Positions 1-53,188 of a DNA stretch of 53,188 nt are shown piece after piece (the stretch's first letter is position 1; each line of letters starts with the position of its first letter). This stretch comes from Flaviaesturariibacter aridisoli. Its GTDB lineage: Bacteria > Bacteroidota > Bacteroidia > Chitinophagales > Chitinophagaceae. A program made the translations under genes and the position numbers. Where the stretch lies: the NCBI RefSeq assembly GCF_004343705.1, contig NZ_SKFH01000034.1, positions 1 to 53,188 of the forward strand, given 5' to 3'. A model generated the notes under the pieces. The model did not search any database. It had not been told where the DNA came from and saw nothing but the letters and a program-made list of their open reading frames with translations.

Positions 1-98
1 GGCGTGAGGCGTGAGGCGTGAGGCGTGAGGCGTGAGGCGTGAGGCGTGAGGCGTGAGGCGTGAGGCGTGAAGCGTGAAGCGTGAGGCGTGAGGCGTGA
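1..98. repeat. Heptanucleotide tandem array, unit GGCGTGA, 14 copies
   Basis: Fourteen head-to-tail 7-bp units begin at the first base of the window. Units 11 and 12 (71-84) are the variant AGCGTGA. The array touches the left edge, so it probably extends further. It lies in a non-coding spacer upstream of the AIM24-family gene and is one of several 7-bp-period arrays in this window with unrelated unit sequences. Confidence 0.95.
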
Positions 99-114
99 AG
101 CGCCCCATACCGTC

Positions 115-268
115 CCGTCATTGCGAGGAGGACGGCGTGAAGCGCCGGCTGACGAAGCCCGTCCGACTGGCGTCAGCCGGGCGGGCAAGCCTACCCTCGC
201 CGGCTCCGCTGCCCCTTGGCCGCGGACTGGTCGTGAAACAGATTGCTTCGCTTCGCTCGCAATGACGG
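115..268. repeat. Dispersed inverted-repeat element, CCGTCATTGCGAG ends
   Basis: The 13-bp arm CCGTCATTGCGAG (115-127) is repeated as its exact reverse complement CTCGCAATGACGG (256-268), enclosing about 128 bp. Arms of the type GTCATTGCGAG...CTCGCAATGAC are known from dispersed intergenic repeats in many bacterial genomes, Bacteroidota included. No protein is supported in this stretch. Confidence 0.7.
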
Positions 269-300
269 ACACAAGGGGCCAACCGGAAACCAGAAACCGG

Positions 301-328
301 AAACTATAAACTATAAACTATAAACTTT
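301..328. repeat. Heptanucleotide tandem array, unit AAACTAT
   Basis: Three perfect AAACTAT units (301-321) are followed by a degenerate fourth (AAACTTT). The array stops 5 bp before the start codon of the AIM24-family gene, so it occupies the promoter-leader position and its A/T content may contribute to promoter function. That role is inference. Confidence 0.85.
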
Positions 329-333
329 CCCAC

Positions 334-1128
334 ATGACTTCCCACGAAATCGACTACCGGATCATCGGTGAAGAAATGCAATGCGTCGAGATCGAGCTCG
401 ACCCGAACGAAACGGCGGTGGCCGAAGCCGGCGCCTTTATGATGATGGACGACGGCATCCAGATGGAGACCATCTTCGGCGACGGCCGCGCCCAGAGCCA
501 GGGCCTCATGGGCAAATTGTTCTCGGCGGGCAAGCGCCTGCTCACGGGCGAGAGCCTCTTCATGACCGCGTACACCAACATCAACAGCCACGGCAAGCGC
601 AAGGTGTACTTCGCCTCGCCCTATCCCGGCAAGATCATCCCGCTCGACCTGCTCCGCCTCGGCGGCAAGATGATCTGCCAGAAGGACGCCTTTCTCTGCG
701 CCGCCCGCGGCGTGAGCGTGGGCATCGAGTTCCAGCGCAAGCTCGGCACCGGCCTCTTCGGCGGCGAGGGCTTCATCATGCAAAAGCTCGAGGGCGACGG
801 CATGGCCTTCGTGCACGCGGGCGGCCACATCCTGGAGCGCCACCTCAATCCCGGCGAAACCCTCAAGATCGACACCGGCTGTATCGTAGCCTTCACCCCC
901 TCCTGCCACTACGACATCCAGTTCGTAGGCGGCATCAAGAATACCATCTTCGGCGGCGAAGGCCTCTTCTTCGCCACCCTCAGCGGCCCGGGCACGGTCT
1001 GGATCCAATCGCTGCCCATCTCCCGCCTGGCCAGCCGCATCCTGCAGTTCGGCTCCGTGGGCGGACGGAAAGAAGAAGGAGGCGTGTTGGGTGGATTAGG
1101 GAATATGCTGGATGGAGATGGATGGTAG
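334..1128 (+). CDS. AIM24 / TIGR00266 family protein
   Basis: A 264-residue protein of the AIM24 (old DUF124, TIGR00266) family, a beta-rich fold found in bacteria and in mitochondrial AIM24. The biochemical role in bacteria is unknown. Family features seen are the glycine-rich middle ([14 protein letters not shown]), the segment [17 protein letters not shown] near residues 180-196 and the following [20 protein letters not shown] with GPGTVW, close to the usual C-terminal block. The length is normal for the family. There is no signal peptide or membrane segment, so it is probably cytoplasmic. The ATG lies directly after a heptamer array, without a clear Shine-Dalgarno. It is monocistronic, with a terminator about 50 bp downstream. 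A short stretch very similar to codons 180-195 recurs at 3124-3171. Confidence 0.9.
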
Positions 1129-1135
1129 GAAGATC

Positions 1136-1163
1136 GCTGATGTCGGATGTCTGATGTCTGATG
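1136..1163. repeat. Heptanucleotide array, units like TCTGATG
   Basis: Four 7-bp units (GCTGATG, TCGGATG, TCTGATG, TCTGATG) lie between the AIM24 stop codon and its terminator. The same unit family recurs at 32246-32266, again just after a gene, and inverted at 32311-32339. Confidence 0.8.
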
Positions 1164-1180
1164 TGATTGATAAAACAAAA

Positions 1181-1208
1181 GGGCCGCTCCGGATGGAGCG
1201 GCCCTTTA
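1181..1208 (+). terminator. Rho-independent terminator of the AIM24-family gene
   Basis: A perfect 10-bp stem GGGCCGCTCC (1181-1190) / GGAGCGGCCC (1195-1204) with a GGAT loop is preceded by A-rich sequence and followed by TTTAA. It can work on both strands. Its right end overlaps the last codon of the interrupted minus-strand gene 1206-1697. Terminators of very similar sequence occur at 4661-4686 and 22693-22723. Confidence 0.85.
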
Positions 1209-1697
1209 ATGCGTTGAAGCTTTTCGCGTTAATTTCCGCGGATCATAGGATTGAAGGAAATAGGAATCAGCGACCGTCAAGATCAATTGTTCTCCCTTTC
1301 TTAACCGGACCACTGCCTTGAATATCCCTTCTTCAGGCCCACTGAGCGCGGAAACACCAATCTTCTGAATTAAATGCACCCTGCCGGCTTGAACTGTCCC
1401 GACCGATAGCTAAGCGCCTCCTAACCTTTGATCGTCTGAAAGCTTACTGGCCGCGAAGTAGACTGTGCCTTCTACCATGAGCGTTGAAGACCCGCTATCC
1501 CATCGAAATTTAGAAAACTGTACGGTAAACCCTTGCGTGTCGATACCCAATTTAGCCACCACTACCTTTTTTTCGGCCCGCACCATAGGTTCCCAATGAA
1601 CTTCACGCGCCGAGTCAATTTCCGCCCGGGAGAAATCAATCACCTGCGCATGGCCAGCTCGACCCAAAAACAGAATGATAACGAGGAGAAACTTCAG
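1206..1697 (-). pseudogene. Interrupted small secreted protein (in-frame amber codon, non-ATG start)
   Basis: One minus-strand frame from 1697 to the TAA at 1206-1208 encodes 163 codons but has an internal TAG at 1410-1412. The frame opens with CTG (1695-1697) followed by a convincing signal peptide (LKFLLVIILFLGRAGHAQ), so the CTG sits where ATG is expected. After the amber codon the same frame continues with LSVGTVQAGRVHLI and later GIFKAVVRLRKGEQLILTVA, a pattern like carboxypeptidase-regulatory-like beta domains (GA-x-VSVGTV, then a hydrophobic strand). A TTG at 1665-1667 would give an 85-residue product without the signal peptide. The intact coding character on both sides of the stop suggests recent inactivation, a base-call error, or readthrough. 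A single substitution would account for the stop. Function unknown. Confidence 0.6.
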
Positions 1698-1858
1698 TAA
1701 TCAGCGTTAAGCAAATCAGTTAAAGACGGTTATATAAATCGACGTAGTTCAATATTGTTAGCCGTCAGGAAGGATGCTGTAAAAGAAGTTGTCCCTTTTG
1801 ACAAGAATGAAAAGCAGGAAAACCGATGTCATATGTCTTTGTGAATTGTAAGACTATT

Positions 1859-2353
1859 TCAATTTCCGAACTTCTTTGAAAGGAATAAAAGAAACGTTTC
1901 CAGCACTTCGACAGAACGATAACGGTCAAACTTGCATTGTTGGGGATAGCTATTATGGCATGTATCGTAAATACATTCAAAAAATTCTTGTTTCAGATTA
2001 GAATCTGCCACTTTTAGACTGTCCCTTTTATTATGTGATTCTAAATACATTGCAGTGAATACAAATAACGGCAAGTCCAATTTGTATGATTGCGTCTGTG
2101 TAACAAAACACTCTTCGTACATCGCATTATATACATTAACACCTGTATCTAGCAGATAATTTCCCTTTGTAACGCCTCCAAACATTGCAGCTTGCGCCCG
2201 CTGTCCAAGTAGAATGGAAAAAGATCCGAAAATCTCATCCGGGTCATTTGTCGGAGTGAATCCGAAACTCTTTAGAGGTTGCAATATGGACTTTACAGTC
2301 GAGGCAATTGAATTGATGTTAGCACTGTAAAGCAGGTCAGTATATTGTCCCAT
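1859..2353 (-). CDS. Hypothetical protein, AT-rich
   Basis: A 164-residue soluble protein that I do not recognise. The start chosen is the ATG at 2353 (MGQYTDLLYSANINSIA); an upstream in-frame start at 2410 would add 19 residues of poor coding character. No signal peptide or membrane segment is seen. The central part is mixed helix/strand, and the C-terminus (SVEVLETFLLFLSKKFGN) looks amphipathic helical. The gene is clearly AT-richer than the surrounding chromosome, as are both neighbours, so this 1.2-3.1 kb patch is probably foreign in origin. No partner gene suggests a role. Confidence 0.55.
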   Translation of the reverse strand: MGQYTDLLYSANINSIASTVKSILQPLKSFGFTPTNDPDEIFGSFSILLGQRAQAAMFGGVTKGNYLLDTGVNVYNAMYEECFVTQTQSYKLDLPLFVFTAMYLESHNKRDSLKVADSNLKQEFFECIYDTCHNSYPQQCKFDRYRSVEVLETFLLFLSKKFGN

Positions 2354-2516
2354 AATATGTGGTTTGGTTTTGGAATGAATGATGCTCTGGCAATTGCATA
2401 CAACGACCAAGGCTTTGCGCTGTGACCGAGAGGAAAGTTAGGTCTTTAGTATGTTCGAAGACCTAGTGCAACGTCATTAGCTATGCGACGGACTAAACTT
2501 GAATGTCATTACAAGA

Positions 2517-3011
2517 CTATAGCTTCTCAAACAACGATTTAAAGTCGGCCATCGAGTAAATTTCAAACGTATACCTATCCGGCTGTTGCTCTTGATTTCT
2601 CTTATTGCCGACTACTGAATTGTTTACTACATAAAAATCGATCGTTTTAGTACCCTTAGTGACCGTTTTGACAATCCCTCCTGGGCTTGCCTGTAGTTGC
2701 TTCAAAAGCATCAGGAAATAGGGCTTATCCATAGTGAAAAAAGTAACGGCCCTTTCGGACAAATGAGACTCCGTACCGAATCCGACTAGCGATATCGGGC
2801 CTTGGCTCCGGTCTTTACCGAAATACCCGAATACCGTAATGGGCTTTGACTTCTTCGCTTCAATGAACTCCCACTCTTTACTAACAAAAAATTTGTTGAG
2901 CGTAACCATTTCGCTCGTCCTGATCTGAACCAGTTCCTTTAGTGTCAGTTGTTGCGAGCGAACCGTAAAGAAAATAAATAAGCCCAATACAGCCAAAGTC
3001 ACATGCTTCAT
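2517..3011 (-). CDS. Secreted hypothetical protein
   Basis: A 164-residue protein starting at MKHVTLAVLGLFIFFTVRSQQ, a typical Bacteroidota signal peptide with likely cleavage before QQ. An upstream non-preferred start would add eight residues ahead of the signal and is rejected. The mature part is about 145 residues of mixed alpha/beta with no cysteines and no recognisable domain. It is presumably periplasmic. AT-rich like its neighbour 1859-2353, same strand, 163 bp apart, so possibly one transferred unit. Function unknown. Confidence 0.7.
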   Translation of the reverse strand: MKHVTLAVLGLFIFFTVRSQQLTLKELVQIRTSEMVTLNKFFVSKEWEFIEAKKSKPITVFGYFGKDRSQGPISLVGFGTESHLSERAVTFFTMDKPYFLMLLKQLQASPGGIVKTVTKGTKTIDFYVVNNSVVGNKRNQEQQPDRYTFEIYSMADFKSLFEKL

Positions 3012-3123
3012 AAAGTTGGTTTTGATGGTGCACAACAGCCAGGACTTTCCGCGGTGGCAGCCTTAGGGAAGAAAGATAATAATATAAACTGTTTTGCCGG
3101 CATATAATGTAGCTAGGCACTCA

Positions 3124-3171
3124 AACACCGGCTGCATCGTGGCCCTCACGCCCTCCTGCAATTGCGACATC
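3124..3171 (+). pseudogene. Fragment resembling an AIM24-family gene
   Basis: Sixteen codons in one plus-strand frame (NTGCIVALTPSCNCDI) match codons 180-195 of the AIM24-family gene at 871-918 ([16 protein letters not shown]): 12 of 16 residues and 40 of 48 bases agree by my count. Similarity stops abruptly on both sides. Most simply this is a remnant of a duplicated or lost AIM24-family paralogue, left beside the heptad-repeat gene. It is too short to be functional. Confidence 0.55.
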
Positions 3172-3200
3172 TTCCTCCGACCCGCAAAGCCCCACAACTA

Positions 3201-3686
3201 CTACACTTCTCCGAGCGCCTCGTTCACACTTACTATCGCGCCAATCACACCTACCCACATTCCATCCACGAACCCGCTCTCCTTCCCCGCAATGAAACGG
3301 AACACGCCTGCAACAGAATGGGGCCCGCCTGCAAACGCATGCAACAACCCCGCAATCGCATCCGGCCCGGTCCGGAAAGCATCCGCCCCAGCCCGGAAAG
3401 CATCCGCCCCAGCCCGGAAAGCATCCGCCCGGCCCGCAGGGCCATTCGTCACACCTGCAAAGGCCTTTGAGCAGTTCGCGAATGCCCAATCGACTGCTAC
3501 AATGGCATAAAACCGGCCCGCAAACGCATAAAGCGTACTTGCAAAGGCATCCGTCCATCCTGCAACCGGGCACGACGCACCTACAACGGGGTAAAACGAC
3601 TTTGCAACGGCACCTGCACCTGCTTCCCTGTCATAAATCGTTGTCACCGTGTCATAAAGTGGGGTTGCAACGGGTAAATTTTTCAT
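3201..3686 (-). CDS. Heptapeptide-repeat protein (23 units of 7 residues)
   Basis: A 161-residue open frame from ATG (3684-3686) to TAG (3201-3203) divides exactly into 23 heptapeptides with no leftover residue. The consensus is x-x-x-x-A-F-A, where positions 5-7 are small/hydrophobic. Clear units are GWTDAFA, STLYAFA, NCSKAFA and GLLHAFA. Three adjacent copies around 3362-3424 are nearly identical at DNA level, a 21-bp tandem repeat. No signal peptide, cysteine pattern or known domain is seen. It is divergent from the gene at 3902, sharing a 215-bp spacer. The 21-bp period also gives heptad patterns in other frames, but only this one is uninterrupted over the whole array and begins with ATG. 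Whether the protein is made, and its role, are unknown. Confidence 0.5.
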   Translation of the reverse strand: MKNLPVATPLYDTVTTIYDREAGAGAVAKSFYPVVGASCPVAGWTDAFASTLYAFAGRFYAIVAVDWAFANCSKAFAGVTNGPAGRADAFRAGADAFRAGADAFRTGPDAIAGLLHAFAGGPHSVAGVFRFIAGKESGFVDGMWVGVIGAIVSVNEALGEV

Positions 3687-3901
3687 TTTTTAGCCTCTTG
3701 ATTGTCAAGAGCTTAGACCCCGAAAAACGGTTAACAGAGCCTCCGGGAACGCAACCGGTTTTGCGCAACCGAAAATTTGTCACTACCTTACTGTAGCGCT
3801 TCCGGTAGGGACGCGCTACCTACTAAACCACCTGCGAAAGGCACCACCGCACCCATTGGAAACAAGGTTTTATTTCTTAACTCACTAAATCCTTTTTCAA
3901 C

Positions 3902-4600
3902 ATGGCAAAAGCAAAAGCCTTTACCAAAAAGCAGGAATCCCAGTACAACATGCTGGAGCGCGTCGACAGCATTGCCCTGCGCCACGAAAGCACCATCAAC
4001 TCCGTCCCCGCCCTGCGGCGCCACTTCGGCCGCATGCGGCAGATCAAGGCGAATTTGTCCCGCACCCGCGACGCCCGCTTTACCGGCTCCGAAGGCGCCA
4101 CCGACAGCAAAGGCGGCGCGGCCGGACTGCTCACGACGGCCCTGCAGGAAGTGGGCAACGTGCTCTTGGGATTCGCCAACGACACCGACAACCACGAACT
4201 CCGCGCACTTACCGACCGCCCCGACTCCTATTACACCCGCGTGCGCGACGGCGAGCTGCCCGGACTCGCCGAACGCTACCTCGCCGCCGCCCGCCGCTAT
4301 AGCACCGAGCTGGCCGACTACGGCCTCAGCGACGACGCCATCGCCAACCTCGAGGCCAACAAGGGCCGCTACGAAGAACAGGCCCAGGCGCCCACCGTGG
4401 CCATCACCGACGGCAAGGGCAACACCCGCGACCTCTCCACCGGCTTCACCGAGGTGAACAAGCTGCTGGCCGAGAAGATCGATCCTGTCATCCGCGGCCT
4501 CCGCAGCAAGTACCCCGACCTCGCCCGCGACTACAACGAAGCCCGCGTCATCCGTAGAAACCCGGTGCATCGTAAACCGGAGACGGAGAGCAGTTTGTAG
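3902..4600 (+). CDS. Conserved-looking hypothetical protein, predicted helical
   Basis: A 232-residue soluble protein, rich in Ala, Arg, Asp and Glu and probably mostly helical (long charged stretches such as KKQESQYNMLERVDSIALR). The N-terminus is very basic (MAKAKAFTKKQ). I see no known catalytic motif, signal peptide or membrane segment. Codon use is like the high-GC core genes, so it is probably native. The ATG at 3902 lies 215 bp from the divergent heptad-repeat gene. The stop codon TAG (4598-4600) is formed by the last three bases of the first unit of a TTTGTAG heptamer array, and a terminator follows at 4661. Function unknown. Confidence 0.75.
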   Translation: MAKAKAFTKKQESQYNMLERVDSIALRHESTINSVPALRRHFGRMRQIKANLSRTRDARFTGSEGATDSKGGAAGLLTTALQEVGNVLLGFANDTDNHELRALTDRPDSYYTRVRDGELPGLAERYLAAARRYSTELADYGLSDDAIANLEANKGRYEEQAQAPTVAITDGKGNTRDLSTGFTEVNKLLAEKIDPVIRGLRSKYPDLARDYNEARVIRRNPVHRKPETESSL

Positions 4601-4635
4601 TTTGTGGTTTGTAGTTTGTAGTTTGTAGTTTGTAG
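4594..4635. repeat. Heptanucleotide tandem array, unit TTTGTAG, 6 copies
   Basis: Six consecutive units (second one TTTGTGG) start inside the last codons of the preceding gene, so the first unit supplies its TAG stop codon. In frame, the repeat reads as a stop in its first copy, which protects the upstream gene from expansion or contraction of the later copies. Confidence 0.9.
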
Positions 4636-4660
4636 TTGCGCGAAGCGACGATATCAAAAA

Positions 4661-4686
4661 GGCCGCCCCGGTTGGAGCGGCCTTTT
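4661..4686 (+). terminator. Rho-independent terminator
   Basis: Stem GGCCGCCCC (4661-4669) / GGAGCGGCC (4674-4682), one mismatch, loop GGTT, followed by TTTTCG and preceded by AAAAA. It ends transcription of the 3902-4600 gene and, through its A-rich left side, could also stop minus-strand transcription coming from 4787. It shares the core sequence of the terminator at 1181. Confidence 0.85.
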
Positions 4687-4786
4687 CGTATGACCTTCGG
4701 TCGCGCCGGTGCGCACTAAGAAGACGAAAAATCAAACGCTTGGGCACTGACCGGCTGCTGCGCCGTTCACGACGCGCACTCCCGCT

Positions 4787-5269
4787 CTATCCCGCCCTCT
4801 GCGGTTCCACTTCTCCCTCTGCTGCCCCGCCGATCGCCTCCGCCAGCCCGATCAGCAGGCCTTCCACCCCGCGGATGTAGCACAGGCGATATACGTTCTC
4901 GTACTGCACCACTTCGCCTACCACCTCAGCGCCGCGCCGCGCGAGGCGCTCCAGCAGCTCGTCGAGGTGGCTTACGCGGAACATCACCCGCAGGTAGCCC
5001 AGCGCATTCACGGGAGCGGTGCGATGATCGGCAATGGGGGCGGGTGTCAGAAACTGCGACAGCTCGAGGCGGCTCTGCCCGTCGGGGGTCACCATCATGG
5101 CGATCTCCACCGATTGATCGCCGAGGCCCGTCACGCGGCCGGCCCAGGGGCCTTCCACGCGCATACGGCCTTCGAGGGCCAGGCCGATCTCCGTGAAAAA
5201 CGAAACGGCGTCGTCGAGCGACGCAACAACGATGCCCATGTTGTGCATCTGCAGCAGGCTACTTTTCAT
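4787..5269 (-). CDS. VOC (glyoxalase/bleomycin-resistance-like) superfamily protein
   Basis: A 160-residue protein with the paired beta-alpha-beta-beta-beta pattern of the vicinal oxygen chelate fold. The N-terminal half begins MHNMGIVVASLDDAVSFFTEIGL, where the first metal-ligand position (usually His after the first strand) can be His9. The C-terminal half begins with the strand LGYLRVMFRVSHLDELLERL and ends with the motif YIRGVEGLLIGLAE, matching the usual RGPEG-hxhxLxE signature with its Glu ligand. The substrate cannot be told from sequence. Possible roles include lactoylglutathione-type, dioxygenase or antibiotic-binding functions. It is cytoplasmic and isolated, with repeat-rich spacer upstream. 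Confidence 0.85.
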   Translation of the reverse strand: MKSSLLQMHNMGIVVASLDDAVSFFTEIGLALEGRMRVEGPWAGRVTGLGDQSVEIAMMVTPDGQSRLELSQFLTPAPIADHRTAPVNALGYLRVMFRVSHLDELLERLARRGAEVVGEVVQYENVYRLCYIRGVEGLLIGLAEAIGGAAEGEVEPQRAG

Positions 5270-5528
5270 GATGATTCTTTGCTGGGGGTTCCGCTAAAAT
5301 TAGGGGATTCACCTGGTTGGCACCGTCCCTGAAGTAGTGCCTAACGAAAGCACCCGAGCCTCTTCCGAGTGACGGCATCCTTTTTTTGTGCGTTGCAGAA
5401 GCATTGGAAAAGGTTTTTTCTCGCAGAGAAGCGAGAGCGTTTCACGGAGGACACGGAGTGCCAGGTTCGCTACCAACAATTCACTTAAGCGGTCCTATTG
5501 ATTTGAGCATCCCTAAACCCGAGGGTAC

Positions 5529-5635
5529 GAGAGACGCCGCAGGCGGCTGAGGAAAGCTGCCGTTCCTTATGTGTGTTTGACGTTGCGTATTTCCTACGAA
5601 GTGTGGTTCCCGCTCAGCCGCTTGCGGCGTCTCTC
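5529..5635. repeat. Long inverted repeat in a 509-bp gene-free spacer
   Basis: GAGAGACGCCGCAGGCGGCT (from 5529, arm to 5551) is repeated inverted at 5613-5635 with 22 of 23 positions matching, separated by 61 bp. The flanks hold a second, outer and looser inverted pair: a segment with TTTCACGGAGGACACGGAG near 5440-5459 and a segment running CTCCGTGAATCG...CTCTGCGTGAAA near 5719-5750. Both sequence types look like dispersed intergenic repeats. No gene is supported between 5270 and 5778. Confidence 0.75.
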
Positions 5636-5778
5636 GCAAGCGCGTAGGAAACGACGGTTCAGATATTTCGTTCACCTCGCGTGTTTGTGGGTAGCTCAAA
5701 TGCTCTTTGTGCGCTCCGTGAATCGCTCCCGGCCCTCTGCGTGAAACGAAACACGCCTGCCACTCACGTTCACGGGCA

Positions 5779-6538
5779 TCAATGTTTCGGGTGGCGCTTC
5801 TTCTGGTCTTCGTTGATGCGATCCAGCGCTTCCATCGTCATCACGAAGAGCTCGTTGGTCTGCACGTTCCAGATGTTCAGGTAGTTCTTCGAAACCACGC
5901 TGTGCTGCTTCCACTTCGTAAAGCGGCCGTACAGCATCAGCGTGCACACGTCGGTGGCGGTGCAGGCGCCGCTTGCCGGTGACGGCGTTGTTGCCATCGA
6001 AGCTTACGAGGTAGTCGTTGCCGAAGACCACCAGGCCTTCCCTCTTCGGACCGGTGAGCACATACACCTTGCGGTCGACGCCGTCGATGAGCGGAATGAG
6101 GTTGAAGCTGCTGTTGGAATACGATTGAAACAGCGTGTCGGACTGCATCAGGTCCAGCGTGGCCTGCCGGATGTCATGGAGCGCCCGCTCCTCGCTGCTG
6201 AAGGGGCGTTCGGCCAGGTCCACCTTCGCCGTGCGGGTGTTGTAGGTACTGTCGAACGTGATGCTGCCGATCACGGAGGGTTGTGCGGCGCGCGAAAAGA
6301 AGACGCAGCGCGCCAGCGCCCCGTCGGTATACGAAAAATAGCCGCCGATGTTCTCGCGGTTCGTGTATGCTTCCAGGAACAGGTCGGTACCGTACCAGGA
6401 AGCCATCTCGCGGCGGTACAGGCGCCGGCCTTCGGCTACGATGGAGTCGGTGGTTTTCGTAACGGCGTCTTCCTGTGCGGAAGCCGCTACTGTAAAAAAC
6501 GAGAGCAGGAGCAGCAGGAGGGCGTTGGCTCTGTTCAT
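5779..6538 (-). pseudogene. Secreted protein of unknown function, frameshifted
   Basis: The gene starts at the ATG 6536-6538 with a signal peptide (MNRANALLLLLLSFFTVAAS, then AQ). About 190 codons run in one frame to NNAVTGKRRLH, after which coding character moves to the next frame and continues as TDVCTLMLYGRFTKWKQHSV to a TGA at 5779-5781. The shift lies roughly between 5950 and 5985. Joined, the product would be about 250 residues. The unshifted frame runs on to 5696 with an arginine-rich tail that looks like out-of-frame translation. The C-terminal piece is well conserved in style (ends NEDQKKRHPKH), so the defect is either a base-call error or a recent mutation. No catalytic motif is recognised; probably periplasmic. 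Confidence 0.7.
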
Positions 6539-6645
6539 GGCGGGACGTGCGGTTGGTTGTTCCCGAAAGATAAGCCGCACCGGTCAGAACAACAAGTCTG
6601 CCCCCGTGCGGCCCCTTCCGTGAATGCTCCCGGCCATCGCCGGTG

Positions 6646-7218
6646 CTACGAGCGCTCCACCGTGTAATTGAGTTCGGTCACCCCGTTTTTGAAGGGCTGC
6701 GTGCTTTGCAGCTTCAAGGCGGTCTTGCCCGGGATACCGGCAAACAGCGGGATGCCTTGTCCCAGGATCACCGGGTTCACAAACAGCCAGTAGCCGTCGA
6801 TGAGGCCCTGCTCCATCAGGGCATGCGTGGCCGTGGGGCTGCCGAACAGCAGGATCTCGCTGCCGTCGCCCTGCCGGAGGGCATTGACCTGCTCGGCGAG
6901 GTTGTCGCTGATGACGGTCGTGTTGGGCAGCTCGGTGCCTTTCATCGTGCGGGACATCACAAACTTGTGCGCCCCGTTGTACCAGGCGGAGTGGTCGCGG
7001 TCGTGCTTGCTCGCGCCGGGTTCCTTGCCGGCATCGGGCCAGTAGGATTCCATCATCTGGTAAGTGACGCGCCCGTACAGGGCGGCGTCGGTTTGCTGGA
7101 TCCGCTTGCCTACGTGGTCAAAGAGCTCTTCGTCCACTTTGATCCAGTTCATTTCCCCGGCCGGTCCGGCCACGAAGCCGTCGAGCGATACGTGCACGAA
7201 GGAGATTATTTTTCGCAT
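6646..7218 (-). CDS. RibD C-terminal/dihydrofolate-reductase-like family protein
   Basis: A 190-residue protein of the RibD_C / YwjB-YyaP family, which has the DHFR fold and presumably binds NADPH. The substrate is not known. Family marks are the N-terminal strand MRKIISFVHVSLDGFVAGP, LYGRVTYQMMESYWP around residue 47-61, KFVMSRTM, the glycine-rich cofactor-loop segment ILLFGSPTATHALMEQGLID, and NPVILGQGIPLFAG near the end. Length is typical. It stands alone on the minus strand, 161 bp after the LprI-type gene. A second, divergent member of the family lies at 11177-11764. Cytoplasmic. Confidence 0.88.
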   Translation of the reverse strand: MRKIISFVHVSLDGFVAGPAGEMNWIKVDEELFDHVGKRIQQTDAALYGRVTYQMMESYWPDAGKEPGASKHDRDHSAWYNGAHKFVMSRTMKGTELPNTTVISDNLAEQVNALRQGDGSEILLFGSPTATHALMEQGLIDGYWLFVNPVILGQGIPLFAGIPGKTALKLQSTQPFKNGVTELNYTVERS

Positions 7219-7379
7219 GGGTTCTTAGTTTATTGTGTCGGGTTGGTGCTGGCAACGGCCGCCAGCACACGCCGGCGGATGACCGCTAACATCGGCAACA
7301 AATTAAAGCGATTGCGGGCAAATCCACGAACGACGGGTTGGAACGGACGGAAAGCGGTCTTCAAAGTTCCTTTCAGCGA

Positions 7380-7910
7380 TCAATACGACTGGGTTGCCCG
7401 CGCGTAGTGATCAAAAAGTGCCGTGGTCCGGCTTCGGACGAGCAGCAGGTATTCCTGGGATTCAACAAGGCCTTGCATCGTTCCGCCGCCGGAATATTCG
7501 GATTGACTGACCGTTCTCGAAAGCTTGCCTTCCGCATCCCGGAAGGCGAGCCAGGCTTTTTGCGCAGCTACCAGCGTTTGCTTGTCACTTCCCTGGAGCA
7601 CAGCTGCCAGCTTCCTGTAGTATTTGTTCATCAGGCTGTCATAGCCGTGGGCCAATGCATCGGTGGCTTCGCTCATATCGAAATCGGACTTCGCCTTTTC
7701 CACCACCTTCCGGTAGGCCAGCTCCAGCCGAAACGTGTCGACCGAAAACTCAATCGCCGCCGGGTTCTCGCGGGCGGCCACCAGTTCGGCCCTGAAGCGG
7801 GTCACCGGGGGCTCCTCAGCAGGCTTAGGAACAGGCTTTTGTCCGGATGCTGCCGTTGCTGCCAGGAGGGCCAGGATAACGAATTTGCATTTCCTATTCA
7901 CTGTTTTCAT
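7380..7910 (-). CDS. Secreted LprI-type (DUF1311) domain protein
   Basis: About 176 residues starting at MKTVNRKCKFVILALLAATA, a signal peptide ending near ASGQ. A longer upstream frame is rejected because it has no signal character. The C-terminal half carries the DUF1311/LprI pattern: LMNKYYRKLAAVL, then LVAAQKAWLAFRDAEGKL, then GTMQGLVESQEYLLLVRSRT. The conserved cysteines of many LprI proteins (the mycobacterial lysozyme inhibitor) are absent from the mature part, so lysozyme inhibition is only a guess. It lies 26 bp downstream of another signal-peptide gene (7937-8635), so the two are probably cotranscribed. Confidence 0.75.
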   Translation of the reverse strand: MKTVNRKCKFVILALLAATAASGQKPVPKPAEEPPVTRFRAELVAARENPAAIEFSVDTFRLELAYRKVVEKAKSDFDMSEATDALAHGYDSLMNKYYRKLAAVLQGSDKQTLVAAQKAWLAFRDAEGKLSRTVSQSEYSGGGTMQGLVESQEYLLLVRSRTTALFDHYARATQSY

Positions 7911-7936
7911 CGTTGAAGTGCCAGGCGTGTTTATGG

Positions 7937-8635
7937 TTACAAGGCAATTTGATCGTCCGCCATTTCGGTGGTGAAAGGACCTTTCATCGTGGCCAGCAGC
8001 AGCCGTCGCTTTTTGAACGAACGCCACGTCGGCTTACCGGAAGTGTTGTTCTCTTCATCGCCCACGACCTTGCTGCGCTTGCCCGTGAGAAAGTTGTAAC
8101 TGTACGATTCGTATTCCCAACTCCTCCCGACATTGGCCTCGTAGTCTGCCCCAATCAGCACCAGTGCGCCGTCCTCGAAGCGAAAGGTGTAATCCACGTG
8201 CTCACCGTACTCGGAGTCGCGCGGGTACTGGTGCGCAAACGACAGCGTTAGGATCCCCGGCCGCGGAATGGACGCCCCATTCAGCGGCTCCCAGGTGCCC
8301 AGGCGATAAGGGATGAACTTGTCGGAAGCATAATGAACGGCGAGCTTGCCCTTGGCGTTGCTCAGCAAGACGAGGAGCACGCGCGCCTTCGCCGAAAACG
8401 TATCGATGGCCGACGGCCCATAGCGGTGCAGGGAAACCCTGTTCGCTTCCAGGGCGAGCACGGCATCCTTCCGCCCGTCCCTGTTGATCTCACCCATTGC
8501 CGAATCCAGCAGGTGCCAGCCTTTCGGGATAAAGTCGGCCAGCGTGGCGCCTTCTGCAGGAAGGGGCGGTACCTTTTGCGCCAAGAGCGGTCCGCAGAGG
8601 AAGAGAGAAACAAATAAGAGGACGATACTTTTCAT
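7937..8635 (-). CDS. Secreted hypothetical protein
   Basis: A 232-residue protein with a clear signal peptide (MKSIVLLFVSLFLCGPLLAQ). The mature protein opens with a segment (DFIPKGWHLLDSAMGEINRD, followed by GRKDAVLALE) that resembles a single FG-GAP/VCBS-like repeat unit (D-N/R-D-G-x-x-D). A beta-rich middle follows, with HVDYTFRFEDGALVLIGADY, and a basic C-terminus. This layout is seen in periplasmic proteins of unknown function. It is the first gene of a likely two-gene unit with the LprI-type gene. A GGAGG-like stretch occurs about 15 bp upstream of the start on the plus strand only, so no Shine-Dalgarno is claimed. Confidence 0.75.
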   Translation of the reverse strand: MKSIVLLFVSLFLCGPLLAQKVPPLPAEGATLADFIPKGWHLLDSAMGEINRDGRKDAVLALEANRVSLHRYGPSAIDTFSAKARVLLVLLSNAKGKLAVHYASDKFIPYRLGTWEPLNGASIPRPGILTLSFAHQYPRDSEYGEHVDYTFRFEDGALVLIGADYEANVGRSWEYESYSYNFLTGKRSKVVGDEENNTSGKPTWRSFKKRRLLLATMKGPFTTEMADDQIAL

Positions 8636-8727
8636 GAGTTGGATTAGTAAGGAGGTGCCGACGGAACGATCCGCATTTCACGTCGACGCGGGGACTAAAG
8701 TAGAACACTTTGTGCTTTGGCGCACGA

Positions 8728-8967
8728 TCAGCCATGGCGCAACGTCCGCGGGCGTCGTTCCGCATTGAACCAATAATACGTTGCGATGGAGAGGGCGAAG
8801 GAGCAAAACAACGCATAAACCCCGGCCCTTGTCCCCACCAGGTCGGCCCCGCCCGCGAAGGCCGTTACCGGGAAGGCGCAGGCGAGCAGGAAGCCGATGG
8901 ACAGCGCCTCCACCCGGCCCCTGCGCGCGAAGGGCTTGTCCAAAATGATGTACAGGATAAAACACAC
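8728..8967 (-). pseudogene. Possible truncated small membrane protein
   Basis: A 79-residue frame from a GTG (8965-8967) contains three hydrophobic segments (MCFILYIILD, ALSIGFLLACAFPVTAFAGG and YALFCSFALSIATYYWF) separated by basic loops. That is a believable integral membrane protein, but there is no ATG or leader. The sequence upstream (8968-9060) is repeat-like, so the 5' part may have been lost. It could also be a genuine small membrane protein with a GTG start. Function unknown. Confidence 0.4.
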
Positions 8968-9096
8968 GATGCCACTGGAGGGGAAGCAGCGCAGGGTTCC
9001 AGGTTTTGCAGATTACCGGCTCCGATTGCTCCGATGGACCTAAGCGGCTGTCTACGTTAGGAACGCCAGCGCCGCGAAGCGGTGCCATCCCGGTAG

Positions 9097-9234
9097 CCGG
9101 CGGGCAAAGCCCGCCGGAAGGAGTCGAAAGCGGGTGCGCGGCGCCCTGGAGGGGCGCCATCTGTATAACGTCCGGCGCAGCCGGGCGGACGAATTTCGCA
9201 TCCCGGCCGATTACCGGCAGGTTGCGCCTGCCGG
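9097..9234. repeat. Cluster of three GC-rich palindromes in a 530-bp spacer
   Basis: Three hairpins lie close together: CCGGCGGGC-aaa-GCCCGCCGG (9097-9117), GGCGCCC-tgga-GGGGCGCC (9140-9158) and CCGGCAGG-ttgcg-CCTGCCGG (9214-9234). No gene is supported between 8968 and 9500. The cluster resembles REP-like intergenic palindromes, although no dedicated transposase is visible in the window. Confidence 0.7.
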
Positions 9235-9500
9235 CTACCGATATTCTGTCCCTTCAGGACGGATCGCCGTCTTGCTGGTACCCGGACTTTACTTGGCGGC
9301 TACGTCATTTGTGACGGGGCCATATCGCGAAAAAGCCCAACGCAAGCGGACCAATCACGGCTTTGGCCGCTACCAGCGATCCCGGCATTTCACCGTCCAT
9401 GCTTAAACAATGTACCTTGCTTAGCATAGTAATTAGCTTGGGAGTGTACCGCCGCTTTGAATGCCTCACGGCCGGGCACAGCACCACTAAAACTCCCTAC

Positions 9501-10409
9501 ATGGATCCCATCATCCGGACCTCCGGGCTCTCGTACCACTATGCCCGGGGTGTGCAAACCCTGCACGACATCAGCCTCCGCGTAGAGCGCGGCAGCATCT
9601 ATGGCTTCCTGGGCCCCAACGGCTCGGGCAAGACCACCACCCTGTCGCTCCTTCTTGGCCTCCTCAACAACCAGAAGGGCGACATCGAAATCTTTGGCCA
9701 GCCCCTGCACGCGGCGCGCGAAGCGATCCTCGGCCGCATCGGCTCGCTCATCGAAAGCCCTTCGCTGTACGGCCACCTCAGTGCCCGCGAAAACCTCGAT
9801 GTATACCGCGAAACATATGGCGTCCCGAAGGCTCGCGTGGAGGAAGTGCTCGACATCGTCGGCCTAGCCGACACCGGCAAAAAGACGGCGAAACGCTTCT
9901 CGCTCGGCATGAAGCAGCGACTCTCCATCGCGCTGGCCCTGCTGCCCAACCCGGAACTCCTGATCCTCGACGAACCCGCCAACGGCCTTGACCCCGCCGG
10001 CATCATCGAGCTCCGCGCGCTGATCAAAAAGCTCAACGCCGGGCACGGCATGACGATCCTTCTCTCCAGCCACCTGCTGGGCGAGATCGAGAAGATGGTG
10101 AGCCACGTGGGTATCATCTATAAAGGCCGGATGCTGTTCCAGGGCCCGCTTGCCGAGCTGCACGGGTTCCAGCAGCGCGGCTCCCGCCTGCACCTCCGCA
10201 CCTCCGATAACGAGGTCGCCTGCCGGCTGTTGCAGGAGCACGCCCCCGAGCTGAGCGCCGAAGGCGTGAGCGTCGCCTTTCACAACGAGGGCCAGGTGGC
10301 CGCCATCAACCGCCACCTCACGGGCCACGGCCTCGACGTGTACCTGCTGCACCCGAAGGGCAGCGACCTCGAACAACTTTTCATCGACCTCACAACCGCC
10401 CACTCATGA
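9501..10409 (+). CDS. ABC transporter ATP-binding protein (ABC-2 export type)
   Basis: A 302-residue nucleotide-binding subunit. It has Walker A GPNGSGKTTT (about residue 37-46), a Q-loop region, a signature sequence FSLGMKQRLSIALALL in place of LSGGQ, Walker B LLILDEPANGLDPAG and an H-loop SSHLLGEIEKM. The C-terminal about 80 residues form the extra domain common in BcrA/NatA-like exporters. The start is the ATG at 9501; an upstream in-frame ATG would prepend unrelated residues. It overlaps the permease gene by 4 bp (ATGA), which implies translational coupling. It probably energises export of a peptide, lipid or drug. The substrate is unknown. Confidence 0.93.
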   Translation: MDPIIRTSGLSYHYARGVQTLHDISLRVERGSIYGFLGPNGSGKTTTLSLLLGLLNNQKGDIEIFGQPLHAAREAILGRIGSLIESPSLYGHLSARENLDVYRETYGVPKARVEEVLDIVGLADTGKKTAKRFSLGMKQRLSIALALLPNPELLILDEPANGLDPAGIIELRALIKKLNAGHGMTILLSSHLLGEIEKMVSHVGIIYKGRMLFQGPLAELHGFQQRGSRLHLRTSDNEVACRLLQEHAPELSAEGVSVAFHNEGQVAAINRHLTGHGLDVYLLHPKGSDLEQLFIDLTTAHS

Positions 10410-11173
10410 AACTGCTGACCGCGCTGCGCGCCGAAACACTCAAAACCAAACGAACCGCTTCGTTTTATTTCACGCTGGCGGGCGCCGCACCCGTGCCGCT
10501 CATCTTCCTGCTCAACGTACTTACCGGCGGCGGCGACGTTGACGCGGTGCACAAAGGCTCGCTCAACGCGGTGTACGACCTCGGCATGGAGCGGGCGGGC
10601 CTCGTGTTCTTTCCGCTGTTCGTGATCCTCATTTGTACGCTGCTGCCGCAGATCGAATACCGTAATAATACCTGGAAGCAGGTGTTCGCCGCGCCGCAAA
10701 CGAAAGGGGCCGTGTTTCTCGCCAAGTTTCTCAACATCAACCGGCTCCTCCTCCTGTTCCTTGCAGCCAACCTTGTATACCTGTCGGTGGTGATCGTGGT
10801 GATGCACCTCAACGACCCGTCGCGCCACCTGCTCAGCCAGCCTTTCGATGCGATGAAACTGCTGACCGACAGCGCCAATGCGTACGTAACGATGCTGGCG
10901 CTCTGCGCCTTCCAGTTCTGGCTTGGCCTGCGCTTCCGCAACTTCATCGTGCCGATCGCCATCGGCCTCACGCTCTGGATCACCGGGATGATGCTGACCC
11001 TCGAGTTCAAGTCCTCCCTCGTGGACTTCTTCCCCTACTGTTTCCAGGTGTTCCCCTACCTCGCGAAGCTGCAGCCGAAGCTGGACCAGGCAGCCTGGAT
11101 GTCGGCGGCCTATGCGCTGCTGTTCCTCGCGCTCGGTTTTCTCGATTTCCGGAGAAGAAGATTGACGGCGTAA
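10406..11173 (+). CDS. ABC-2 type permease
   Basis: A 255-residue inner-membrane protein with about six transmembrane segments: TASFYFTLAGAAPVPLIFLL, a helix at AGLVFFPLFVILICTLL, one at LLLLFLAANLVYLSVVIVVM, one at AYVTMLALCAFQFWLGL, one at FIVPIAIGLTLWITGMMLTL, and a last one at AAYALLFLALGFLDF. This matches lantibiotic-immunity/BcrB-like ABC-2 permeases in size and layout. It is translationally coupled to the ATPase through an ATGA overlap, so the two form a minimal exporter. A basic C-terminus (RRRRLTA) is predicted to face the cytoplasm. No substrate-binding or accessory gene is adjacent. Confidence 0.88.
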   Translation: MKLLTALRAETLKTKRTASFYFTLAGAAPVPLIFLLNVLTGGGDVDAVHKGSLNAVYDLGMERAGLVFFPLFVILICTLLPQIEYRNNTWKQVFAAPQTKGAVFLAKFLNINRLLLLFLAANLVYLSVVIVVMHLNDPSRHLLSQPFDAMKLLTDSANAYVTMLALCAFQFWLGLRFRNFIVPIAIGLTLWITGMMLTLEFKSSLVDFFPYCFQVFPYLAKLQPKLDQAAWMSAAYALLFLALGFLDFRRRRLTA

Positions 11174-11176
11174 GCG

Positions 11177-11764
11177 CTAACAACCCGCGTCGCTCGCCAT
11201 GCGCCGTCGCGGTCGGGAAGCTACCGGCTCGTAATACAGGATGATGGCGCCGGAAGAAAAGCTTTTCGTCGCCGTGCGGTTCAGCGCAATGCGCTTGTCC
11301 AGTTGGTGAAACAGCGGCAACCCGCCGCCGGCGATCACGGGGTGCACGCAGATCTGGTATTGGTCGATGAGGCCCAGCCGGGTCAGGGCGACGATGAGGC
11401 CCGGGCTGCCGACAAAGATGTCTTTTCCAGCCTGCTGCCGGAGCGCCAACACTTCTTCTTCAAGGCCCCGGGTCGCCAGTCGGGCGCTGTCCCAATCCAC
11501 TTCGTGCAGCGTGCGGGAGAAAACCAGCTTCGGCACGTTGTCGATGGCCTGCGCAAATTCGTCAAGGGCGCGCTGGCCCGTTGGCTGTGCCAGCACCGTT
11601 CGCCAGTATTCCATCAGCTGGTAGGTGATCCTTCCGTAGAGCAGCACGCCCGCATCCGTCAACAGGTTGCTGTAGTGTTGATGAATCTCTTCGTCCGGGT
11701 CGACGGCGCTGTGGTCGCAAAATCCGTCCAGCGTCATATTTATCGCGGCGATCACTTTTCGCAT
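11177..11764 (-). CDS. RibD C-terminal/dihydrofolate-reductase-like family protein (second copy)
   Basis: About 195 residues from MRKVIAAINMTLDGFCDHSA; a longer start 33 bp upstream is less likely. Motifs follow the same order as in the protein at 6646-7218 but with low identity: LLYGRITYQLMEYW, PKLVFSRTLHEVDW, the cofactor-loop segment DIFVGSPGLIVALTRLGLID and VHPVIAGGGLPLFHQL. The DHFR fold and NADPH use are family knowledge; the reaction is unknown. It converges with the ABC permease gene, with three bases between the two stops. It may be cotranscribed with 11816-12229, 51 bp upstream. Confidence 0.88.
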   Translation of the reverse strand: MRKVIAAINMTLDGFCDHSAVDPDEEIHQHYSNLLTDAGVLLYGRITYQLMEYWRTVLAQPTGQRALDEFAQAIDNVPKLVFSRTLHEVDWDSARLATRGLEEEVLALRQQAGKDIFVGSPGLIVALTRLGLIDQYQICVHPVIAGGGLPLFHQLDKRIALNRTATKSFSSGAIILYYEPVASRPRRRMASDAGC

Positions 11765-11815
11765 ATTGGCTGCTTCCTTTCGGAAAAAGTACGGCAAAAA
11801 ACAGAAGCGCGGCTC

Positions 11816-12229
11816 TCATTTCAGCAGCAACACCTGTGCGCAGCCGATGCGGATGACCGGCCCGCCGACAAAGGAGTAAATGATGTCGTCGTAAGGGCCG
11901 GGCGCCGCCTGGTGGATGAATTGCCCGTGCGCGTCGCGCTCAGCCGACGGGAAAAAGGTCACTTCGGAAAGCGTCCGGATATCCGCATCCATCGTCGCTG
12001 CCGCCAGCAGCAGCACCTGGAAGTAGGTCACGTTTTCGTGCAGCAGCGTAAAGGCCCCGAGCTCCTCGGCGGCGATCCAGTTGCCGCCGCCCTTCACCCA
12101 GTACAATTTTACCCGTGCCTGTTGCAGGTCGTAGTTGAAACCCCGGAAGTGGAAGTTGCGGTGCAGGTCGATGAGGCGGCGCCCGAAGCGAAGCGTGCGT
12201 AAGTCGTGGATTTGAAAGTTGGCATTCAT
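11816..12229 (-). CDS. Hypothetical protein
   Basis: A 137-residue soluble protein starting MNANFQIHDLRTLRFGRRLI. It is predicted beta-rich with several aromatic residues (FHFRGFNYD, KLYWVKGGGNW). No signal peptide, membrane helix or known motif is seen. The sequence ends VIRIGCAQVLLLK. The ATG lies 37 bp downstream of the 1584-residue T9SS protein gene on the same strand, with no terminator between, so readthrough transcription is likely. Codon use is like the core genome. Function unknown. Confidence 0.65.
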   Translation of the reverse strand: MNANFQIHDLRTLRFGRRLIDLHRNFHFRGFNYDLQQARVKLYWVKGGGNWIAAEELGAFTLLHENVTYFQVLLLAAATMDADIRTLSEVTFFPSAERDAHGQFIHQAAPGPYDDIIYSFVGGPVIRIGCAQVLLLK

Positions 12230-12266
12230 GATGTTGCGTCTGAAGGGGCCGCAAAAAGGCAGGTCT

Positions 12267-15200
12267 TCATCGCCCTGACAACCACAGCTGCACCGTTTTC
12301 TGCCGCCCGCCCGTTGTCAGCTTCAGGTAGTAGGCCCCGTTGGCCAGGTGATACCGGCTGAAGTCCAGCTCCAGCAGCGAGGTCGCGTTGGATAACACCT
12401 GTTTCTCCACCAGCATCCTATCGCCAGTGCCGGTATAGAGGGCGTACGAGAGTTCACCCTGCAGCGGTTCGGAAAATTGCACAAACACGCGCCGCGTACG
12501 GGACGGGTTCGGGTAGAGCTGCAGCTGCAGTTCGTTGGCGCGCACTGCGGCCTTGCCGGCTTCATCGTCTGTACTACGCCCGGTAGCCGTTGTTGCCTGG
12601 TCCACTACAGAGAAGTTCAGGGTGAGCGCCGCGCCGCCCGTACCCGAGCCGCCCGGGCCCGTGAACGGCGTTGCCAGTAGTGTGTAGGAACCGGGCGCCG
12701 GCGTCCAGGCGTTGTAGTTGCCCGCATTGTCGCCGAAGAGCGCATAAGGTGCCCCCGACTCGGAGACATTGCGCGTTTGGGATCCGCTCAGCGAAAAAAC
12801 GACGCTGCCAACCGTACCCGGCGAGGTGTTGGCCCGGATATTCAGGCTCCGGCTGGGCAACGTGGCCAGGTTGATCGTCGTCTCGTTGGTCAGATCCTGG
12901 ATCGCCTGTTCGTTGCTGGCGTTGATCAGGGTAAAAGAGGTCACCGCTTGTCCCGGGGAGGCAGCGTTGACAAACACAGTCACCTGGTCGGGTGTGCTGC
13001 TGGCACCACCGTTGTCGGTCACCACCAGGGCGAACACATAAGTGCCTTGCACCAGCCCGCTCACCGTGGGTGCTGCCAGGGTCTTGCTGCTGAAACTGGC
13101 CGTATTGGGACCGCTCACCTGGCTCCAGGTGTAGCCGGCAACGGTGCCGTCGCCATCGGTGCCCGACCCATTGAGCGTGGTGGAACTGGCGGGCAGCGTG
13201 ATCGTCTTATCGGCGCCCGCATTAGCGACGGGAGGCGTGTTGGTGCCCGTGCTGTTGCTGAGCACCTCGATCGCGGACACTTTCGCATTATCCTTACCAC
13301 CGACTGCCGTGAGCGAGCTGAAGTCGATGTTGAGCGTGCCATCGGTGACCGTCACCACAAAGGTTTCGGTAGTGGCGGTAAAGGCGCCTGCTTTGGCAAA
13401 GATGTCGTAGTTGTCGAGCCGCTTCACCCCTTCGATCATGACATCAAACACGCGGTTGTTGGCGGAAGTCCAATAGATCTCGGCAAAGTGCAGCACCACT
13501 TTGTAGGTGCCGTTGGATACAGGCAGGGCATAGCCAAACGAGTTGCCCCAGCGTTCGCTCTGGTAGAGGGCATCATCGGTAGTGCCCCCGATAGCGGTTG
13601 CAACGCTGAAGGTGTTGCCCGGCGACGGCGCAAAGCTGTTGTCGGCGGCAAAGGTGCCGATGCTGTTGGTCAACGAAGGGCCACCCGCATTAATACGGTA
13701 GAAGACCGAGTTGGTTGCGGCACCATTCACTTGTACGGTCACCGGGTCTGCCGCGCTGCTCGGAGCCCCGTTGTTGTCGGTCACCACGAGTGCAAACACG
13801 TAGCTGCCCTGCACCAACCCGCTCACCGTGGGACTGGCCGCTGTTGCATTGCTAAACGTGGCGGCGTTGGGGCCGCTCACCTGGGTCCAGCTGTAGCCGG
13901 TCACCGTACCGTCGGCGTCGGTGCCCGAGCCGTTGAGCGCCGTGGAGCTGGTGGGCAGGGTAATCGTTACATCGGCGCCCGCGTTGGCCACCGGCGGCTG
14001 GTTCGCAGGCGGTGCCGTGCTGTTGCTGAGCACCTCGATAGCGGACACTTTAGCGTTGTCCTTTCCACCCACCGCCGTCAGCGAACTAAAGGCGATGTTC
14101 AGGGTACCATCGGTTACATTGACCACGAAGGTTTCGGTGGTGGCCGTGAAGGCACCTACCTTGGCGAAGATGTCGTAGTTGTCCAGCTTCTTCACCCCTT
14201 CGATGCTTACGTCGAACACGCGGCTGTTGGCGGCGGTCCAGTAGATCTCGGCAAAATGCAGCACTACTTTGTATTGGCCGTTGCTGACCGGCAGGGCATA
14301 GGAAAAGGAATTGCCCCAGCGCTCGGTCTGGTAGATCGCGTCGTCGGTGGTGCCGTTGATGGCAGTGGTAACACTGTGCGTGTTGCCGGGCGCCGGCGAA
14401 AAGCGATTGTCCGCAGCGAAGACGCCCATGCTGTTGGTCACGGAGGGCCCACCCGCATTAATACGGTACAGCGGTGTAGAAGCAGCCTGGTCGGTAGTGA
14501 CGTAGAGATTATCCCAGGTAGCGGTAAACGCCGGTCCTCCGCTGGAGGTTGAAATAATGCCTACTGCCAGGATCGTGGTTCCCCTCAGCGCATTCAGTAC
14601 GGCCCCGCTCATCGGAATGGGTGCACCTACGTTGATGGCTGTGCCACGGTTGGACGCGTATGCCGGCTGCACACTGCCGGTAGCCGGGTCGTATTTGAGC
14701 AGCAGCTCCAGGTTGGTCCCGGGAATGCCGCCGGAGATCGCGTACTGGGAGCTGGTAACGACCCCGGCATTTTCGTATACCACCTGGATACCACCCGCGC
14801 CGCCGTTGGCATTCAGCACGATCTTGAGGTAGTTGTCCTGGTCGCCGTTGCCCAGGAAGATGCCCTGCGATTGTGCTCCCTGCGGCGTTTGGTTATTGAA
14901 GAAGGGCCCGGTCATCGAAGAGCGGAACGTGAAGGCCGCGCCGTTCGTTTTGACGCCGAACTGGAACCCGTATTGTTGGGTATTCAGGGAACCGAGCGCG
15001 TCGCCCGCCGGCACGTCCACCACGGAGAAGGCACCGATAGCACCGCCGGCGATCAGGTTGTCGTTGTTATACAGCTTCTGGTAATCGCTGTCGTGGTTGC
15101 TCATGAGGCCGGTGAAGCCCACGCCGAAGAAGCCCGTGCCGGGGTCGTTGTTGAAGAGATCGTAGTTCACGGGCAACGTGCGGGTACTGCCGTTGGAGGC

Positions 15201-17021
15201 ATCGATGGCGAAAGCGTCGGTCTTGTCGTTGATCCCGTCGTTGTCATCGTCCGGATCATTGAGGTCCGAGATATGATCGCCGTCAAAGTCGGCGGGCTTG
15301 CTGGCGCCCGAGCAGGGGTTGGTGCCGTTGGCGATCTCGTCGGCATTGGTATAGCCATCGCCGTCCTCGTCGGTTGTATTGTTGGCGCCGGTGCAGGTGC
15401 CGATCGATTGCGGCTCAAAGATGGTGACTGCGTCGGCGCCGTAGGTCAGTGCCCAAACGGTGCCGGGAAAGGGGTCGTTGTCGCCCTGGGCCACCAGGTC
15501 AATGGGTGTGGCGCCGAAGTTGGAGGCGAAGTCGGGCTCCTGGTTCAGCTTCGTCAATGGGTCGCGGGCATTGGTCACGCCGGTGCCGTCGGCGGTCAGC
15601 TTGATGACCGCGATAGCGCCGTTGTATTCCGCGGCCAGCAAACAGCCCTTGAGCGCACCGTTGAAATTGGAGGCGGTGTATTCCGTAATCCCGTTGGTGG
15701 ATGAGGTGAAGGTCAGCGGCGCGCCGTCTTCCGTGCCCGGCATTTTAAAATCGCCCTGGCGCGGGTCGGCCATGCTTACGGGCACCGGCGGCCAGTTGGC
15801 CGGCAGCGGGTTCGGACCAGAAGTGCTGTTGCGGAATACGCCGGTAGTCCCATTATGGGTATACAGGCCGGCGCCGGCGGGATTGGCGCGGATCGGGCAG
15901 GGATGCCCGCCGTAAAAACTGCCGGGAACGTAGGTGTCGATGTTTCCGATGTAGTGAAAGTTGTCAAGGTTGTTCACCTGGCCCTCGGTGGCCGTGGGGC
16001 CTGTGGAGCCGGGCTCGCCGGGAACGTAATTGTTGGTCACATTGGCGGTGCCCTCGCCGGCCGGATAGCCGCCCCAGCCCTGGTTGGCGCCGTTGTCGAT
16101 CGTATAGAGCCGGCGCGCCTTCGTCAGCACGAGGTCGTAGGCATTGCGGTAACCCGACGAATAAATCTGAACCGGCCCGCCTGCCACGAGCATGGCCTGG
16201 TTGAGGCCGTCATTGCCACCAAAGGGATCGTTGGGATCACTGCCGTCGGGGTTGTTGGGCCGGGTGGGATCGTCGAGCGTCGGGAGATCGTATTTATACG
16301 TATTGTTTCCACTGCCTTTGGTGGGCATCGCCATGATGGTGTTCAGTTTGATGGAAAGAACAGCAGCTGCCAGCGCATATTCGTTGGTGTAATTGAAGTT
16401 GGTGGAGGGTGAGCCCGCATTGGTGAATCCGCCCACGGCGAGAAAAAGGGTGTTCGTCTGGTCATCGAGTTGCATGCCGTTCACGGAGTGGTATTCCTCC
16501 GAGCGGGGCAGGCCGCGCACGAGGTCGATCTTGACCCAGGCGCTGCCGTTCCAGGTGAGCATCGACAGTATCCCGGAGTTTGTATCCAGGTTGGTTTCGA
16601 GGCCGGCGCCGGTGGCGGCGCGGTAGTCGCTGGAGCTTACGTAGATCACGGGGTTCGCTGCTGTTCCTTTCACGAGTATGCCGGTGATCTGCCGGTGGGT
16701 TTCGGCGGCATTCACCGTTCCGTCGTCGTTATGATTCGGAATGGAATTGATGAGCGAGATTGTTTCGAAAGCGGTGGTCGAATAATCATTGGGGCCGTTG
16801 CGCCGGATGGTATGGACCCGGATAAAACCCGCCTGCTCTGCGATATACAGCCGACCGTCCGGACCAAATTGGAGGGAAGTCGGATTGAACACGGTGGCCC
16901 CGTTCACTAATTTCAAACCACTCGAAGAAAAGCTGTACTGCGCCTGGACCATGTTAACGAGAAAAGAAAGGAGCAGGCACGCAAGTGTACCGATACCGTT
17001 GCAGATTTTTTGCCGGAGCAT
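12267..17021 (-). CDS. T9SS-exported PQQ-sugar-dehydrogenase-like / malectin / PKD protein (paralogue 1)
   Basis: A 1584-residue secreted protein. Domains: signal peptide 1-27; six-bladed propeller like soluble quinoprotein sugar dehydrogenases, about 28-543 (QFGPDGRLYIAEQAGFIR, HSVNGMQLDD, GYRNAYDLVLT, IDNGANQGWGG); thrombospondin-3 calcium-binding repeats about 550-605 (DEDGDGYTNADE, DDDNDGINDK); concanavalin-like domain about 615-842; malectin about 850-1000; PKD about 1007-1100; second malectin about 1105-1257; second PKD about 1262-1352; a beta domain 1358-1480; and a T9SS type A sorting domain about 1500-1584 (LYPNPS). It should cross the outer membrane and be surface-bound or released, probably acting on or binding carbohydrate. 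Enzyme activity is inference. Unlike its two upstream paralogues it lacks the kelch module. Confidence 0.88.
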   Translation of the reverse strand: MLRQKICNGIGTLACLLLSFLVNMVQAQYSFSSSGLKLVNGATVFNPTSLQFGPDGRLYIAEQAGFIRVHTIRRNGPNDYSTTAFETISLINSIPNHNDDGTVNAAETHRQITGILVKGTAANPVIYVSSSDYRAATGAGLETNLDTNSGILSMLTWNGSAWVKIDLVRGLPRSEEYHSVNGMQLDDQTNTLFLAVGGFTNAGSPSTNFNYTNEYALAAAVLSIKLNTIMAMPTKGSGNNTYKYDLPTLDDPTRPNNPDGSDPNDPFGGNDGLNQAMLVAGGPVQIYSSGYRNAYDLVLTKARRLYTIDNGANQGWGGYPAGEGTANVTNNYVPGEPGSTGPTATEGQVNNLDNFHYIGNIDTYVPGSFYGGHPCPIRANPAGAGLYTHNGTTGVFRNSTSGPNPLPANWPPVPVSMADPRQGDFKMPGTEDGAPLTFTSSTNGITEYTASNFNGALKGCLLAAEYNGAIAVIKLTADGTGVTNARDPLTKLNQEPDFASNFGATPIDLVAQGDNDPFPGTVWALTYGADAVTIFEPQSIGTCTGANNTTDEDGDGYTNADEIANGTNPCSGASKPADFDGDHISDLNDPDDDNDGINDKTDAFAIDASNGSTRTLPVNYDLFNNDPGTGFFGVGFTGLMSNHDSDYQKLYNNDNLIAGGAIGAFSVVDVPAGDALGSLNTQQYGFQFGVKTNGAAFTFRSSMTGPFFNNQTPQGAQSQGIFLGNGDQDNYLKIVLNANGGAGGIQVVYENAGVVTSSQYAISGGIPGTNLELLLKYDPATGSVQPAYASNRGTAINVGAPIPMSGAVLNALRGTTILAVGIISTSSGGPAFTATWDNLYVTTDQAASTPLYRINAGGPSVTNSMGVFAADNRFSPAPGNTHSVTTAINGTTDDAIYQTERWGNSFSYALPVSNGQYKVVLHFAEIYWTAANSRVFDVSIEGVKKLDNYDIFAKVGAFTATTETFVVNVTDGTLNIAFSSLTAVGGKDNAKVSAIEVLSNSTAPPANQPPVANAGADVTITLPTSSTALNGSGTDADGTVTGYSWTQVSGPNAATFSNATAASPTVSGLVQGSYVFALVVTDNNGAPSSAADPVTVQVNGAATNSVFYRINAGGPSLTNSIGTFAADNSFAPSPGNTFSVATAIGGTTDDALYQSERWGNSFGYALPVSNGTYKVVLHFAEIYWTSANNRVFDVMIEGVKRLDNYDIFAKAGAFTATTETFVVTVTDGTLNIDFSSLTAVGGKDNAKVSAIEVLSNSTGTNTPPVANAGADKTITLPASSTTLNGSGTDGDGTVAGYTWSQVSGPNTASFSSKTLAAPTVSGLVQGTYVFALVVTDNGGASSTPDQVTVFVNAASPGQAVTSFTLINASNEQAIQDLTNETTINLATLPSRSLNIRANTSPGTVGSVVFSLSGSQTRNVSESGAPYALFGDNAGNYNAWTPAPGSYTLLATPFTGPGGSGTGGAALTLNFSVVDQATTATGRSTDDEAGKAAVRANELQLQLYPNPSRTRRVFVQFSEPLQGELSYALYTGTGDRMLVEKQVLSNATSLLELDFSRYHLANGAYYLKLTTGGRQKTVQLWLSGR

Positions 17022-17360
17022 AGTTGGATGTTTAGGTTAGCGATCATATATATAACAGGGTGAGCCACAATGCAGCTACCCGATTACAGGCCTGAGTACT
17101 GATACACTCATAAGCAAGGATTCAGGTGAGGTTATTGAATATGCAGGGGGAGGGAAGCGACGCAGGGAGCTTGCGCGCAGCAAGGATCTCACTACAAATA
17201 GAGTGCTAACAATTACTATTGACCGTATCTTCTTCGTTCTGAATCCGATTGAATTTTTTAGCGGAGCTTCCAGTCAACCACCCGCGCGCGGGTTTGTAGA
17301 AAAAACGATGCACGTTCACAGGATTCCCGCGCGGCCGGAACATCCCTTCTGCCCCTCCAT
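17022..17360. other. Gene-free spacer between paralogues 1 and 2
   Basis: No gene is supported. The part next to 17021 contains the A/T-rich stretch ATCATATATATAAC (about 17044-17057), whose minus-strand reading TATATATG is one mismatch from the TAnnTTTG -7 box. It is about 25 bp from the ATG of paralogue 1, so it is a candidate promoter. The rest shows no repeat or RNA that I recognise. Confidence 0.4.
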
Positions 17361-17363
17361 GAA

Positions 17364-17388
17364 AAAGGTGTCCCTGGGCGACACCTTT
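17364..17388 (-). terminator. Rho-independent terminator of paralogue 2
   Basis: Stem AAAGGTGTC (17364-17372) / GACACCTTT (17380-17388) with a 7-base loop. On the minus strand it is followed by TTTTTC. It lies about 60 bp past the stop codon of the 1658-residue gene and separates its transcript from paralogue 1. Confidence 0.85.
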
Positions 17389-17445
17389 CCGGCATTTACA
17401 TCCGGCTCCTATTGCATTGTCGTTATACGTACTCAAGTACGCCGG

Positions 17446-20400
17446 TCAGCGCCCGGTAAACAGGAGCTGGACGGTCTTCCGGCGGGCACCGGCGTTCAGC
17501 TCGAGGTAGTAGACACCGTTGGCCAGGTCATACCGGCTGAAGTCCAGCTCCAGTAGCGAGGTCGCGTTGGACAACACCTGTTTCTCCACCAGCATCCGGT
17601 CGCCGGCGCCGGTATAGAGGGCGTAAGAAAGTTCACCCTGCAGCGGTTCGGAAAATTGAACGAACACCCATCGCGTGCTGGATGGATTCGGGTATACCTG
17701 CAGCTCGAGGTCATCTGCCACGGACACCTCTTTGCCAGTACCGGAAGCACTGCTGCGCGCCGTTACCGTCGTCGTCGCCTGGTCCACCACCGAGAAGTTC
17801 AGGGTGAGCGCCGCGCCACCCGTACCTGAACCGCCCGGGCCAGTAAACGGTGTTGCCTGCAGCGTGTAGGAACCGGGTGCCGGCGTCCATGCGTTGTAAT
17901 TGCCGGCATTGTCGCCGAAGAGCGCATAGGGTGCCGCTGTTTCCGTCGCATTGCGCGTTTGCGATCCGCTCAGCGAAAAAACGACGCTACCTACCGTGCC
18001 CGGCGAGGTGTTGGCCCGGATGTTCAGGCTCCGGCTGGGCAGCGTGGCCAGGTTGATCGTGGCGCCATTGGCCAGGGTCTGGATGTCCTGCTCATTCGCG
18101 GCATTCACCAGTGTAAAGGAGCTGACAGCAGGGCCCGCCGGCGCAGCCGCGAGCACCTCGATAGCCGACACTTTCGCATTATCCTTTCCGCCCGCGGCTG
18201 TGAGCGAAGAGAAGTCAATGTTAAGTATGCCATCGGTGACGCTCACGGTGAACGTTTCTTTGGTGGCAGTAAAGGCGCCGGCCTTCGCTACGATATCGTA
18301 GTTATCGAGCTTCTTCACGCCTTCGATCATCACGTCGAACACGCGGCTGCCCGCGGTGGTCCAATAGATTTCCGCGAAGTGCAGCACTACGGTATACTGG
18401 CCATTCGCTACCGGCAATGCATACCCGAAGCTGTTTCCCCAGCGTTCCGTCTGGTAGATCGCATCGTCTGTGGTGCCGGCGATTGCTGTTGTGGTACTGC
18501 TCACATTGCCGGGTGCGGGCGAAAATTTGTTGTCTGCCGCAAAAACGCCGATGCTGTTGGTCACGGCGCCACCACCCGCATTGATACGGTACGATGCTGC
18601 GGCAGCACCTCCGCCGGTACCGCTCAGCGCGGTTGTGTTGCTGCCGTTGGAACCGGAGTGCGTCACCACGAGGCTGGCCGACTGGCTTCCCGTTGACGTC
18701 GGCCGGAACTGTACGCTGATCGTAACGCTTTGTCCTGCCGGCAGCACAAAGGGCACTGCGTTGGGCGAGGTATAAGAAAACGCTGCAGCGCCCGTGATGC
18801 TGATGGCCGAAATCAGGATGCCCTGGTTGCCGGTCGTGTTGGTGAGCACCAGCGATTGCGTTCCTGTTCCGTTCAACGCCACGGAGCCGAAGCTCAGCGT
18901 AGCCGGTGCCGTCAGCGCGCTTTGCGATAAGGCACTGCCACTGGGTGTGGTGGGGCCAGAGAAGTAGAAGGCTTCCTGCGTTGTCAACAGGGGCGTACCG
19001 CCACGGTTGCCTGGGCCCGCAGCTGTGTAGATGCCGCCGTTGCTGGCTATGGCCTGCGTGCCATGCCTTCCTTGCTGCAGGTTGGCGAGTGTGCGCCAGG
19101 TACCGGTGGAAACGTTCAGCGCTTCGGTCTGCACATGAGCAGCGGTTTGCGCGGCGCTTTCGCCACCGATCACGATCAGCTCATTGCCCAGCACCACGTT
19201 GCTGGCGCCCGAGCGCAACGTCGGCAGGTTGCTGCCCGCCGGAAGCGTAGACCAGGTATTGCTGTTGAAATCAAACACGTCTACCTGCGCTACGGCAAAG
19301 TCTAAATCCTGCCCGGTAGCCGCCGAGGAGCGTCGGCCACCGGCTACGTACAGTTTATTGTTGACAACCACTACCTGCACATGGTCGCGCTCGCGTGGCG
19401 CATCGGGAAGCGTGCGCCAGGTGTTGGTGGCCGGGTCGTATTCGTCGAACCACTTCACCCAGCCGGCCCAGTGGCCATCGGTGATGCCGCCTACGAGGTA
19501 GATCTTGTTGTTGAATACAACCGCGCCGCCCGCGCCGCGCCGCCGTGCCTGCGGTATCGTGGCGCCGGTGAACCAGGCATTGGAAGCGGGATTGTAGATA
19601 TACAGGTTGGCCACCGGCGTTTCGTGCGGGTAAGCACCGGTAAAGGCTCCCACAACGTAGATCAGCCCCTGCCAGCTCAGTGCCTGGAAGTGGTGCAGCT
19701 CCAACGGCTGGCTGGCCTTGTCCACCCAGGCTTTCGTTGCAGGATTGTATTCCTGAACGGGCTTGTTTCCGCGCCCGCCCAATAAGTAAAACTTGTTGCC
19801 GGCCTGCACGTACGCATTCTCCTCGCGGGGGTTAAAGTTGCCCGTGGCCGGGGTGAGCAGCTGCCAGCCGCCCGTTGCCGTAACAGCGTCGGCGTTCACG
19901 TAGAGATAGTCCCAGGTAGCGGTAAACGGAGAGCCACCTTTCGAGGTGGAGATGATGCCGACGGCGAGCACGGTCGTTCCTTTCAGCGCATTCAGCACAG
20001 CGCCGCTCACTACTACGGGGGTGCCGATGTTGGACACCGATCCGCCGTTTACGGCATAGGCAGCCTGCACGCTGTTGCTGTTTGGATTGAATTGCAGCAA
20101 GAGATCGATGGAGGATCCCGGGATGCCGCCGCTGATCGCATACTGGCTGCTGGAGGCGACGCCGGCATTCTCATATACCACCTGGATACCGCCCGTGCCG
20201 CCGTTGGCGTTCAGCACGATCTTCAGGTAGTTGTCCTGGTCGCCATTGCCCAGGTATATCCCCTGCGACTGCGCCCCTTGCGGCGTCGCATTGTTGAAGA
20301 AGGGGCCGGTCATGCGGCCGCGCAGGGTGAAGGGCACGCCGTTCGTACGCACGCCAAACTGGAAGCCGTTCTGTTGCTTGTTTTCACTACCCAGTGCGTC

Positions 20401-22422
20401 ACCCGAAGGAACGTTCACGATGGAGAAGGCCCCAACGGCGCCCCCCGCAATCAGATTGTCTTTGTTGTACAACCTGAGATAGTCGCTGTCCCTGTTGCTC
20501 ATGAGGCCGGTGAAGCCCAGGCCGAAGAAGCCCGTGCCCGGGTCGTTGTTGAACAGGTTGTAGGTCACGGGCAGCGTGCGCGTACTGCCGTTGCTGGCAT
20601 CGATGGCGAAGGCGTCGAGCTTGTCGTTGACGCCGTCGTTGTCGTCGTCCGGATCGTTGAGGTCCGAGATATGATCGCCGTCGTTGTCGGCGGGCCTGCT
20701 TGAGCCCGAGCAGGGGTTGGTGCCATTGGCGATCTCGTCGGCGTTGGTGTAACCGTCGCCGTCTTCGTCGGAATTGTTGTTGGCGCCGGTGCAGGTGAGG
20801 AAATCCTGCGGCTCGAAAATGGTCACGGCATCGGCGCCATAGGTGATCGCCCAGACGCTCCCGGGAAAGGGATCATTGTCGCCCTGCGCCACGAGGTCGA
20901 GCGGCGTGGCGCCGAAGTTAGACGCGAAAGGTGCGTCCAGGTTGAGTTTCGAGGTGGCGTTCTTCGTGTTGGTCACGCCCGTGCCGTCGGCGGTGAGCTT
21001 GATGAGCGCGATGGAGCCGTCATATTCCGCCGCCAGCAGGAAGCCTTTCAGCGCGCCGCCGAAGTTGGAGGCCGTGTATTCCGTAATGCCATTGGTCGAC
21101 GAGCTGAAAGTGAGCAGCGCGCCGTCTTCATTGCCGGGCATTTTAAAATCGCCCTGCCGCACATCGGCCATACTTACGGGCACCGGCGGCCAGTTGGCCG
21201 GCAGCGGGTTGGGACCGGTCTTGCTGGTACGGAACACGCCGGTGGTGCCGTTGTGCGAATAGAGGCCCGCGCCCGTCGGGTTGGCGCGCACGGGGCAAGG
21301 GTGCCCGCCGTAAAAGCTGCCCGGCGTATAGGTGTCGATATTGCCGATATAGTGCAGGTTGTCGAGGTTGTTCACCACTGCCTGCGTAGAGGTTCCGGTC
21401 GTGGAGCCCGGCTCGCCGGGCACATAGTTGTTGGTGACGTTGGCCGTGCCTTCGCCTGCGGGATAGCCGCCCCAGCCCTGGTTCGCGCCATTGTCGACGG
21501 TGTACAGGCGACGGGACTTCGTCAGCACGAGGTCATACGCATTACGGTAGCCGGGCGAGTAGATCTGCACGGGGCCGCCCGCAACGAGCATCGCCTGGTT
21601 GAGACCGTCGTTGCCACCGAAGGGATCGTTCGGATCGCTGCCATCCGGGTTGTTGGTCCGCGTCGGGTCATCAAGCGTGGGCAGGTCGTATTTATACGTA
21701 TTGTTCCCGCTGCCCTTCGTGGTCATCGCCATGATCGTATTCAGCTTGATGGAAAGAATGGCGGCCGAAAGCGCATACTCGGTCGTGAAGTTGAAATTCG
21801 TTGACGGCGACCCGGCATTGGTGTGCCCGCCCACAGCGAGAAACAACGTGTTGGTCGCATCATCGAGCTGCATGCCGTTCACGGAGTGGTTTTCCTCCGA
21901 GCGGGGCAGGCCGCGCACGAGGTCGAGCTTGACCCAGGCGCTACCGTTCCAGGTAAGCATCGAAATAATGCCCGAGTTGGTATCGAGGTTGGTCTCTCCG
22001 CTCGGTCCGCCGATGCGGCTATCGCTGGAGCTCACATAAATGACGGGATTCGCTGCGGTACCGCGCAGCAGGATGCCCGTGATCTGGCGTTCGGTGACGG
22101 AGCTGTTGGGTGTTCCGTCGTCGTTGTGGTTCGGGATCGACTTCACCAGTGTGATGGTTTGGAAGGAAGTGACCGAATAGTTATTGGAACCGATGCGTTG
22201 CACGGTGAAGATGCGGATAAAGCCGGCTTGCTCGGAAATGTAAAGCCGGCCATCCGGACCAAACTGGATAGAAGTCGGGTTGAACAGCGTGGCGCCGTTC
22301 AGCTTGAGGCCACTGGAGGAAAAGCTGTACTGCGCATGCGGCGCGAAGGAAAGTAGCAACAGGAGCAGCAGGAAGGATAAGGTTTTGACGCTGGATCTGT
22401 TAGGATGGTCTTGCCTGCACAT
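17446..22422 (-). CDS. T9SS-exported PQQ-sugar-dehydrogenase-like / kelch / malectin protein (paralogue 2)
   Basis: A 1658-residue secreted protein. The first about 840 residues align with paralogue 1: signal peptide ending SFAPHAQ, propeller, thrombospondin-3 segment, concanavalin-like domain. Then come a galactose-oxidase-like kelch propeller, about 855-1170, with repeats such as KFYLLGGRGNKPVQEYNP, IYLVGGITDGHWAG and LYVAGGRRSS; a choice-of-anchor-D/Ig-like domain about 1190-1300 (TLSFGSVALNGTGTQSLVL); one malectin domain; a beta domain nearly identical to that of paralogue 1 (RANTSPGTVGSVVFSLSG); and a T9SS sorting tail (VYPNPS). There is no PKD domain. The start MCRQ is shared with paralogue 3, which supports the ATG at 22420-22422. 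Likely a cell-surface carbohydrate-binding or oxidising protein; the reaction is unproven. Confidence 0.88.
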   Translation of the reverse strand: MCRQDHPNRSSVKTLSFLLLLLLLSFAPHAQYSFSSSGLKLNGATLFNPTSIQFGPDGRLYISEQAGFIRIFTVQRIGSNNYSVTSFQTITLVKSIPNHNDDGTPNSSVTERQITGILLRGTAANPVIYVSSSDSRIGGPSGETNLDTNSGIISMLTWNGSAWVKLDLVRGLPRSEENHSVNGMQLDDATNTLFLAVGGHTNAGSPSTNFNFTTEYALSAAILSIKLNTIMAMTTKGSGNNTYKYDLPTLDDPTRTNNPDGSDPNDPFGGNDGLNQAMLVAGGPVQIYSPGYRNAYDLVLTKSRRLYTVDNGANQGWGGYPAGEGTANVTNNYVPGEPGSTTGTSTQAVVNNLDNLHYIGNIDTYTPGSFYGGHPCPVRANPTGAGLYSHNGTTGVFRTSKTGPNPLPANWPPVPVSMADVRQGDFKMPGNEDGALLTFSSSTNGITEYTASNFGGALKGFLLAAEYDGSIALIKLTADGTGVTNTKNATSKLNLDAPFASNFGATPLDLVAQGDNDPFPGSVWAITYGADAVTIFEPQDFLTCTGANNNSDEDGDGYTNADEIANGTNPCSGSSRPADNDGDHISDLNDPDDDNDGVNDKLDAFAIDASNGSTRTLPVTYNLFNNDPGTGFFGLGFTGLMSNRDSDYLRLYNKDNLIAGGAVGAFSIVNVPSGDALGSENKQQNGFQFGVRTNGVPFTLRGRMTGPFFNNATPQGAQSQGIYLGNGDQDNYLKIVLNANGGTGGIQVVYENAGVASSSQYAISGGIPGSSIDLLLQFNPNSNSVQAAYAVNGGSVSNIGTPVVVSGAVLNALKGTTVLAVGIISTSKGGSPFTATWDYLYVNADAVTATGGWQLLTPATGNFNPREENAYVQAGNKFYLLGGRGNKPVQEYNPATKAWVDKASQPLELHHFQALSWQGLIYVVGAFTGAYPHETPVANLYIYNPASNAWFTGATIPQARRRGAGGAVVFNNKIYLVGGITDGHWAGWVKWFDEYDPATNTWRTLPDAPRERDHVQVVVVNNKLYVAGGRRSSAATGQDLDFAVAQVDVFDFNSNTWSTLPAGSNLPTLRSGASNVVLGNELIVIGGESAAQTAAHVQTEALNVSTGTWRTLANLQQGRHGTQAIASNGGIYTAAGPGNRGGTPLLTTQEAFYFSGPTTPSGSALSQSALTAPATLSFGSVALNGTGTQSLVLTNTTGNQGILISAISITGAAAFSYTSPNAVPFVLPAGQSVTISVQFRPTSTGSQSASLVVTHSGSNGSNTTALSGTGGGAAAASYRINAGGGAVTNSIGVFAADNKFSPAPGNVSSTTTAIAGTTDDAIYQTERWGNSFGYALPVANGQYTVVLHFAEIYWTTAGSRVFDVMIEGVKKLDNYDIVAKAGAFTATKETFTVSVTDGILNIDFSSLTAAGGKDNAKVSAIEVLAAAPAGPAVSSFTLVNAANEQDIQTLANGATINLATLPSRSLNIRANTSPGTVGSVVFSLSGSQTRNATETAAPYALFGDNAGNYNAWTPAPGSYTLQATPFTGPGGSGTGGAALTLNFSVVDQATTTVTARSSASGTGKEVSVADDLELQVYPNPSSTRWVFVQFSEPLQGELSYALYTGAGDRMLVEKQVLSNATSLLELDFSRYDLANGVYYLELNAGARRKTVQLLFTGR

Positions 22423-22627
22423 AGTTCACGATTTAGGTGTTGGTTAGCAAAAAGGCATTAGGGTGCTGCACGGCGCAGCCGTTCCATCGTTTGTCTATGT
22501 GGGGGAGGGCATCAGGTCGAATGTGTCCGGGCCATCCATGTCGGCACTTGTCGTTCAACAAGTCATCGGTTGTCCTGGGTCAGCATCGAGATCGGAAAGA
22601 AAGCCGCAAAAAGGATGCTGAAATACA

Positions 22628-22659
22628 AAACACATGAGCAGCCACCCGCTCATGTGTTT
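22628..22659. terminator. Strong hairpin between paralogues 2 and 3
   Basis: A perfect 12-bp stem AAACACATGAGC / GCTCATGTGTTT with an 8-base loop, flanked on the plus strand by GAAAAAAG and on the minus strand by TTTTGTATTT. It is the second hairpin downstream of paralogue 3, after the one at 22693-22723. It is most likely a back-up terminator. Being bidirectional, it fits the isolation of each paralogue as its own transcript. Confidence 0.7.
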
Positions 22660-22692
22660 GAAAAAAGAGTGTGTTTTTTTTAAAAAAAATAG

Positions 22693-22723
22693 AAAAGGGC
22701 CCTCCTTATGGAGTGGCCCTTTT
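22693..22723 (-). terminator. Rho-independent terminator of paralogue 3
   Basis: On the minus strand AAAAGGGCCACTCC / GGAGGGCCCTTTT with an ATAA loop and one bulge, followed by CTATTTTTTTTAAA. It lies 29 bp past the stop of the 2151-residue gene. The GG(G)CC-CTCC core recalls the terminators at 1181 and 4661. Confidence 0.85.
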
Positions 22724-22751
22724 GCTTCCTGCAACGTTGGATTTACCCTAC

Positions 22752-25700
22752 TCAACGGCCGGAAAACAGTATTCGGATCGTCTTCCTGCGGCTGCCCGAT
22801 ACTATTTCGAGGTAGTAGACACCTTGCGGCAGGCCGTATTTGCTGAAGTCGAGCGGCAGTTCGGTGGTGGCGTAGGGCAGCGGTTGCTGCGCGCCCGCCA
22901 TCCGTTCGCCCGCAGCGGAGTACAGCGTCCAGCTGATCGTTCCCTGCAGGGGCTCCGGGAACTGCACGAAGATGCGGCCGCCGTTGCTGGGGTTGGGATA
23001 CGCCTTCACGCTGAAAGCAGCAGCGCCCGTCAACGAAATAGTACCGGGCTTCTTCGCCTCAGGGCTTGCGGCACCGGTCAGCGCCTGTCCATCGAAGCCG
23101 CGGCCCGTAGCGGTCACCGCGGGCGGGTTCACCGTCACGGTCATATTATCGGGCGCACCGGTTGCTCCCAGGTTGTCGGTAGCTGTGAGCGCGAACACAT
23201 AGGTGCCGGCCACCAACCCACTGACCACGGGCTTGTGCATGTTGGCGTTGCTGAAGGTGGCACTGTTGGGGCCACTTACCTGCGCCCAACGGTAGGACGC
23301 TACGGTACCGTCTACATCCTTGGCGGAACCCAGCAGCGTCGTGGAGCTCGTGGGCAACGTAATGACCTGGTCGGCGCCTGCATTCGAGATCGGGGCACGG
23401 TTGGCATTGGTGCTCGTTACCGGCAGGATCTCAATGGCCGACACTTTCGCATTGTCAACGCCGCCATCCACAGCAAGCGAGGAGAAGTCGATGTTGAGCA
23501 GGCCGTCGGTCACGCTTACCGTGAAGGTTTCTGTGGTCGCGGTCAGGGTGCCGACCTTCGCCACGATGTCGTAGTTGTCCAGTTTCTTCGCACCCTCGAT
23601 CGACACGTCGAACACGCGGCTGCCGGCAGTGGTCCAGTACATCTCCGCAAAGTGGAGCACCACCTTGTATTGCCCGCTGGGAACGGGGAAGGCATAGCCG
23701 AAGTTGTAACCCCAGCGTTCGGTCTGGTAGAGGGCATCATCGGTCGTGCCGGCGATAGCGTTGCTGTTGCTGTAGGTGCCGCCGCCCGGCGAATCGGAGT
23801 AGTAGTTGTCGGCGCTGAAAGTGCCGATGCCCGCGCTGAGCTGGCCGCCGCCCGCGTTGATGCGGTAGGTAGACCCGCCACTCGTCGGGGCCGCATTCAC
23901 GGTCACACGTACCTGGTCGGCCGTACTGATGGCACCACCGTTATCGCCCACCACGAGGGCAAACACGTAGGTGCCTTGCACCAGCCCGCTCACGGTGGGC
24001 GCCGCTACGGTACGGCTGCTGAACGAAGCCGTGTTAGGGCCGCTCACCTGGCTCCAGTTGTAGGTAGCGATCGTGCCGTCGGCATCCGTGCCCGAGCCGT
24101 TGAGCAGCACTGAATTGGTGGGCAGCGTGATCGCCTTGTCGGCGCCCGCATCGGCCACCGGGGCCGCATTTGTGCTGGTTACCGGGAGCACTTCGATGGC
24201 CGACACTTTCGCGTAGTTCTTGCCACCATCGGCCGGCAGCGAGCTGAAGGCCACATTAAGGGTGCCGTCGGTTACGCTCACGGTAAAGGATTCGGTGGTG
24301 GCGGTATAGGCGCCCACCTTGGCCATGATGTCGTAGTTGTCGAGCTTCTTCACCCCTTCCAGCGACACGTCGAAGATGCGGCGGCCGACCGTGGTGTAGG
24401 TGAATTCGGCAAAATGCAGCACTACTTTGTACTGGCCGTTGCTCACAGGAATATTGTAGGCAAACGATCCGCCCCAATGCTCCGTTTGATACAGCGCGTC
24501 GTCGGTCGTGCCGGCGATGGCCGCGCTCGTTTGCGCAACGGTGCCGCTGTAATAATACTGGTCTGCCGAGAAGCTGCCAATGCCCGTCGTCAGCTGCGGA
24601 CCGCCGGAATTGATGCGGATGGCGGACGTGGCCGGCGGGGCGGCGGCGTTTACCGTTACGCTCACCGGGTCGGCGGCGCTTGTAGCGCCTTCGTTATCGG
24701 TCACCACGAGCGCAAATACGTAGGTGCCCTGCACGAGCCCGCTGACAGTGGGCGCCGCTGCGGTCTGGCTGCTGAAGGTGGCCGTGTTGGGGCCTCCTGT
24801 CTGTGTCCATTTATACGATGCGATGGTTCCGCCCGCGTCGGCACCTGAGCCGTTGAGCACGACCGAGTTTGTGGGCAGGGTAATGGTCTTGTCCGGACCG
24901 GCGTCGCTCACCGGCGGCTCGTTTGCGATGTTGGAGCTCAGGATCTCAATGGCCGACACTTTCGCGTTGTCTTTGCCGCCATCTTCAGTGAGCGCGCTGA
25001 AGTGGATATTCAGCGTACCGTCGTTGACCGTCACCACGAAGCTTTCGGAGGTGGCCGTAAAGGCGCTGCCGGTCTTCGCCACGATGTCGTAGTTATCGAG
25101 TTTCTTCACGCCTTCCAGCGACACATCGAAGATGCGGCTGCCGGCAGTAGTCCAATACAGCTCTGCGAAGTGCAGCACCACCTTGTACGGGCCGTTGGCT
25201 AAGGGGAAGTTGTAGTCGAACTCACGGCCGTAGCGCTCCGATTGGTAGATAGCGTCGTCGGTTGTATTGCTGATGGCGTTGGTAACGCTGAGCGTGGAGC
25301 CCGGCGCGGGGTAGAAATACTGGTCGGCGCTGAACGTGCCGATGCTGTTGGTCACGGCGTCGCCGCCGGCGTTGATGCGGTAAGCTATGGTGCTGCCCGT
25401 GCCGTTAAGAACCGTGGTAAGTGTGCCACCCTGGCCGGAATGCGCCACCACGAGGTTGGCCGTATGACTGCCTGCGGCCGTCGGCTTGAAGGTAACGTTG
25501 ATCGTTACCGACTTGCCGGCGGGGATGATGAACGGAAGTGTCGAGGGCGCGCTGTAGGCAAAGGCGCCTGCACCGGATACCGTGATGGAAGACACCACGA
25601 TCGCCTGGTTGCCGTTGCCGTTGGTCAGCACGAGGGTTTGCGTATTGGGATTGTTCAGCGGGGCCGTCCCGAAGTTGAGCGTCGTGGGCGCCGACAAGGT

Positions 25701-28700
25701 GCTTTGCGTGAGCGTTGTGCCGCCCGGCGTCGTTGGCGCGTAGAAATAGAATGCTTCCTGTGTGCCGAGGATTGGCGTGCCGCCGCGGTTGCCCGCGCCG
25801 GTGGCGATGAAGATGCCGCCGTTGCTGGCGATGGCCTGCGTGCCGTGACGTCCTTCCACGAGGTTGTCGAGCGTGCGCCAGGTGTTGGTCGTTACGTCGA
25901 GTGCTTCAGTCCCGGCATGGGCTGCGGTCTGCGTTGCGCTTTCGCCGCCGATCACGATGAGCTCGTTGCCCAGCACTACGTTCGCGGCACCGGAGCGCGG
26001 CGTCGGTAGGTTGCTGCTTGCGGGCAAGGTGGTCCAGGCGCCGGTAGCGAAATCGTATACATCCACTTCAGGCACGGTAAAATCGAAATCCTGGCCCGTA
26101 GATGCGGAGGAGCGGCGGCCGCCGGCTACATACAGCTTGCCGTTCAGCACCGACACCTGCACGTGATCGCGGGCATGCGGTGCATCGGGAAGCGTGCGCC
26201 AGGTGTTGGTGGCGGGGTCGTATTCATCGAACCACTTCACCCAGCCGGCCCAGTGGCCGTCGGTGATGCCGCCTACGAGGTAGACCTTGCCGTTGTACGT
26301 CACCGCACCGCCGGCACCGCGGCGGCGGGCCTGCGGGATGACGGGGCCCGTCAGCCACTTGTTCGACACCGGGTTGAACAGGTAAATATTCGAAACCGGC
26401 GTTTCGTGCGGGTACGAGCCGGTGAAGGCGCCCACCACGTACACGAGCCCGTCGAGCGTCAGGGCCTGGAAGTGGTGCAGCTCCAGCGGTTGGTAGGCCT
26501 TGTCCACCCATGCTTTCGTTACGGGGTTGTATTCCTGCACGGGCTTGTTGCCACGGCCGCCAACGAGGTAGAATTTATCGCCTGCCTGCACATAAGCGTT
26601 CTCTTCCCGGCCGGTAAAGGTGCCCGATGCCGGTGTTATGGTTTGCCAGTTGCCGGCAGAAGCCACGGCATCGGCCGTGAGGTAGATATAATCCCACGTA
26701 GCGGTGAATACCGGTCCGCCTTTCGAGGTGGAGATGATGCCGACGGCCAGCACCGAAGTCCCTTTCAATGCGCTCAATACGGCGCCGCTCACCACGATCG
26801 GCGCTCCGACGTTGGTCACCGCACCGCCGCTGCCGGAAGCATAGGCGGCCTGCACCGTGTTGTTGGCGGGATTGAATTTCAAAAAAAGGTCAAGCTGCGA
26901 TGCCGGGATGCCACCGCTGATCGCATACTGGCTGCTCGTGACCACGCCACCATTTTCATACACGACCTGGATACCGCCAACGCCGCCGTTGGCATTCAGC
27001 ACGATCTTCAGGTAGTTGTCCTGGTCGCCGTTGCCGAGGAAGATGCCCTGCGATTGTCCGCCCTGCGGTGTTTGGTTGTTAAAGAAGGGTCCGGTCATCC
27101 GGGATCGGAGCGTGAAAGGCAGGCCGTTCGTCTGCACGCCCAACTGGAAGCCGTTCTGCTGTTTGTTCTCGCTGCCCAGCGCGTCACCGGTTGGCACGTC
27201 TACCACCGAGAAGGCGCCCACGGCGCCGCCGGCGATGAGGTTGTCGGCATCGAACAAGCGCGTGTAGACGCTGTCGCGGTTGCTCATGAGGCCGGTGAAG
27301 CCCAGGCCGAAGAAGCCCGTACCCGGGTCGTTGTTAAACAGGTTGTATGCAACGGGCAGCGTTGTGCTGCGGCCGTTGTCGGCGTCGATGGCGAAGGCAT
27401 CGAGCTTGTCGTTGATGCCGTCGTTGTCGTCATCCGGATCGTTGAGGTCCGAGATATGATCGCCGTCGTTGTCCGCCGGCTTGCTCGAACCCGAACAGGG
27501 ACTGGTACCGTTGGCGATCTCGTCGGCGTTGGTAAAGCCGTCGCCGTCTTCGTCGGTATTGTTATTGGCACCGGTGCAATTGGCAATATCCTGCGGCTCG
27601 AAGATGGTCACTTCGTGGGCGCCGTAGGTGATAGCCCAGACGGTGCCGGGGAAAATATCGTTATCACCCTGCGCAATGAGGTCGAGCGGCGTAGCGCCGA
27701 AGTTGGAAGCGAAGGGCGGCTCCTGGTCGAGTTTCGTGGTCGGGTTCTTTGCGTTGGTCACGCCCGTGCCGTCGGCGGTCAGCTTGATGAGCGCGATGGA
27801 GCCGTTGTATTCCGCCGCCAGCAGTGCGCCTTTCAGGGCACCACCAAAGTTGGAAGCCGTGTATTCCGTGATCCCGTTCGTAGACGAGCTGAACGTCAGG
27901 GGCGAGCCGTCTTCCGTGCCCGGCATTTTAAAATCGCCCTGGCGCGGGTCGGCCATGCTTACGGGCACCGGCGGCCAGTTGGCCGGCAGCGGGTTGGGAC
28001 CGGTCTTGCTGCTGCGGAAAATTCCGGTGCTGCCGTCGTGGGTATACAGGCCGGCACCGGCGGGGTTGGCCCGGATGGGCGCGGGATGTCCGGCGTAGAA
28101 GCTGCCCGGTGTATAGCTATCGATCTGGCCGATGTAATGAAAGTTGTCGAGGTTGTTCACCAGCGCCTGCGTGGGCGTGCCGCTCGTGGAGCCAGGCTCG
28201 CCGGGCACATAGTCGTTGGTAACGTTAGCTGTGCCTTCACCGGCGGGATAGCCGCCCCAGCCCTGGTTGGCGCCGTTGTCGATCGTATACAGCTTACGCG
28301 CCTTCGTGAGCACCAGGTCGTAGGGGTTGCGGTAGCCGGAAGAATAGATCTGCACGGGGCCGCCCGCAACGAGCATCGCCTGGTTGAGGCCGTCGTTGCC
28401 ACCGAAGGGATCGTTCAGGTCCGTACCGTCGGGGTTGTTGGGCCGCGTGGGGTCGTCGAGCGTGGGGAGATCATACTTGTAAGCCGTATTGCCACTGCCT
28501 TTGGTGGGCAGGGCCAGGATCGTGTTCAGCTTGACGGAAAGAATGGCGGCCGAAAGTGCGTACTCCGTTGTGAAGTTGAAATTCGTGGACGGCGAGCCGG
28601 CATTGGTGTGCCCGCCCACAGCGAGAAACAACGTGTTGGTCGCATCGTCGAGCTGCATGCCGTTCACGGAGTGGTTTTCCTCCGAGCGGGGCAGGCCGCG

Positions 28701-29207
28701 CACGAGGTCGATCTTCACCCAGGCGGTACCGTTCCAGGTAAGCATGGAAACCATGCCCGAATTGGTATCCAGGTTGGTCTCTCCGCTCGGCCCGCCGATG
28801 CGGCTATCGCTGGAGCTTACGTAGATGACGGGATTGGCGGCGGTACCGCGCAGCAGGATGCCCGTGATCTGGCGGTGGGTGATGCCGCTGTTCAGGGTAC
28901 CGTCGTCATCGTGGTTCGGGATCGCGTTGACCAGCGTGATCGTTTCAAAGCCGGTCACCGAGTAGTCGTTCGGGCCGTTGCGCCGCACCGTATAAATACG
29001 GATAAAGCCGGCCTGCTCCGCGATGTACAGGCGGTTGTCGGGGCCGAACTGGATAGACGTAGGATTGTAAACGGTGGCACCGTTCAGCTTCAGTCCGCTG
29101 GACGAGAAACTGTATTGGGCCTCCGCGGAAAGGGAGGAACAGAAAAGCAGCAGCAGGCACAAAAGGCTGCTGATACCCATTCGCATAAAGGGGTTTTGCC
29201 GGCACAT
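22752..29207 (-). CDS. T9SS-exported PQQ-sugar-dehydrogenase-like / kelch / triple malectin-PKD protein (paralogue 3)
   Basis: A 2151-residue secreted protein, the largest in the window. Order: signal peptide (ends SSLSAEAQ); dehydrogenase-like propeller to about 540; thrombospondin-3 repeats; concanavalin-like domain to about 845; kelch propeller about 855-1165 (GGRGNKPVQEYNPVTKAWVD); choice-of-anchor-D domain about 1185-1290; then three alternating malectin-PKD pairs to about 2045 (malectins begin YRINAGGDAV, IRINSGGPQL and YRINAGGGQL); and a T9SS sorting domain about 2070-2151 (AYPNPSNGG). The beta domain that precedes the sorting tail in the other two is missing. Malectin and kelch domains commonly bind glycans, so a surface role in polysaccharide capture or oxidation is inferred. 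In-frame ATGs at codons 8 and 10 are alternative starts. Confidence 0.88.
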   Translation of the reverse strand: MCRQNPFMRMGISSLLCLLLLFCSSLSAEAQYSFSSSGLKLNGATVYNPTSIQFGPDNRLYIAEQAGFIRIYTVRRNGPNDYSVTGFETITLVNAIPNHDDDGTLNSGITHRQITGILLRGTAANPVIYVSSSDSRIGGPSGETNLDTNSGMVSMLTWNGTAWVKIDLVRGLPRSEENHSVNGMQLDDATNTLFLAVGGHTNAGSPSTNFNFTTEYALSAAILSVKLNTILALPTKGSGNTAYKYDLPTLDDPTRPNNPDGTDLNDPFGGNDGLNQAMLVAGGPVQIYSSGYRNPYDLVLTKARKLYTIDNGANQGWGGYPAGEGTANVTNDYVPGEPGSTSGTPTQALVNNLDNFHYIGQIDSYTPGSFYAGHPAPIRANPAGAGLYTHDGSTGIFRSSKTGPNPLPANWPPVPVSMADPRQGDFKMPGTEDGSPLTFSSSTNGITEYTASNFGGALKGALLAAEYNGSIALIKLTADGTGVTNAKNPTTKLDQEPPFASNFGATPLDLIAQGDNDIFPGTVWAITYGAHEVTIFEPQDIANCTGANNNTDEDGDGFTNADEIANGTSPCSGSSKPADNDGDHISDLNDPDDDNDGINDKLDAFAIDADNGRSTTLPVAYNLFNNDPGTGFFGLGFTGLMSNRDSVYTRLFDADNLIAGGAVGAFSVVDVPTGDALGSENKQQNGFQLGVQTNGLPFTLRSRMTGPFFNNQTPQGGQSQGIFLGNGDQDNYLKIVLNANGGVGGIQVVYENGGVVTSSQYAISGGIPASQLDLFLKFNPANNTVQAAYASGSGGAVTNVGAPIVVSGAVLSALKGTSVLAVGIISTSKGGPVFTATWDYIYLTADAVASAGNWQTITPASGTFTGREENAYVQAGDKFYLVGGRGNKPVQEYNPVTKAWVDKAYQPLELHHFQALTLDGLVYVVGAFTGSYPHETPVSNIYLFNPVSNKWLTGPVIPQARRRGAGGAVTYNGKVYLVGGITDGHWAGWVKWFDEYDPATNTWRTLPDAPHARDHVQVSVLNGKLYVAGGRRSSASTGQDFDFTVPEVDVYDFATGAWTTLPASSNLPTPRSGAANVVLGNELIVIGGESATQTAAHAGTEALDVTTNTWRTLDNLVEGRHGTQAIASNGGIFIATGAGNRGGTPILGTQEAFYFYAPTTPGGTTLTQSTLSAPTTLNFGTAPLNNPNTQTLVLTNGNGNQAIVVSSITVSGAGAFAYSAPSTLPFIIPAGKSVTINVTFKPTAAGSHTANLVVAHSGQGGTLTTVLNGTGSTIAYRINAGGDAVTNSIGTFSADQYFYPAPGSTLSVTNAISNTTDDAIYQSERYGREFDYNFPLANGPYKVVLHFAELYWTTAGSRIFDVSLEGVKKLDNYDIVAKTGSAFTATSESFVVTVNDGTLNIHFSALTEDGGKDNAKVSAIEILSSNIANEPPVSDAGPDKTITLPTNSVVLNGSGADAGGTIASYKWTQTGGPNTATFSSQTAAAPTVSGLVQGTYVFALVVTDNEGATSAADPVSVTVNAAAPPATSAIRINSGGPQLTTGIGSFSADQYYYSGTVAQTSAAIAGTTDDALYQTEHWGGSFAYNIPVSNGQYKVVLHFAEFTYTTVGRRIFDVSLEGVKKLDNYDIMAKVGAYTATTESFTVSVTDGTLNVAFSSLPADGGKNYAKVSAIEVLPVTSTNAAPVADAGADKAITLPTNSVLLNGSGTDADGTIATYNWSQVSGPNTASFSSRTVAAPTVSGLVQGTYVFALVVGDNGGAISTADQVRVTVNAAPTSGGSTYRINAGGGQLSAGIGTFSADNYYSDSPGGGTYSNSNAIAGTTDDALYQTERWGYNFGYAFPVPSGQYKVVLHFAEMYWTTAGSRVFDVSIEGAKKLDNYDIVAKVGTLTATTETFTVSVTDGLLNIDFSSLAVDGGVDNAKVSAIEILPVTSTNANRAPISNAGADQVITLPTSSTTLLGSAKDVDGTVASYRWAQVSGPNSATFSNANMHKPVVSGLVAGTYVFALTATDNLGATGAPDNMTVTVNPPAVTATGRGFDGQALTGAASPEAKKPGTISLTGAAAFSVKAYPNPSNGGRIFVQFPEPLQGTISWTLYSAAGERMAGAQQPLPYATTELPLDFSKYGLPQGVYYLEIVSGSRRKTIRILFSGR

Positions 29208-29616
29208 AATCGGGGCGGTTTGGGGGGTTGTTTAGCAAAAAGACGAGGAAGGTTCAGATGAGTGGGCGCCAATGCGCTTATTCAGTCGGAGGTAACGTAG
29301 GTATAAGTCGGATCATAGATCAGGTTTTACAGGTTAGCAGCACGGAATCAATACAGGCCCATAGGGGTCGCCGATGACCTGTCACCACAAGTGGGAACCA
29401 AAATGCAAAAAGGATGCTAAAATGGGACATTGTGTGGAAGCGCCTCGATTACCGATGCCCGCAAACAGGAGTAAACCTCAAGATTAGAAGCTTTTAATAA
29501 AGCAGTGCCGGAACTCCTGTTCTTATTTCCCCATTTAGACCAATGGGGCGGGGTGCCTCCCATATTTGTTGCCCACACTTCCGGCGAGGCCATCGCGTAG
29601 ATTTTATGGGCATTTT
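29208..29616. other. Gene-free spacer upstream of paralogue 3
   Basis: No gene is supported. The leader of paralogue 3 contains TTTAGCAAAAAG (about 29229-29240), matched by GGTTAGCAAAAAGG at a similar distance from the start of paralogue 2 (about 22442-22455). A second shared string, GCAAAAAGGATGCT (29405-29418), recurs near 22607. These could be conserved leader or promoter elements of the paralogue family, but the evidence is two copies only. Confidence 0.4.
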
Positions 29617-29656
29617 AAAAAAACAAAGGCTACCCCCGGTTAGAGCAGCCCTTTCA
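29617..29656 (-). terminator. Probable terminator of the DUF4256 gene
   Basis: On the minus strand an imperfect stem (AGGGCTGCTC paired with GGGGTAGCCT) is followed by TTGTTTTTTT. It lies just past the stop of the 29673-30239 gene. The pairing has mismatches, so it is weaker than the other terminators of this window. Confidence 0.6.
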
Positions 29657-29672
29657 TCTCGTGTAGCCGCAT

Positions 29673-30239
29673 TTATACGGTGAGCGCCCCGCGAAAACCG
29701 CGGACGGCATAATACGAGGAAGCGCCGTTGTGGTATACGAACACGTGCCCGTAGCGGTAGTCGCAGAAGAGGGCGCCGCCGAGCTTCCGTATTTCTACGG
29801 GTGTGCGGATCCAGCTCGAGGTCTTCTGGTCGAAGGGACCGAGCCGCTGCAGGTCCCGGTAGCCGGCTTCGTCGAGCAGTTCGATGCCCATGGCCGCGGC
29901 CACCTCGAGGGCGCTGTCGGCGGGCTTGTGCTCCTTGCGTTCGTCCAGTGCCTGCCGGTCGTAGCAGAGGCTGCGCCGTCCCTTGGGACTTTCGGCGGCG
30001 CAATCGGCAAAACGGATCGCGCCTGTTTCCGGCTCTGTCCCGATGACGTCGGGCTCTCCGCCTGTTTCTTCCATTTGCTGGAGCGACCAGAGTTTGCCGG
30101 GCGCCGCCGCCAGGCGCTCCTGCACCGCGGCCCAGTGGAGCCCCGGGTGACGTTTTTTGTTCTTTTCAAAGCGGAGCTGCAGCGTCCGGAGCAGTGCCTG
30201 TGCCTCCTCGTTGGACAAGGTGTTGCGGTGCGGTTTCAT
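29673..30239 (-). CDS. DUF4256 family protein
   Basis: A 188-residue cytoplasmic protein recognised as DUF4256 from its overall pattern: an N-terminal helix with LLRTLQLRFEKNKKRHPGL, then WSLQQMEETGGEPDVIG, then FADCAAESPKGRRSLCYDRQ, and a C-terminal half with GIELLDEAGYRDLQRLGPFD, SSWIRTP, IRKLGGALFCDYRYGHVFVY and HNGASSYYAVRGFRG. Length is as usual for the family. No biochemical function is known. It lies 12 bp downstream of the YdeI/OmdA-type gene on the same strand, so the two form a probable operon. Confidence 0.88.
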   Translation of the reverse strand: MKPHRNTLSNEEAQALLRTLQLRFEKNKKRHPGLHWAAVQERLAAAPGKLWSLQQMEETGGEPDVIGTEPETGAIRFADCAAESPKGRRSLCYDRQALDERKEHKPADSALEVAAAMGIELLDEAGYRDLQRLGPFDQKTSSWIRTPVEIRKLGGALFCDYRYGHVFVYHNGASSYYAVRGFRGALTV

Positions 30240-30251
30240 AGCCGGGGGGAT

Positions 30252-30830
30252 TTAGTCGTTTAGTCCTTTGCCTTCCAGGATGGCCGGGCGGCATTGTGCC
30301 ACGCGGGCCGCGCGTGTCTTCGGCTGCTTGGCTGACGAAAAATGGAGCAGGTAGGCCCGTTGCCGCCCGGGCGTGAGGGCTTCGAAGGCGGCCTTCAGGG
30401 CGGCGTCGCCGGCGAGCTCCTGCTGAAACTCCTCGGCCATCGGAAATTCCGTTGTCTTTTTCAGCGGCACGCGCAGGCCTGCCCGCTCTACCTCGATGGC
30501 TTCGAAAACATAGGCTTTCACAGCTGCCTGCCGCGCCCGCACGTCCACCAGGCTGGTAAAGCGCAGCTGTCGCGCCGCCTGCACGTTGGCCGTTTGCTGC
30601 ACCAGCAGGCCTTCCTCGTCTTTAAGCAGCGCGCCCTGGAACAGCAGCAGCGCGCAGTACTCCTTGAAATGGTGGATGAGCACGATGTTGCGGCCGTCTT
30701 GTGTGTAGCAGGGGCAGCCCCACTTCAGCTCTTCCTGGAGCCCGCAGCTGAGCACCAGCTTCCGCAGGTATTCCGTTTCCTTTTGCCAGCGGCCGGCTTT
30801 TTCGAAATAGAAATCAACGTTCGGGTTCAT
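30252..30830 (-). CDS. YdeI/OmdA family protein (DUF1801-like N-terminus)
   Basis: A 192-residue protein with two parts. The N-terminal DUF1801-like domain has the pattern FYFEKAGRWQKETEYLRKLV, CGLQEELKWGCPCYTQDGRN and IVLIHHFKEYCALLLFQG. The C-terminal OmdA/YdeI tail (about 125-192) has FPMAEEFQQELAGDAALKAA, FEALTPGRQRAYLLHFSSAK and QPKTRAARVAQCRP. The family is widespread in Bacteroidota and has been linked by name to outer-membrane-associated or stress functions without a defined reaction. It is the first gene of a two-gene unit with DUF4256. No signal peptide; cytoplasmic. Confidence 0.88.
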   Translation of the reverse strand: MNPNVDFYFEKAGRWQKETEYLRKLVLSCGLQEELKWGCPCYTQDGRNIVLIHHFKEYCALLLFQGALLKDEEGLLVQQTANVQAARQLRFTSLVDVRARQAAVKAYVFEAIEVERAGLRVPLKKTTEFPMAEEFQQELAGDAALKAAFEALTPGRQRAYLLHFSSAKQPKTRAARVAQCRPAILEGKGLND

Positions 30831-31192
30831 GCGGTTCTTTTTACGGGAGCAGCGATAGCCCCGGCCAAGATACTAATCCGTGCGAAAAACCGTCCCCGGA
30901 AAGCGGGCATACCTACGACATGGATGTATTTGCTCCTTAAGCTTCTGAGGACGGACCATTTGCCGGAGCGGCGGCCGCGTTAAAGATTCGTGAATCGTAT
31001 GTGAGCGAAAAAACCCGCGCCCACGGCGGTACCGGCCCCGGTGCCCTACGAAAGTATAGTTGCGTTATGCTATCCATCATACAAAATCCGCCTTCTTTCG
31101 CGCCTATCGCAACGCCATTTCTTTTGTCGTTCCGAGCGCAGCCGAAGAATGGCCCTTTTTTTGCCAAGTGCGGCCAGACAACACTCGCGCCT
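30831..31192. other. Gene-free divergent spacer
   Basis: No gene is supported between the YdeI/OmdA start and the response regulator. A candidate -7 box TATAGTTG occurs near 31036 on the plus strand (one mismatch to TAnnTTTG). The segment 31126-31151 reads GTCGTTCCGAGCGCAGCCGA and continues AGAATG, which looks like one arm of a dispersed GTCATTCCGAGCGCAG-type repeat. Confidence 0.4.
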
Positions 31193-31564
31193 ATGAACCC
31201 CAAGATCCTCCTCGTTGACGACAACGAAGACCTCCTGTTGGTCACCCAGATCATCCTGAAAGGCCAGGGCTATGAAACCTTCCTGGCGCGCTCGGCCGCC
31301 GAAGCGGAACGCAAGATCCGCACGCACCAGCCGGCGCTGGTGCTGCTCGATGTAGGCCTGGGCGACGAGGACGGACGTGCCTTTTGCGCGCGCCTGCGCG
31401 CCGACGCCGATACCCGCGACCTGCGTGTCATCCTCATGTCGGGCGACGATTCCTGGAACGACTGCCGCGAAGCCGCGGACGATTTCCTGCCGAAGCCCTT
31501 CGACTTCAACGAGCTCATCGATAAGGTGCAGCAGCAGCTGCTGGCCGAGGATCTGCGCCATTAA
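31193..31564 (+). CDS. Single-domain response regulator
   Basis: A 123-residue CheY-like receiver domain with nothing attached. It starts MNPKILLVDDNEDLLLV. The acidic pair is in VDDNE (Asp9, Asp10), the phospho-acceptor Asp in LVLLDVGLGDEDG (about residue 53), the conserved Ser/Thr in ILMSGDDSW, and the conserved Lys in FLPKPFDFNEL. An in-frame ATG 192 bp upstream only adds non-coding-like residues. The downstream scramblase-like gene has its own promoter. The partner kinase could be one of the PAS kinases at 34174 or 48366; this is unproven. Confidence 0.9.
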   Translation: MNPKILLVDDNEDLLLVTQIILKGQGYETFLARSAAEAERKIRTHQPALVLLDVGLGDEDGRAFCARLRADADTRDLRVILMSGDDSWNDCREAADDFLPKPFDFNELIDKVQQQLLAEDLRH

Positions 31565-31590
31565 GCCGAATAAACGGCCGCATTTAGGAT

Positions 31591-31598
31591 TATTTTTG
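31591..31598 (+). promoter_or_regulatory. Bacteroidota-type -7 promoter box (TATTTTTG)
   Basis: TATTTTTG matches TAnnTTTG exactly, 26 bp before the ATG of the scramblase-like gene. No clear TTG element is seen 19-21 bp upstream, so the call rests on the -7 box alone. Confidence 0.5.
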
Positions 31599-31623
31599 CA
31601 TCTTACCGCAAAGACTGAACCTT

Positions 31624-32250
31624 ATGTTGGCAACGGCTACGAATGAATGGACGGGAACCGGCGCTGACGCCTTTTTCGCCGGCAACGCCTTTTATGTGGA
31701 AGAACGCCGCAGCCGCCTGCGCTCCCGCAACGAATTCGGCATCTGGGACGGCTCCGGCCAGCGCCTGGGCAGCCTCGTCCAGCGCGTATCGTTGGCGGGC
31801 CACTTCTTGCGCATCTTTCTCAAATCGTCCGTACTGCCCTTCCGCTTCCAGGTGACCGACCGCCAGGGCCGCCCCGTGGCCGCCATCCGCCGGGGATGGA
31901 CGCTCCTGGTATCGCGCACCGAAGTGATCGACAGCCGCAACGAAGTGATCGGGTTCCTGAAACACAAATACCGCTCGCGCAAGCCGCGCCTGAAGGTCTT
32001 CAACGCCGAAGGCAAAAAGATCGGCGAGGTGACCGGCAGCCAGAGCAGCTGGGACATGGCCATCATCGACCGCGACTACCATAGCTTCGGCAGCATCCGC
32101 GAATTCGATCCCAAAACCACGCCCGGCGACACCCGCGGCAAGAACACCTACTACATCGAGCTCAGCCGCGAGTCGATGTCGCCCGAAGAACGCCGCGTGA
32201 TGCTGGTCACCGCCATCGCGATCGACCGGCTGATCCTGGAGAATGGCTGA
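31624..32250 (+). CDS. Phospholipid scramblase / LURP-one-like protein
   Basis: A 208-residue protein with the tubby-like C-terminal fold of the scramblase/LURP-one family. Recognised elements are FYVEERRSRLRSRNEFGIWD near the N-terminus, LGSLVQRVSLAGHFLRIFLK, and PFRFQVTDRQGRPVAAIRRG followed by TLLVSRTEVIDSR. Next come VIGFLKHKYRSRKPRLKVFN, KKIGEVTG, and a last strand MLVTAIAIDRLI where the eukaryotic proteins carry a membrane-inserting helix. Bacterial members are uncharacterised, and scrambling activity is not implied. It has its own -7 box. The stop codon lies in the first unit of a CTGATG-type heptamer array, and a terminator follows at 32273. Confidence 0.82.
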   Translation: MLATATNEWTGTGADAFFAGNAFYVEERRSRLRSRNEFGIWDGSGQRLGSLVQRVSLAGHFLRIFLKSSVLPFRFQVTDRQGRPVAAIRRGWTLLVSRTEVIDSRNEVIGFLKHKYRSRKPRLKVFNAEGKKIGEVTGSQSSWDMAIIDRDYHSFGSIREFDPKTTPGDTRGKNTYYIELSRESMSPEERRVMLVTAIAIDRLILENG

Positions 32251-32339
32251 TCTCGGATGCCTGATATTTTTGAAAGGATCGCCCATCGATCCTTTTTCCG
32301 TTTAAAAAGGCATCAGACAACCTACATCAGGCATCAGCC
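32246..32339. repeat. Opposed heptamer arrays flanking a terminator
   Basis: Three units (GCTGATC, TCGGATG, CCTGATA; 32246-32266) are followed after the terminator by an inverted set of four (32311-32339, reading GCTGATG, CCTGATG, TAGGTTG and TCTGATG on the minus strand). The two sets are partly complementary, so the transcript could fold into a long outer stem around the terminator. The first unit overlaps the TGA stop of the scramblase-like gene. Confidence 0.75.
32273..32297 (+). terminator. Rho-independent terminator of the scramblase-like gene
   Basis: Perfect 9-bp stem AAAGGATCG (32273-32281) / CGATCCTTT (32287-32295), loop CCCAT, followed by TTCCG and preceded by TTTTTG. It lies 23 bp past the stop codon. 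Confidence 0.85.
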
Positions 32340-32347
32340 ATTTTTGT

Positions 32348-32400
32348 TATATTCGTTGCCATACGATGCTTGTCCCAATGCCTGGGCAAGCATTCTTTTT
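32348..32400 (+). promoter_or_regulatory. asnB leader: -7 box followed by a terminator-like hairpin
   Basis: TATATTCG (32348-32355) is one mismatch from the TAnnTTTG -7 box. About 11 bp downstream, ATGCTTGTCCCA (32366-32377) pairs with TGGGCAAGCAT (32383-32393) with one bulged T and an ATGCC loop, followed by TCTTTTTATATA. A hairpin with a U-run inside the 5' untranslated region, 29 bp before the asnB ATG, has the form of an intrinsic attenuator. No leader peptide or known riboswitch is visible, so the control signal is unknown. If transcription starts further down, near 32400, the hairpin would merely be an upstream terminator. Confidence 0.5.
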
Positions 32401-32421
32401 ATATACCCAAACAGAACAAGT

Positions 32422-34089
32422 ATGTGTGGAATCGTAGGGGTCTTTGACCTGAAAAAGAAAGCAGACGACCTGCGCCCGCAGGCCCTCAATATGTCGCGCC
32501 GCCAGCGGCACCGCGGCCCCGACTGGTCAGGGATCTTCGTGTGCGAGAAATCGATCCTCGTACACGAGCGGCTCTCCATCGTGGACCCTGCTTCGGGAAA
32601 GCAGCCACTGTTCAGCCCCGACGGGTCGCTGGCACTCGCCGTCAATGGCGAGATCTACAACCACCGCGAGCTCAAGAAGAACCTTCGGCAGCCGTACACG
32701 TTCCAGACGCAGTCCGACTGTGAAGTGATCCTGGCGCTGTACGCGGAAAAAGGCACGGACTTCCTCGAAGACCTCAACGGCATTTTCGCTTTCGCCCTCT
32801 ACAACCACAACGACGATACGTACCTCATCGCCCGCGACCATATGGGCATCATCCCGCTGTATATGGGCTGGGACGAATGGGGCACTTTCTATGTCGCCTC
32901 CGAGCTCAAAGCCCTTGCCGGCGTGTGCACGAAAATCCAGGAATTCCCCCCCGGCCACTTCCTCGACAGCCGCACCGGCACGCCGGTAACATGGTACCAG
33001 CGCGAGTGGACCGATTACGATGCCGTGAAAGAAGCGGTGACCGATATACAAGCGGTGAAAAAAGCGCTGGAGGAAGCGGTGCACCGCCAGCTCATGTCGG
33101 ACGTACCGTATGGTGTGCTGCTTTCCGGCGGCCTCGATTCTTCGGTGATCTCGGCGATCGCCAAAAAATTCGCTGCCCGTCGCGTGGAGACCGAAGACCT
33201 GAAAGACGCCTGGTGGCCGCAGCTCCACTCCTTTGCCGTGGGCCTCAAAGATGCACCCGACCTCGTGGCCGCCCGGAAGGTGGCCGACCATATCGGCACC
33301 GTGCACCACGAAGTGCACTTCACCATCCAGGAAGGCCTCGACGCCATCCGCGATGTCATCTACCACATCGAGACCTACGACGTCACCACGATCCGCGCCT
33401 CCACCCCGATGTACCTGCTGGCCCGCGTCATCAAGTCGATGGGGGTGAAGATGGTGCTTACCGGCGAAGGCTCCGACGAGCTGTTCGGCGGCTACCTGTA
33501 TTTCCACAAGGCGCCCGACGCCAAGGCCTTTCACGAAGAAACCGTGCGCAAGCTGGGCAAGCTGCACCAGTACGACTGCCTGCGCGCCAACAAGTCGCTG
33601 GCGGCCTGGGGCGTGGAAGGACGCGTGCCCTTCCTCGACAAGGAGTTCATGGACGTAGCGATGCGCTGCAACCCGAAAGACAAGATGAGCGGCAACGGCA
33701 AGATCGAGAAGTGGATCCTTCGCAAGGCCTTTGAAGACTACCTGCCGGCCGAAGTGACCTGGCGCCAGAAGGAGCAATTCTCCGATGGTGTAGGTTACAG
33801 CTGGATCGACACGCTGAAAAAAGTGACGGCGGAAGGCGTCACCGATGAGCAGCTCGCCAATGCCGCCTTCCGCTTCCCGGTGAATACGCCGCGCTCGAAA
33901 GAAGAATATTACTACCGCAGCATTTTCGCCGAGCATTTCCCCGGCGACGAGGCCGCCCGCTGCGTTCCTTCGGAGCCTTCCGTAGCCTGCAGCACCGCCA
34001 TCGCGCTGGAGTGGGACGAGGCATTCAAGAAAATGAACGACCCTTCGGGCCGCGCCGTAAAGAGCGTGCACGAGCAGGCGTACAAATAG
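32422..34089 (+). CDS. asnB: Asparagine synthetase B (glutamine-hydrolysing)
   Basis: A 555-residue enzyme that converts aspartate, glutamine and ATP to asparagine, glutamate, AMP and PPi. The mature protein begins at MCGIVGVF with catalytic Cys2, so the ATG at 32422 is certain; a longer upstream frame is rejected. The glutaminase domain (about 1-200) shows RHRGPDWSG, LVHERLSIVDP and NGEIYNHREL. The synthetase domain shows the PP-loop LLSGGLDSSVIS (about 233-244), VLTGEGSDELFGGYLYFHKA, and GVEGRVPFLDKEFMDVAMRC. Length matches E. coli AsnB (554). It is monocistronic behind a hairpin leader, and a 38-bp palindrome lies just after the stop. Confidence 0.96.
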   Translation: MCGIVGVFDLKKKADDLRPQALNMSRRQRHRGPDWSGIFVCEKSILVHERLSIVDPASGKQPLFSPDGSLALAVNGEIYNHRELKKNLRQPYTFQTQSDCEVILALYAEKGTDFLEDLNGIFAFALYNHNDDTYLIARDHMGIIPLYMGWDEWGTFYVASELKALAGVCTKIQEFPPGHFLDSRTGTPVTWYQREWTDYDAVKEAVTDIQAVKKALEEAVHRQLMSDVPYGVLLSGGLDSSVISAIAKKFAARRVETEDLKDAWWPQLHSFAVGLKDAPDLVAARKVADHIGTVHHEVHFTIQEGLDAIRDVIYHIETYDVTTIRASTPMYLLARVIKSMGVKMVLTGEGSDELFGGYLYFHKAPDAKAFHEETVRKLGKLHQYDCLRANKSLAAWGVEGRVPFLDKEFMDVAMRCNPKDKMSGNGKIEKWILRKAFEDYLPAEVTWRQKEQFSDGVGYSWIDTLKKVTAEGVTDEQLANAAFRFPVNTPRSKEEYYYRSIFAEHFPGDEAARCVPSEPSVACSTAIALEWDEAFKKMNDPSGRAVKSVHEQAYK

Positions 34090-34095
34090 CGATGA

Positions 34096-34133
34096 ACCGA
34101 TTAATGAGTTAACCGGTTAATTCATTAATCGGT
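34096..34133. repeat. 38-bp near-perfect palindrome
   Basis: ACCGATTAATGA at 34096 is mirrored by TCATTAATCGGT ending at 34133, with the internal palindrome TTAACCGGTTAA at the centre. Only one base pair (G against T) fails to match over 19-bp arms, and there is no loop. It starts 7 bp after the asnB stop and ends 41 bp before the PAS-kinase ATG. It lacks a U-run, so it is not a standard terminator. It could be an operator, a processed hairpin or a repeat. TAACTTTC (34133-34140) next to it resembles a -7 box. Confidence 0.8.
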
Positions 34134-34173
34134 AACTTTCGCGGTCTCTACCCAAAGCCCCAGGGCTCTTTGC

Positions 34174-35979
34174 ATGCTGCAGCACATGATCCAGGATACC
34201 GAAGCACTCATTGCCCTCCCCCGTCAACGCGTTTTTTTCCAAACCGATGAACAGGGACGCATCGTTATGTGCAACGACCTGATGACCGAGTTTTTTGGTT
34301 GCGCCGAAGCGGTGGTCAACGGTACCTGGTTTCCCGGCCTGGCCGAAGAGGGCGAGCGCGCGACGGCCGTACACCTACTAACGGGCGCTCTGGAAGGCTG
34401 TCCGGATACGGGGTACGTGGCATTCAACACTCCCTCCGGGCGCAAGCTGGCGCAGGTAACGCTGGTGCCGCGGTTTCAGAACGGGCAGCCCGCCGGCACC
34501 TTCGGCTTTATCCACGACGCCACCGACCGCGTTGAAAAGACGCGCCGCCTCATTGAAAGTGAGCGGCAGTACAAGGAACTTTACGAGCGCTACCAGTTTG
34601 TATCGCAGGCCACCAGTGACGTGCTCTGGGACTGGAATCTGGAAACGAACGAGATCTACATCAACCAGTCGTTTACCCGCCTGCTCGGATTCGAATTGCC
34701 GACGCGGCACGTCAGTGAACTCTGGCTCGAAAACCTGCACCCTGACGACCGCGACCGCGTACTCCGCAAGCAACTCGCCGCCGTGCGCGACCCCGGCCAG
34801 GCGCTCTGGGAAGACCAATACCGTTTTTTTCATGCCGACGGCTCGCTGCTGTACCTGCAGGACCGGGCCGTAATTATACGGGACGCTTCGGGACGCCCGC
34901 TCCGGATGATCGGTGCCGTGCACGACGTAACGCAGCGCACGGTAAGCGAAGAAGCCATCCGGCTGTCCGAAGAAAAATACCGCCTTCTTTTTTACCAGAG
35001 CCCCGAGCCAAAATGGATCTTCCGCCGCGAAGACCTGCGCTTCGTAGAGGTGAACGACGCTGCCATCGACCATTACGGCTTCAGCCGCGAGGAGTTTCTT
35101 TCCATGACCGTGATCGACCTGCAGCCACCGTCGGAGCGCGAACGCGTACGACAGTTCCTTTTCAGCGACTTCATGCCCGCGGGCAGGATGCAGAACCTCT
35201 CGCGCCACCAGACCAAAGACGGCAGCGTCATCGCCGTGGAGCTCACCACGCACGGCATCTACCTCGACAATGGTTACCACGTGCTCGTCAACGCCAACGA
35301 CGTGACGGATAAGCTTGCCCTCGAGCGCAAGGTGCTGGAAGAAAAGATCACGGTGCAGAAAGAGATCGCCCGCACCATCATCAACACGCAAGAAAAAGAA
35401 CGCAGCGAGATCGGCAAGGAGCTGCACGACAACGTCAACCAGATCCTCACCACCGCAAAGCTCTATATCGAAAACATCGGCTATTACCCCACGCAGCAGG
35501 CCGACTATGTTTCGAAAAGTGCAGGCCTCCTGCAGCGCGCCATCACCGAGATCCGTAACCTTTCGAAGGCCCTCGTGACACCGGTACTGTACGACATCGG
35601 CCTGCGCGCCACCCTGGATGAACTGATCGGGCAGTACCGCACGTTGCACCTCTTTACGGTCCATTTTTCCTTCGACATAGCGGAAGAACGCATCGAGAAC
35701 GGCCTGCAGCTGACGGTGTACCGCATCTTACAGGAGCAGCTGAACAACATCGTCAAGCATGCCCGGGCAAGCAAGGTCAGCATCGATATCCGCGGGGAGA
35801 GCGAGCGGCTGCGCATCTGCATCGCCGACAACGGCGTCGGCTTCGACCTGCAGCAGGCACGGAGGGGTCTTGGCCTGCACAACATGAAGAACCGCATCGA
35901 AGTATTCAAGGGAGAAATGGAAATGACCAGCGCACCGAACATGGGCTGCTCCATCTGTATCAGCTTCCCGCTTTCCTGA
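34174..35979 (+). CDS. Cytoplasmic PAS sensor histidine kinase (HisKA_3 type)
   Basis: A 601-residue kinase without transmembrane segments. Three PAS domains: about 15-115; about 135-260 (VLWDWNLETNEIYINQSFTR, HPDDRDRV, GAVHDVTQRT at its end); and about 265-385 (WIFRREDLRFVEVNDAAIDH). The dimerisation domain follows at about 395-465, with the phospho-acceptor His in ERSEIGKELHDNVNQIL. The ATPase domain is about 505-600, with LNNIVKHARASKVSI, DNGVGFDL and GLGLHNMKNRIEV. This ELHDN/GLGLxNMKNR type is the NarX/LiaS-like class, which normally partners LuxR-type regulators, and none is adjacent. The convergent CheB gene ends 14 bp downstream. It probably senses a cytoplasmic small molecule or redox state; the signal is unknown. 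Confidence 0.92.
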   Translation: MLQHMIQDTEALIALPRQRVFFQTDEQGRIVMCNDLMTEFFGCAEAVVNGTWFPGLAEEGERATAVHLLTGALEGCPDTGYVAFNTPSGRKLAQVTLVPRFQNGQPAGTFGFIHDATDRVEKTRRLIESERQYKELYERYQFVSQATSDVLWDWNLETNEIYINQSFTRLLGFELPTRHVSELWLENLHPDDRDRVLRKQLAAVRDPGQALWEDQYRFFHADGSLLYLQDRAVIIRDASGRPLRMIGAVHDVTQRTVSEEAIRLSEEKYRLLFYQSPEPKWIFRREDLRFVEVNDAAIDHYGFSREEFLSMTVIDLQPPSERERVRQFLFSDFMPAGRMQNLSRHQTKDGSVIAVELTTHGIYLDNGYHVLVNANDVTDKLALERKVLEEKITVQKEIARTIINTQEKERSEIGKELHDNVNQILTTAKLYIENIGYYPTQQADYVSKSAGLLQRAITEIRNLSKALVTPVLYDIGLRATLDELIGQYRTLHLFTVHFSFDIAEERIENGLQLTVYRILQEQLNNIVKHARASKVSIDIRGESERLRICIADNGVGFDLQQARRGLGLHNMKNRIEVFKGEMEMTSAPNMGCSICISFPLS

Positions 35980-35993
35980 CCGCCAGCGACCGG

Positions 35994-36560
35994 CTAGAGC
36001 GCGTTGAGCGCATCGGCCATTTCTTCGGGTCGCAGTACGCGGTCCACCGGTAGTTCGTTCAGGGCGCCCTGCGGCATGTAGGCCACCTGCGCCGTAGCCG
36101 GATCCTGCACCCACACCTGCCCGCCGTTAGCGGCAATGCGCCCCAGCCCCACAACACCGTCGTGGTTGGCGCCCGACAGCAGCAGGCCCACCAGCGTTTC
36201 GCCGTACACGTCGGCGGCGGTTTCAAAAGTGACGTCGATGCTCGGGCGGCTCCAGTTCACTTTTTCGGAGCAATCGAGCGAGAGGCTGCCGTTGCTTTCG
36301 AGTAGCGTGTGGTAATCGGCGGGCGCGAGGTAAACGGTGCCCGACAGCAGGGGCTCCTTGTCCTCGGCTTCTTTCACGGGCAGGCGCGTGCGGCTCGCCA
36401 GCAGCTCGGCCAGCATCGACTCGGCGCTTTTCCGGTGCACCACGATCACCAGCGCATAGGCCAGGCCAGGCCGCAGGAACGGAAGAACCTGCAGCAGCAC
36501 CTCGAGGCTTCCCGCCGAGCCGCCGATTACCACCAGTTTTACGCGCCTGTCTTGCGCCAT
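35994..36560 (-). CDS. cheB: Stand-alone CheB-type protein-glutamate methylesterase
   Basis: A 188-residue catalytic CheB domain without the usual N-terminal receiver. The triad is visible: Ser in VVIGGSAGSLEVLLQ (about residue 15), His in LVIVVHRKS (about 42) and Asp in LLSGANHDGVVGLGRI (about 135). Known chemistry: hydrolysis of glutamyl methyl esters (and deamidation of Gln) on receptors. It overlaps the CheR gene by 22 bp and is the last gene of a five-gene minus-strand unit. Without a receiver its activity cannot be controlled by phosphorylation in cis. No MCP, CheA or CheW lies in the window. Confidence 0.9.
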   Translation of the reverse strand: MAQDRRVKLVVIGGSAGSLEVLLQVLPFLRPGLAYALVIVVHRKSAESMLAELLASRTRLPVKEAEDKEPLLSGTVYLAPADYHTLLESNGSLSLDCSEKVNWSRPSIDVTFETAADVYGETLVGLLLSGANHDGVVGLGRIAANGGQVWVQDPATAQVAYMPQGALNELPVDRVLRPEEMADALNAL

Positions 36561-37351
36561 ATCTTTTCTTTATTCCATACCGTAAAATGCTGTGCCACCG
36601 CCGAAAAGCGCAGGTTCTCTTTGCTGCCCAGGCAGAGGAAGCCCAGCGGCTCCAGGCTTTGGTGGAACAACTGCAGCACCCGCTCCTGCAGCGGCCGGTC
36701 GAAGTAGATCATCACGTTTCGGCAGAGGATGAGCTGAAATTCGTTGAACGAACGGTCCGACACGAGGTTGTGGGTGGCGAAGATCATCTTGCTCGACAGC
36801 TCGCGATCGAAGGAGGCGTAGTCGTAGCGCGCGGTATAGTATTGCGAAAAATCCTGCACCCCACCCGACTGCACGTAATTTTCGGAATGCGTTTTCATAT
36901 GCGCCAACGGGTAGATCCCTTTGCGTGCCCGCTCGAGCGCGTCGGGGTTGAGGTCGGTAGCGTAAAGCAAGGATTTGTGCAGCAGGCCCGCTTCCTTTAA
37001 CAGGATGGCCATCGAATATACTTCCTCTCCGGTGGCGCAGCCGGCATGCCACACGCGGATGAGCGGGTAGGTGGCCAGCACATTGAGCACCTCGCTGCGT
37101 AGCGCGCGGTAAAAGGCCGGGTCGCGGAACATCTCGGTCACGTTGACGGTCACCTCTTCCACGAAGCGGCGGAAGTAAGCATCGTCGGAACGCAGGCGGT
37201 AGCGGAACTCGGCAAAGGAAGGAAATCGGTCGAGCGAAAAGAGCCGGGCCACGCGCCGCTTCAGCGATGCACGCGCGTACTCGGAAAAATCGTAGCCGTA
37301 TTTTTCCAGCAGGTCGTTCAGCAACAGGTCCAGTTCGGCATCACGTATCAT
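36539..37351 (-). CDS. cheR: CheR-type protein-glutamate methyltransferase
   Basis: A 270-residue SAM-dependent methyltransferase. The N-terminal helical CheR_N domain (about 1-60) contains the basic face YARASLKRRVARLF. The catalytic domain contains VTEMFRDPAFYRAL, the SAM loop VWHAGCATGEEVYSMAILL, the acidic ATDLNPDALERARKG, DLILCRN-like QLILCRNVMIYFDRPLQ and LGSKENLRF. Length and motifs are typical. It overlaps cheB by 22 bp, which implies translational coupling. The start is 5-20 bp from an array of TTTGGAG heptamers. The methyl acceptor is unknown. The neighbouring hybrid kinase with its long helical sensor is one candidate (inference). Confidence 0.93.
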   Translation of the reverse strand: MIRDAELDLLLNDLLEKYGYDFSEYARASLKRRVARLFSLDRFPSFAEFRYRLRSDDAYFRRFVEEVTVNVTEMFRDPAFYRALRSEVLNVLATYPLIRVWHAGCATGEEVYSMAILLKEAGLLHKSLLYATDLNPDALERARKGIYPLAHMKTHSENYVQSGGVQDFSQYYTARYDYASFDRELSSKMIFATHNLVSDRSFNEFQLILCRNVMIYFDRPLQERVLQLFHQSLEPLGFLCLGSKENLRFSAVAQHFTVWNKEKIWRKTGA

Positions 37352-37358
37352 AGGGAAG

Positions 37359-37379
37359 TTTGGAGTTTGGAGTTGGTGT
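37359..37379. repeat. Short heptanucleotide array, unit TTTGGAG
   Basis: TTTGGAG, TTTGGAG, TTGGTGT follow one another 8 bp from the CheR start codon, within the 59-bp gap between CheR and the response-regulator gene. The same unit recurs at 47360-47387, also just outside a start codon. Confidence 0.65.
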
Positions 37380-37410
37380 TTTGCAGGTGGCGCATGGCCG
37401 GGTGCAAATG

Positions 37411-37782
37411 CTAAGCTCCCTTTATTTGGAATTGCTGCAGCAGGCTGAAGAGGCGGTCCACATCCACCGGTTTGGAGATGTATTCGTCGGCGCCGGCCTC
37501 GAGCATGCGCTCGCGGTCACCGGCCATTGCCTGTGCGGTCACGGCGATCACCGGCAGCTCCCGCAGGCGCCTGTCGGCGCGGATCTGCGCCAGCGCCTCG
37601 GTGCCGTCCATTTCGGGCATCATCATGTCGAGCAACACCACGCCGATGGCCGTTCCGCTGCGCAGCCGCTCCAGGCCTTCCGGCGCCGAAGCCGCCGCCT
37701 GCACCTTGTAGCCTTTCGACTGAAGCACCGCGCGCAGCGCGAAGATGTTCCGGGGCTCGTCATCTATGATCAAAATCTCCAT
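37411..37782 (-). CDS. Single-domain response regulator
   Basis: A 123-residue receiver domain from MEILIIDDEPRNIFALRAVL; a longer frame upstream runs through a repeat array and is rejected. Acidic pocket IDDE, phospho-acceptor Asp in GVVLLDMMMPEMDGTEAL (about 52), conserved Thr in VIAVTAQAM, and Lys in YISKPVDVDRLFSLL. It closely resembles the last receiver of the 1345-residue hybrid kinase (DYISKPVDVDQLLSLLR, MMPEMDG), so it probably arose by duplication from it and may compete for, or relay, the same phosphoryl group. It lies between that kinase and CheR in one unit. Confidence 0.92.
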   Translation of the reverse strand: MEILIIDDEPRNIFALRAVLQSKGYKVQAAASAPEGLERLRSGTAIGVVLLDMMMPEMDGTEALAQIRADRRLRELPVIAVTAQAMAGDRERMLEAGADEYISKPVDVDRLFSLLQQFQIKGA

Positions 37783-37872
37783 ACGCTTGCCCTGCGGGCC
37801 TTTTTTCGTTGAATAGTTAATTGGTTGATTGGTTAATTGGTAACAAGGACCTGCCAACCGTTCAACGCTTAA

Positions 37873-37937
37873 ACTCATTACTGATTGCTCATTACTCTTT
37901 ACTCATCATCCCATTATCCCATTGCCCCATTATCCCA

Positions 37938-37940
<3 letters not shown>
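37873..37940. repeat. Mixed heptamer/octamer tandem array overlapping a stop codon
   Basis: Five 7-bp units (ACTCATT, ACTGATT, GCTCATT, ACTCTTT, ACTCATC; 37873-37907) pass into 8-bp units (ATCCCATT, ATCCCATT, GCCCCATT, ATCCCATT; 37908-37939). The TAA stop of the 1345-residue kinase (37938-37940, minus strand) lies within the last unit. A further 8-bp array (TTAATTGG, TTGATTGG, TTAATTGG) sits at about 37817-37840, so most of the 155-bp gap between the kinase and the regulator is repeats. Confidence 0.85.
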
Positions 37941-41971
<4,031 letters not shown>

Positions 41972-41975
<4 letters not shown>

Positions 41976-43213
41976 ATGGGGGTTCCGTTGACGGTAGCGC
42001 TTTCCGTGTTGGAAGCGGGCGCGCTGTCGCGACGCGCCGGTAGCAAGATGATAAAGCAGGCGCCCTCGCCGGGGCGGCTCCGCGCGAAGATGAGACCGCT
42101 GTGTTTTTCCACGATTTTCTTGACGATGGCCAGGCCGATGCCGGTGCCTTCGTATTCCTCGCGACCGTGGAGGCGCTGGAAGAGGGTAAAGATCTTGGCC
42201 GTGTATTTTTCATCGAAGCCGATGCCCTGGTCGGCGATGCGGATGCGGCAGAAATTGCCGTCCGGGTGTCCGGGTGCATCGGGGTCGGGCCGGTCGGTAA
42301 AATCGGCGCGCACCTCCACCCGGGGCGCTTCGCCCGGCTTGGCAAACTTGAGGGCGTTGGACACGATGTTGAGAAACAGCTGGCGGATAAGGCCGGGAAT
42401 GACCTCTACCGAGGGCAGCTCGCCGAACGCCACGCGGGCGCCTTTTTCGCGGATCACCAGCTCGAGGTCGGAGAGCACATCTTGCAGGAGACTCGTCAGC
42501 GACACATATTCAAAGCGTTCGGCTTCGGACAGCTTCGTAACGCTCAGCAGGTCCTGGATGAGGTTGTTCATCCGTTCGGCCGACCGGATGATCTTTTCGA
42601 GGTTGGTGGCGTGACGGCCCTGGAGGCCGGCGTCGTCGCGGAGCATGTTGCCGAAAAGCTGGATTTTGCGCAGCGGCTCGCGCAGGTCGTGCGAGGCCAC
42701 GGAGGCAAACTGCTGCAGGTCGTGGTTGGAGATCTCCAGCTCACGGTTCGTTTCCAGCAACTCGCGTGTACGCTCGGCCACGCGGCGTTCGAGGCTTTCA
42801 TTGAGGGCTTTCAGCTCGCGTTCGGCGGCCTTGAGGGCCTGCGTTTTTTCGTAGAGCCGGTAAAAGTTGCGAACCTTGAGGATGAGGATGTCGGGGTCGA
42901 CGGGCTTGGTGATGTAGTCGACGGCGCCCGACTCGAAGCCTTTCGTTACAAAGCGCTTGTGCGTGTTGACGGCCGAAAGGAAGATAATGGGAATGTCGCG
43001 GGTCTTGTTGAAGCTGGTGATGGCTTCGGCCACTTCGAATCCGTCCATCCCGGGCATTTGCACATCGAGAATAACGAGGGCGTAGTCGGTCTTTAAGAGC
43101 TTTTTAAGGGCTTCTTCGCCGGAAGAGGCGGCGTCGGTGGCAAACTGGTTCACTTCCAGTATGCGCTGCAGGGCGAAAATATTTTCGGGCTTATCGTCGA
43201 CGATAAGGATCAT
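41972..43213 (-). CDS. Response regulator-histidine kinase (REC-HisKA-HATPase)
   Basis: A 413-residue soluble protein. Receiver 1-120 (ILIVDDKPENIFALQRIL, acceptor Asp in LVILDVQMPGMDGFEV, DYITKPVDPDIL); coiled coil about 125-170; HisKA about 175-245 with acceptor His in QQFASVASHDLREPLRKIQ; HATPase about 285-395 (FLNIVSNALKFAKPG, ADQGIGFDEKYTAKIF, YEGTGIGLAIVKKIVEKHSG). The REC-first architecture suggests that it receives a phosphoryl group from another kinase and passes it on. It is the first gene of the unit with the hybrid kinase, response regulator, CheR and CheB, and translation is coupled through an ATGA overlap. Confidence 0.93.
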
Positions 43214-43306
43214 GAAAGGTCAGTTAAGGGGAGTCGCCGGACACCGGCTGCGCGCAAATTACGCTAAAACAGCCCTTTTCACTAATCCTTCTGGCCTTAC
43301 GAAGCC

Positions 43307-43480
43307 CTAATTCTTACGGAAATGCGAGGCGCCAAGCTGGGAGATGGCCTGGTTGACGAGCTCGGGCGGAAACTTTCCCGTGATGGTGTAGTTGAGGATA
43401 TCGAAGCTGCAGACAAGGAGACTGCTGCGCTCCACCATGCTTTTCATGGCGCTGAAGTTGGGAAATTGGAGTGTGATCAT
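43307..43480 (-). CDS. Small hypothetical protein
   Basis: A 57-residue protein starting MITLQFPNFSAMKSMVERSS; the ATG at 43487-43489 would add MYP. It continues with a beta-like segment LLVCSFDILNYTITGKF and ends with a helix PELVNQAISQLGASHFRKN. The mix of conserved-looking hydrophobic and basic positions supports a real gene, but I do not know the family. It lies 93 bp from the signalling unit (same strand) and is separated from rluE by about 200 bp with no obvious signals. Confidence 0.55.
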   Translation of the reverse strand: MITLQFPNFSAMKSMVERSSLLVCSFDILNYTITGKFPPELVNQAISQLGASHFRKN

Positions 43481-43681
43481 GGGATACATAATGCGGTTGG
43501 TGAACCCGGCAGCGGTAAGCCATCCGGACGACAAAACGAAAGCACACCCCTAGCCGGCGCTAAGGGCTTTGTTTTAGACGACCGGTGGATTCCAGGCGGC
43601 GAATGGGAGACCGAAACACCTTCCTAACCCATTCGGGGGACAGGGAAACACCTGGGAGTCGTCCCCGAGCGCCGGGAGCGG

Positions 43682-44257
43682 TTACATACCCTGCGGGCGC
43701 TTGATGACCCGCACTTCGCCCGGCTGCAGGCGGCCGAGGTGCAGCGGGCCGATGGCCGCACGCACGAGGCGGAGCGTGGGAAAGCCCACGGCGGCAGTCA
43801 TGCGGCGCACCTGCCGGTTCTTGCCTTCCACCAGGGTAAGCTCGACCCAGGAGGTGGGAATCTCTTTGCGGTAGCGCACCGGCGGGTTGCGCGGCGGCAG
43901 TTCAGGCTCCTCGTCGAGGCGGCGGGCCAGCGCAGGCAGGGTGCGGTACGTTTTGCCCTTCTCGTTGATCGTAATCCCTCCCCTCAGTGCCGTGATCGCT
44001 TCGTCGCTGATAACCCCTTCCACCTGCGCCCAGTAGGTCTTGGGCGTCTTGCTCTTCGGGTCGAGGTAGCGGGTCTTGAGCTTGTTGTCGTTGGTGAGCA
44101 GCAGCAGTCCTTCGCTGTCCTTATCCAGCCGCCCCACGGGGTACACATCGTCGGGAAACGAAAACCCGAGGTCACCCAGCGTTTGATCGCCGGGCGCCTC
44201 GGGTGTGAATTGCGAGAGGGTATTGAAGGGTTTGTAGACGAGGTAGTAGTGGAGCAT
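43682..44257 (-). CDS. rluE: 23S rRNA pseudouridine synthase RluE-like
   Basis: A 191-residue RsuA/RluE-type pseudouridine synthase without an S4 domain. Motifs: YLVYKPFNTLSQFTPEAPGD, the catalytic VYPVGRLDKDSEGLLLLTND (Asp45 in GRLDKDSEG), KTPKTYWAQVEGVISDEA, and the RluE-type C-terminus PPRNPPVRYRKEIPTSWVEL, followed by VEGKNRQVRRMTAAVGFPTL and RLVRAAIGPLHLG. E. coli RluE modifies U2457 of 23S rRNA; the same target is likely but unproven here. Length is close to the E. coli enzyme. It stands alone between two strand-matched genes. Confidence 0.92.
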   Translation of the reverse strand: MLHYYLVYKPFNTLSQFTPEAPGDQTLGDLGFSFPDDVYPVGRLDKDSEGLLLLTNDNKLKTRYLDPKSKTPKTYWAQVEGVISDEAITALRGGITINEKGKTYRTLPALARRLDEEPELPPRNPPVRYRKEIPTSWVELTLVEGKNRQVRRMTAAVGFPTLRLVRAAIGPLHLGRLQPGEVRVIKRPQGM

Positions 44258-44301
44258 TGTCGGCGAAGTTGCAAAATTGCCGGCTCTATGAAAAGCAAAG
44301 C

Positions 44302-45519
44302 TTACTTACTGATCTTTCGCTCACTTCCGAATCCAGCTATGAAATTGATTGCGGCAACGAGATTTCCTCCTTTGGTAACGGTCCCATCAAAGTCGCGTCC
44401 GAAGGCAAATGTGAGCTTCTTGTTCAATCCGAGGTCGTACTCCGTATTGAGCACTACGCGCCAGGAAGGATCGAGCACATTTTTCTTCAGGACACTGCGG
44501 TAGATCGCTTCTACGTTGAAAACGAATTTCCCCTCCATCGCAGGCACCAGCAACTTGCCCCCGGCATCGAAGGTCGAGTACTGAATGCCATTTGGAACAT
44601 TCCCTGCAAACGCAGTATCCGGATGATAGAGATAGCGCAACAACGCCAAGGCAGATATCCTTTTATTGCCGCCTTCAAAACCTGCGGTGATCCAAACACC
44701 ACCGCGATATAGTTGCGCATCATCGAAATTATTCTGGCGAAAATTCATAGCGAAGCCGGAGTTCAAATCAACGGCGAAGCCGATGCGCTCCGATTTGAAA
44801 CTGGCTGCAGCATTTTTCAATGACTGGAAGGCTGCGCTACTATCTGCTGCCTGCACGGCGGCATTGTGAAGCTGAGTGGTCAGCGTGCCGATTTCAACTA
44901 CCAAACGCTGAAAGGTCGCCCGGTCAGCATCGGACAGGTCACCCTGCCTTTCGAGGCCCGATAAGGTATCTTGCTTTTTCCAAAGCTGACCAGACATTCT
45001 TTCAAAAACGGATGTATAAACGTTCTTGAGTCGCTGTTGACGCTGGATCAGCGTGTCGAACAATGCGCTTGTGTGCTCTGACCAATTCGGTCGGATGAGC
45101 GACACCTTCAGGCCCAAACCCAGCTTGGTGGTTTTCAGGCTGTCCACGTTCTCTTGCCCTTTCGGTCCTTGGTGGGTAAACCCTAATGAAACAAGAAAGG
45201 ACTGCGGTATCGCATTTTTTTGACCCCGGAAATCGGCCAGGCTATACTTGTCCTTCCGCAGGAGAAACGGTGCAACCTGTGCCGCGTAGCTGTTGGGAAA
45301 CGAGGTGAAATTATTGGATGCCTGCTGCAGGGAGGCCGAGAAAGAGGTCAGGTCGGTGGGCCGCTCAATGTCGGTGTTGCTGATTCCTAAAATGTTGAAG
45401 GCTGGATTCACGGGCGCTTGCAGCAGATCGAGCTTGATTGTGGTATCGACCTTTACCTGCGCCTGTCCCGCGGCCGCGATCGTGAGCAACGACAAGGCGG
45501 CGATGATGGATTTTGCCAT
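44302..45519 (-). CDS. Secreted protein, probable outer-membrane beta-barrel-like, unknown function
   Basis: A 405-residue protein with a signal peptide (MAKSIIAALSLLTIAAAGQAQ). A middle stretch of about 70 residues (LIQRQQRLKNVYTSVFERMS through TTQLHNAAVQAADSS) is predicted coiled coil. The C-terminal 160 residues alternate hydrophobic and polar positions (ERIGFAVDLNSGFAMNFRQN, VWITAGFEGGNKRISALALL, KFVFNVEAIYRSVLKK, VVLNTEYDLGLNKKLTFAFG) as in outer-membrane beta strands. There is no canonical C-terminal Phe. It is somewhat AT-richer than the flanks and lies 5 bp downstream of the 139-residue gene, so it is cotranscribed with it. I do not recognise the family. Confidence 0.75.
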   Translation of the reverse strand: MAKSIIAALSLLTIAAAGQAQVKVDTTIKLDLLQAPVNPAFNILGISNTDIERPTDLTSFSASLQQASNNFTSFPNSYAAQVAPFLLRKDKYSLADFRGQKNAIPQSFLVSLGFTHQGPKGQENVDSLKTTKLGLGLKVSLIRPNWSEHTSALFDTLIQRQQRLKNVYTSVFERMSGQLWKKQDTLSGLERQGDLSDADRATFQRLVVEIGTLTTQLHNAAVQAADSSAAFQSLKNAAASFKSERIGFAVDLNSGFAMNFRQNNFDDAQLYRGGVWITAGFEGGNKRISALALLRYLYHPDTAFAGNVPNGIQYSTFDAGGKLLVPAMEGKFVFNVEAIYRSVLKKNVLDPSWRVVLNTEYDLGLNKKLTFAFGRDFDGTVTKGGNLVAAINFIAGFGSERKISK

Positions 45520-45524
45520 GACGA

Positions 45525-45944
45525 TTAGTGAATGGTGAAAAAGATTTTAATGCGATAGATAACGGTTTCGCCGACCGACTGGACTGTCTTTGCCATAGAG
45601 TATTTATACGGCTGCAGACCACCATTGAGTTCGAACCGGAAACTCGTCTCCATCGTATCTCCGGGCATATCGGTCACCGTGGTGACCACGTTCAGAAACT
45701 GCCCGCGGAGTGAATTGTTGGTCCCGATGGCGCAGCCGTTGATCGCCCCTTGCTGGTTGGATACGATGGGGCTACCATCCACGGAAATATCTGTTTGCGA
45801 AAGCTGCCCGGTATCTCCGGGGATCACATTCACGGTAATGGGCTCGTCCGTCTGTGCGATTTTATACAGGTCGAAATGCACCGTTTCCTGGGAACTGGGT
45901 GCAACAACAGGGGGAACAATGTTACCCTGAGTATTGTCAGGCAT
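45525..45944 (-). CDS. Hypothetical protein in a cell-wall-lysis-associated cluster
   Basis: A 139-residue protein without a signal peptide, starting MPDNTQGNIVPPVVAPSSQE. It is predicted mostly beta, with Thr/Val-rich strands (ETVHFDLYKIAQTDEPITVN, NVVTTVTDMPGDTMETSFRF, KTVQSVGETVIYRIKIFF). A segment INGCAIGTNNSLRGQ resembles a polar loop. It is probably cotranscribed with the secreted protein 5 bp downstream and with the amidase-lysozyme 39 bp upstream. Function unknown. Its conserved-looking strands suggest a structural or binding module rather than an enzyme. Confidence 0.7.
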   Translation of the reverse strand: MPDNTQGNIVPPVVAPSSQETVHFDLYKIAQTDEPITVNVIPGDTGQLSQTDISVDGSPIVSNQQGAINGCAIGTNNSLRGQFLNVVTTVTDMPGDTMETSFRFELNGGLQPYKYSMAKTVQSVGETVIYRIKIFFTIH

Positions 45945-45983
45945 AAAAAAGTTTTAGTAGTTATTTAAATGAAATGGTTACCG

Positions 45984-47351
45984 TCACGAGAAATACAAAT
46001 CCGCCTCCTCATCCCGCCGCTTCGTCAGCCCGGCGATCTCCACCAATTGCCCGTCTACATGCGCCTTGTTCCACATGCGGAAGGCCTCACGGATGCTCGG
46101 GTCTTCGGGGTTGGCGTTGACGCGCCGCAGGAGGGTGGAGCCGCGCAGCGCTTCGGTGCCCACGTTATAGGCGAAGCTTACGAGGGCGTCGAACTGGTTC
46201 TGATTGAGCTTTGGGTTCTGGATCATCCGCTTTACCGTTTCACTCTTCTCCTCCACCTCCATGGCCAGCAGCGTCTCGGCGCGGTCGGAGGTGATCTGGT
46301 CGCCGGGCTTCACCTTGCTGCGGTCTTCGTAGAGGATGGAGCCGTAGCCGATCGTCCAGATGCCGGCGCTGTCCTGGTAGGCCGAGAGCTTGAATCCTTC
46401 GTGCGACTTGATGAAGTCGATACACTTCTGGTCGGGACGGTAGCCCAGTAGCGGAGCACCACCGCTCGCAGACCCATCCCCCAACCCCTTCCCCAAGGTA
46501 AGGGGGGCGGCCCTCACCCCCGACCCCGCTCCGGGGGAGAGGGGAGCTGCTGCTGCACCCAACTGGATGCCGCCGCTCCAGCAATAGTTGCCGTTACGGT
46601 CTTTGTACCACACGCGGTTGTTATTCACCGGCTCGCCGTTGTCGATGCGGGCCACGAGCTGCAGTGGCGTGCGGGCGGCAAGGGTTTGCACAAGCCCGGC
46701 GCGGGTGCTCGGTGCGCTGCGCAGGTTGAGCTTCACCAGCGTATTGGCTGTTGCCGACACGGGTGTTTCGGTATAGGCCGGCGCCCCGCCCTGGCCGGTG
46801 CACTCGTTGTACTCCGTTACCACGTCCTGCAGCAGGCGCTCGTAGGTGCGGCGGCTGTGGGCGAGACCGGTCACGGGGTCGGTCTTGCGTTTGGGGTCGA
46901 GGAAGAAGTGGCCTACGACCGAGGTGGCCGGGTCGAGCTTGAACTCGTAGCAAAGCTTCGCCAGCAGCCATACGTACTTGGCGTAGCTCTTGTCGTCGTC
47001 GATGCCGCCGCCATAGCAGTATTCCACGCCGATGGCGGAGTCGTTGGCGTCGGCGCCGTAGAGCTCATTGTCCTTGGGCATGTTGTACAGCACGTGCCAG
47101 GCCTTTTCGGGCCGTGACAACAGTGCGGGCACACACTCGAGGATCTCTTTATCGTCCACGAACAGGTGCGCCGAGGCCGACTGCCCGTTGGCGGTGCTGA
47201 TGTAATAGTTGACATTCATGCGGGCCGATGAGCCGGGGTTTCCGGTGTCGTGGGCCACGATGAACTTAACGGGACCGAGCATGCGCCCGCTGCGGCGCCG
47301 GGTGCCGCTGGGAAGGAGTTGGGCCGAGATGGCGTATTTATCCTGGAACAT
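45984..47351 (-). CDS. Bifunctional peptidoglycan hydrolase: amidase_2 - SH3 - GH24 lysozyme
   Basis: A 455-residue protein. An N-acetylmuramoyl-L-alanine amidase domain (about 25-185) shows zinc-site residues His34 (IVAHDTGNPG), His148 (VVGHFFLDPKRKTDP) and Asp158, plus Glu110 in IGVEYCYGGG. A bacterial SH3-like domain lies at about 203-264 (KLNLRSAPSTRAGLVQTL, WYKDRNGNYCWSG). A Gly/Ala/Pro linker spans 265-303. A GH24 phage-type lysozyme domain (about 305-455) has Glu318 in FIKSHEGFKLSAYQDSAG and IWTIGYGS with the Thr. It would cut both the amide bond and the glycan backbone. No signal peptide is present, so export needs a holin-like or other route; the neighbouring membrane protein 47492-48175 is a candidate partner (inference). 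Phage endolysin-like, but no other phage genes are adjacent. Confidence 0.92.
   Translation of the reverse strand: MFQDKYAISAQLLPSGTRRRSGRMLGPVKFIVAHDTGNPGSSARMNVNYYISTANGQSASAHLFVDDKEILECVPALLSRPEKAWHVLYNMPKDNELYGADANDSAIGVEYCYGGGIDDDKSYAKYVWLLAKLCYEFKLDPATSVVGHFFLDPKRKTDPVTGLAHSRRTYERLLQDVVTEYNECTGQGGAPAYTETPVSATANTLVKLNLRSAPSTRAGLVQTLAARTPLQLVARIDNGEPVNNNRVWYKDRNGNYCWSGGIQLGAAAAPLSPGAGSGVRAAPLTLGKGLGDGSASGGAPLLGYRPDQKCIDFIKSHEGFKLSAYQDSAGIWTIGYGSILYEDRSKVKPGDQITSDRAETLLAMEVEEKSETVKRMIQNPKLNQNQFDALVSFAYNVGTEALRGSTLLRRVNANPEDPSIREAFRMWNKAHVDGQLVEIAGLTKRRDEEADLYFS
46476..46553. repeat. Palindromic GC-rich element inside the lysozyme linker
   Basis: The linker-coding bases contain two adjacent C-rich/G-rich half-palindromes, CCCCTTCCCC...AAGGGG (about 46494-46506) and CCCCCGACCCCGCT...GGGGGAGAGGGG (about 46517-46544). 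These resemble the dispersed CCCTCACCCC-type intergenic repeats of many genomes. They translate into the low-complexity linker between SH3 and GH24 domains. Confidence 0.65.
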
Positions 47352-47359
47352 AAAAACAG

Positions 47360-47481
47360 TTTGTGGTTTGGAGTTGGGGGTTTGGAGTCGGGTGGATTGG
47401 TCGAATGGTCTATTGGTCTATTGGTAACTGGTTCGGCGCAACACCTACTCATTACTCATTACTCATTACTCATTACTCATT
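47360..47481. repeat. Three tandem arrays in one 140-bp spacer
   Basis: TTTGTGG, TTTGGAG, TTGGGGG, TTTGGAG (47360-47387) are followed by an 8-bp-like array of TCTATTGG units (about 47408-47423) and then by five perfect ACTCATT units (47447-47481). The spacer between the amidase-lysozyme and the membrane-protein gene is therefore almost wholly repeats. The string ATTGGTAAC ends the middle array here and the array near 37836. Confidence 0.88.
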
Positions 47482-47491
47482 GACCATAACC

Positions 47492-48175
47492 CTAACCCAC
47501 CGCCGGTTCGGGATCGATAGCCGTATCGGGCACCGTGGCCCCGACCGCAGCGCCCGCGGCGGCGGCAGCCTCCAGCTTGTTTTGCTTCTCCTTGTTTTCC
47601 GTCACTTTCATCACCGCGTAGGTGGCCGAGCTCATACCGAGCAGGATGAGGTTATTCTGCGAAATGTCGGGCATCACGAAGCTGGGATCCTTGAAATGGT
47701 CCAGGTGAGCCAGCACCTCGCGCACGTACCAGACGCCGAACACGAAGTTGAACACCACGGTCTGGAACCGCGAGATGGACACGCCCATGTTGTCGGAAAG
47801 GATGTCCAGGAAAAAGTTCTCGCCGTTGCCGCGGCCGCCCAGGGTGTGGTGGATCGGGGGGCTGTTGGCATCGAGGGTGCGGGCGGTGACGGTGGTGAGG
47901 GCACTGATGCCCAGCAAGACCACGGCAGCGCCGTTCAGCGCCGGCGCCTCGTACACCCGGGCGCTGCTGCCGGCGGGTACGTAACCGATCCAGATGATGG
48001 CGATAAAGCTGGAGAGGATGATGACCGTCCACCAGGCCAGTTGCACGCGGCTCCAGCTGTAGGGCTGTGGGCTGGGTTGGGTCAGGTCGCGGAGCATGCA
48101 CCAGCGGCGGTCACAGAAAACGACCGCGGATCCGAGCACAAGGAACGGGATCCAGAATTGGAGTAAGTAAGGCAT
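47492..48175 (-). CDS. Membrane protein with internally duplicated domain
   Basis: A 227-residue protein from MPYLLQFWIPFLVLGSAVVF; a start 81 bp upstream gives a poor leader and is rejected. Five hydrophobic segments: FWIPFLVLGSAVVF, WWTVIILSSFIAIIWIGY, LNGAAVVLLGISALTTVTA, VVFNFVFGVWYVREVL and LILLGMSSATYAVMKV. The second and third segments mirror the fourth and fifth: SRVQLAWWTVII ... VVLLGISALTTVTA against SRFQTVVFNFVF ... LILLGMSSATYAVMK, so the core is a duplicated SRxQ-(about 45)-LLGxSxxT unit. The tail (VTENKEKQNKLEAAAAAGAA) is helical and cytoplasmic or periplasmic. I recall similar uncharacterised membrane proteins in other bacteria but no function. It is upstream of the amidase-lysozyme on the same strand. 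Confidence 0.8.
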   Translation of the reverse strand: MPYLLQFWIPFLVLGSAVVFCDRRWCMLRDLTQPSPQPYSWSRVQLAWWTVIILSSFIAIIWIGYVPAGSSARVYEAPALNGAAVVLLGISALTTVTARTLDANSPPIHHTLGGRGNGENFFLDILSDNMGVSISRFQTVVFNFVFGVWYVREVLAHLDHFKDPSFVMPDISQNNLILLGMSSATYAVMKVTENKEKQNKLEAAAAAGAAVGATVPDTAIDPEPAVG

Positions 48176-48262
48176 ATAGTAGGGGTTTTGGTTGCAGTAA
48201 CAGGTGCCGTTTGACCGGCGCGACATAAAATTGGTGCAACATTCTGGCCCAAACAATAGAGG

Positions 48263-48290
48263 AAATACGGTAAATGGCTCCGTATTTTTA
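48263..48290 (+). promoter_or_regulatory. Hairpin and candidate -7 box before the PAS kinase gene
   Basis: AAATACGG pairs with CCGTATTT (stem with a 9-base loop), and TATTTTTA (48283-48290) is one mismatch from the TAnnTTTG -7 box. It lies about 75 bp before the ATG of the 642-residue kinase, in the spacer shared with the divergent membrane-protein gene. The call is tentative. Confidence 0.35.
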
Positions 48291-48365
48291 CGGCAAAGAG
48301 CCCCGCCCCACCCTCCCGGAGCGCCTCCTTTCGCCTATCTTTACCCCTTCCCTTGACCCCGCAAC

Positions 48366-50294
48366 ATGGAACCATATCCCTCCGCCCTTCCTTCCGCGCA
48401 GGCGTCCTCGCCCGACGACTTGCAACAGGCGCTCCGCGACAGTGAGCTGCACCGGGCCCTTTCCCTCGAAGGCGGAGCCTTGGGCACCTATGAATTCTTT
48501 CCCGAGCTGGGCCGCATGAACTGGTCGGACCGCACCAAGGCGCTGTTTGGCCTGCCCCCCGAAGCCGAGATCACCCTGGCCGAATTCCGCGCTGCCATCC
48601 ACCCCGACGACCTGCCCCGCGCCCTCGCCAACCTCGAAGCGGCACAGGACCCCGCCGGCAACGGCATCCTGGAGCAGGAATACCGCGTGCGCAGCGCCAG
48701 CGACGGCAGCACCCGCTGGCTGCGCTCGAAAGGAAAATACTTTCCCGCACAACCCGGGCAAGCCGCGCGTTTCGCCGGCGTCGTGCAGGACATCACGTCG
48801 TGGAAGGAAAGCGAATACTGGCTCACCGAAGGGCAGCAGCGCCTCCAGGCCGCACTCACCGCCTCCGGTACCGGCACCTTCCGCTGGAACATCCAGACCA
48901 ACGGGCTTTCCTGGGACGAAAACCTGGATCGCCTCTTCGGTCTGCCGCCGGGTCAAACCGTGCGCAGCCTCGACTCCTTTATAGAATGTGTGCACCCCGA
49001 CGATCGCGCCGCAGTTATTGAATGCTGCTGCCAGTGTGCCGACAGCGCCGCCGACTTCGACCTGCAATTCCGCGTGGTATGGCCCGACGGAACGATCCGC
49101 TGGCTCGACGATAAAGGCAAAACCTACCTCGACGCCGATGGCCGCCCCGCTTATATGACCGGCGCCTGCGTGGACATCACCGCGCGCCGCCAGGCCGAAG
49201 AAGCCCTCCGCGCCAGCGAAGCCCGCCTGCGGATGCTCACCGAGGCGCTGCCGCAGCTTTCCTGGATGCGCGACGCGACGAGCCACAAACTCGAATACGC
49301 CTCCAACCGCTGGCAGGAATATTCGGGGATCGAGGACGCCGACCTGGCCTGGGCCAGCATGGTTCACCCCGACGACAAAGAGCGGGCGATGCAGGTGTGG
49401 CAAGAATCGATGGCCTCCGCTACCGACTTCCGGGAGCAGGTGCGCCTCCGCAACCGCGACGGCGAATACCGCTGGCACCTCTCGATCGCGCAGCCCGTTC
49501 GCGACGGCGCGGGCCAGGTGACGAAATGGACCGGAACCCTGCTCGATATCCATGAGCAGAAAAGCTTCGAGGAAACGCTCGAGCGGATCGTGGGCGAGCG
49601 CACGCGCCAGCTGCAGCAGTCCAACGACGACCTGCAGCAGTTTGCCCACGTGGCCTCGCACGACCTGAAAGAACCGCTGCGCAAGGCCCGCCTGTTCCTG
49701 GGCTGCTACCGCGACGAAGCCCGCAGCAGCATCAGCCCCGCCGGCGAAACTTTTCTCAACAAAGTGGAAGGCGCCCTCGACCGCATGCACGCCATGGTAG
49801 AAGGCGTACTGGCCTACTCGCTGCTGCACGGCCAGGAGTTCAGCCCTGAGCCCGTGAACCTCGCCGACCTGCTGCAGGAGATCGCCGTCGACCTCGAAGT
49901 GCCCATCCACGAAAAAGACGCGACGCTGCACTACCAGGATCTCCCCCTGCTCAAAGGGTCGCGGGTGCTGCTGTACCAACTCTTTTACAACCTGTTAAAG
50001 AACGCGTTGAAGTTCACCCGCGCGGGCGTCCCGCCGGTGCTCACCCTCACGGCACCCGCCAGCTCCGGCGACCTTATCATCGAAGTACGCGACAACGGTA
50101 TCGGCTTCGCGCCCGACCAGGCGAAGCGCATCTTCGAGCCCTTCACCCGCCTGCACTCCAAAGACCAGTTCGAAGGCACGGGCCTCGGCCTCGCCCTTTG
50201 CCAGAAGATCATGGAGCGCCACGGCGGAAGCATCCGTGCGGAGGGCCGCGAAGGCGAAGGCGCGGTGTTCTTCCTGGCCTTTCCATTTTATTGA
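48366..50294 (+). CDS. Cytoplasmic triple-PAS histidine kinase
   Basis: A 642-residue kinase with no transmembrane segment. PAS/PAC units: about 30-150 (GTYEFFPELGRMNWSDRTKA, HPDDLPRAL, RFAGVVQDIT); about 155-280 (TGTFRWNIQTNGLSWDENLD, HPDDRAAVIE, YMTGACVDIT); about 285-405 (LPQLSWMRDATSHKLEYASN, HPDDKERAM, WTGTLLDIHE). HisKA about 415-480 with acceptor His in QQFAHVASHDLKEPLRKAR. HATPase about 520-640 (YNLLKNALKFTRAG, DNGIGFAPDQAKRIFEPF, GTGLGLALCQKIMERHGG). The phospho-domain resembles the REC-kinase at 41972, of the phytochrome-like HisKA class. No cognate regulator is adjacent. The single-domain regulator at 31193 is one possible partner. Confidence 0.92.
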   Translation: MEPYPSALPSAQASSPDDLQQALRDSELHRALSLEGGALGTYEFFPELGRMNWSDRTKALFGLPPEAEITLAEFRAAIHPDDLPRALANLEAAQDPAGNGILEQEYRVRSASDGSTRWLRSKGKYFPAQPGQAARFAGVVQDITSWKESEYWLTEGQQRLQAALTASGTGTFRWNIQTNGLSWDENLDRLFGLPPGQTVRSLDSFIECVHPDDRAAVIECCCQCADSAADFDLQFRVVWPDGTIRWLDDKGKTYLDADGRPAYMTGACVDITARRQAEEALRASEARLRMLTEALPQLSWMRDATSHKLEYASNRWQEYSGIEDADLAWASMVHPDDKERAMQVWQESMASATDFREQVRLRNRDGEYRWHLSIAQPVRDGAGQVTKWTGTLLDIHEQKSFEETLERIVGERTRQLQQSNDDLQQFAHVASHDLKEPLRKARLFLGCYRDEARSSISPAGETFLNKVEGALDRMHAMVEGVLAYSLLHGQEFSPEPVNLADLLQEIAVDLEVPIHEKDATLHYQDLPLLKGSRVLLYQLFYNLLKNALKFTRAGVPPVLTLTAPASSGDLIIEVRDNGIGFAPDQAKRIFEPFTRLHSKDQFEGTGLGLALCQKIMERHGGSIRAEGREGEGAVFFLAFPFY

Positions 50295-50324
50295 GATTGA
50301 GGAACTAGGAAAAATCTTGATTGC

Positions 50325-51203
50325 TTACCAATCGATTGCGCCAGACTGCTTGAATAAACCTTGGATATCGATTGGCATACTAGCCAACTGCCGTTGCATT
50401 TCCCTCCACACTGTAATATGCAAGCTTGTAAGAATTGACTTCTTGATCCCACGAAGTATTTTCCGTTTCTGCTTGTCGAAAGGAAGTAGTAAATCTATTG
50501 CAGGATCGCCGTATGTAGCTTGTATGAGAGACGCATAATCGGTTGAATTCATTACCGCAACATATTCCCGAAGACTTCTTTTAAAGTTGACGAAAGCATC
50601 CCTACGATAGCGCACTAAATTGTCACGCGTGTCAAGTTGTAAGATGCTTATCGTTTTTTCGACCTTTACGAATTGTTGAGAACCCATCGGGTACTTTGCA
50701 GCAGCATAAAATTGAAAGTCGGCCAAATCAAGCTGCATGAGGTCCATTGGATCTTCGCGGCGAGGGTCGATAAAAGCAGAATCATTGGATGCTGGCTCAT
50801 CCCCTCGAATAAGTTCCACCACATTGCTCGAACCTTTAGGCACAAAAACCCAAGCTTTGTCGAGTTTGTAACCAGTATTGCAATTCTTGCAAGCAAGCAA
50901 ATAATTCGACCATATGAAGGCTTTCTCAGGAAAAAAGCCCTTCGGGAGAATATGTTCTATATCCATTGCCTCGGCTTGTTCGCAGTAATTGCAAATTCGT
51001 TTCCCTACACACATTAGGTCAAGTTTTTCGGCAATAACTTTGAAAGCATCCTTACCATCTTTAGATTTTGTTTTACTTCCCCAAAGTGATTTGGCTTTTG
51101 CTGTACGCTCTGTAAATGTCGGCTGACTATCAATCAGAAGCTGTTTTGCAGCCAAGTGCTTCAATGTAGCGATATCGAGCCGCTTGTTCTTAATTTTCAG
51201 CAT
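50325..51203 (-). CDS. ptuB: HNH endonuclease of a Septu-like defence pair
   Basis: A 292-residue HNH nuclease. Visible zinc/HNH features are CNYCEQAEAMDIEHILPKG (first CxxC pair, then the DxEHxxPK core with the catalytic His) and WSNYLLACKNCNTGYKLDK (Asn and second CxxC pair). The C-terminal half is helical with basic patches (QKRKILRGIKKSILTSL). The start used is the ATG at 51201-51203, which gives a 14-bp overlap with the ATPase gene; a TTG nine bases upstream is possible. In Septu (PtuA/PtuB), an ATPase and an HNH protein form a complex against phage. The pairing, order and coupling here fit that system. AT-rich relative to the flanks, so probably transferred. Confidence 0.75.
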   Translation of the reverse strand: MLKIKNKRLDIATLKHLAAKQLLIDSQPTFTERTAKAKSLWGSKTKSKDGKDAFKVIAEKLDLMCVGKRICNYCEQAEAMDIEHILPKGFFPEKAFIWSNYLLACKNCNTGYKLDKAWVFVPKGSSNVVELIRGDEPASNDSAFIDPRREDPMDLMQLDLADFQFYAAAKYPMGSQQFVKVEKTISILQLDTRDNLVRYRRDAFVNFKRSLREYVAVMNSTDYASLIQATYGDPAIDLLLPFDKQKRKILRGIKKSILTSLHITVWREMQRQLASMPIDIQGLFKQSGAIDW

Positions 51204-52518
51204 TTGAAACAAAGAGCGTTTTGAGATAAGCGAGTTCTCTGCTTTCTATTTGGGTCATCTTTTGACCGTACCGAAACTTGTAAGTCAGTTTACGGTAGCG
51301 TTCAAGCTTACTCCTCCCTTCCTTCCCCCGTTCAATATCGTCACCGAATGCATCGGTATCGTATGCATCAAGTATATCCCCATAGACAAGTTTGTCTTTG
51401 TCAATTTTACTCAATTTATGAGCACGCTCCTTACCTCCGGGGTTCGCTAGTTTCCAAATGCTGCCTCGTTCTGCTGCACGGCAGATCAATGGACTATGTG
51501 TAGTTACAATAAACTGAATATTGGGAAAGTTCTGACGAAACCATTGACCTATTTCAGACTGCCAAGTAGGATGCAAGTGAACGTCGACTTCGTCGATGAT
51601 CACAACTCCTGGTGCGGAGACTACCATACTAATTTTATTGTCTGATGAGCTGATTTCGAACACCCGATCCAGTGAGTACTGTAGGAATAGTTGTCGAAGA
51701 AGTTCGAAGACCATACTTAGTACAGATCGGTAGCCATCGCTTAACTGACCAATTTTGATATCATTTCCGAAGCCGTCTTTAAAAACGGGCTCTCCGTCAG
51801 CATTAATATTTTGAAACAGTGCTCCGAATGGCAATAACCCTGCAGTATTAATGAATTGTCTTATCAAGGAGAGCGTTTTTCCTGCATCACCTGAATCCAT
51901 GTCAGCTTCAGTTAGCCATCCGTTCATTTCATTCTCCTTCAATCGCCTTCTATCTAAATCTTTCAACCACACCAAAGCCTCTGTCAAGGCGACACTTTCT
52001 CCGAACATACTCAAATGAGCTCCCGCACGAGGCGCAGAATAGAAAGGTCGCAATTCGATAGGATCACCACCAGACAACCTCCTAAAAGGCCCATAGCCGG
52101 CAGAGAACCAGCCTTTGTTTCCCGACCAGCTGTATTTGAGAGGATTCCGGGTTTTCGCTGAAGCATTCGTTTCAAGTTTAACCCTGCCGTTACTTAGAAA
52201 TGTAAATTGGCATGTGAATGTACGATCAGCAGGTGGCCGTGTTTGGGCAGTTTTATCCCATTGATCGTTAAAACTCATTAAAAGCTCGATGGTGCCGCTT
52301 TCTTCACCAATTTTTAACCACTCATCCCAATTTGGCCGCACATGACCAATGTCTTCAGGCCCGATTAATACAGCCGATATGGAACGCGCAATAGTAGATT
52401 TTCCCGTACCATTTTCGCCTAGCAGCACATGCCATCCGGGCTCCTCGCCTTCCGCAAATTCCATCACAAAACGATCAATTGCGCGAACATTTGTGATTTC
52501 TATCTTCTTGATATACAT
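51190..52518 (-). CDS. ptuA: AAA/SMC-like ATPase of a Septu-like defence pair
   Basis: About 442 residues from MYIKKIEITNVRAIDRFVME; a longer start 51 bp upstream lacks support. ABC/SMC-type ATPase: Walker A LLGENGTGKSTIARSI (about residue 32-44), a long central insertion, signature-like GQLSDGYRSVLSMVFELLRQ, Walker B VVIIDEVDVHLHPTWQ, D-loop and switch HSPLICRAAERGSIW following FIVTTHSP. Length and companion HNH gene match PtuA of Septu; other ATPase-HNH families (for example Wadjet-unrelated OLD-type pairs) remain possible, though no TOPRIM domain is present. The two genes overlap by 14 bp and are AT-rich, typical of a mobile defence cassette, and sit next to a tRNA gene. Confidence 0.78.
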   Translation of the reverse strand: MYIKKIEITNVRAIDRFVMEFAEGEEPGWHVLLGENGTGKSTIARSISAVLIGPEDIGHVRPNWDEWLKIGEESGTIELLMSFNDQWDKTAQTRPPADRTFTCQFTFLSNGRVKLETNASAKTRNPLKYSWSGNKGWFSAGYGPFRRLSGGDPIELRPFYSAPRAGAHLSMFGESVALTEALVWLKDLDRRRLKENEMNGWLTEADMDSGDAGKTLSLIRQFINTAGLLPFGALFQNINADGEPVFKDGFGNDIKIGQLSDGYRSVLSMVFELLRQLFLQYSLDRVFEISSSDNKISMVVSAPGVVIIDEVDVHLHPTWQSEIGQWFRQNFPNIQFIVTTHSPLICRAAERGSIWKLANPGGKERAHKLSKIDKDKLVYGDILDAYDTDAFGDDIERGKEGRSKLERYRKLTYKFRYGQKMTQIESRELAYLKTLFVSNAEN

Positions 52519-52784
52519 TTTCCGTGCTGTTTGAAAGCTAAATAAAATTGGAATCAGAAATGTCCACAAAGTAATTCCAATTTACAATGTATTCATTGAA
52601 CGGCATGAATGACAAACTGCTTACCAAAAACGAACTAATTAATTTGTATTAATTTCAAGTGGTAACACTCTCCCACTGAAAAATGTAAGTCTGAAATGCT
52701 GGCTCACCATAGCATTCGACAATACGAAACTTACAAAAATTCCGACTCCTACGTCCTAAACCGCTAGCAACGACTAAAGAGTAC

Positions 52785-52792
52785 TAGTTTTG
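52785..52792 (+). promoter_or_regulatory. Bacteroidota-type -7 box of the tRNA-Arg gene (TAGTTTTG)
   Basis: TAGTTTTG matches TAnnTTTG exactly and ends 6 bp before the mature tRNA 5' end, as expected for a short-leader tRNA promoter. The 280-bp region 52519-52798 otherwise holds only AT-rich spacer with the presumed Septu promoter. Confidence 0.6.
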
Positions 52793-52798
52793 CGCTTT

Positions 52799-52870
52799 GG
52801 CCCCGTAGTTCAATGGATAGAATAGGAGTTTCCTAAACTCTAGATCCAAGTTCGATTCTTGGCGGGGCTA
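52799..52870 (+). tRNA. tRNA-Arg (anticodon CCT)
   Basis: A 72-nt cloverleaf: acceptor GGCCCCG / CGGGGCT (first pair G-U), T8 A9, D arm GTTC-AATGGATA-GAAT, anticodon arm GGAGT-TTCCTAA-ACTCT with anticodon CCT, variable AGAT, T arm CCAAG-TTCGATT-CTTGG, discriminator A. CCA is not encoded. Decodes AGG. The last three bases (52868-52870) are also the complement of the TAG stop of the minus-strand VOC gene. Confidence 0.95.
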
Positions 52871-53188
52871 CTCATCCTGCTGCCGCTCCTCTTCATCCGC
52901 CTCGCGCAGCAGGGCTTCCACGTCGAGCAGCTGGTTGGCGCCCAGCACTTTTTCCAGCGTCAGGCTCCCATCGGTCATGTAGGTCCAGAAGGAGGGATCG
53001 CGGTCCCAGGCGAGCTCGATGCCGTTGCCGTCGGGGTCGCGGAGGTAGAGGGCCAGGTGGGTCGTGTGATCGGCGGCGCCGTCGATGGGATGCCCCTCCT
53101 GCAGGAGGCGCTTGAGCGCGTTGGCGAGGTCTTTACGGCTGGGGTAGTTCAGGGCGAAGTGGTAGAGGCCGGCGGCGCGCGCCGGCGC
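52868..53188 (-). CDS. VOC superfamily protein (glyoxalase/CatE-like), 5' part outside the window
   Basis: The last 106 codons of a minus-strand gene run from the window edge to a TAG at 52868-52870. Visible are AGLYHFALNYPSRKDLANAL, HPIDGAADHTTHLALYLRDP, DGNGIELAWDRDPSFW and a charged C-terminus (LREADEEERQQDE). The pattern DH-x5-LYLRDPDGNGIEL is typical of catechol-2,3-dioxygenase-like (CatE/YfiE) VOC proteins, with the His of DHTTH and the Glu of NGIEL as metal ligands. The N-terminal VOC half is missing at the window edge. The stop codon overlaps the 3' end of the tRNA-Arg gene on the opposite strand. Confidence 0.88.
   Translation of the reverse strand, partial: APARAAGLYHFALNYPSRKDLANALKRLLQEGHPIDGAADHTTHLALYLRDPDGNGIELAWDRDPSFWTYMTDGSLTLEKVLGANQLLDVEALLREADEEERQQDE

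What the first reader, a model, noticed from the sequence alone, without database searches (positions are those of the whole stretch)
1..47481. Many unrelated intergenic tandem arrays share a 7-bp period
At least seven spacers carry short head-to-tail arrays whose unit is 7 bp but whose sequences differ: GGCGTGA x14 (1-98), AAACTAT x3-4 (301-328), CTGATG-type (1136-1163, 32246-32266 and inverted 32311-32339), TTTGTAG x6 (4594-4635), TTTGGAG-type (37359-37379, 47360-47387), ACTCATT x5 (37873-37907, 47447-47481). A few pass into 8-bp units. A common period without common sequence suggests a generating mechanism (slippage or a structure-directed copying process) that counts seven bases, like the STRR heptamers of cyanobacteria. 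The 21-bp repeat gene at 3201-3686 is a multiple of the same period.
Basis: partly seen in the sequence, partly recalled or inferred. Interest (0 to 1): 0.7.

Follow-up and report, generated by a model that had tools for sequence, protein, structure and literature searches.

The report
Inverted heptamer arrays framing intergenic spacers
Short seven- and eight-letter DNA words are repeated right after the ends of many genes in this bacterium, often as facing mirror-image pairs, and two related species often keep such arrays in the same gaps while spelling them with different words.

Summary
The 7-bp period is real. In 1.25 Mb of this genome (29%, not a random sample) perfect tandem runs lie in spacers 80 times at period 7, against 0, 2, 17 and 5 times at periods 5, 6, 8 and 9; shuffled spacers give under one. 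The arrays are not unrelated: they belong to about ten recurring 7- or 8-bp word families, start a median 3 nt after a stop codon, point outward from the gene (199 edges against 22) and often frame a spacer as inverted arms of one family (38 of 51 two-armed spacers; 7.6 expected). Orthologous spacers in congener G016 keep the armed state (25 both, 33 neither, 13 discordant; p=1.5e-7), yet by eye 12 of those 25 carry a different family. With G010 the armed state is not significantly shared (p=0.18), the two-arm state is (p=0.003). Slippage alone does not explain orientation, pairing or shared words. I favour dispersed repeat families that evolve in concert, lengthened by slippage, copied between loci, and tolerated or weakly selected as fold-backs at gene ends. 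Closest precedent: paired GGGAATC heptamers of Xanthomonas. Word turnover at fixed positions is what my searches did not find in print.

The parts
1..102 (+). GGCGTGA array (family A, GTGAGSC), at the contig start
   Evidence: 3 of 21 contig starts carry such an array
281..326 (-). AACCGGA passing in register to AAACTAT (reverse of GTTTATA type), just before the start of gene 334-1128
   Evidence: read
1137..1164 (+). CTGATGT array (family D) just after gene 334-1128 (AIM24 family)
4592..4637 (+). TTTGTAG array (family C); contains the stop codon of gene 3902-4600
32246..32266 (+). degenerate family D left arm after the scramblase-like gene
   Evidence: read by eye
32311..32339 (-). degenerate family D right arm, inverted, upstream of asparagine synthase gene 32422-34089
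   Evidence: read by eye
34095..34135 (.). octamer-like words (GATTAATG / GGTTAATT), self-inverted
   Evidence: read by eye
37357..37374 (+). TTTGGAG array (family C)
37808..37841 (+). octamer GTTAATTG array (family F type), left part of spacer 37783-37937
37873..37906 (-). ACTCATT array (family H, inverted)
37904..37940 (-). octamer CATTATCC array
47360..47392 (+). TTTGTGG/TTTGGAG array (family C)
   Evidence: (47365-47392), extended by eye
47396..47425 (+). octamer ATTGGTCT array (family F)
47446..47481 (-). TACTCAT array (family H, inverted)

Best explanation
The arrays are members of about ten dispersed short-repeat families, unit 7 or 8 bp, in the gap between a gene's stop codon and the next gene's start region or stop codon. 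Each family has a fixed outward orientation and often frames a spacer as two inverted arms, so a transcript through it could fold back. SHOWN: period bias, families, orientation, stop-codon anchoring, inverted framing, and (own genome against G016) shared armed state at orthologous spacers with a frequently different word. INFERRED: arrays lengthen and shorten by slippage; words spread between loci and become uniform within a species by copying (recombination, gene conversion or an unidentified mobile process); the fold-back is tolerated, or weakly selected as a transcript-end hairpin, at particular gene junctions, so site and layout persist while the word turns over.
For: Period. Orientation: of 708 spacers, 199 edges carry a family word pointing outward from the gene, 22 the opposite way; a grouping that did not use my family list shows the same for the commonest words, e.g. 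AAACTAC left-minus 8, right-plus 14, right-minus 1. Both edges armed in 51 spacers against 14.0 expected; same family in 38 against 7.6. Left edge against inverted right edge of the same spacer scores 12 or more in 61 of 612, 0.6% with swapped partners, 0 in direct orientation, 2 of 391 across the same gene. 3'-side arms start a median 3 nt after the stop codon, quartiles -2 and 6, n=127; 33 of 127 contain the stop codon. Own/G016 armed state: neither 33, only G016 5, only own 8, both 25, odds ratio 20.6, p=1.5e-7. Two-armed state over all compared spacers: odds ratio 19.5 (G016, n=71), 8.2 (G010, n=56). Family by eye: G016 same 8, related variant 4, partly shared 1, different 12 of 25; G010 same 3, partly shared 1, different 11 of 15. 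Species-specific variants, counted by hand in the listing: G009 10 of 10 places and G005 4 of 4 only GTTTGG[AG]; G013 8 of 8 only GTTTGT[AG]; G016 5 of 9 only GTTTGT[AG], 4 mixed. At own C7:4254-4383 both arms are of TTTG type in the own genome, while in G016 both carry TTTACAG and one private TTTAGAAG unit around a partly conserved interior (by eye).
Against: No copying agent was found. Arms of one spacer match each other hardly better than arms of other spacers of the same family: mean rank 0.58, p=0.085, n=38; family C even slightly worse, 16.5 against 18.5. That speaks against strong arm-to-arm copying and against strong selection for pairing. 97 spacers have one arm, 51 both. The armed state is not significantly shared with G010 (odds ratio 2.4, p=0.18) and only modestly between G016 and G010 (p=0.038). 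Among spacers armed in both, two-arm state is shared with G010 (p=0.007) but not significantly with G016 (p=0.12). Same-family interiors are little more alike than others (0.245 against 0.189). Terminators are not enriched in armed spacers (codirectional 12 of 101 armed, 60 of 283 unarmed). The family words were chosen, part of the sample tested.
Confidence: 0.5

Rival explanations
1. Function first: the arms are kept by selection because their fold-back acts at the transcript end (3'-end stability, read-through or antisense boundary), or because a protein binds the repeated word; the word is free to drift as long as both arms change.
For: Two-arm state shared across species with different words (and by eye); arms rare in divergent spacers (4 of 145 against 20 of 99 convergent); private variants present in both arms of some spacers, e.g. 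own C1:13749, C5:31336.
Against: 97 of 148 armed spacers have one arm; 13 of 51 two-armed spacers mix families; no general arm-to-arm matching; terminators not enriched. Conserved position could equally mean that only these gaps tolerate arrays: unarmed spacers are more conserved in sequence (mean edge score 16.0/16.1 against 13.2/9.5).
Confidence: 0.25
2. Slippage alone: polymerase favours 7-bp duplications in unconstrained DNA, as proposed by Mrazek 2007 (known here only through citing papers).
For: Strong excess of period 7 outside genes.
Against: Does not give outward orientation (199:22), same-family inverted pairs (38 against 7.6) or shared words at many loci.
Confidence: 0.1
3. Terminal inverted repeats of a mobile element (MITE, or REP elements moved by RAYT transposases).
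For: Dispersed, inverted, oriented, lineage-specific families; own genome has 7 matches to the RAYT family PF01797.
Against: Interiors not conserved. Heptamer runs in 2 of 20 RAYT loci; the two further own RAYT loci read by eye are flanked by REP-like hairpins. In the discordant own/G016 pairs, length armed minus unarmed is a median 8 nt, though several 'unarmed' ones look armed by eye.
Confidence: 0.12
4. Assembly artefact or chance.
For: 3 of 21 contig starts lie in arrays; draft genome of 84 contigs.
Against: Shuffles give under one run; framing in single-contig congeners: G003 6 of 75, G015 9 of 73, against about 0.55% swapped.
Confidence: 0.03

Closest known systems
GGGAATC repeats of Xanthomonas (Rehm et al. 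2015, PMC4692102; passages and sections 10 and 14 read)
   Same: Intergenic heptamer arrays, 2-26 units in Xcc, nearer the upstream gene than the downstream one; 70 (Xcc) and 75 (Xac) cases of two arrays facing each other; [quoted passage not shown]
   Different: One G-rich word there. Here about ten words per genome, 7 and 8 bp, and orthologous spacers often carry different words.
TAACTGA direct repeats (MacGregor 2015, PMC4679880; abstract, passages and sections 12 and 24 read)
   Same: Intergenic heptamer arrays beside genes, also in five Bacteroidetes, with other heptamers noted in some of the same spacers.
   Different: Mostly within several nt upstream of a start codon; here anchored at stop codons and often inverted pairs.
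Prokaryotic long simple sequence repeats, heptanucleotide class (Mrazek 2007; not read, known only as cited in the two papers above)
   Same: Heptamers the commonest category in most genomes, as cited.
   Different: The proposed slippage does not give orientation or pairing.
STRR heptamers of cyanobacteria (recalled; only a search listing seen)
   Same: 7-bp tandem units in spacers.
   Different: Inverted framing and word turnover not checked there.
BrickBuilt MITE of Porphyromonas gingivalis (PMC4596501; outline and abstract read)
   Same: Dispersed intergenic tandem array with small inverted-repeat ends, in an organism I recall as Bacteroidota.
   Different: 23-bp unit inside a defined element; here no conserved interior.

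Membership tests
Heptanucleotide long simple sequence repeats | Tandem 7-bp units longer than chance, mostly intergenic | tested here: met
   80 non-coding and 2 coding period-7 runs; three shuffles give 2 in all
Heptanucleotide long simple sequence repeats | Local origin by slippage | tested here: inconclusive
   Orientation and pairing not explained by it; lengthening by slippage not excluded
Xanthomonas GGGAATC-type paired heptamers | Facing inverted pairs in one spacer | tested here: met
   61 of 612 spacers against 0.6% swapped (includes non-heptamer pairs); 38 of 51 same family
Xanthomonas GGGAATC-type paired heptamers | Single G-rich, quadruplex-capable word | tested here: not met
   About ten word families; the listed words have no run of three G except AAGTGGG and a few single cases
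TAACTGA repeats | Placed within several nt upstream of start codons | tested here: not met
   Median 3 nt after the stop codon on the 3' side (n=127); 11.5 nt from the start codon on the 5' side (n=72)
REP elements moved by RAYT | The repeat flanks the rayt gene | tested here: not met
   Heptamer runs in 2 of 20 RAYT loci, 5 of them own; two more own loci read by eye show REP-like hairpins
MITE | Conserved interior between terminal inverted repeats | tested here: not met
   28 interiors: same family 0.245 (50 pairs), different family 0.189 (328 pairs)
MITE | Target-site duplication and empty sites | not tested
   Only one genome per species was held
Cyanobacterial STRR | Defining sequences and distribution | not tested
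   Only a search listing seen

The most novel reading that the evidence does not exclude
The genus keeps a sequence-independent fold-back mark at chosen gene ends: site and one- or two-arm layout are inherited, while the word is replaced in concert across the genome of each species. That would imply a trans-acting reader or copier with a drifting, lineage-specific word preference, a bacterial parallel to the concerted evolution of satellites.
Probability: 0.2. Interest if true: 0.8.

Novelty: new variant of a known kind. Interest (0 to 1): 0.55.

Why it matters
Heptamer arrays of bacteria have mostly been treated as slippage products or as one word per genome. A genus in which position and layout of the arrays persist while the word changes separates two questions, what makes the word and what keeps the site, and lets both be tested by comparing species. 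If the fold-back has a function, it would be a sequence-free mark at transcript ends; if not, it is a clean case of concerted evolution of dispersed repeats in bacteria.

Tried and rejected
In 38 relatives the degenerate word is confined to the genus, 12 of 18, though the reversed control also has 1-5 hits in five congeners and 1 in another genus.

RAYT/REP: rejected. MITE with fixed interior: rejected. Arms framing terminators: suggested, not borne out. Arm-to-arm copying (quasi-palindrome correction): weak, mean rank 0.58. Integron attC sites and TRAP, Csp or Rho binding were considered from recall and not tested.

Limits: genes come from my own simple codon-model caller; the own sample is contig starts plus runs of C1-C5, C7, C9 and C11; G016 and G010 stretches were chosen because own stretches L018, L058 and L014 are rich in arms and syntenic. 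Of 197 own spacers, 86 (G016) and 67 (G010) had an orthologue; 71 and 56 entered the tables after length limits. The inverted-match test also counts non-heptamer pairs and could count a terminator hairpin in a short spacer. In G016, 5 of 113 spacers pass the same score in direct orientation.
Full report
What was given. The finding says that spacers of this window carry short tandem arrays with a 7-bp unit and unrelated sequences, and suggests a generating process that counts seven bases.

Observation. One search confirms the arrays at the stated places, with small corrections, and adds octamer arrays in the same spacers. The window is contig C34 of a 4.37-Mb draft in 84 contigs. Three of its large proteins end in T9SS sorting domains over the curated cut-off, which I recall as typical of Bacteroidota. 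In 453 kb the spacers hold 31 perfect period-7 runs, 0 at periods 4-6, 8 at period 8 and 3 at period 9. In 1.253 Mb the figures for periods 5, 6, 7, 8, 9 are 0, 2, 80, 17, 5 in spacers and 2, 17, 2, 0, 11 in genes; shuffled spacers give 2 period-7 runs in three repetitions.

Not unrelated words. Reading the spacers and grouping consensus words shows recurring families. I defined ten: 7-bp GTGAGSC, GGAAGTS, GTTTGKR, GTTTAYA, GATGTCK, ATYTCRG-type and GAGTAAT, and 8-bp TTGGTYTA, GGTTAATY and GAKTACAT. Words are used in one orientation, reading outward from the gene into the spacer, whether that gene end is a 5' or a 3' end: 199 edges against 22 (708 spacers, threshold 13; of 300 shuffled edges 99% score about 10 or less, maximum 15). 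The families were chosen, which is part of the tested sample, but choosing an orientation cannot by itself give splits such as 41 to 2 (families A and C); the blind grouping shows the same trend, with exceptions.

Inverted framing. The left edge of a spacer matches the inverted right edge of the same spacer at score 12 or more in 61 of 612 spacers, against 0.6% for swapped partners, 0 in direct orientation, and 2 of 391 for the two flanks of one gene. By gene orientation: convergent 20 of 99, codirectional 37 of 368, divergent 4 of 145. Some of these pairs are not heptamers. With the ten families, both edges are armed in 51 spacers (14.0 expected) and share the family in 38 (7.6 expected); 97 spacers have one arm only. 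Samples of congeners show the framing too: G003 6 of 75, G015 9 of 73, G016 17 of 113 (with 5 in direct orientation), G010 17 of 113; two other genera of the family gave 0 of 26 and 1 of 19, which is too few to tell.

Anchoring. On gene 3' sides the arm starts a median 3 nt after the stop codon (n=127), on 5' sides 11.5 nt from the start codon (n=72). In 33 of 127 cases the array contains the stop codon, as at window 4592-4637. Intrinsic terminators are not enriched in armed spacers.

Same places, different words. Own stretches rich in arms are syntenic with G016 and G010, the long syntenic matches being 70-87% identical. With a family-free detector that of 164 shuffled spacers armed, own and G016 share the armed state: 33 neither, 5 and 8 discordant, 25 both, odds ratio 20.6, p=1.5e-7; own and G010: 19, 9, 13, 15, odds ratio 2.4, p=0.18; G016 and G010 p=0.038. 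Two-armed state over all compared spacers: odds ratios 19.5 and 8.2; among spacers armed in both, p=0.12 (G016) and 0.007 (G010). By eye the 25 own/G016 pairs are: same family 8, related variant 4, partly shared 1, different 12; the 15 own/G010 pairs: 3 same, 1 partly shared, 11 different. Edges of armed orthologues are less alike (13.2 left, 9.5 right) than edges of unarmed ones (16.0, 16.1), which may mean turnover of arms, weaker constraint, or both. Words also differ by species: in the listing, 10 of 10 places in G009 and 4 of 4 in G005 use only GTTTGG[AG], 8 of 8 in G013 only GTTTGT[AG].

Mechanism. The pattern needs something beyond local slippage, because unlinked spacers share words and orientation. 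A fixed inserted element is unlikely, because interiors are not shared. RAYT/REP is unlikely. Copying from one arm to the other is at most a weak tendency, although some spacers share private variants in both arms. I therefore favour concertedly evolving dispersed families with slippage, and tolerance or weak selection of the fold-back at gene ends (0.5); selection for a hairpin or binding site as the main cause is the strongest rival (0.25).

Elsewhere. (TTTGTAG)x3 occurs in at least 110 stretches of named genomes from several phyla. In the 80 held loci, other heptamer runs are commoner than any other period tested (112 at period 7 against 7 or fewer at any other of periods 4-12), and in 7 of 80 an inverted partner lies within 350 nt, each time word first and inverse second, while 9 of 80 have a direct partner. 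Within the window's phylum the word is rare, so it is not universal.

Known work. The nearest is Rehm et al. 2015 on GGGAATC in Xanthomonas, with facing pairs and conserved positions but one word. MacGregor 2015 describes TAACTGA arrays upstream of start codons. My searches of the open PMC library listed no account of several word families replacing one another at fixed positions; subscription papers are not covered, and one search did not run.

Noticed in passing
window 3201-3686 and upstream of gene 3902-4600; L093, L096, L102, L103: A degenerate 21-bp array without 7-bp sub-period lies upstream of a gene with no Pfam match that has 10 matches in the own genome. Of 9 own loci examined, 5 have a strong 21-bp array there; the consensuses read by eye are unrelated to each other. 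In G011 locus L095 a TACGAAG heptamer array lies in the upstream region.
   Followed up: partly
own C11:28412-28604, C11:6278-6472, C7:28205-28388: Other spacers are framed by longer inverted words that are not simple heptamers (AGAGAAAGAACGCAGAT, CGTCATTGCGAGCGAAGC, GCCCCCTGTCCCCC), also in congeners.
   Followed up: partly
own C5:42788, C12:11646 and five further own loci: Seven own matches to the Y1/RAYT transposase family; the two read by eye are flanked by REP-like hairpins.
   Followed up: partly
L110, L152: The (AACTACA)n array seems to lie inside a coding region that I recall as murB-like in two Patescibacteria contigs (by eye; no family search made).
   Followed up: no
starts of contigs C11, C13, C34: 3 of 21 contig starts examined lie in heptamer arrays, against 48 of 5320 random 150-nt pieces: assembly breaks there, so true arrays may be longer.
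   Followed up: yes
window 12267-29180: Three very large proteins with T9SS type A sorting domains in a row.
   Followed up: no
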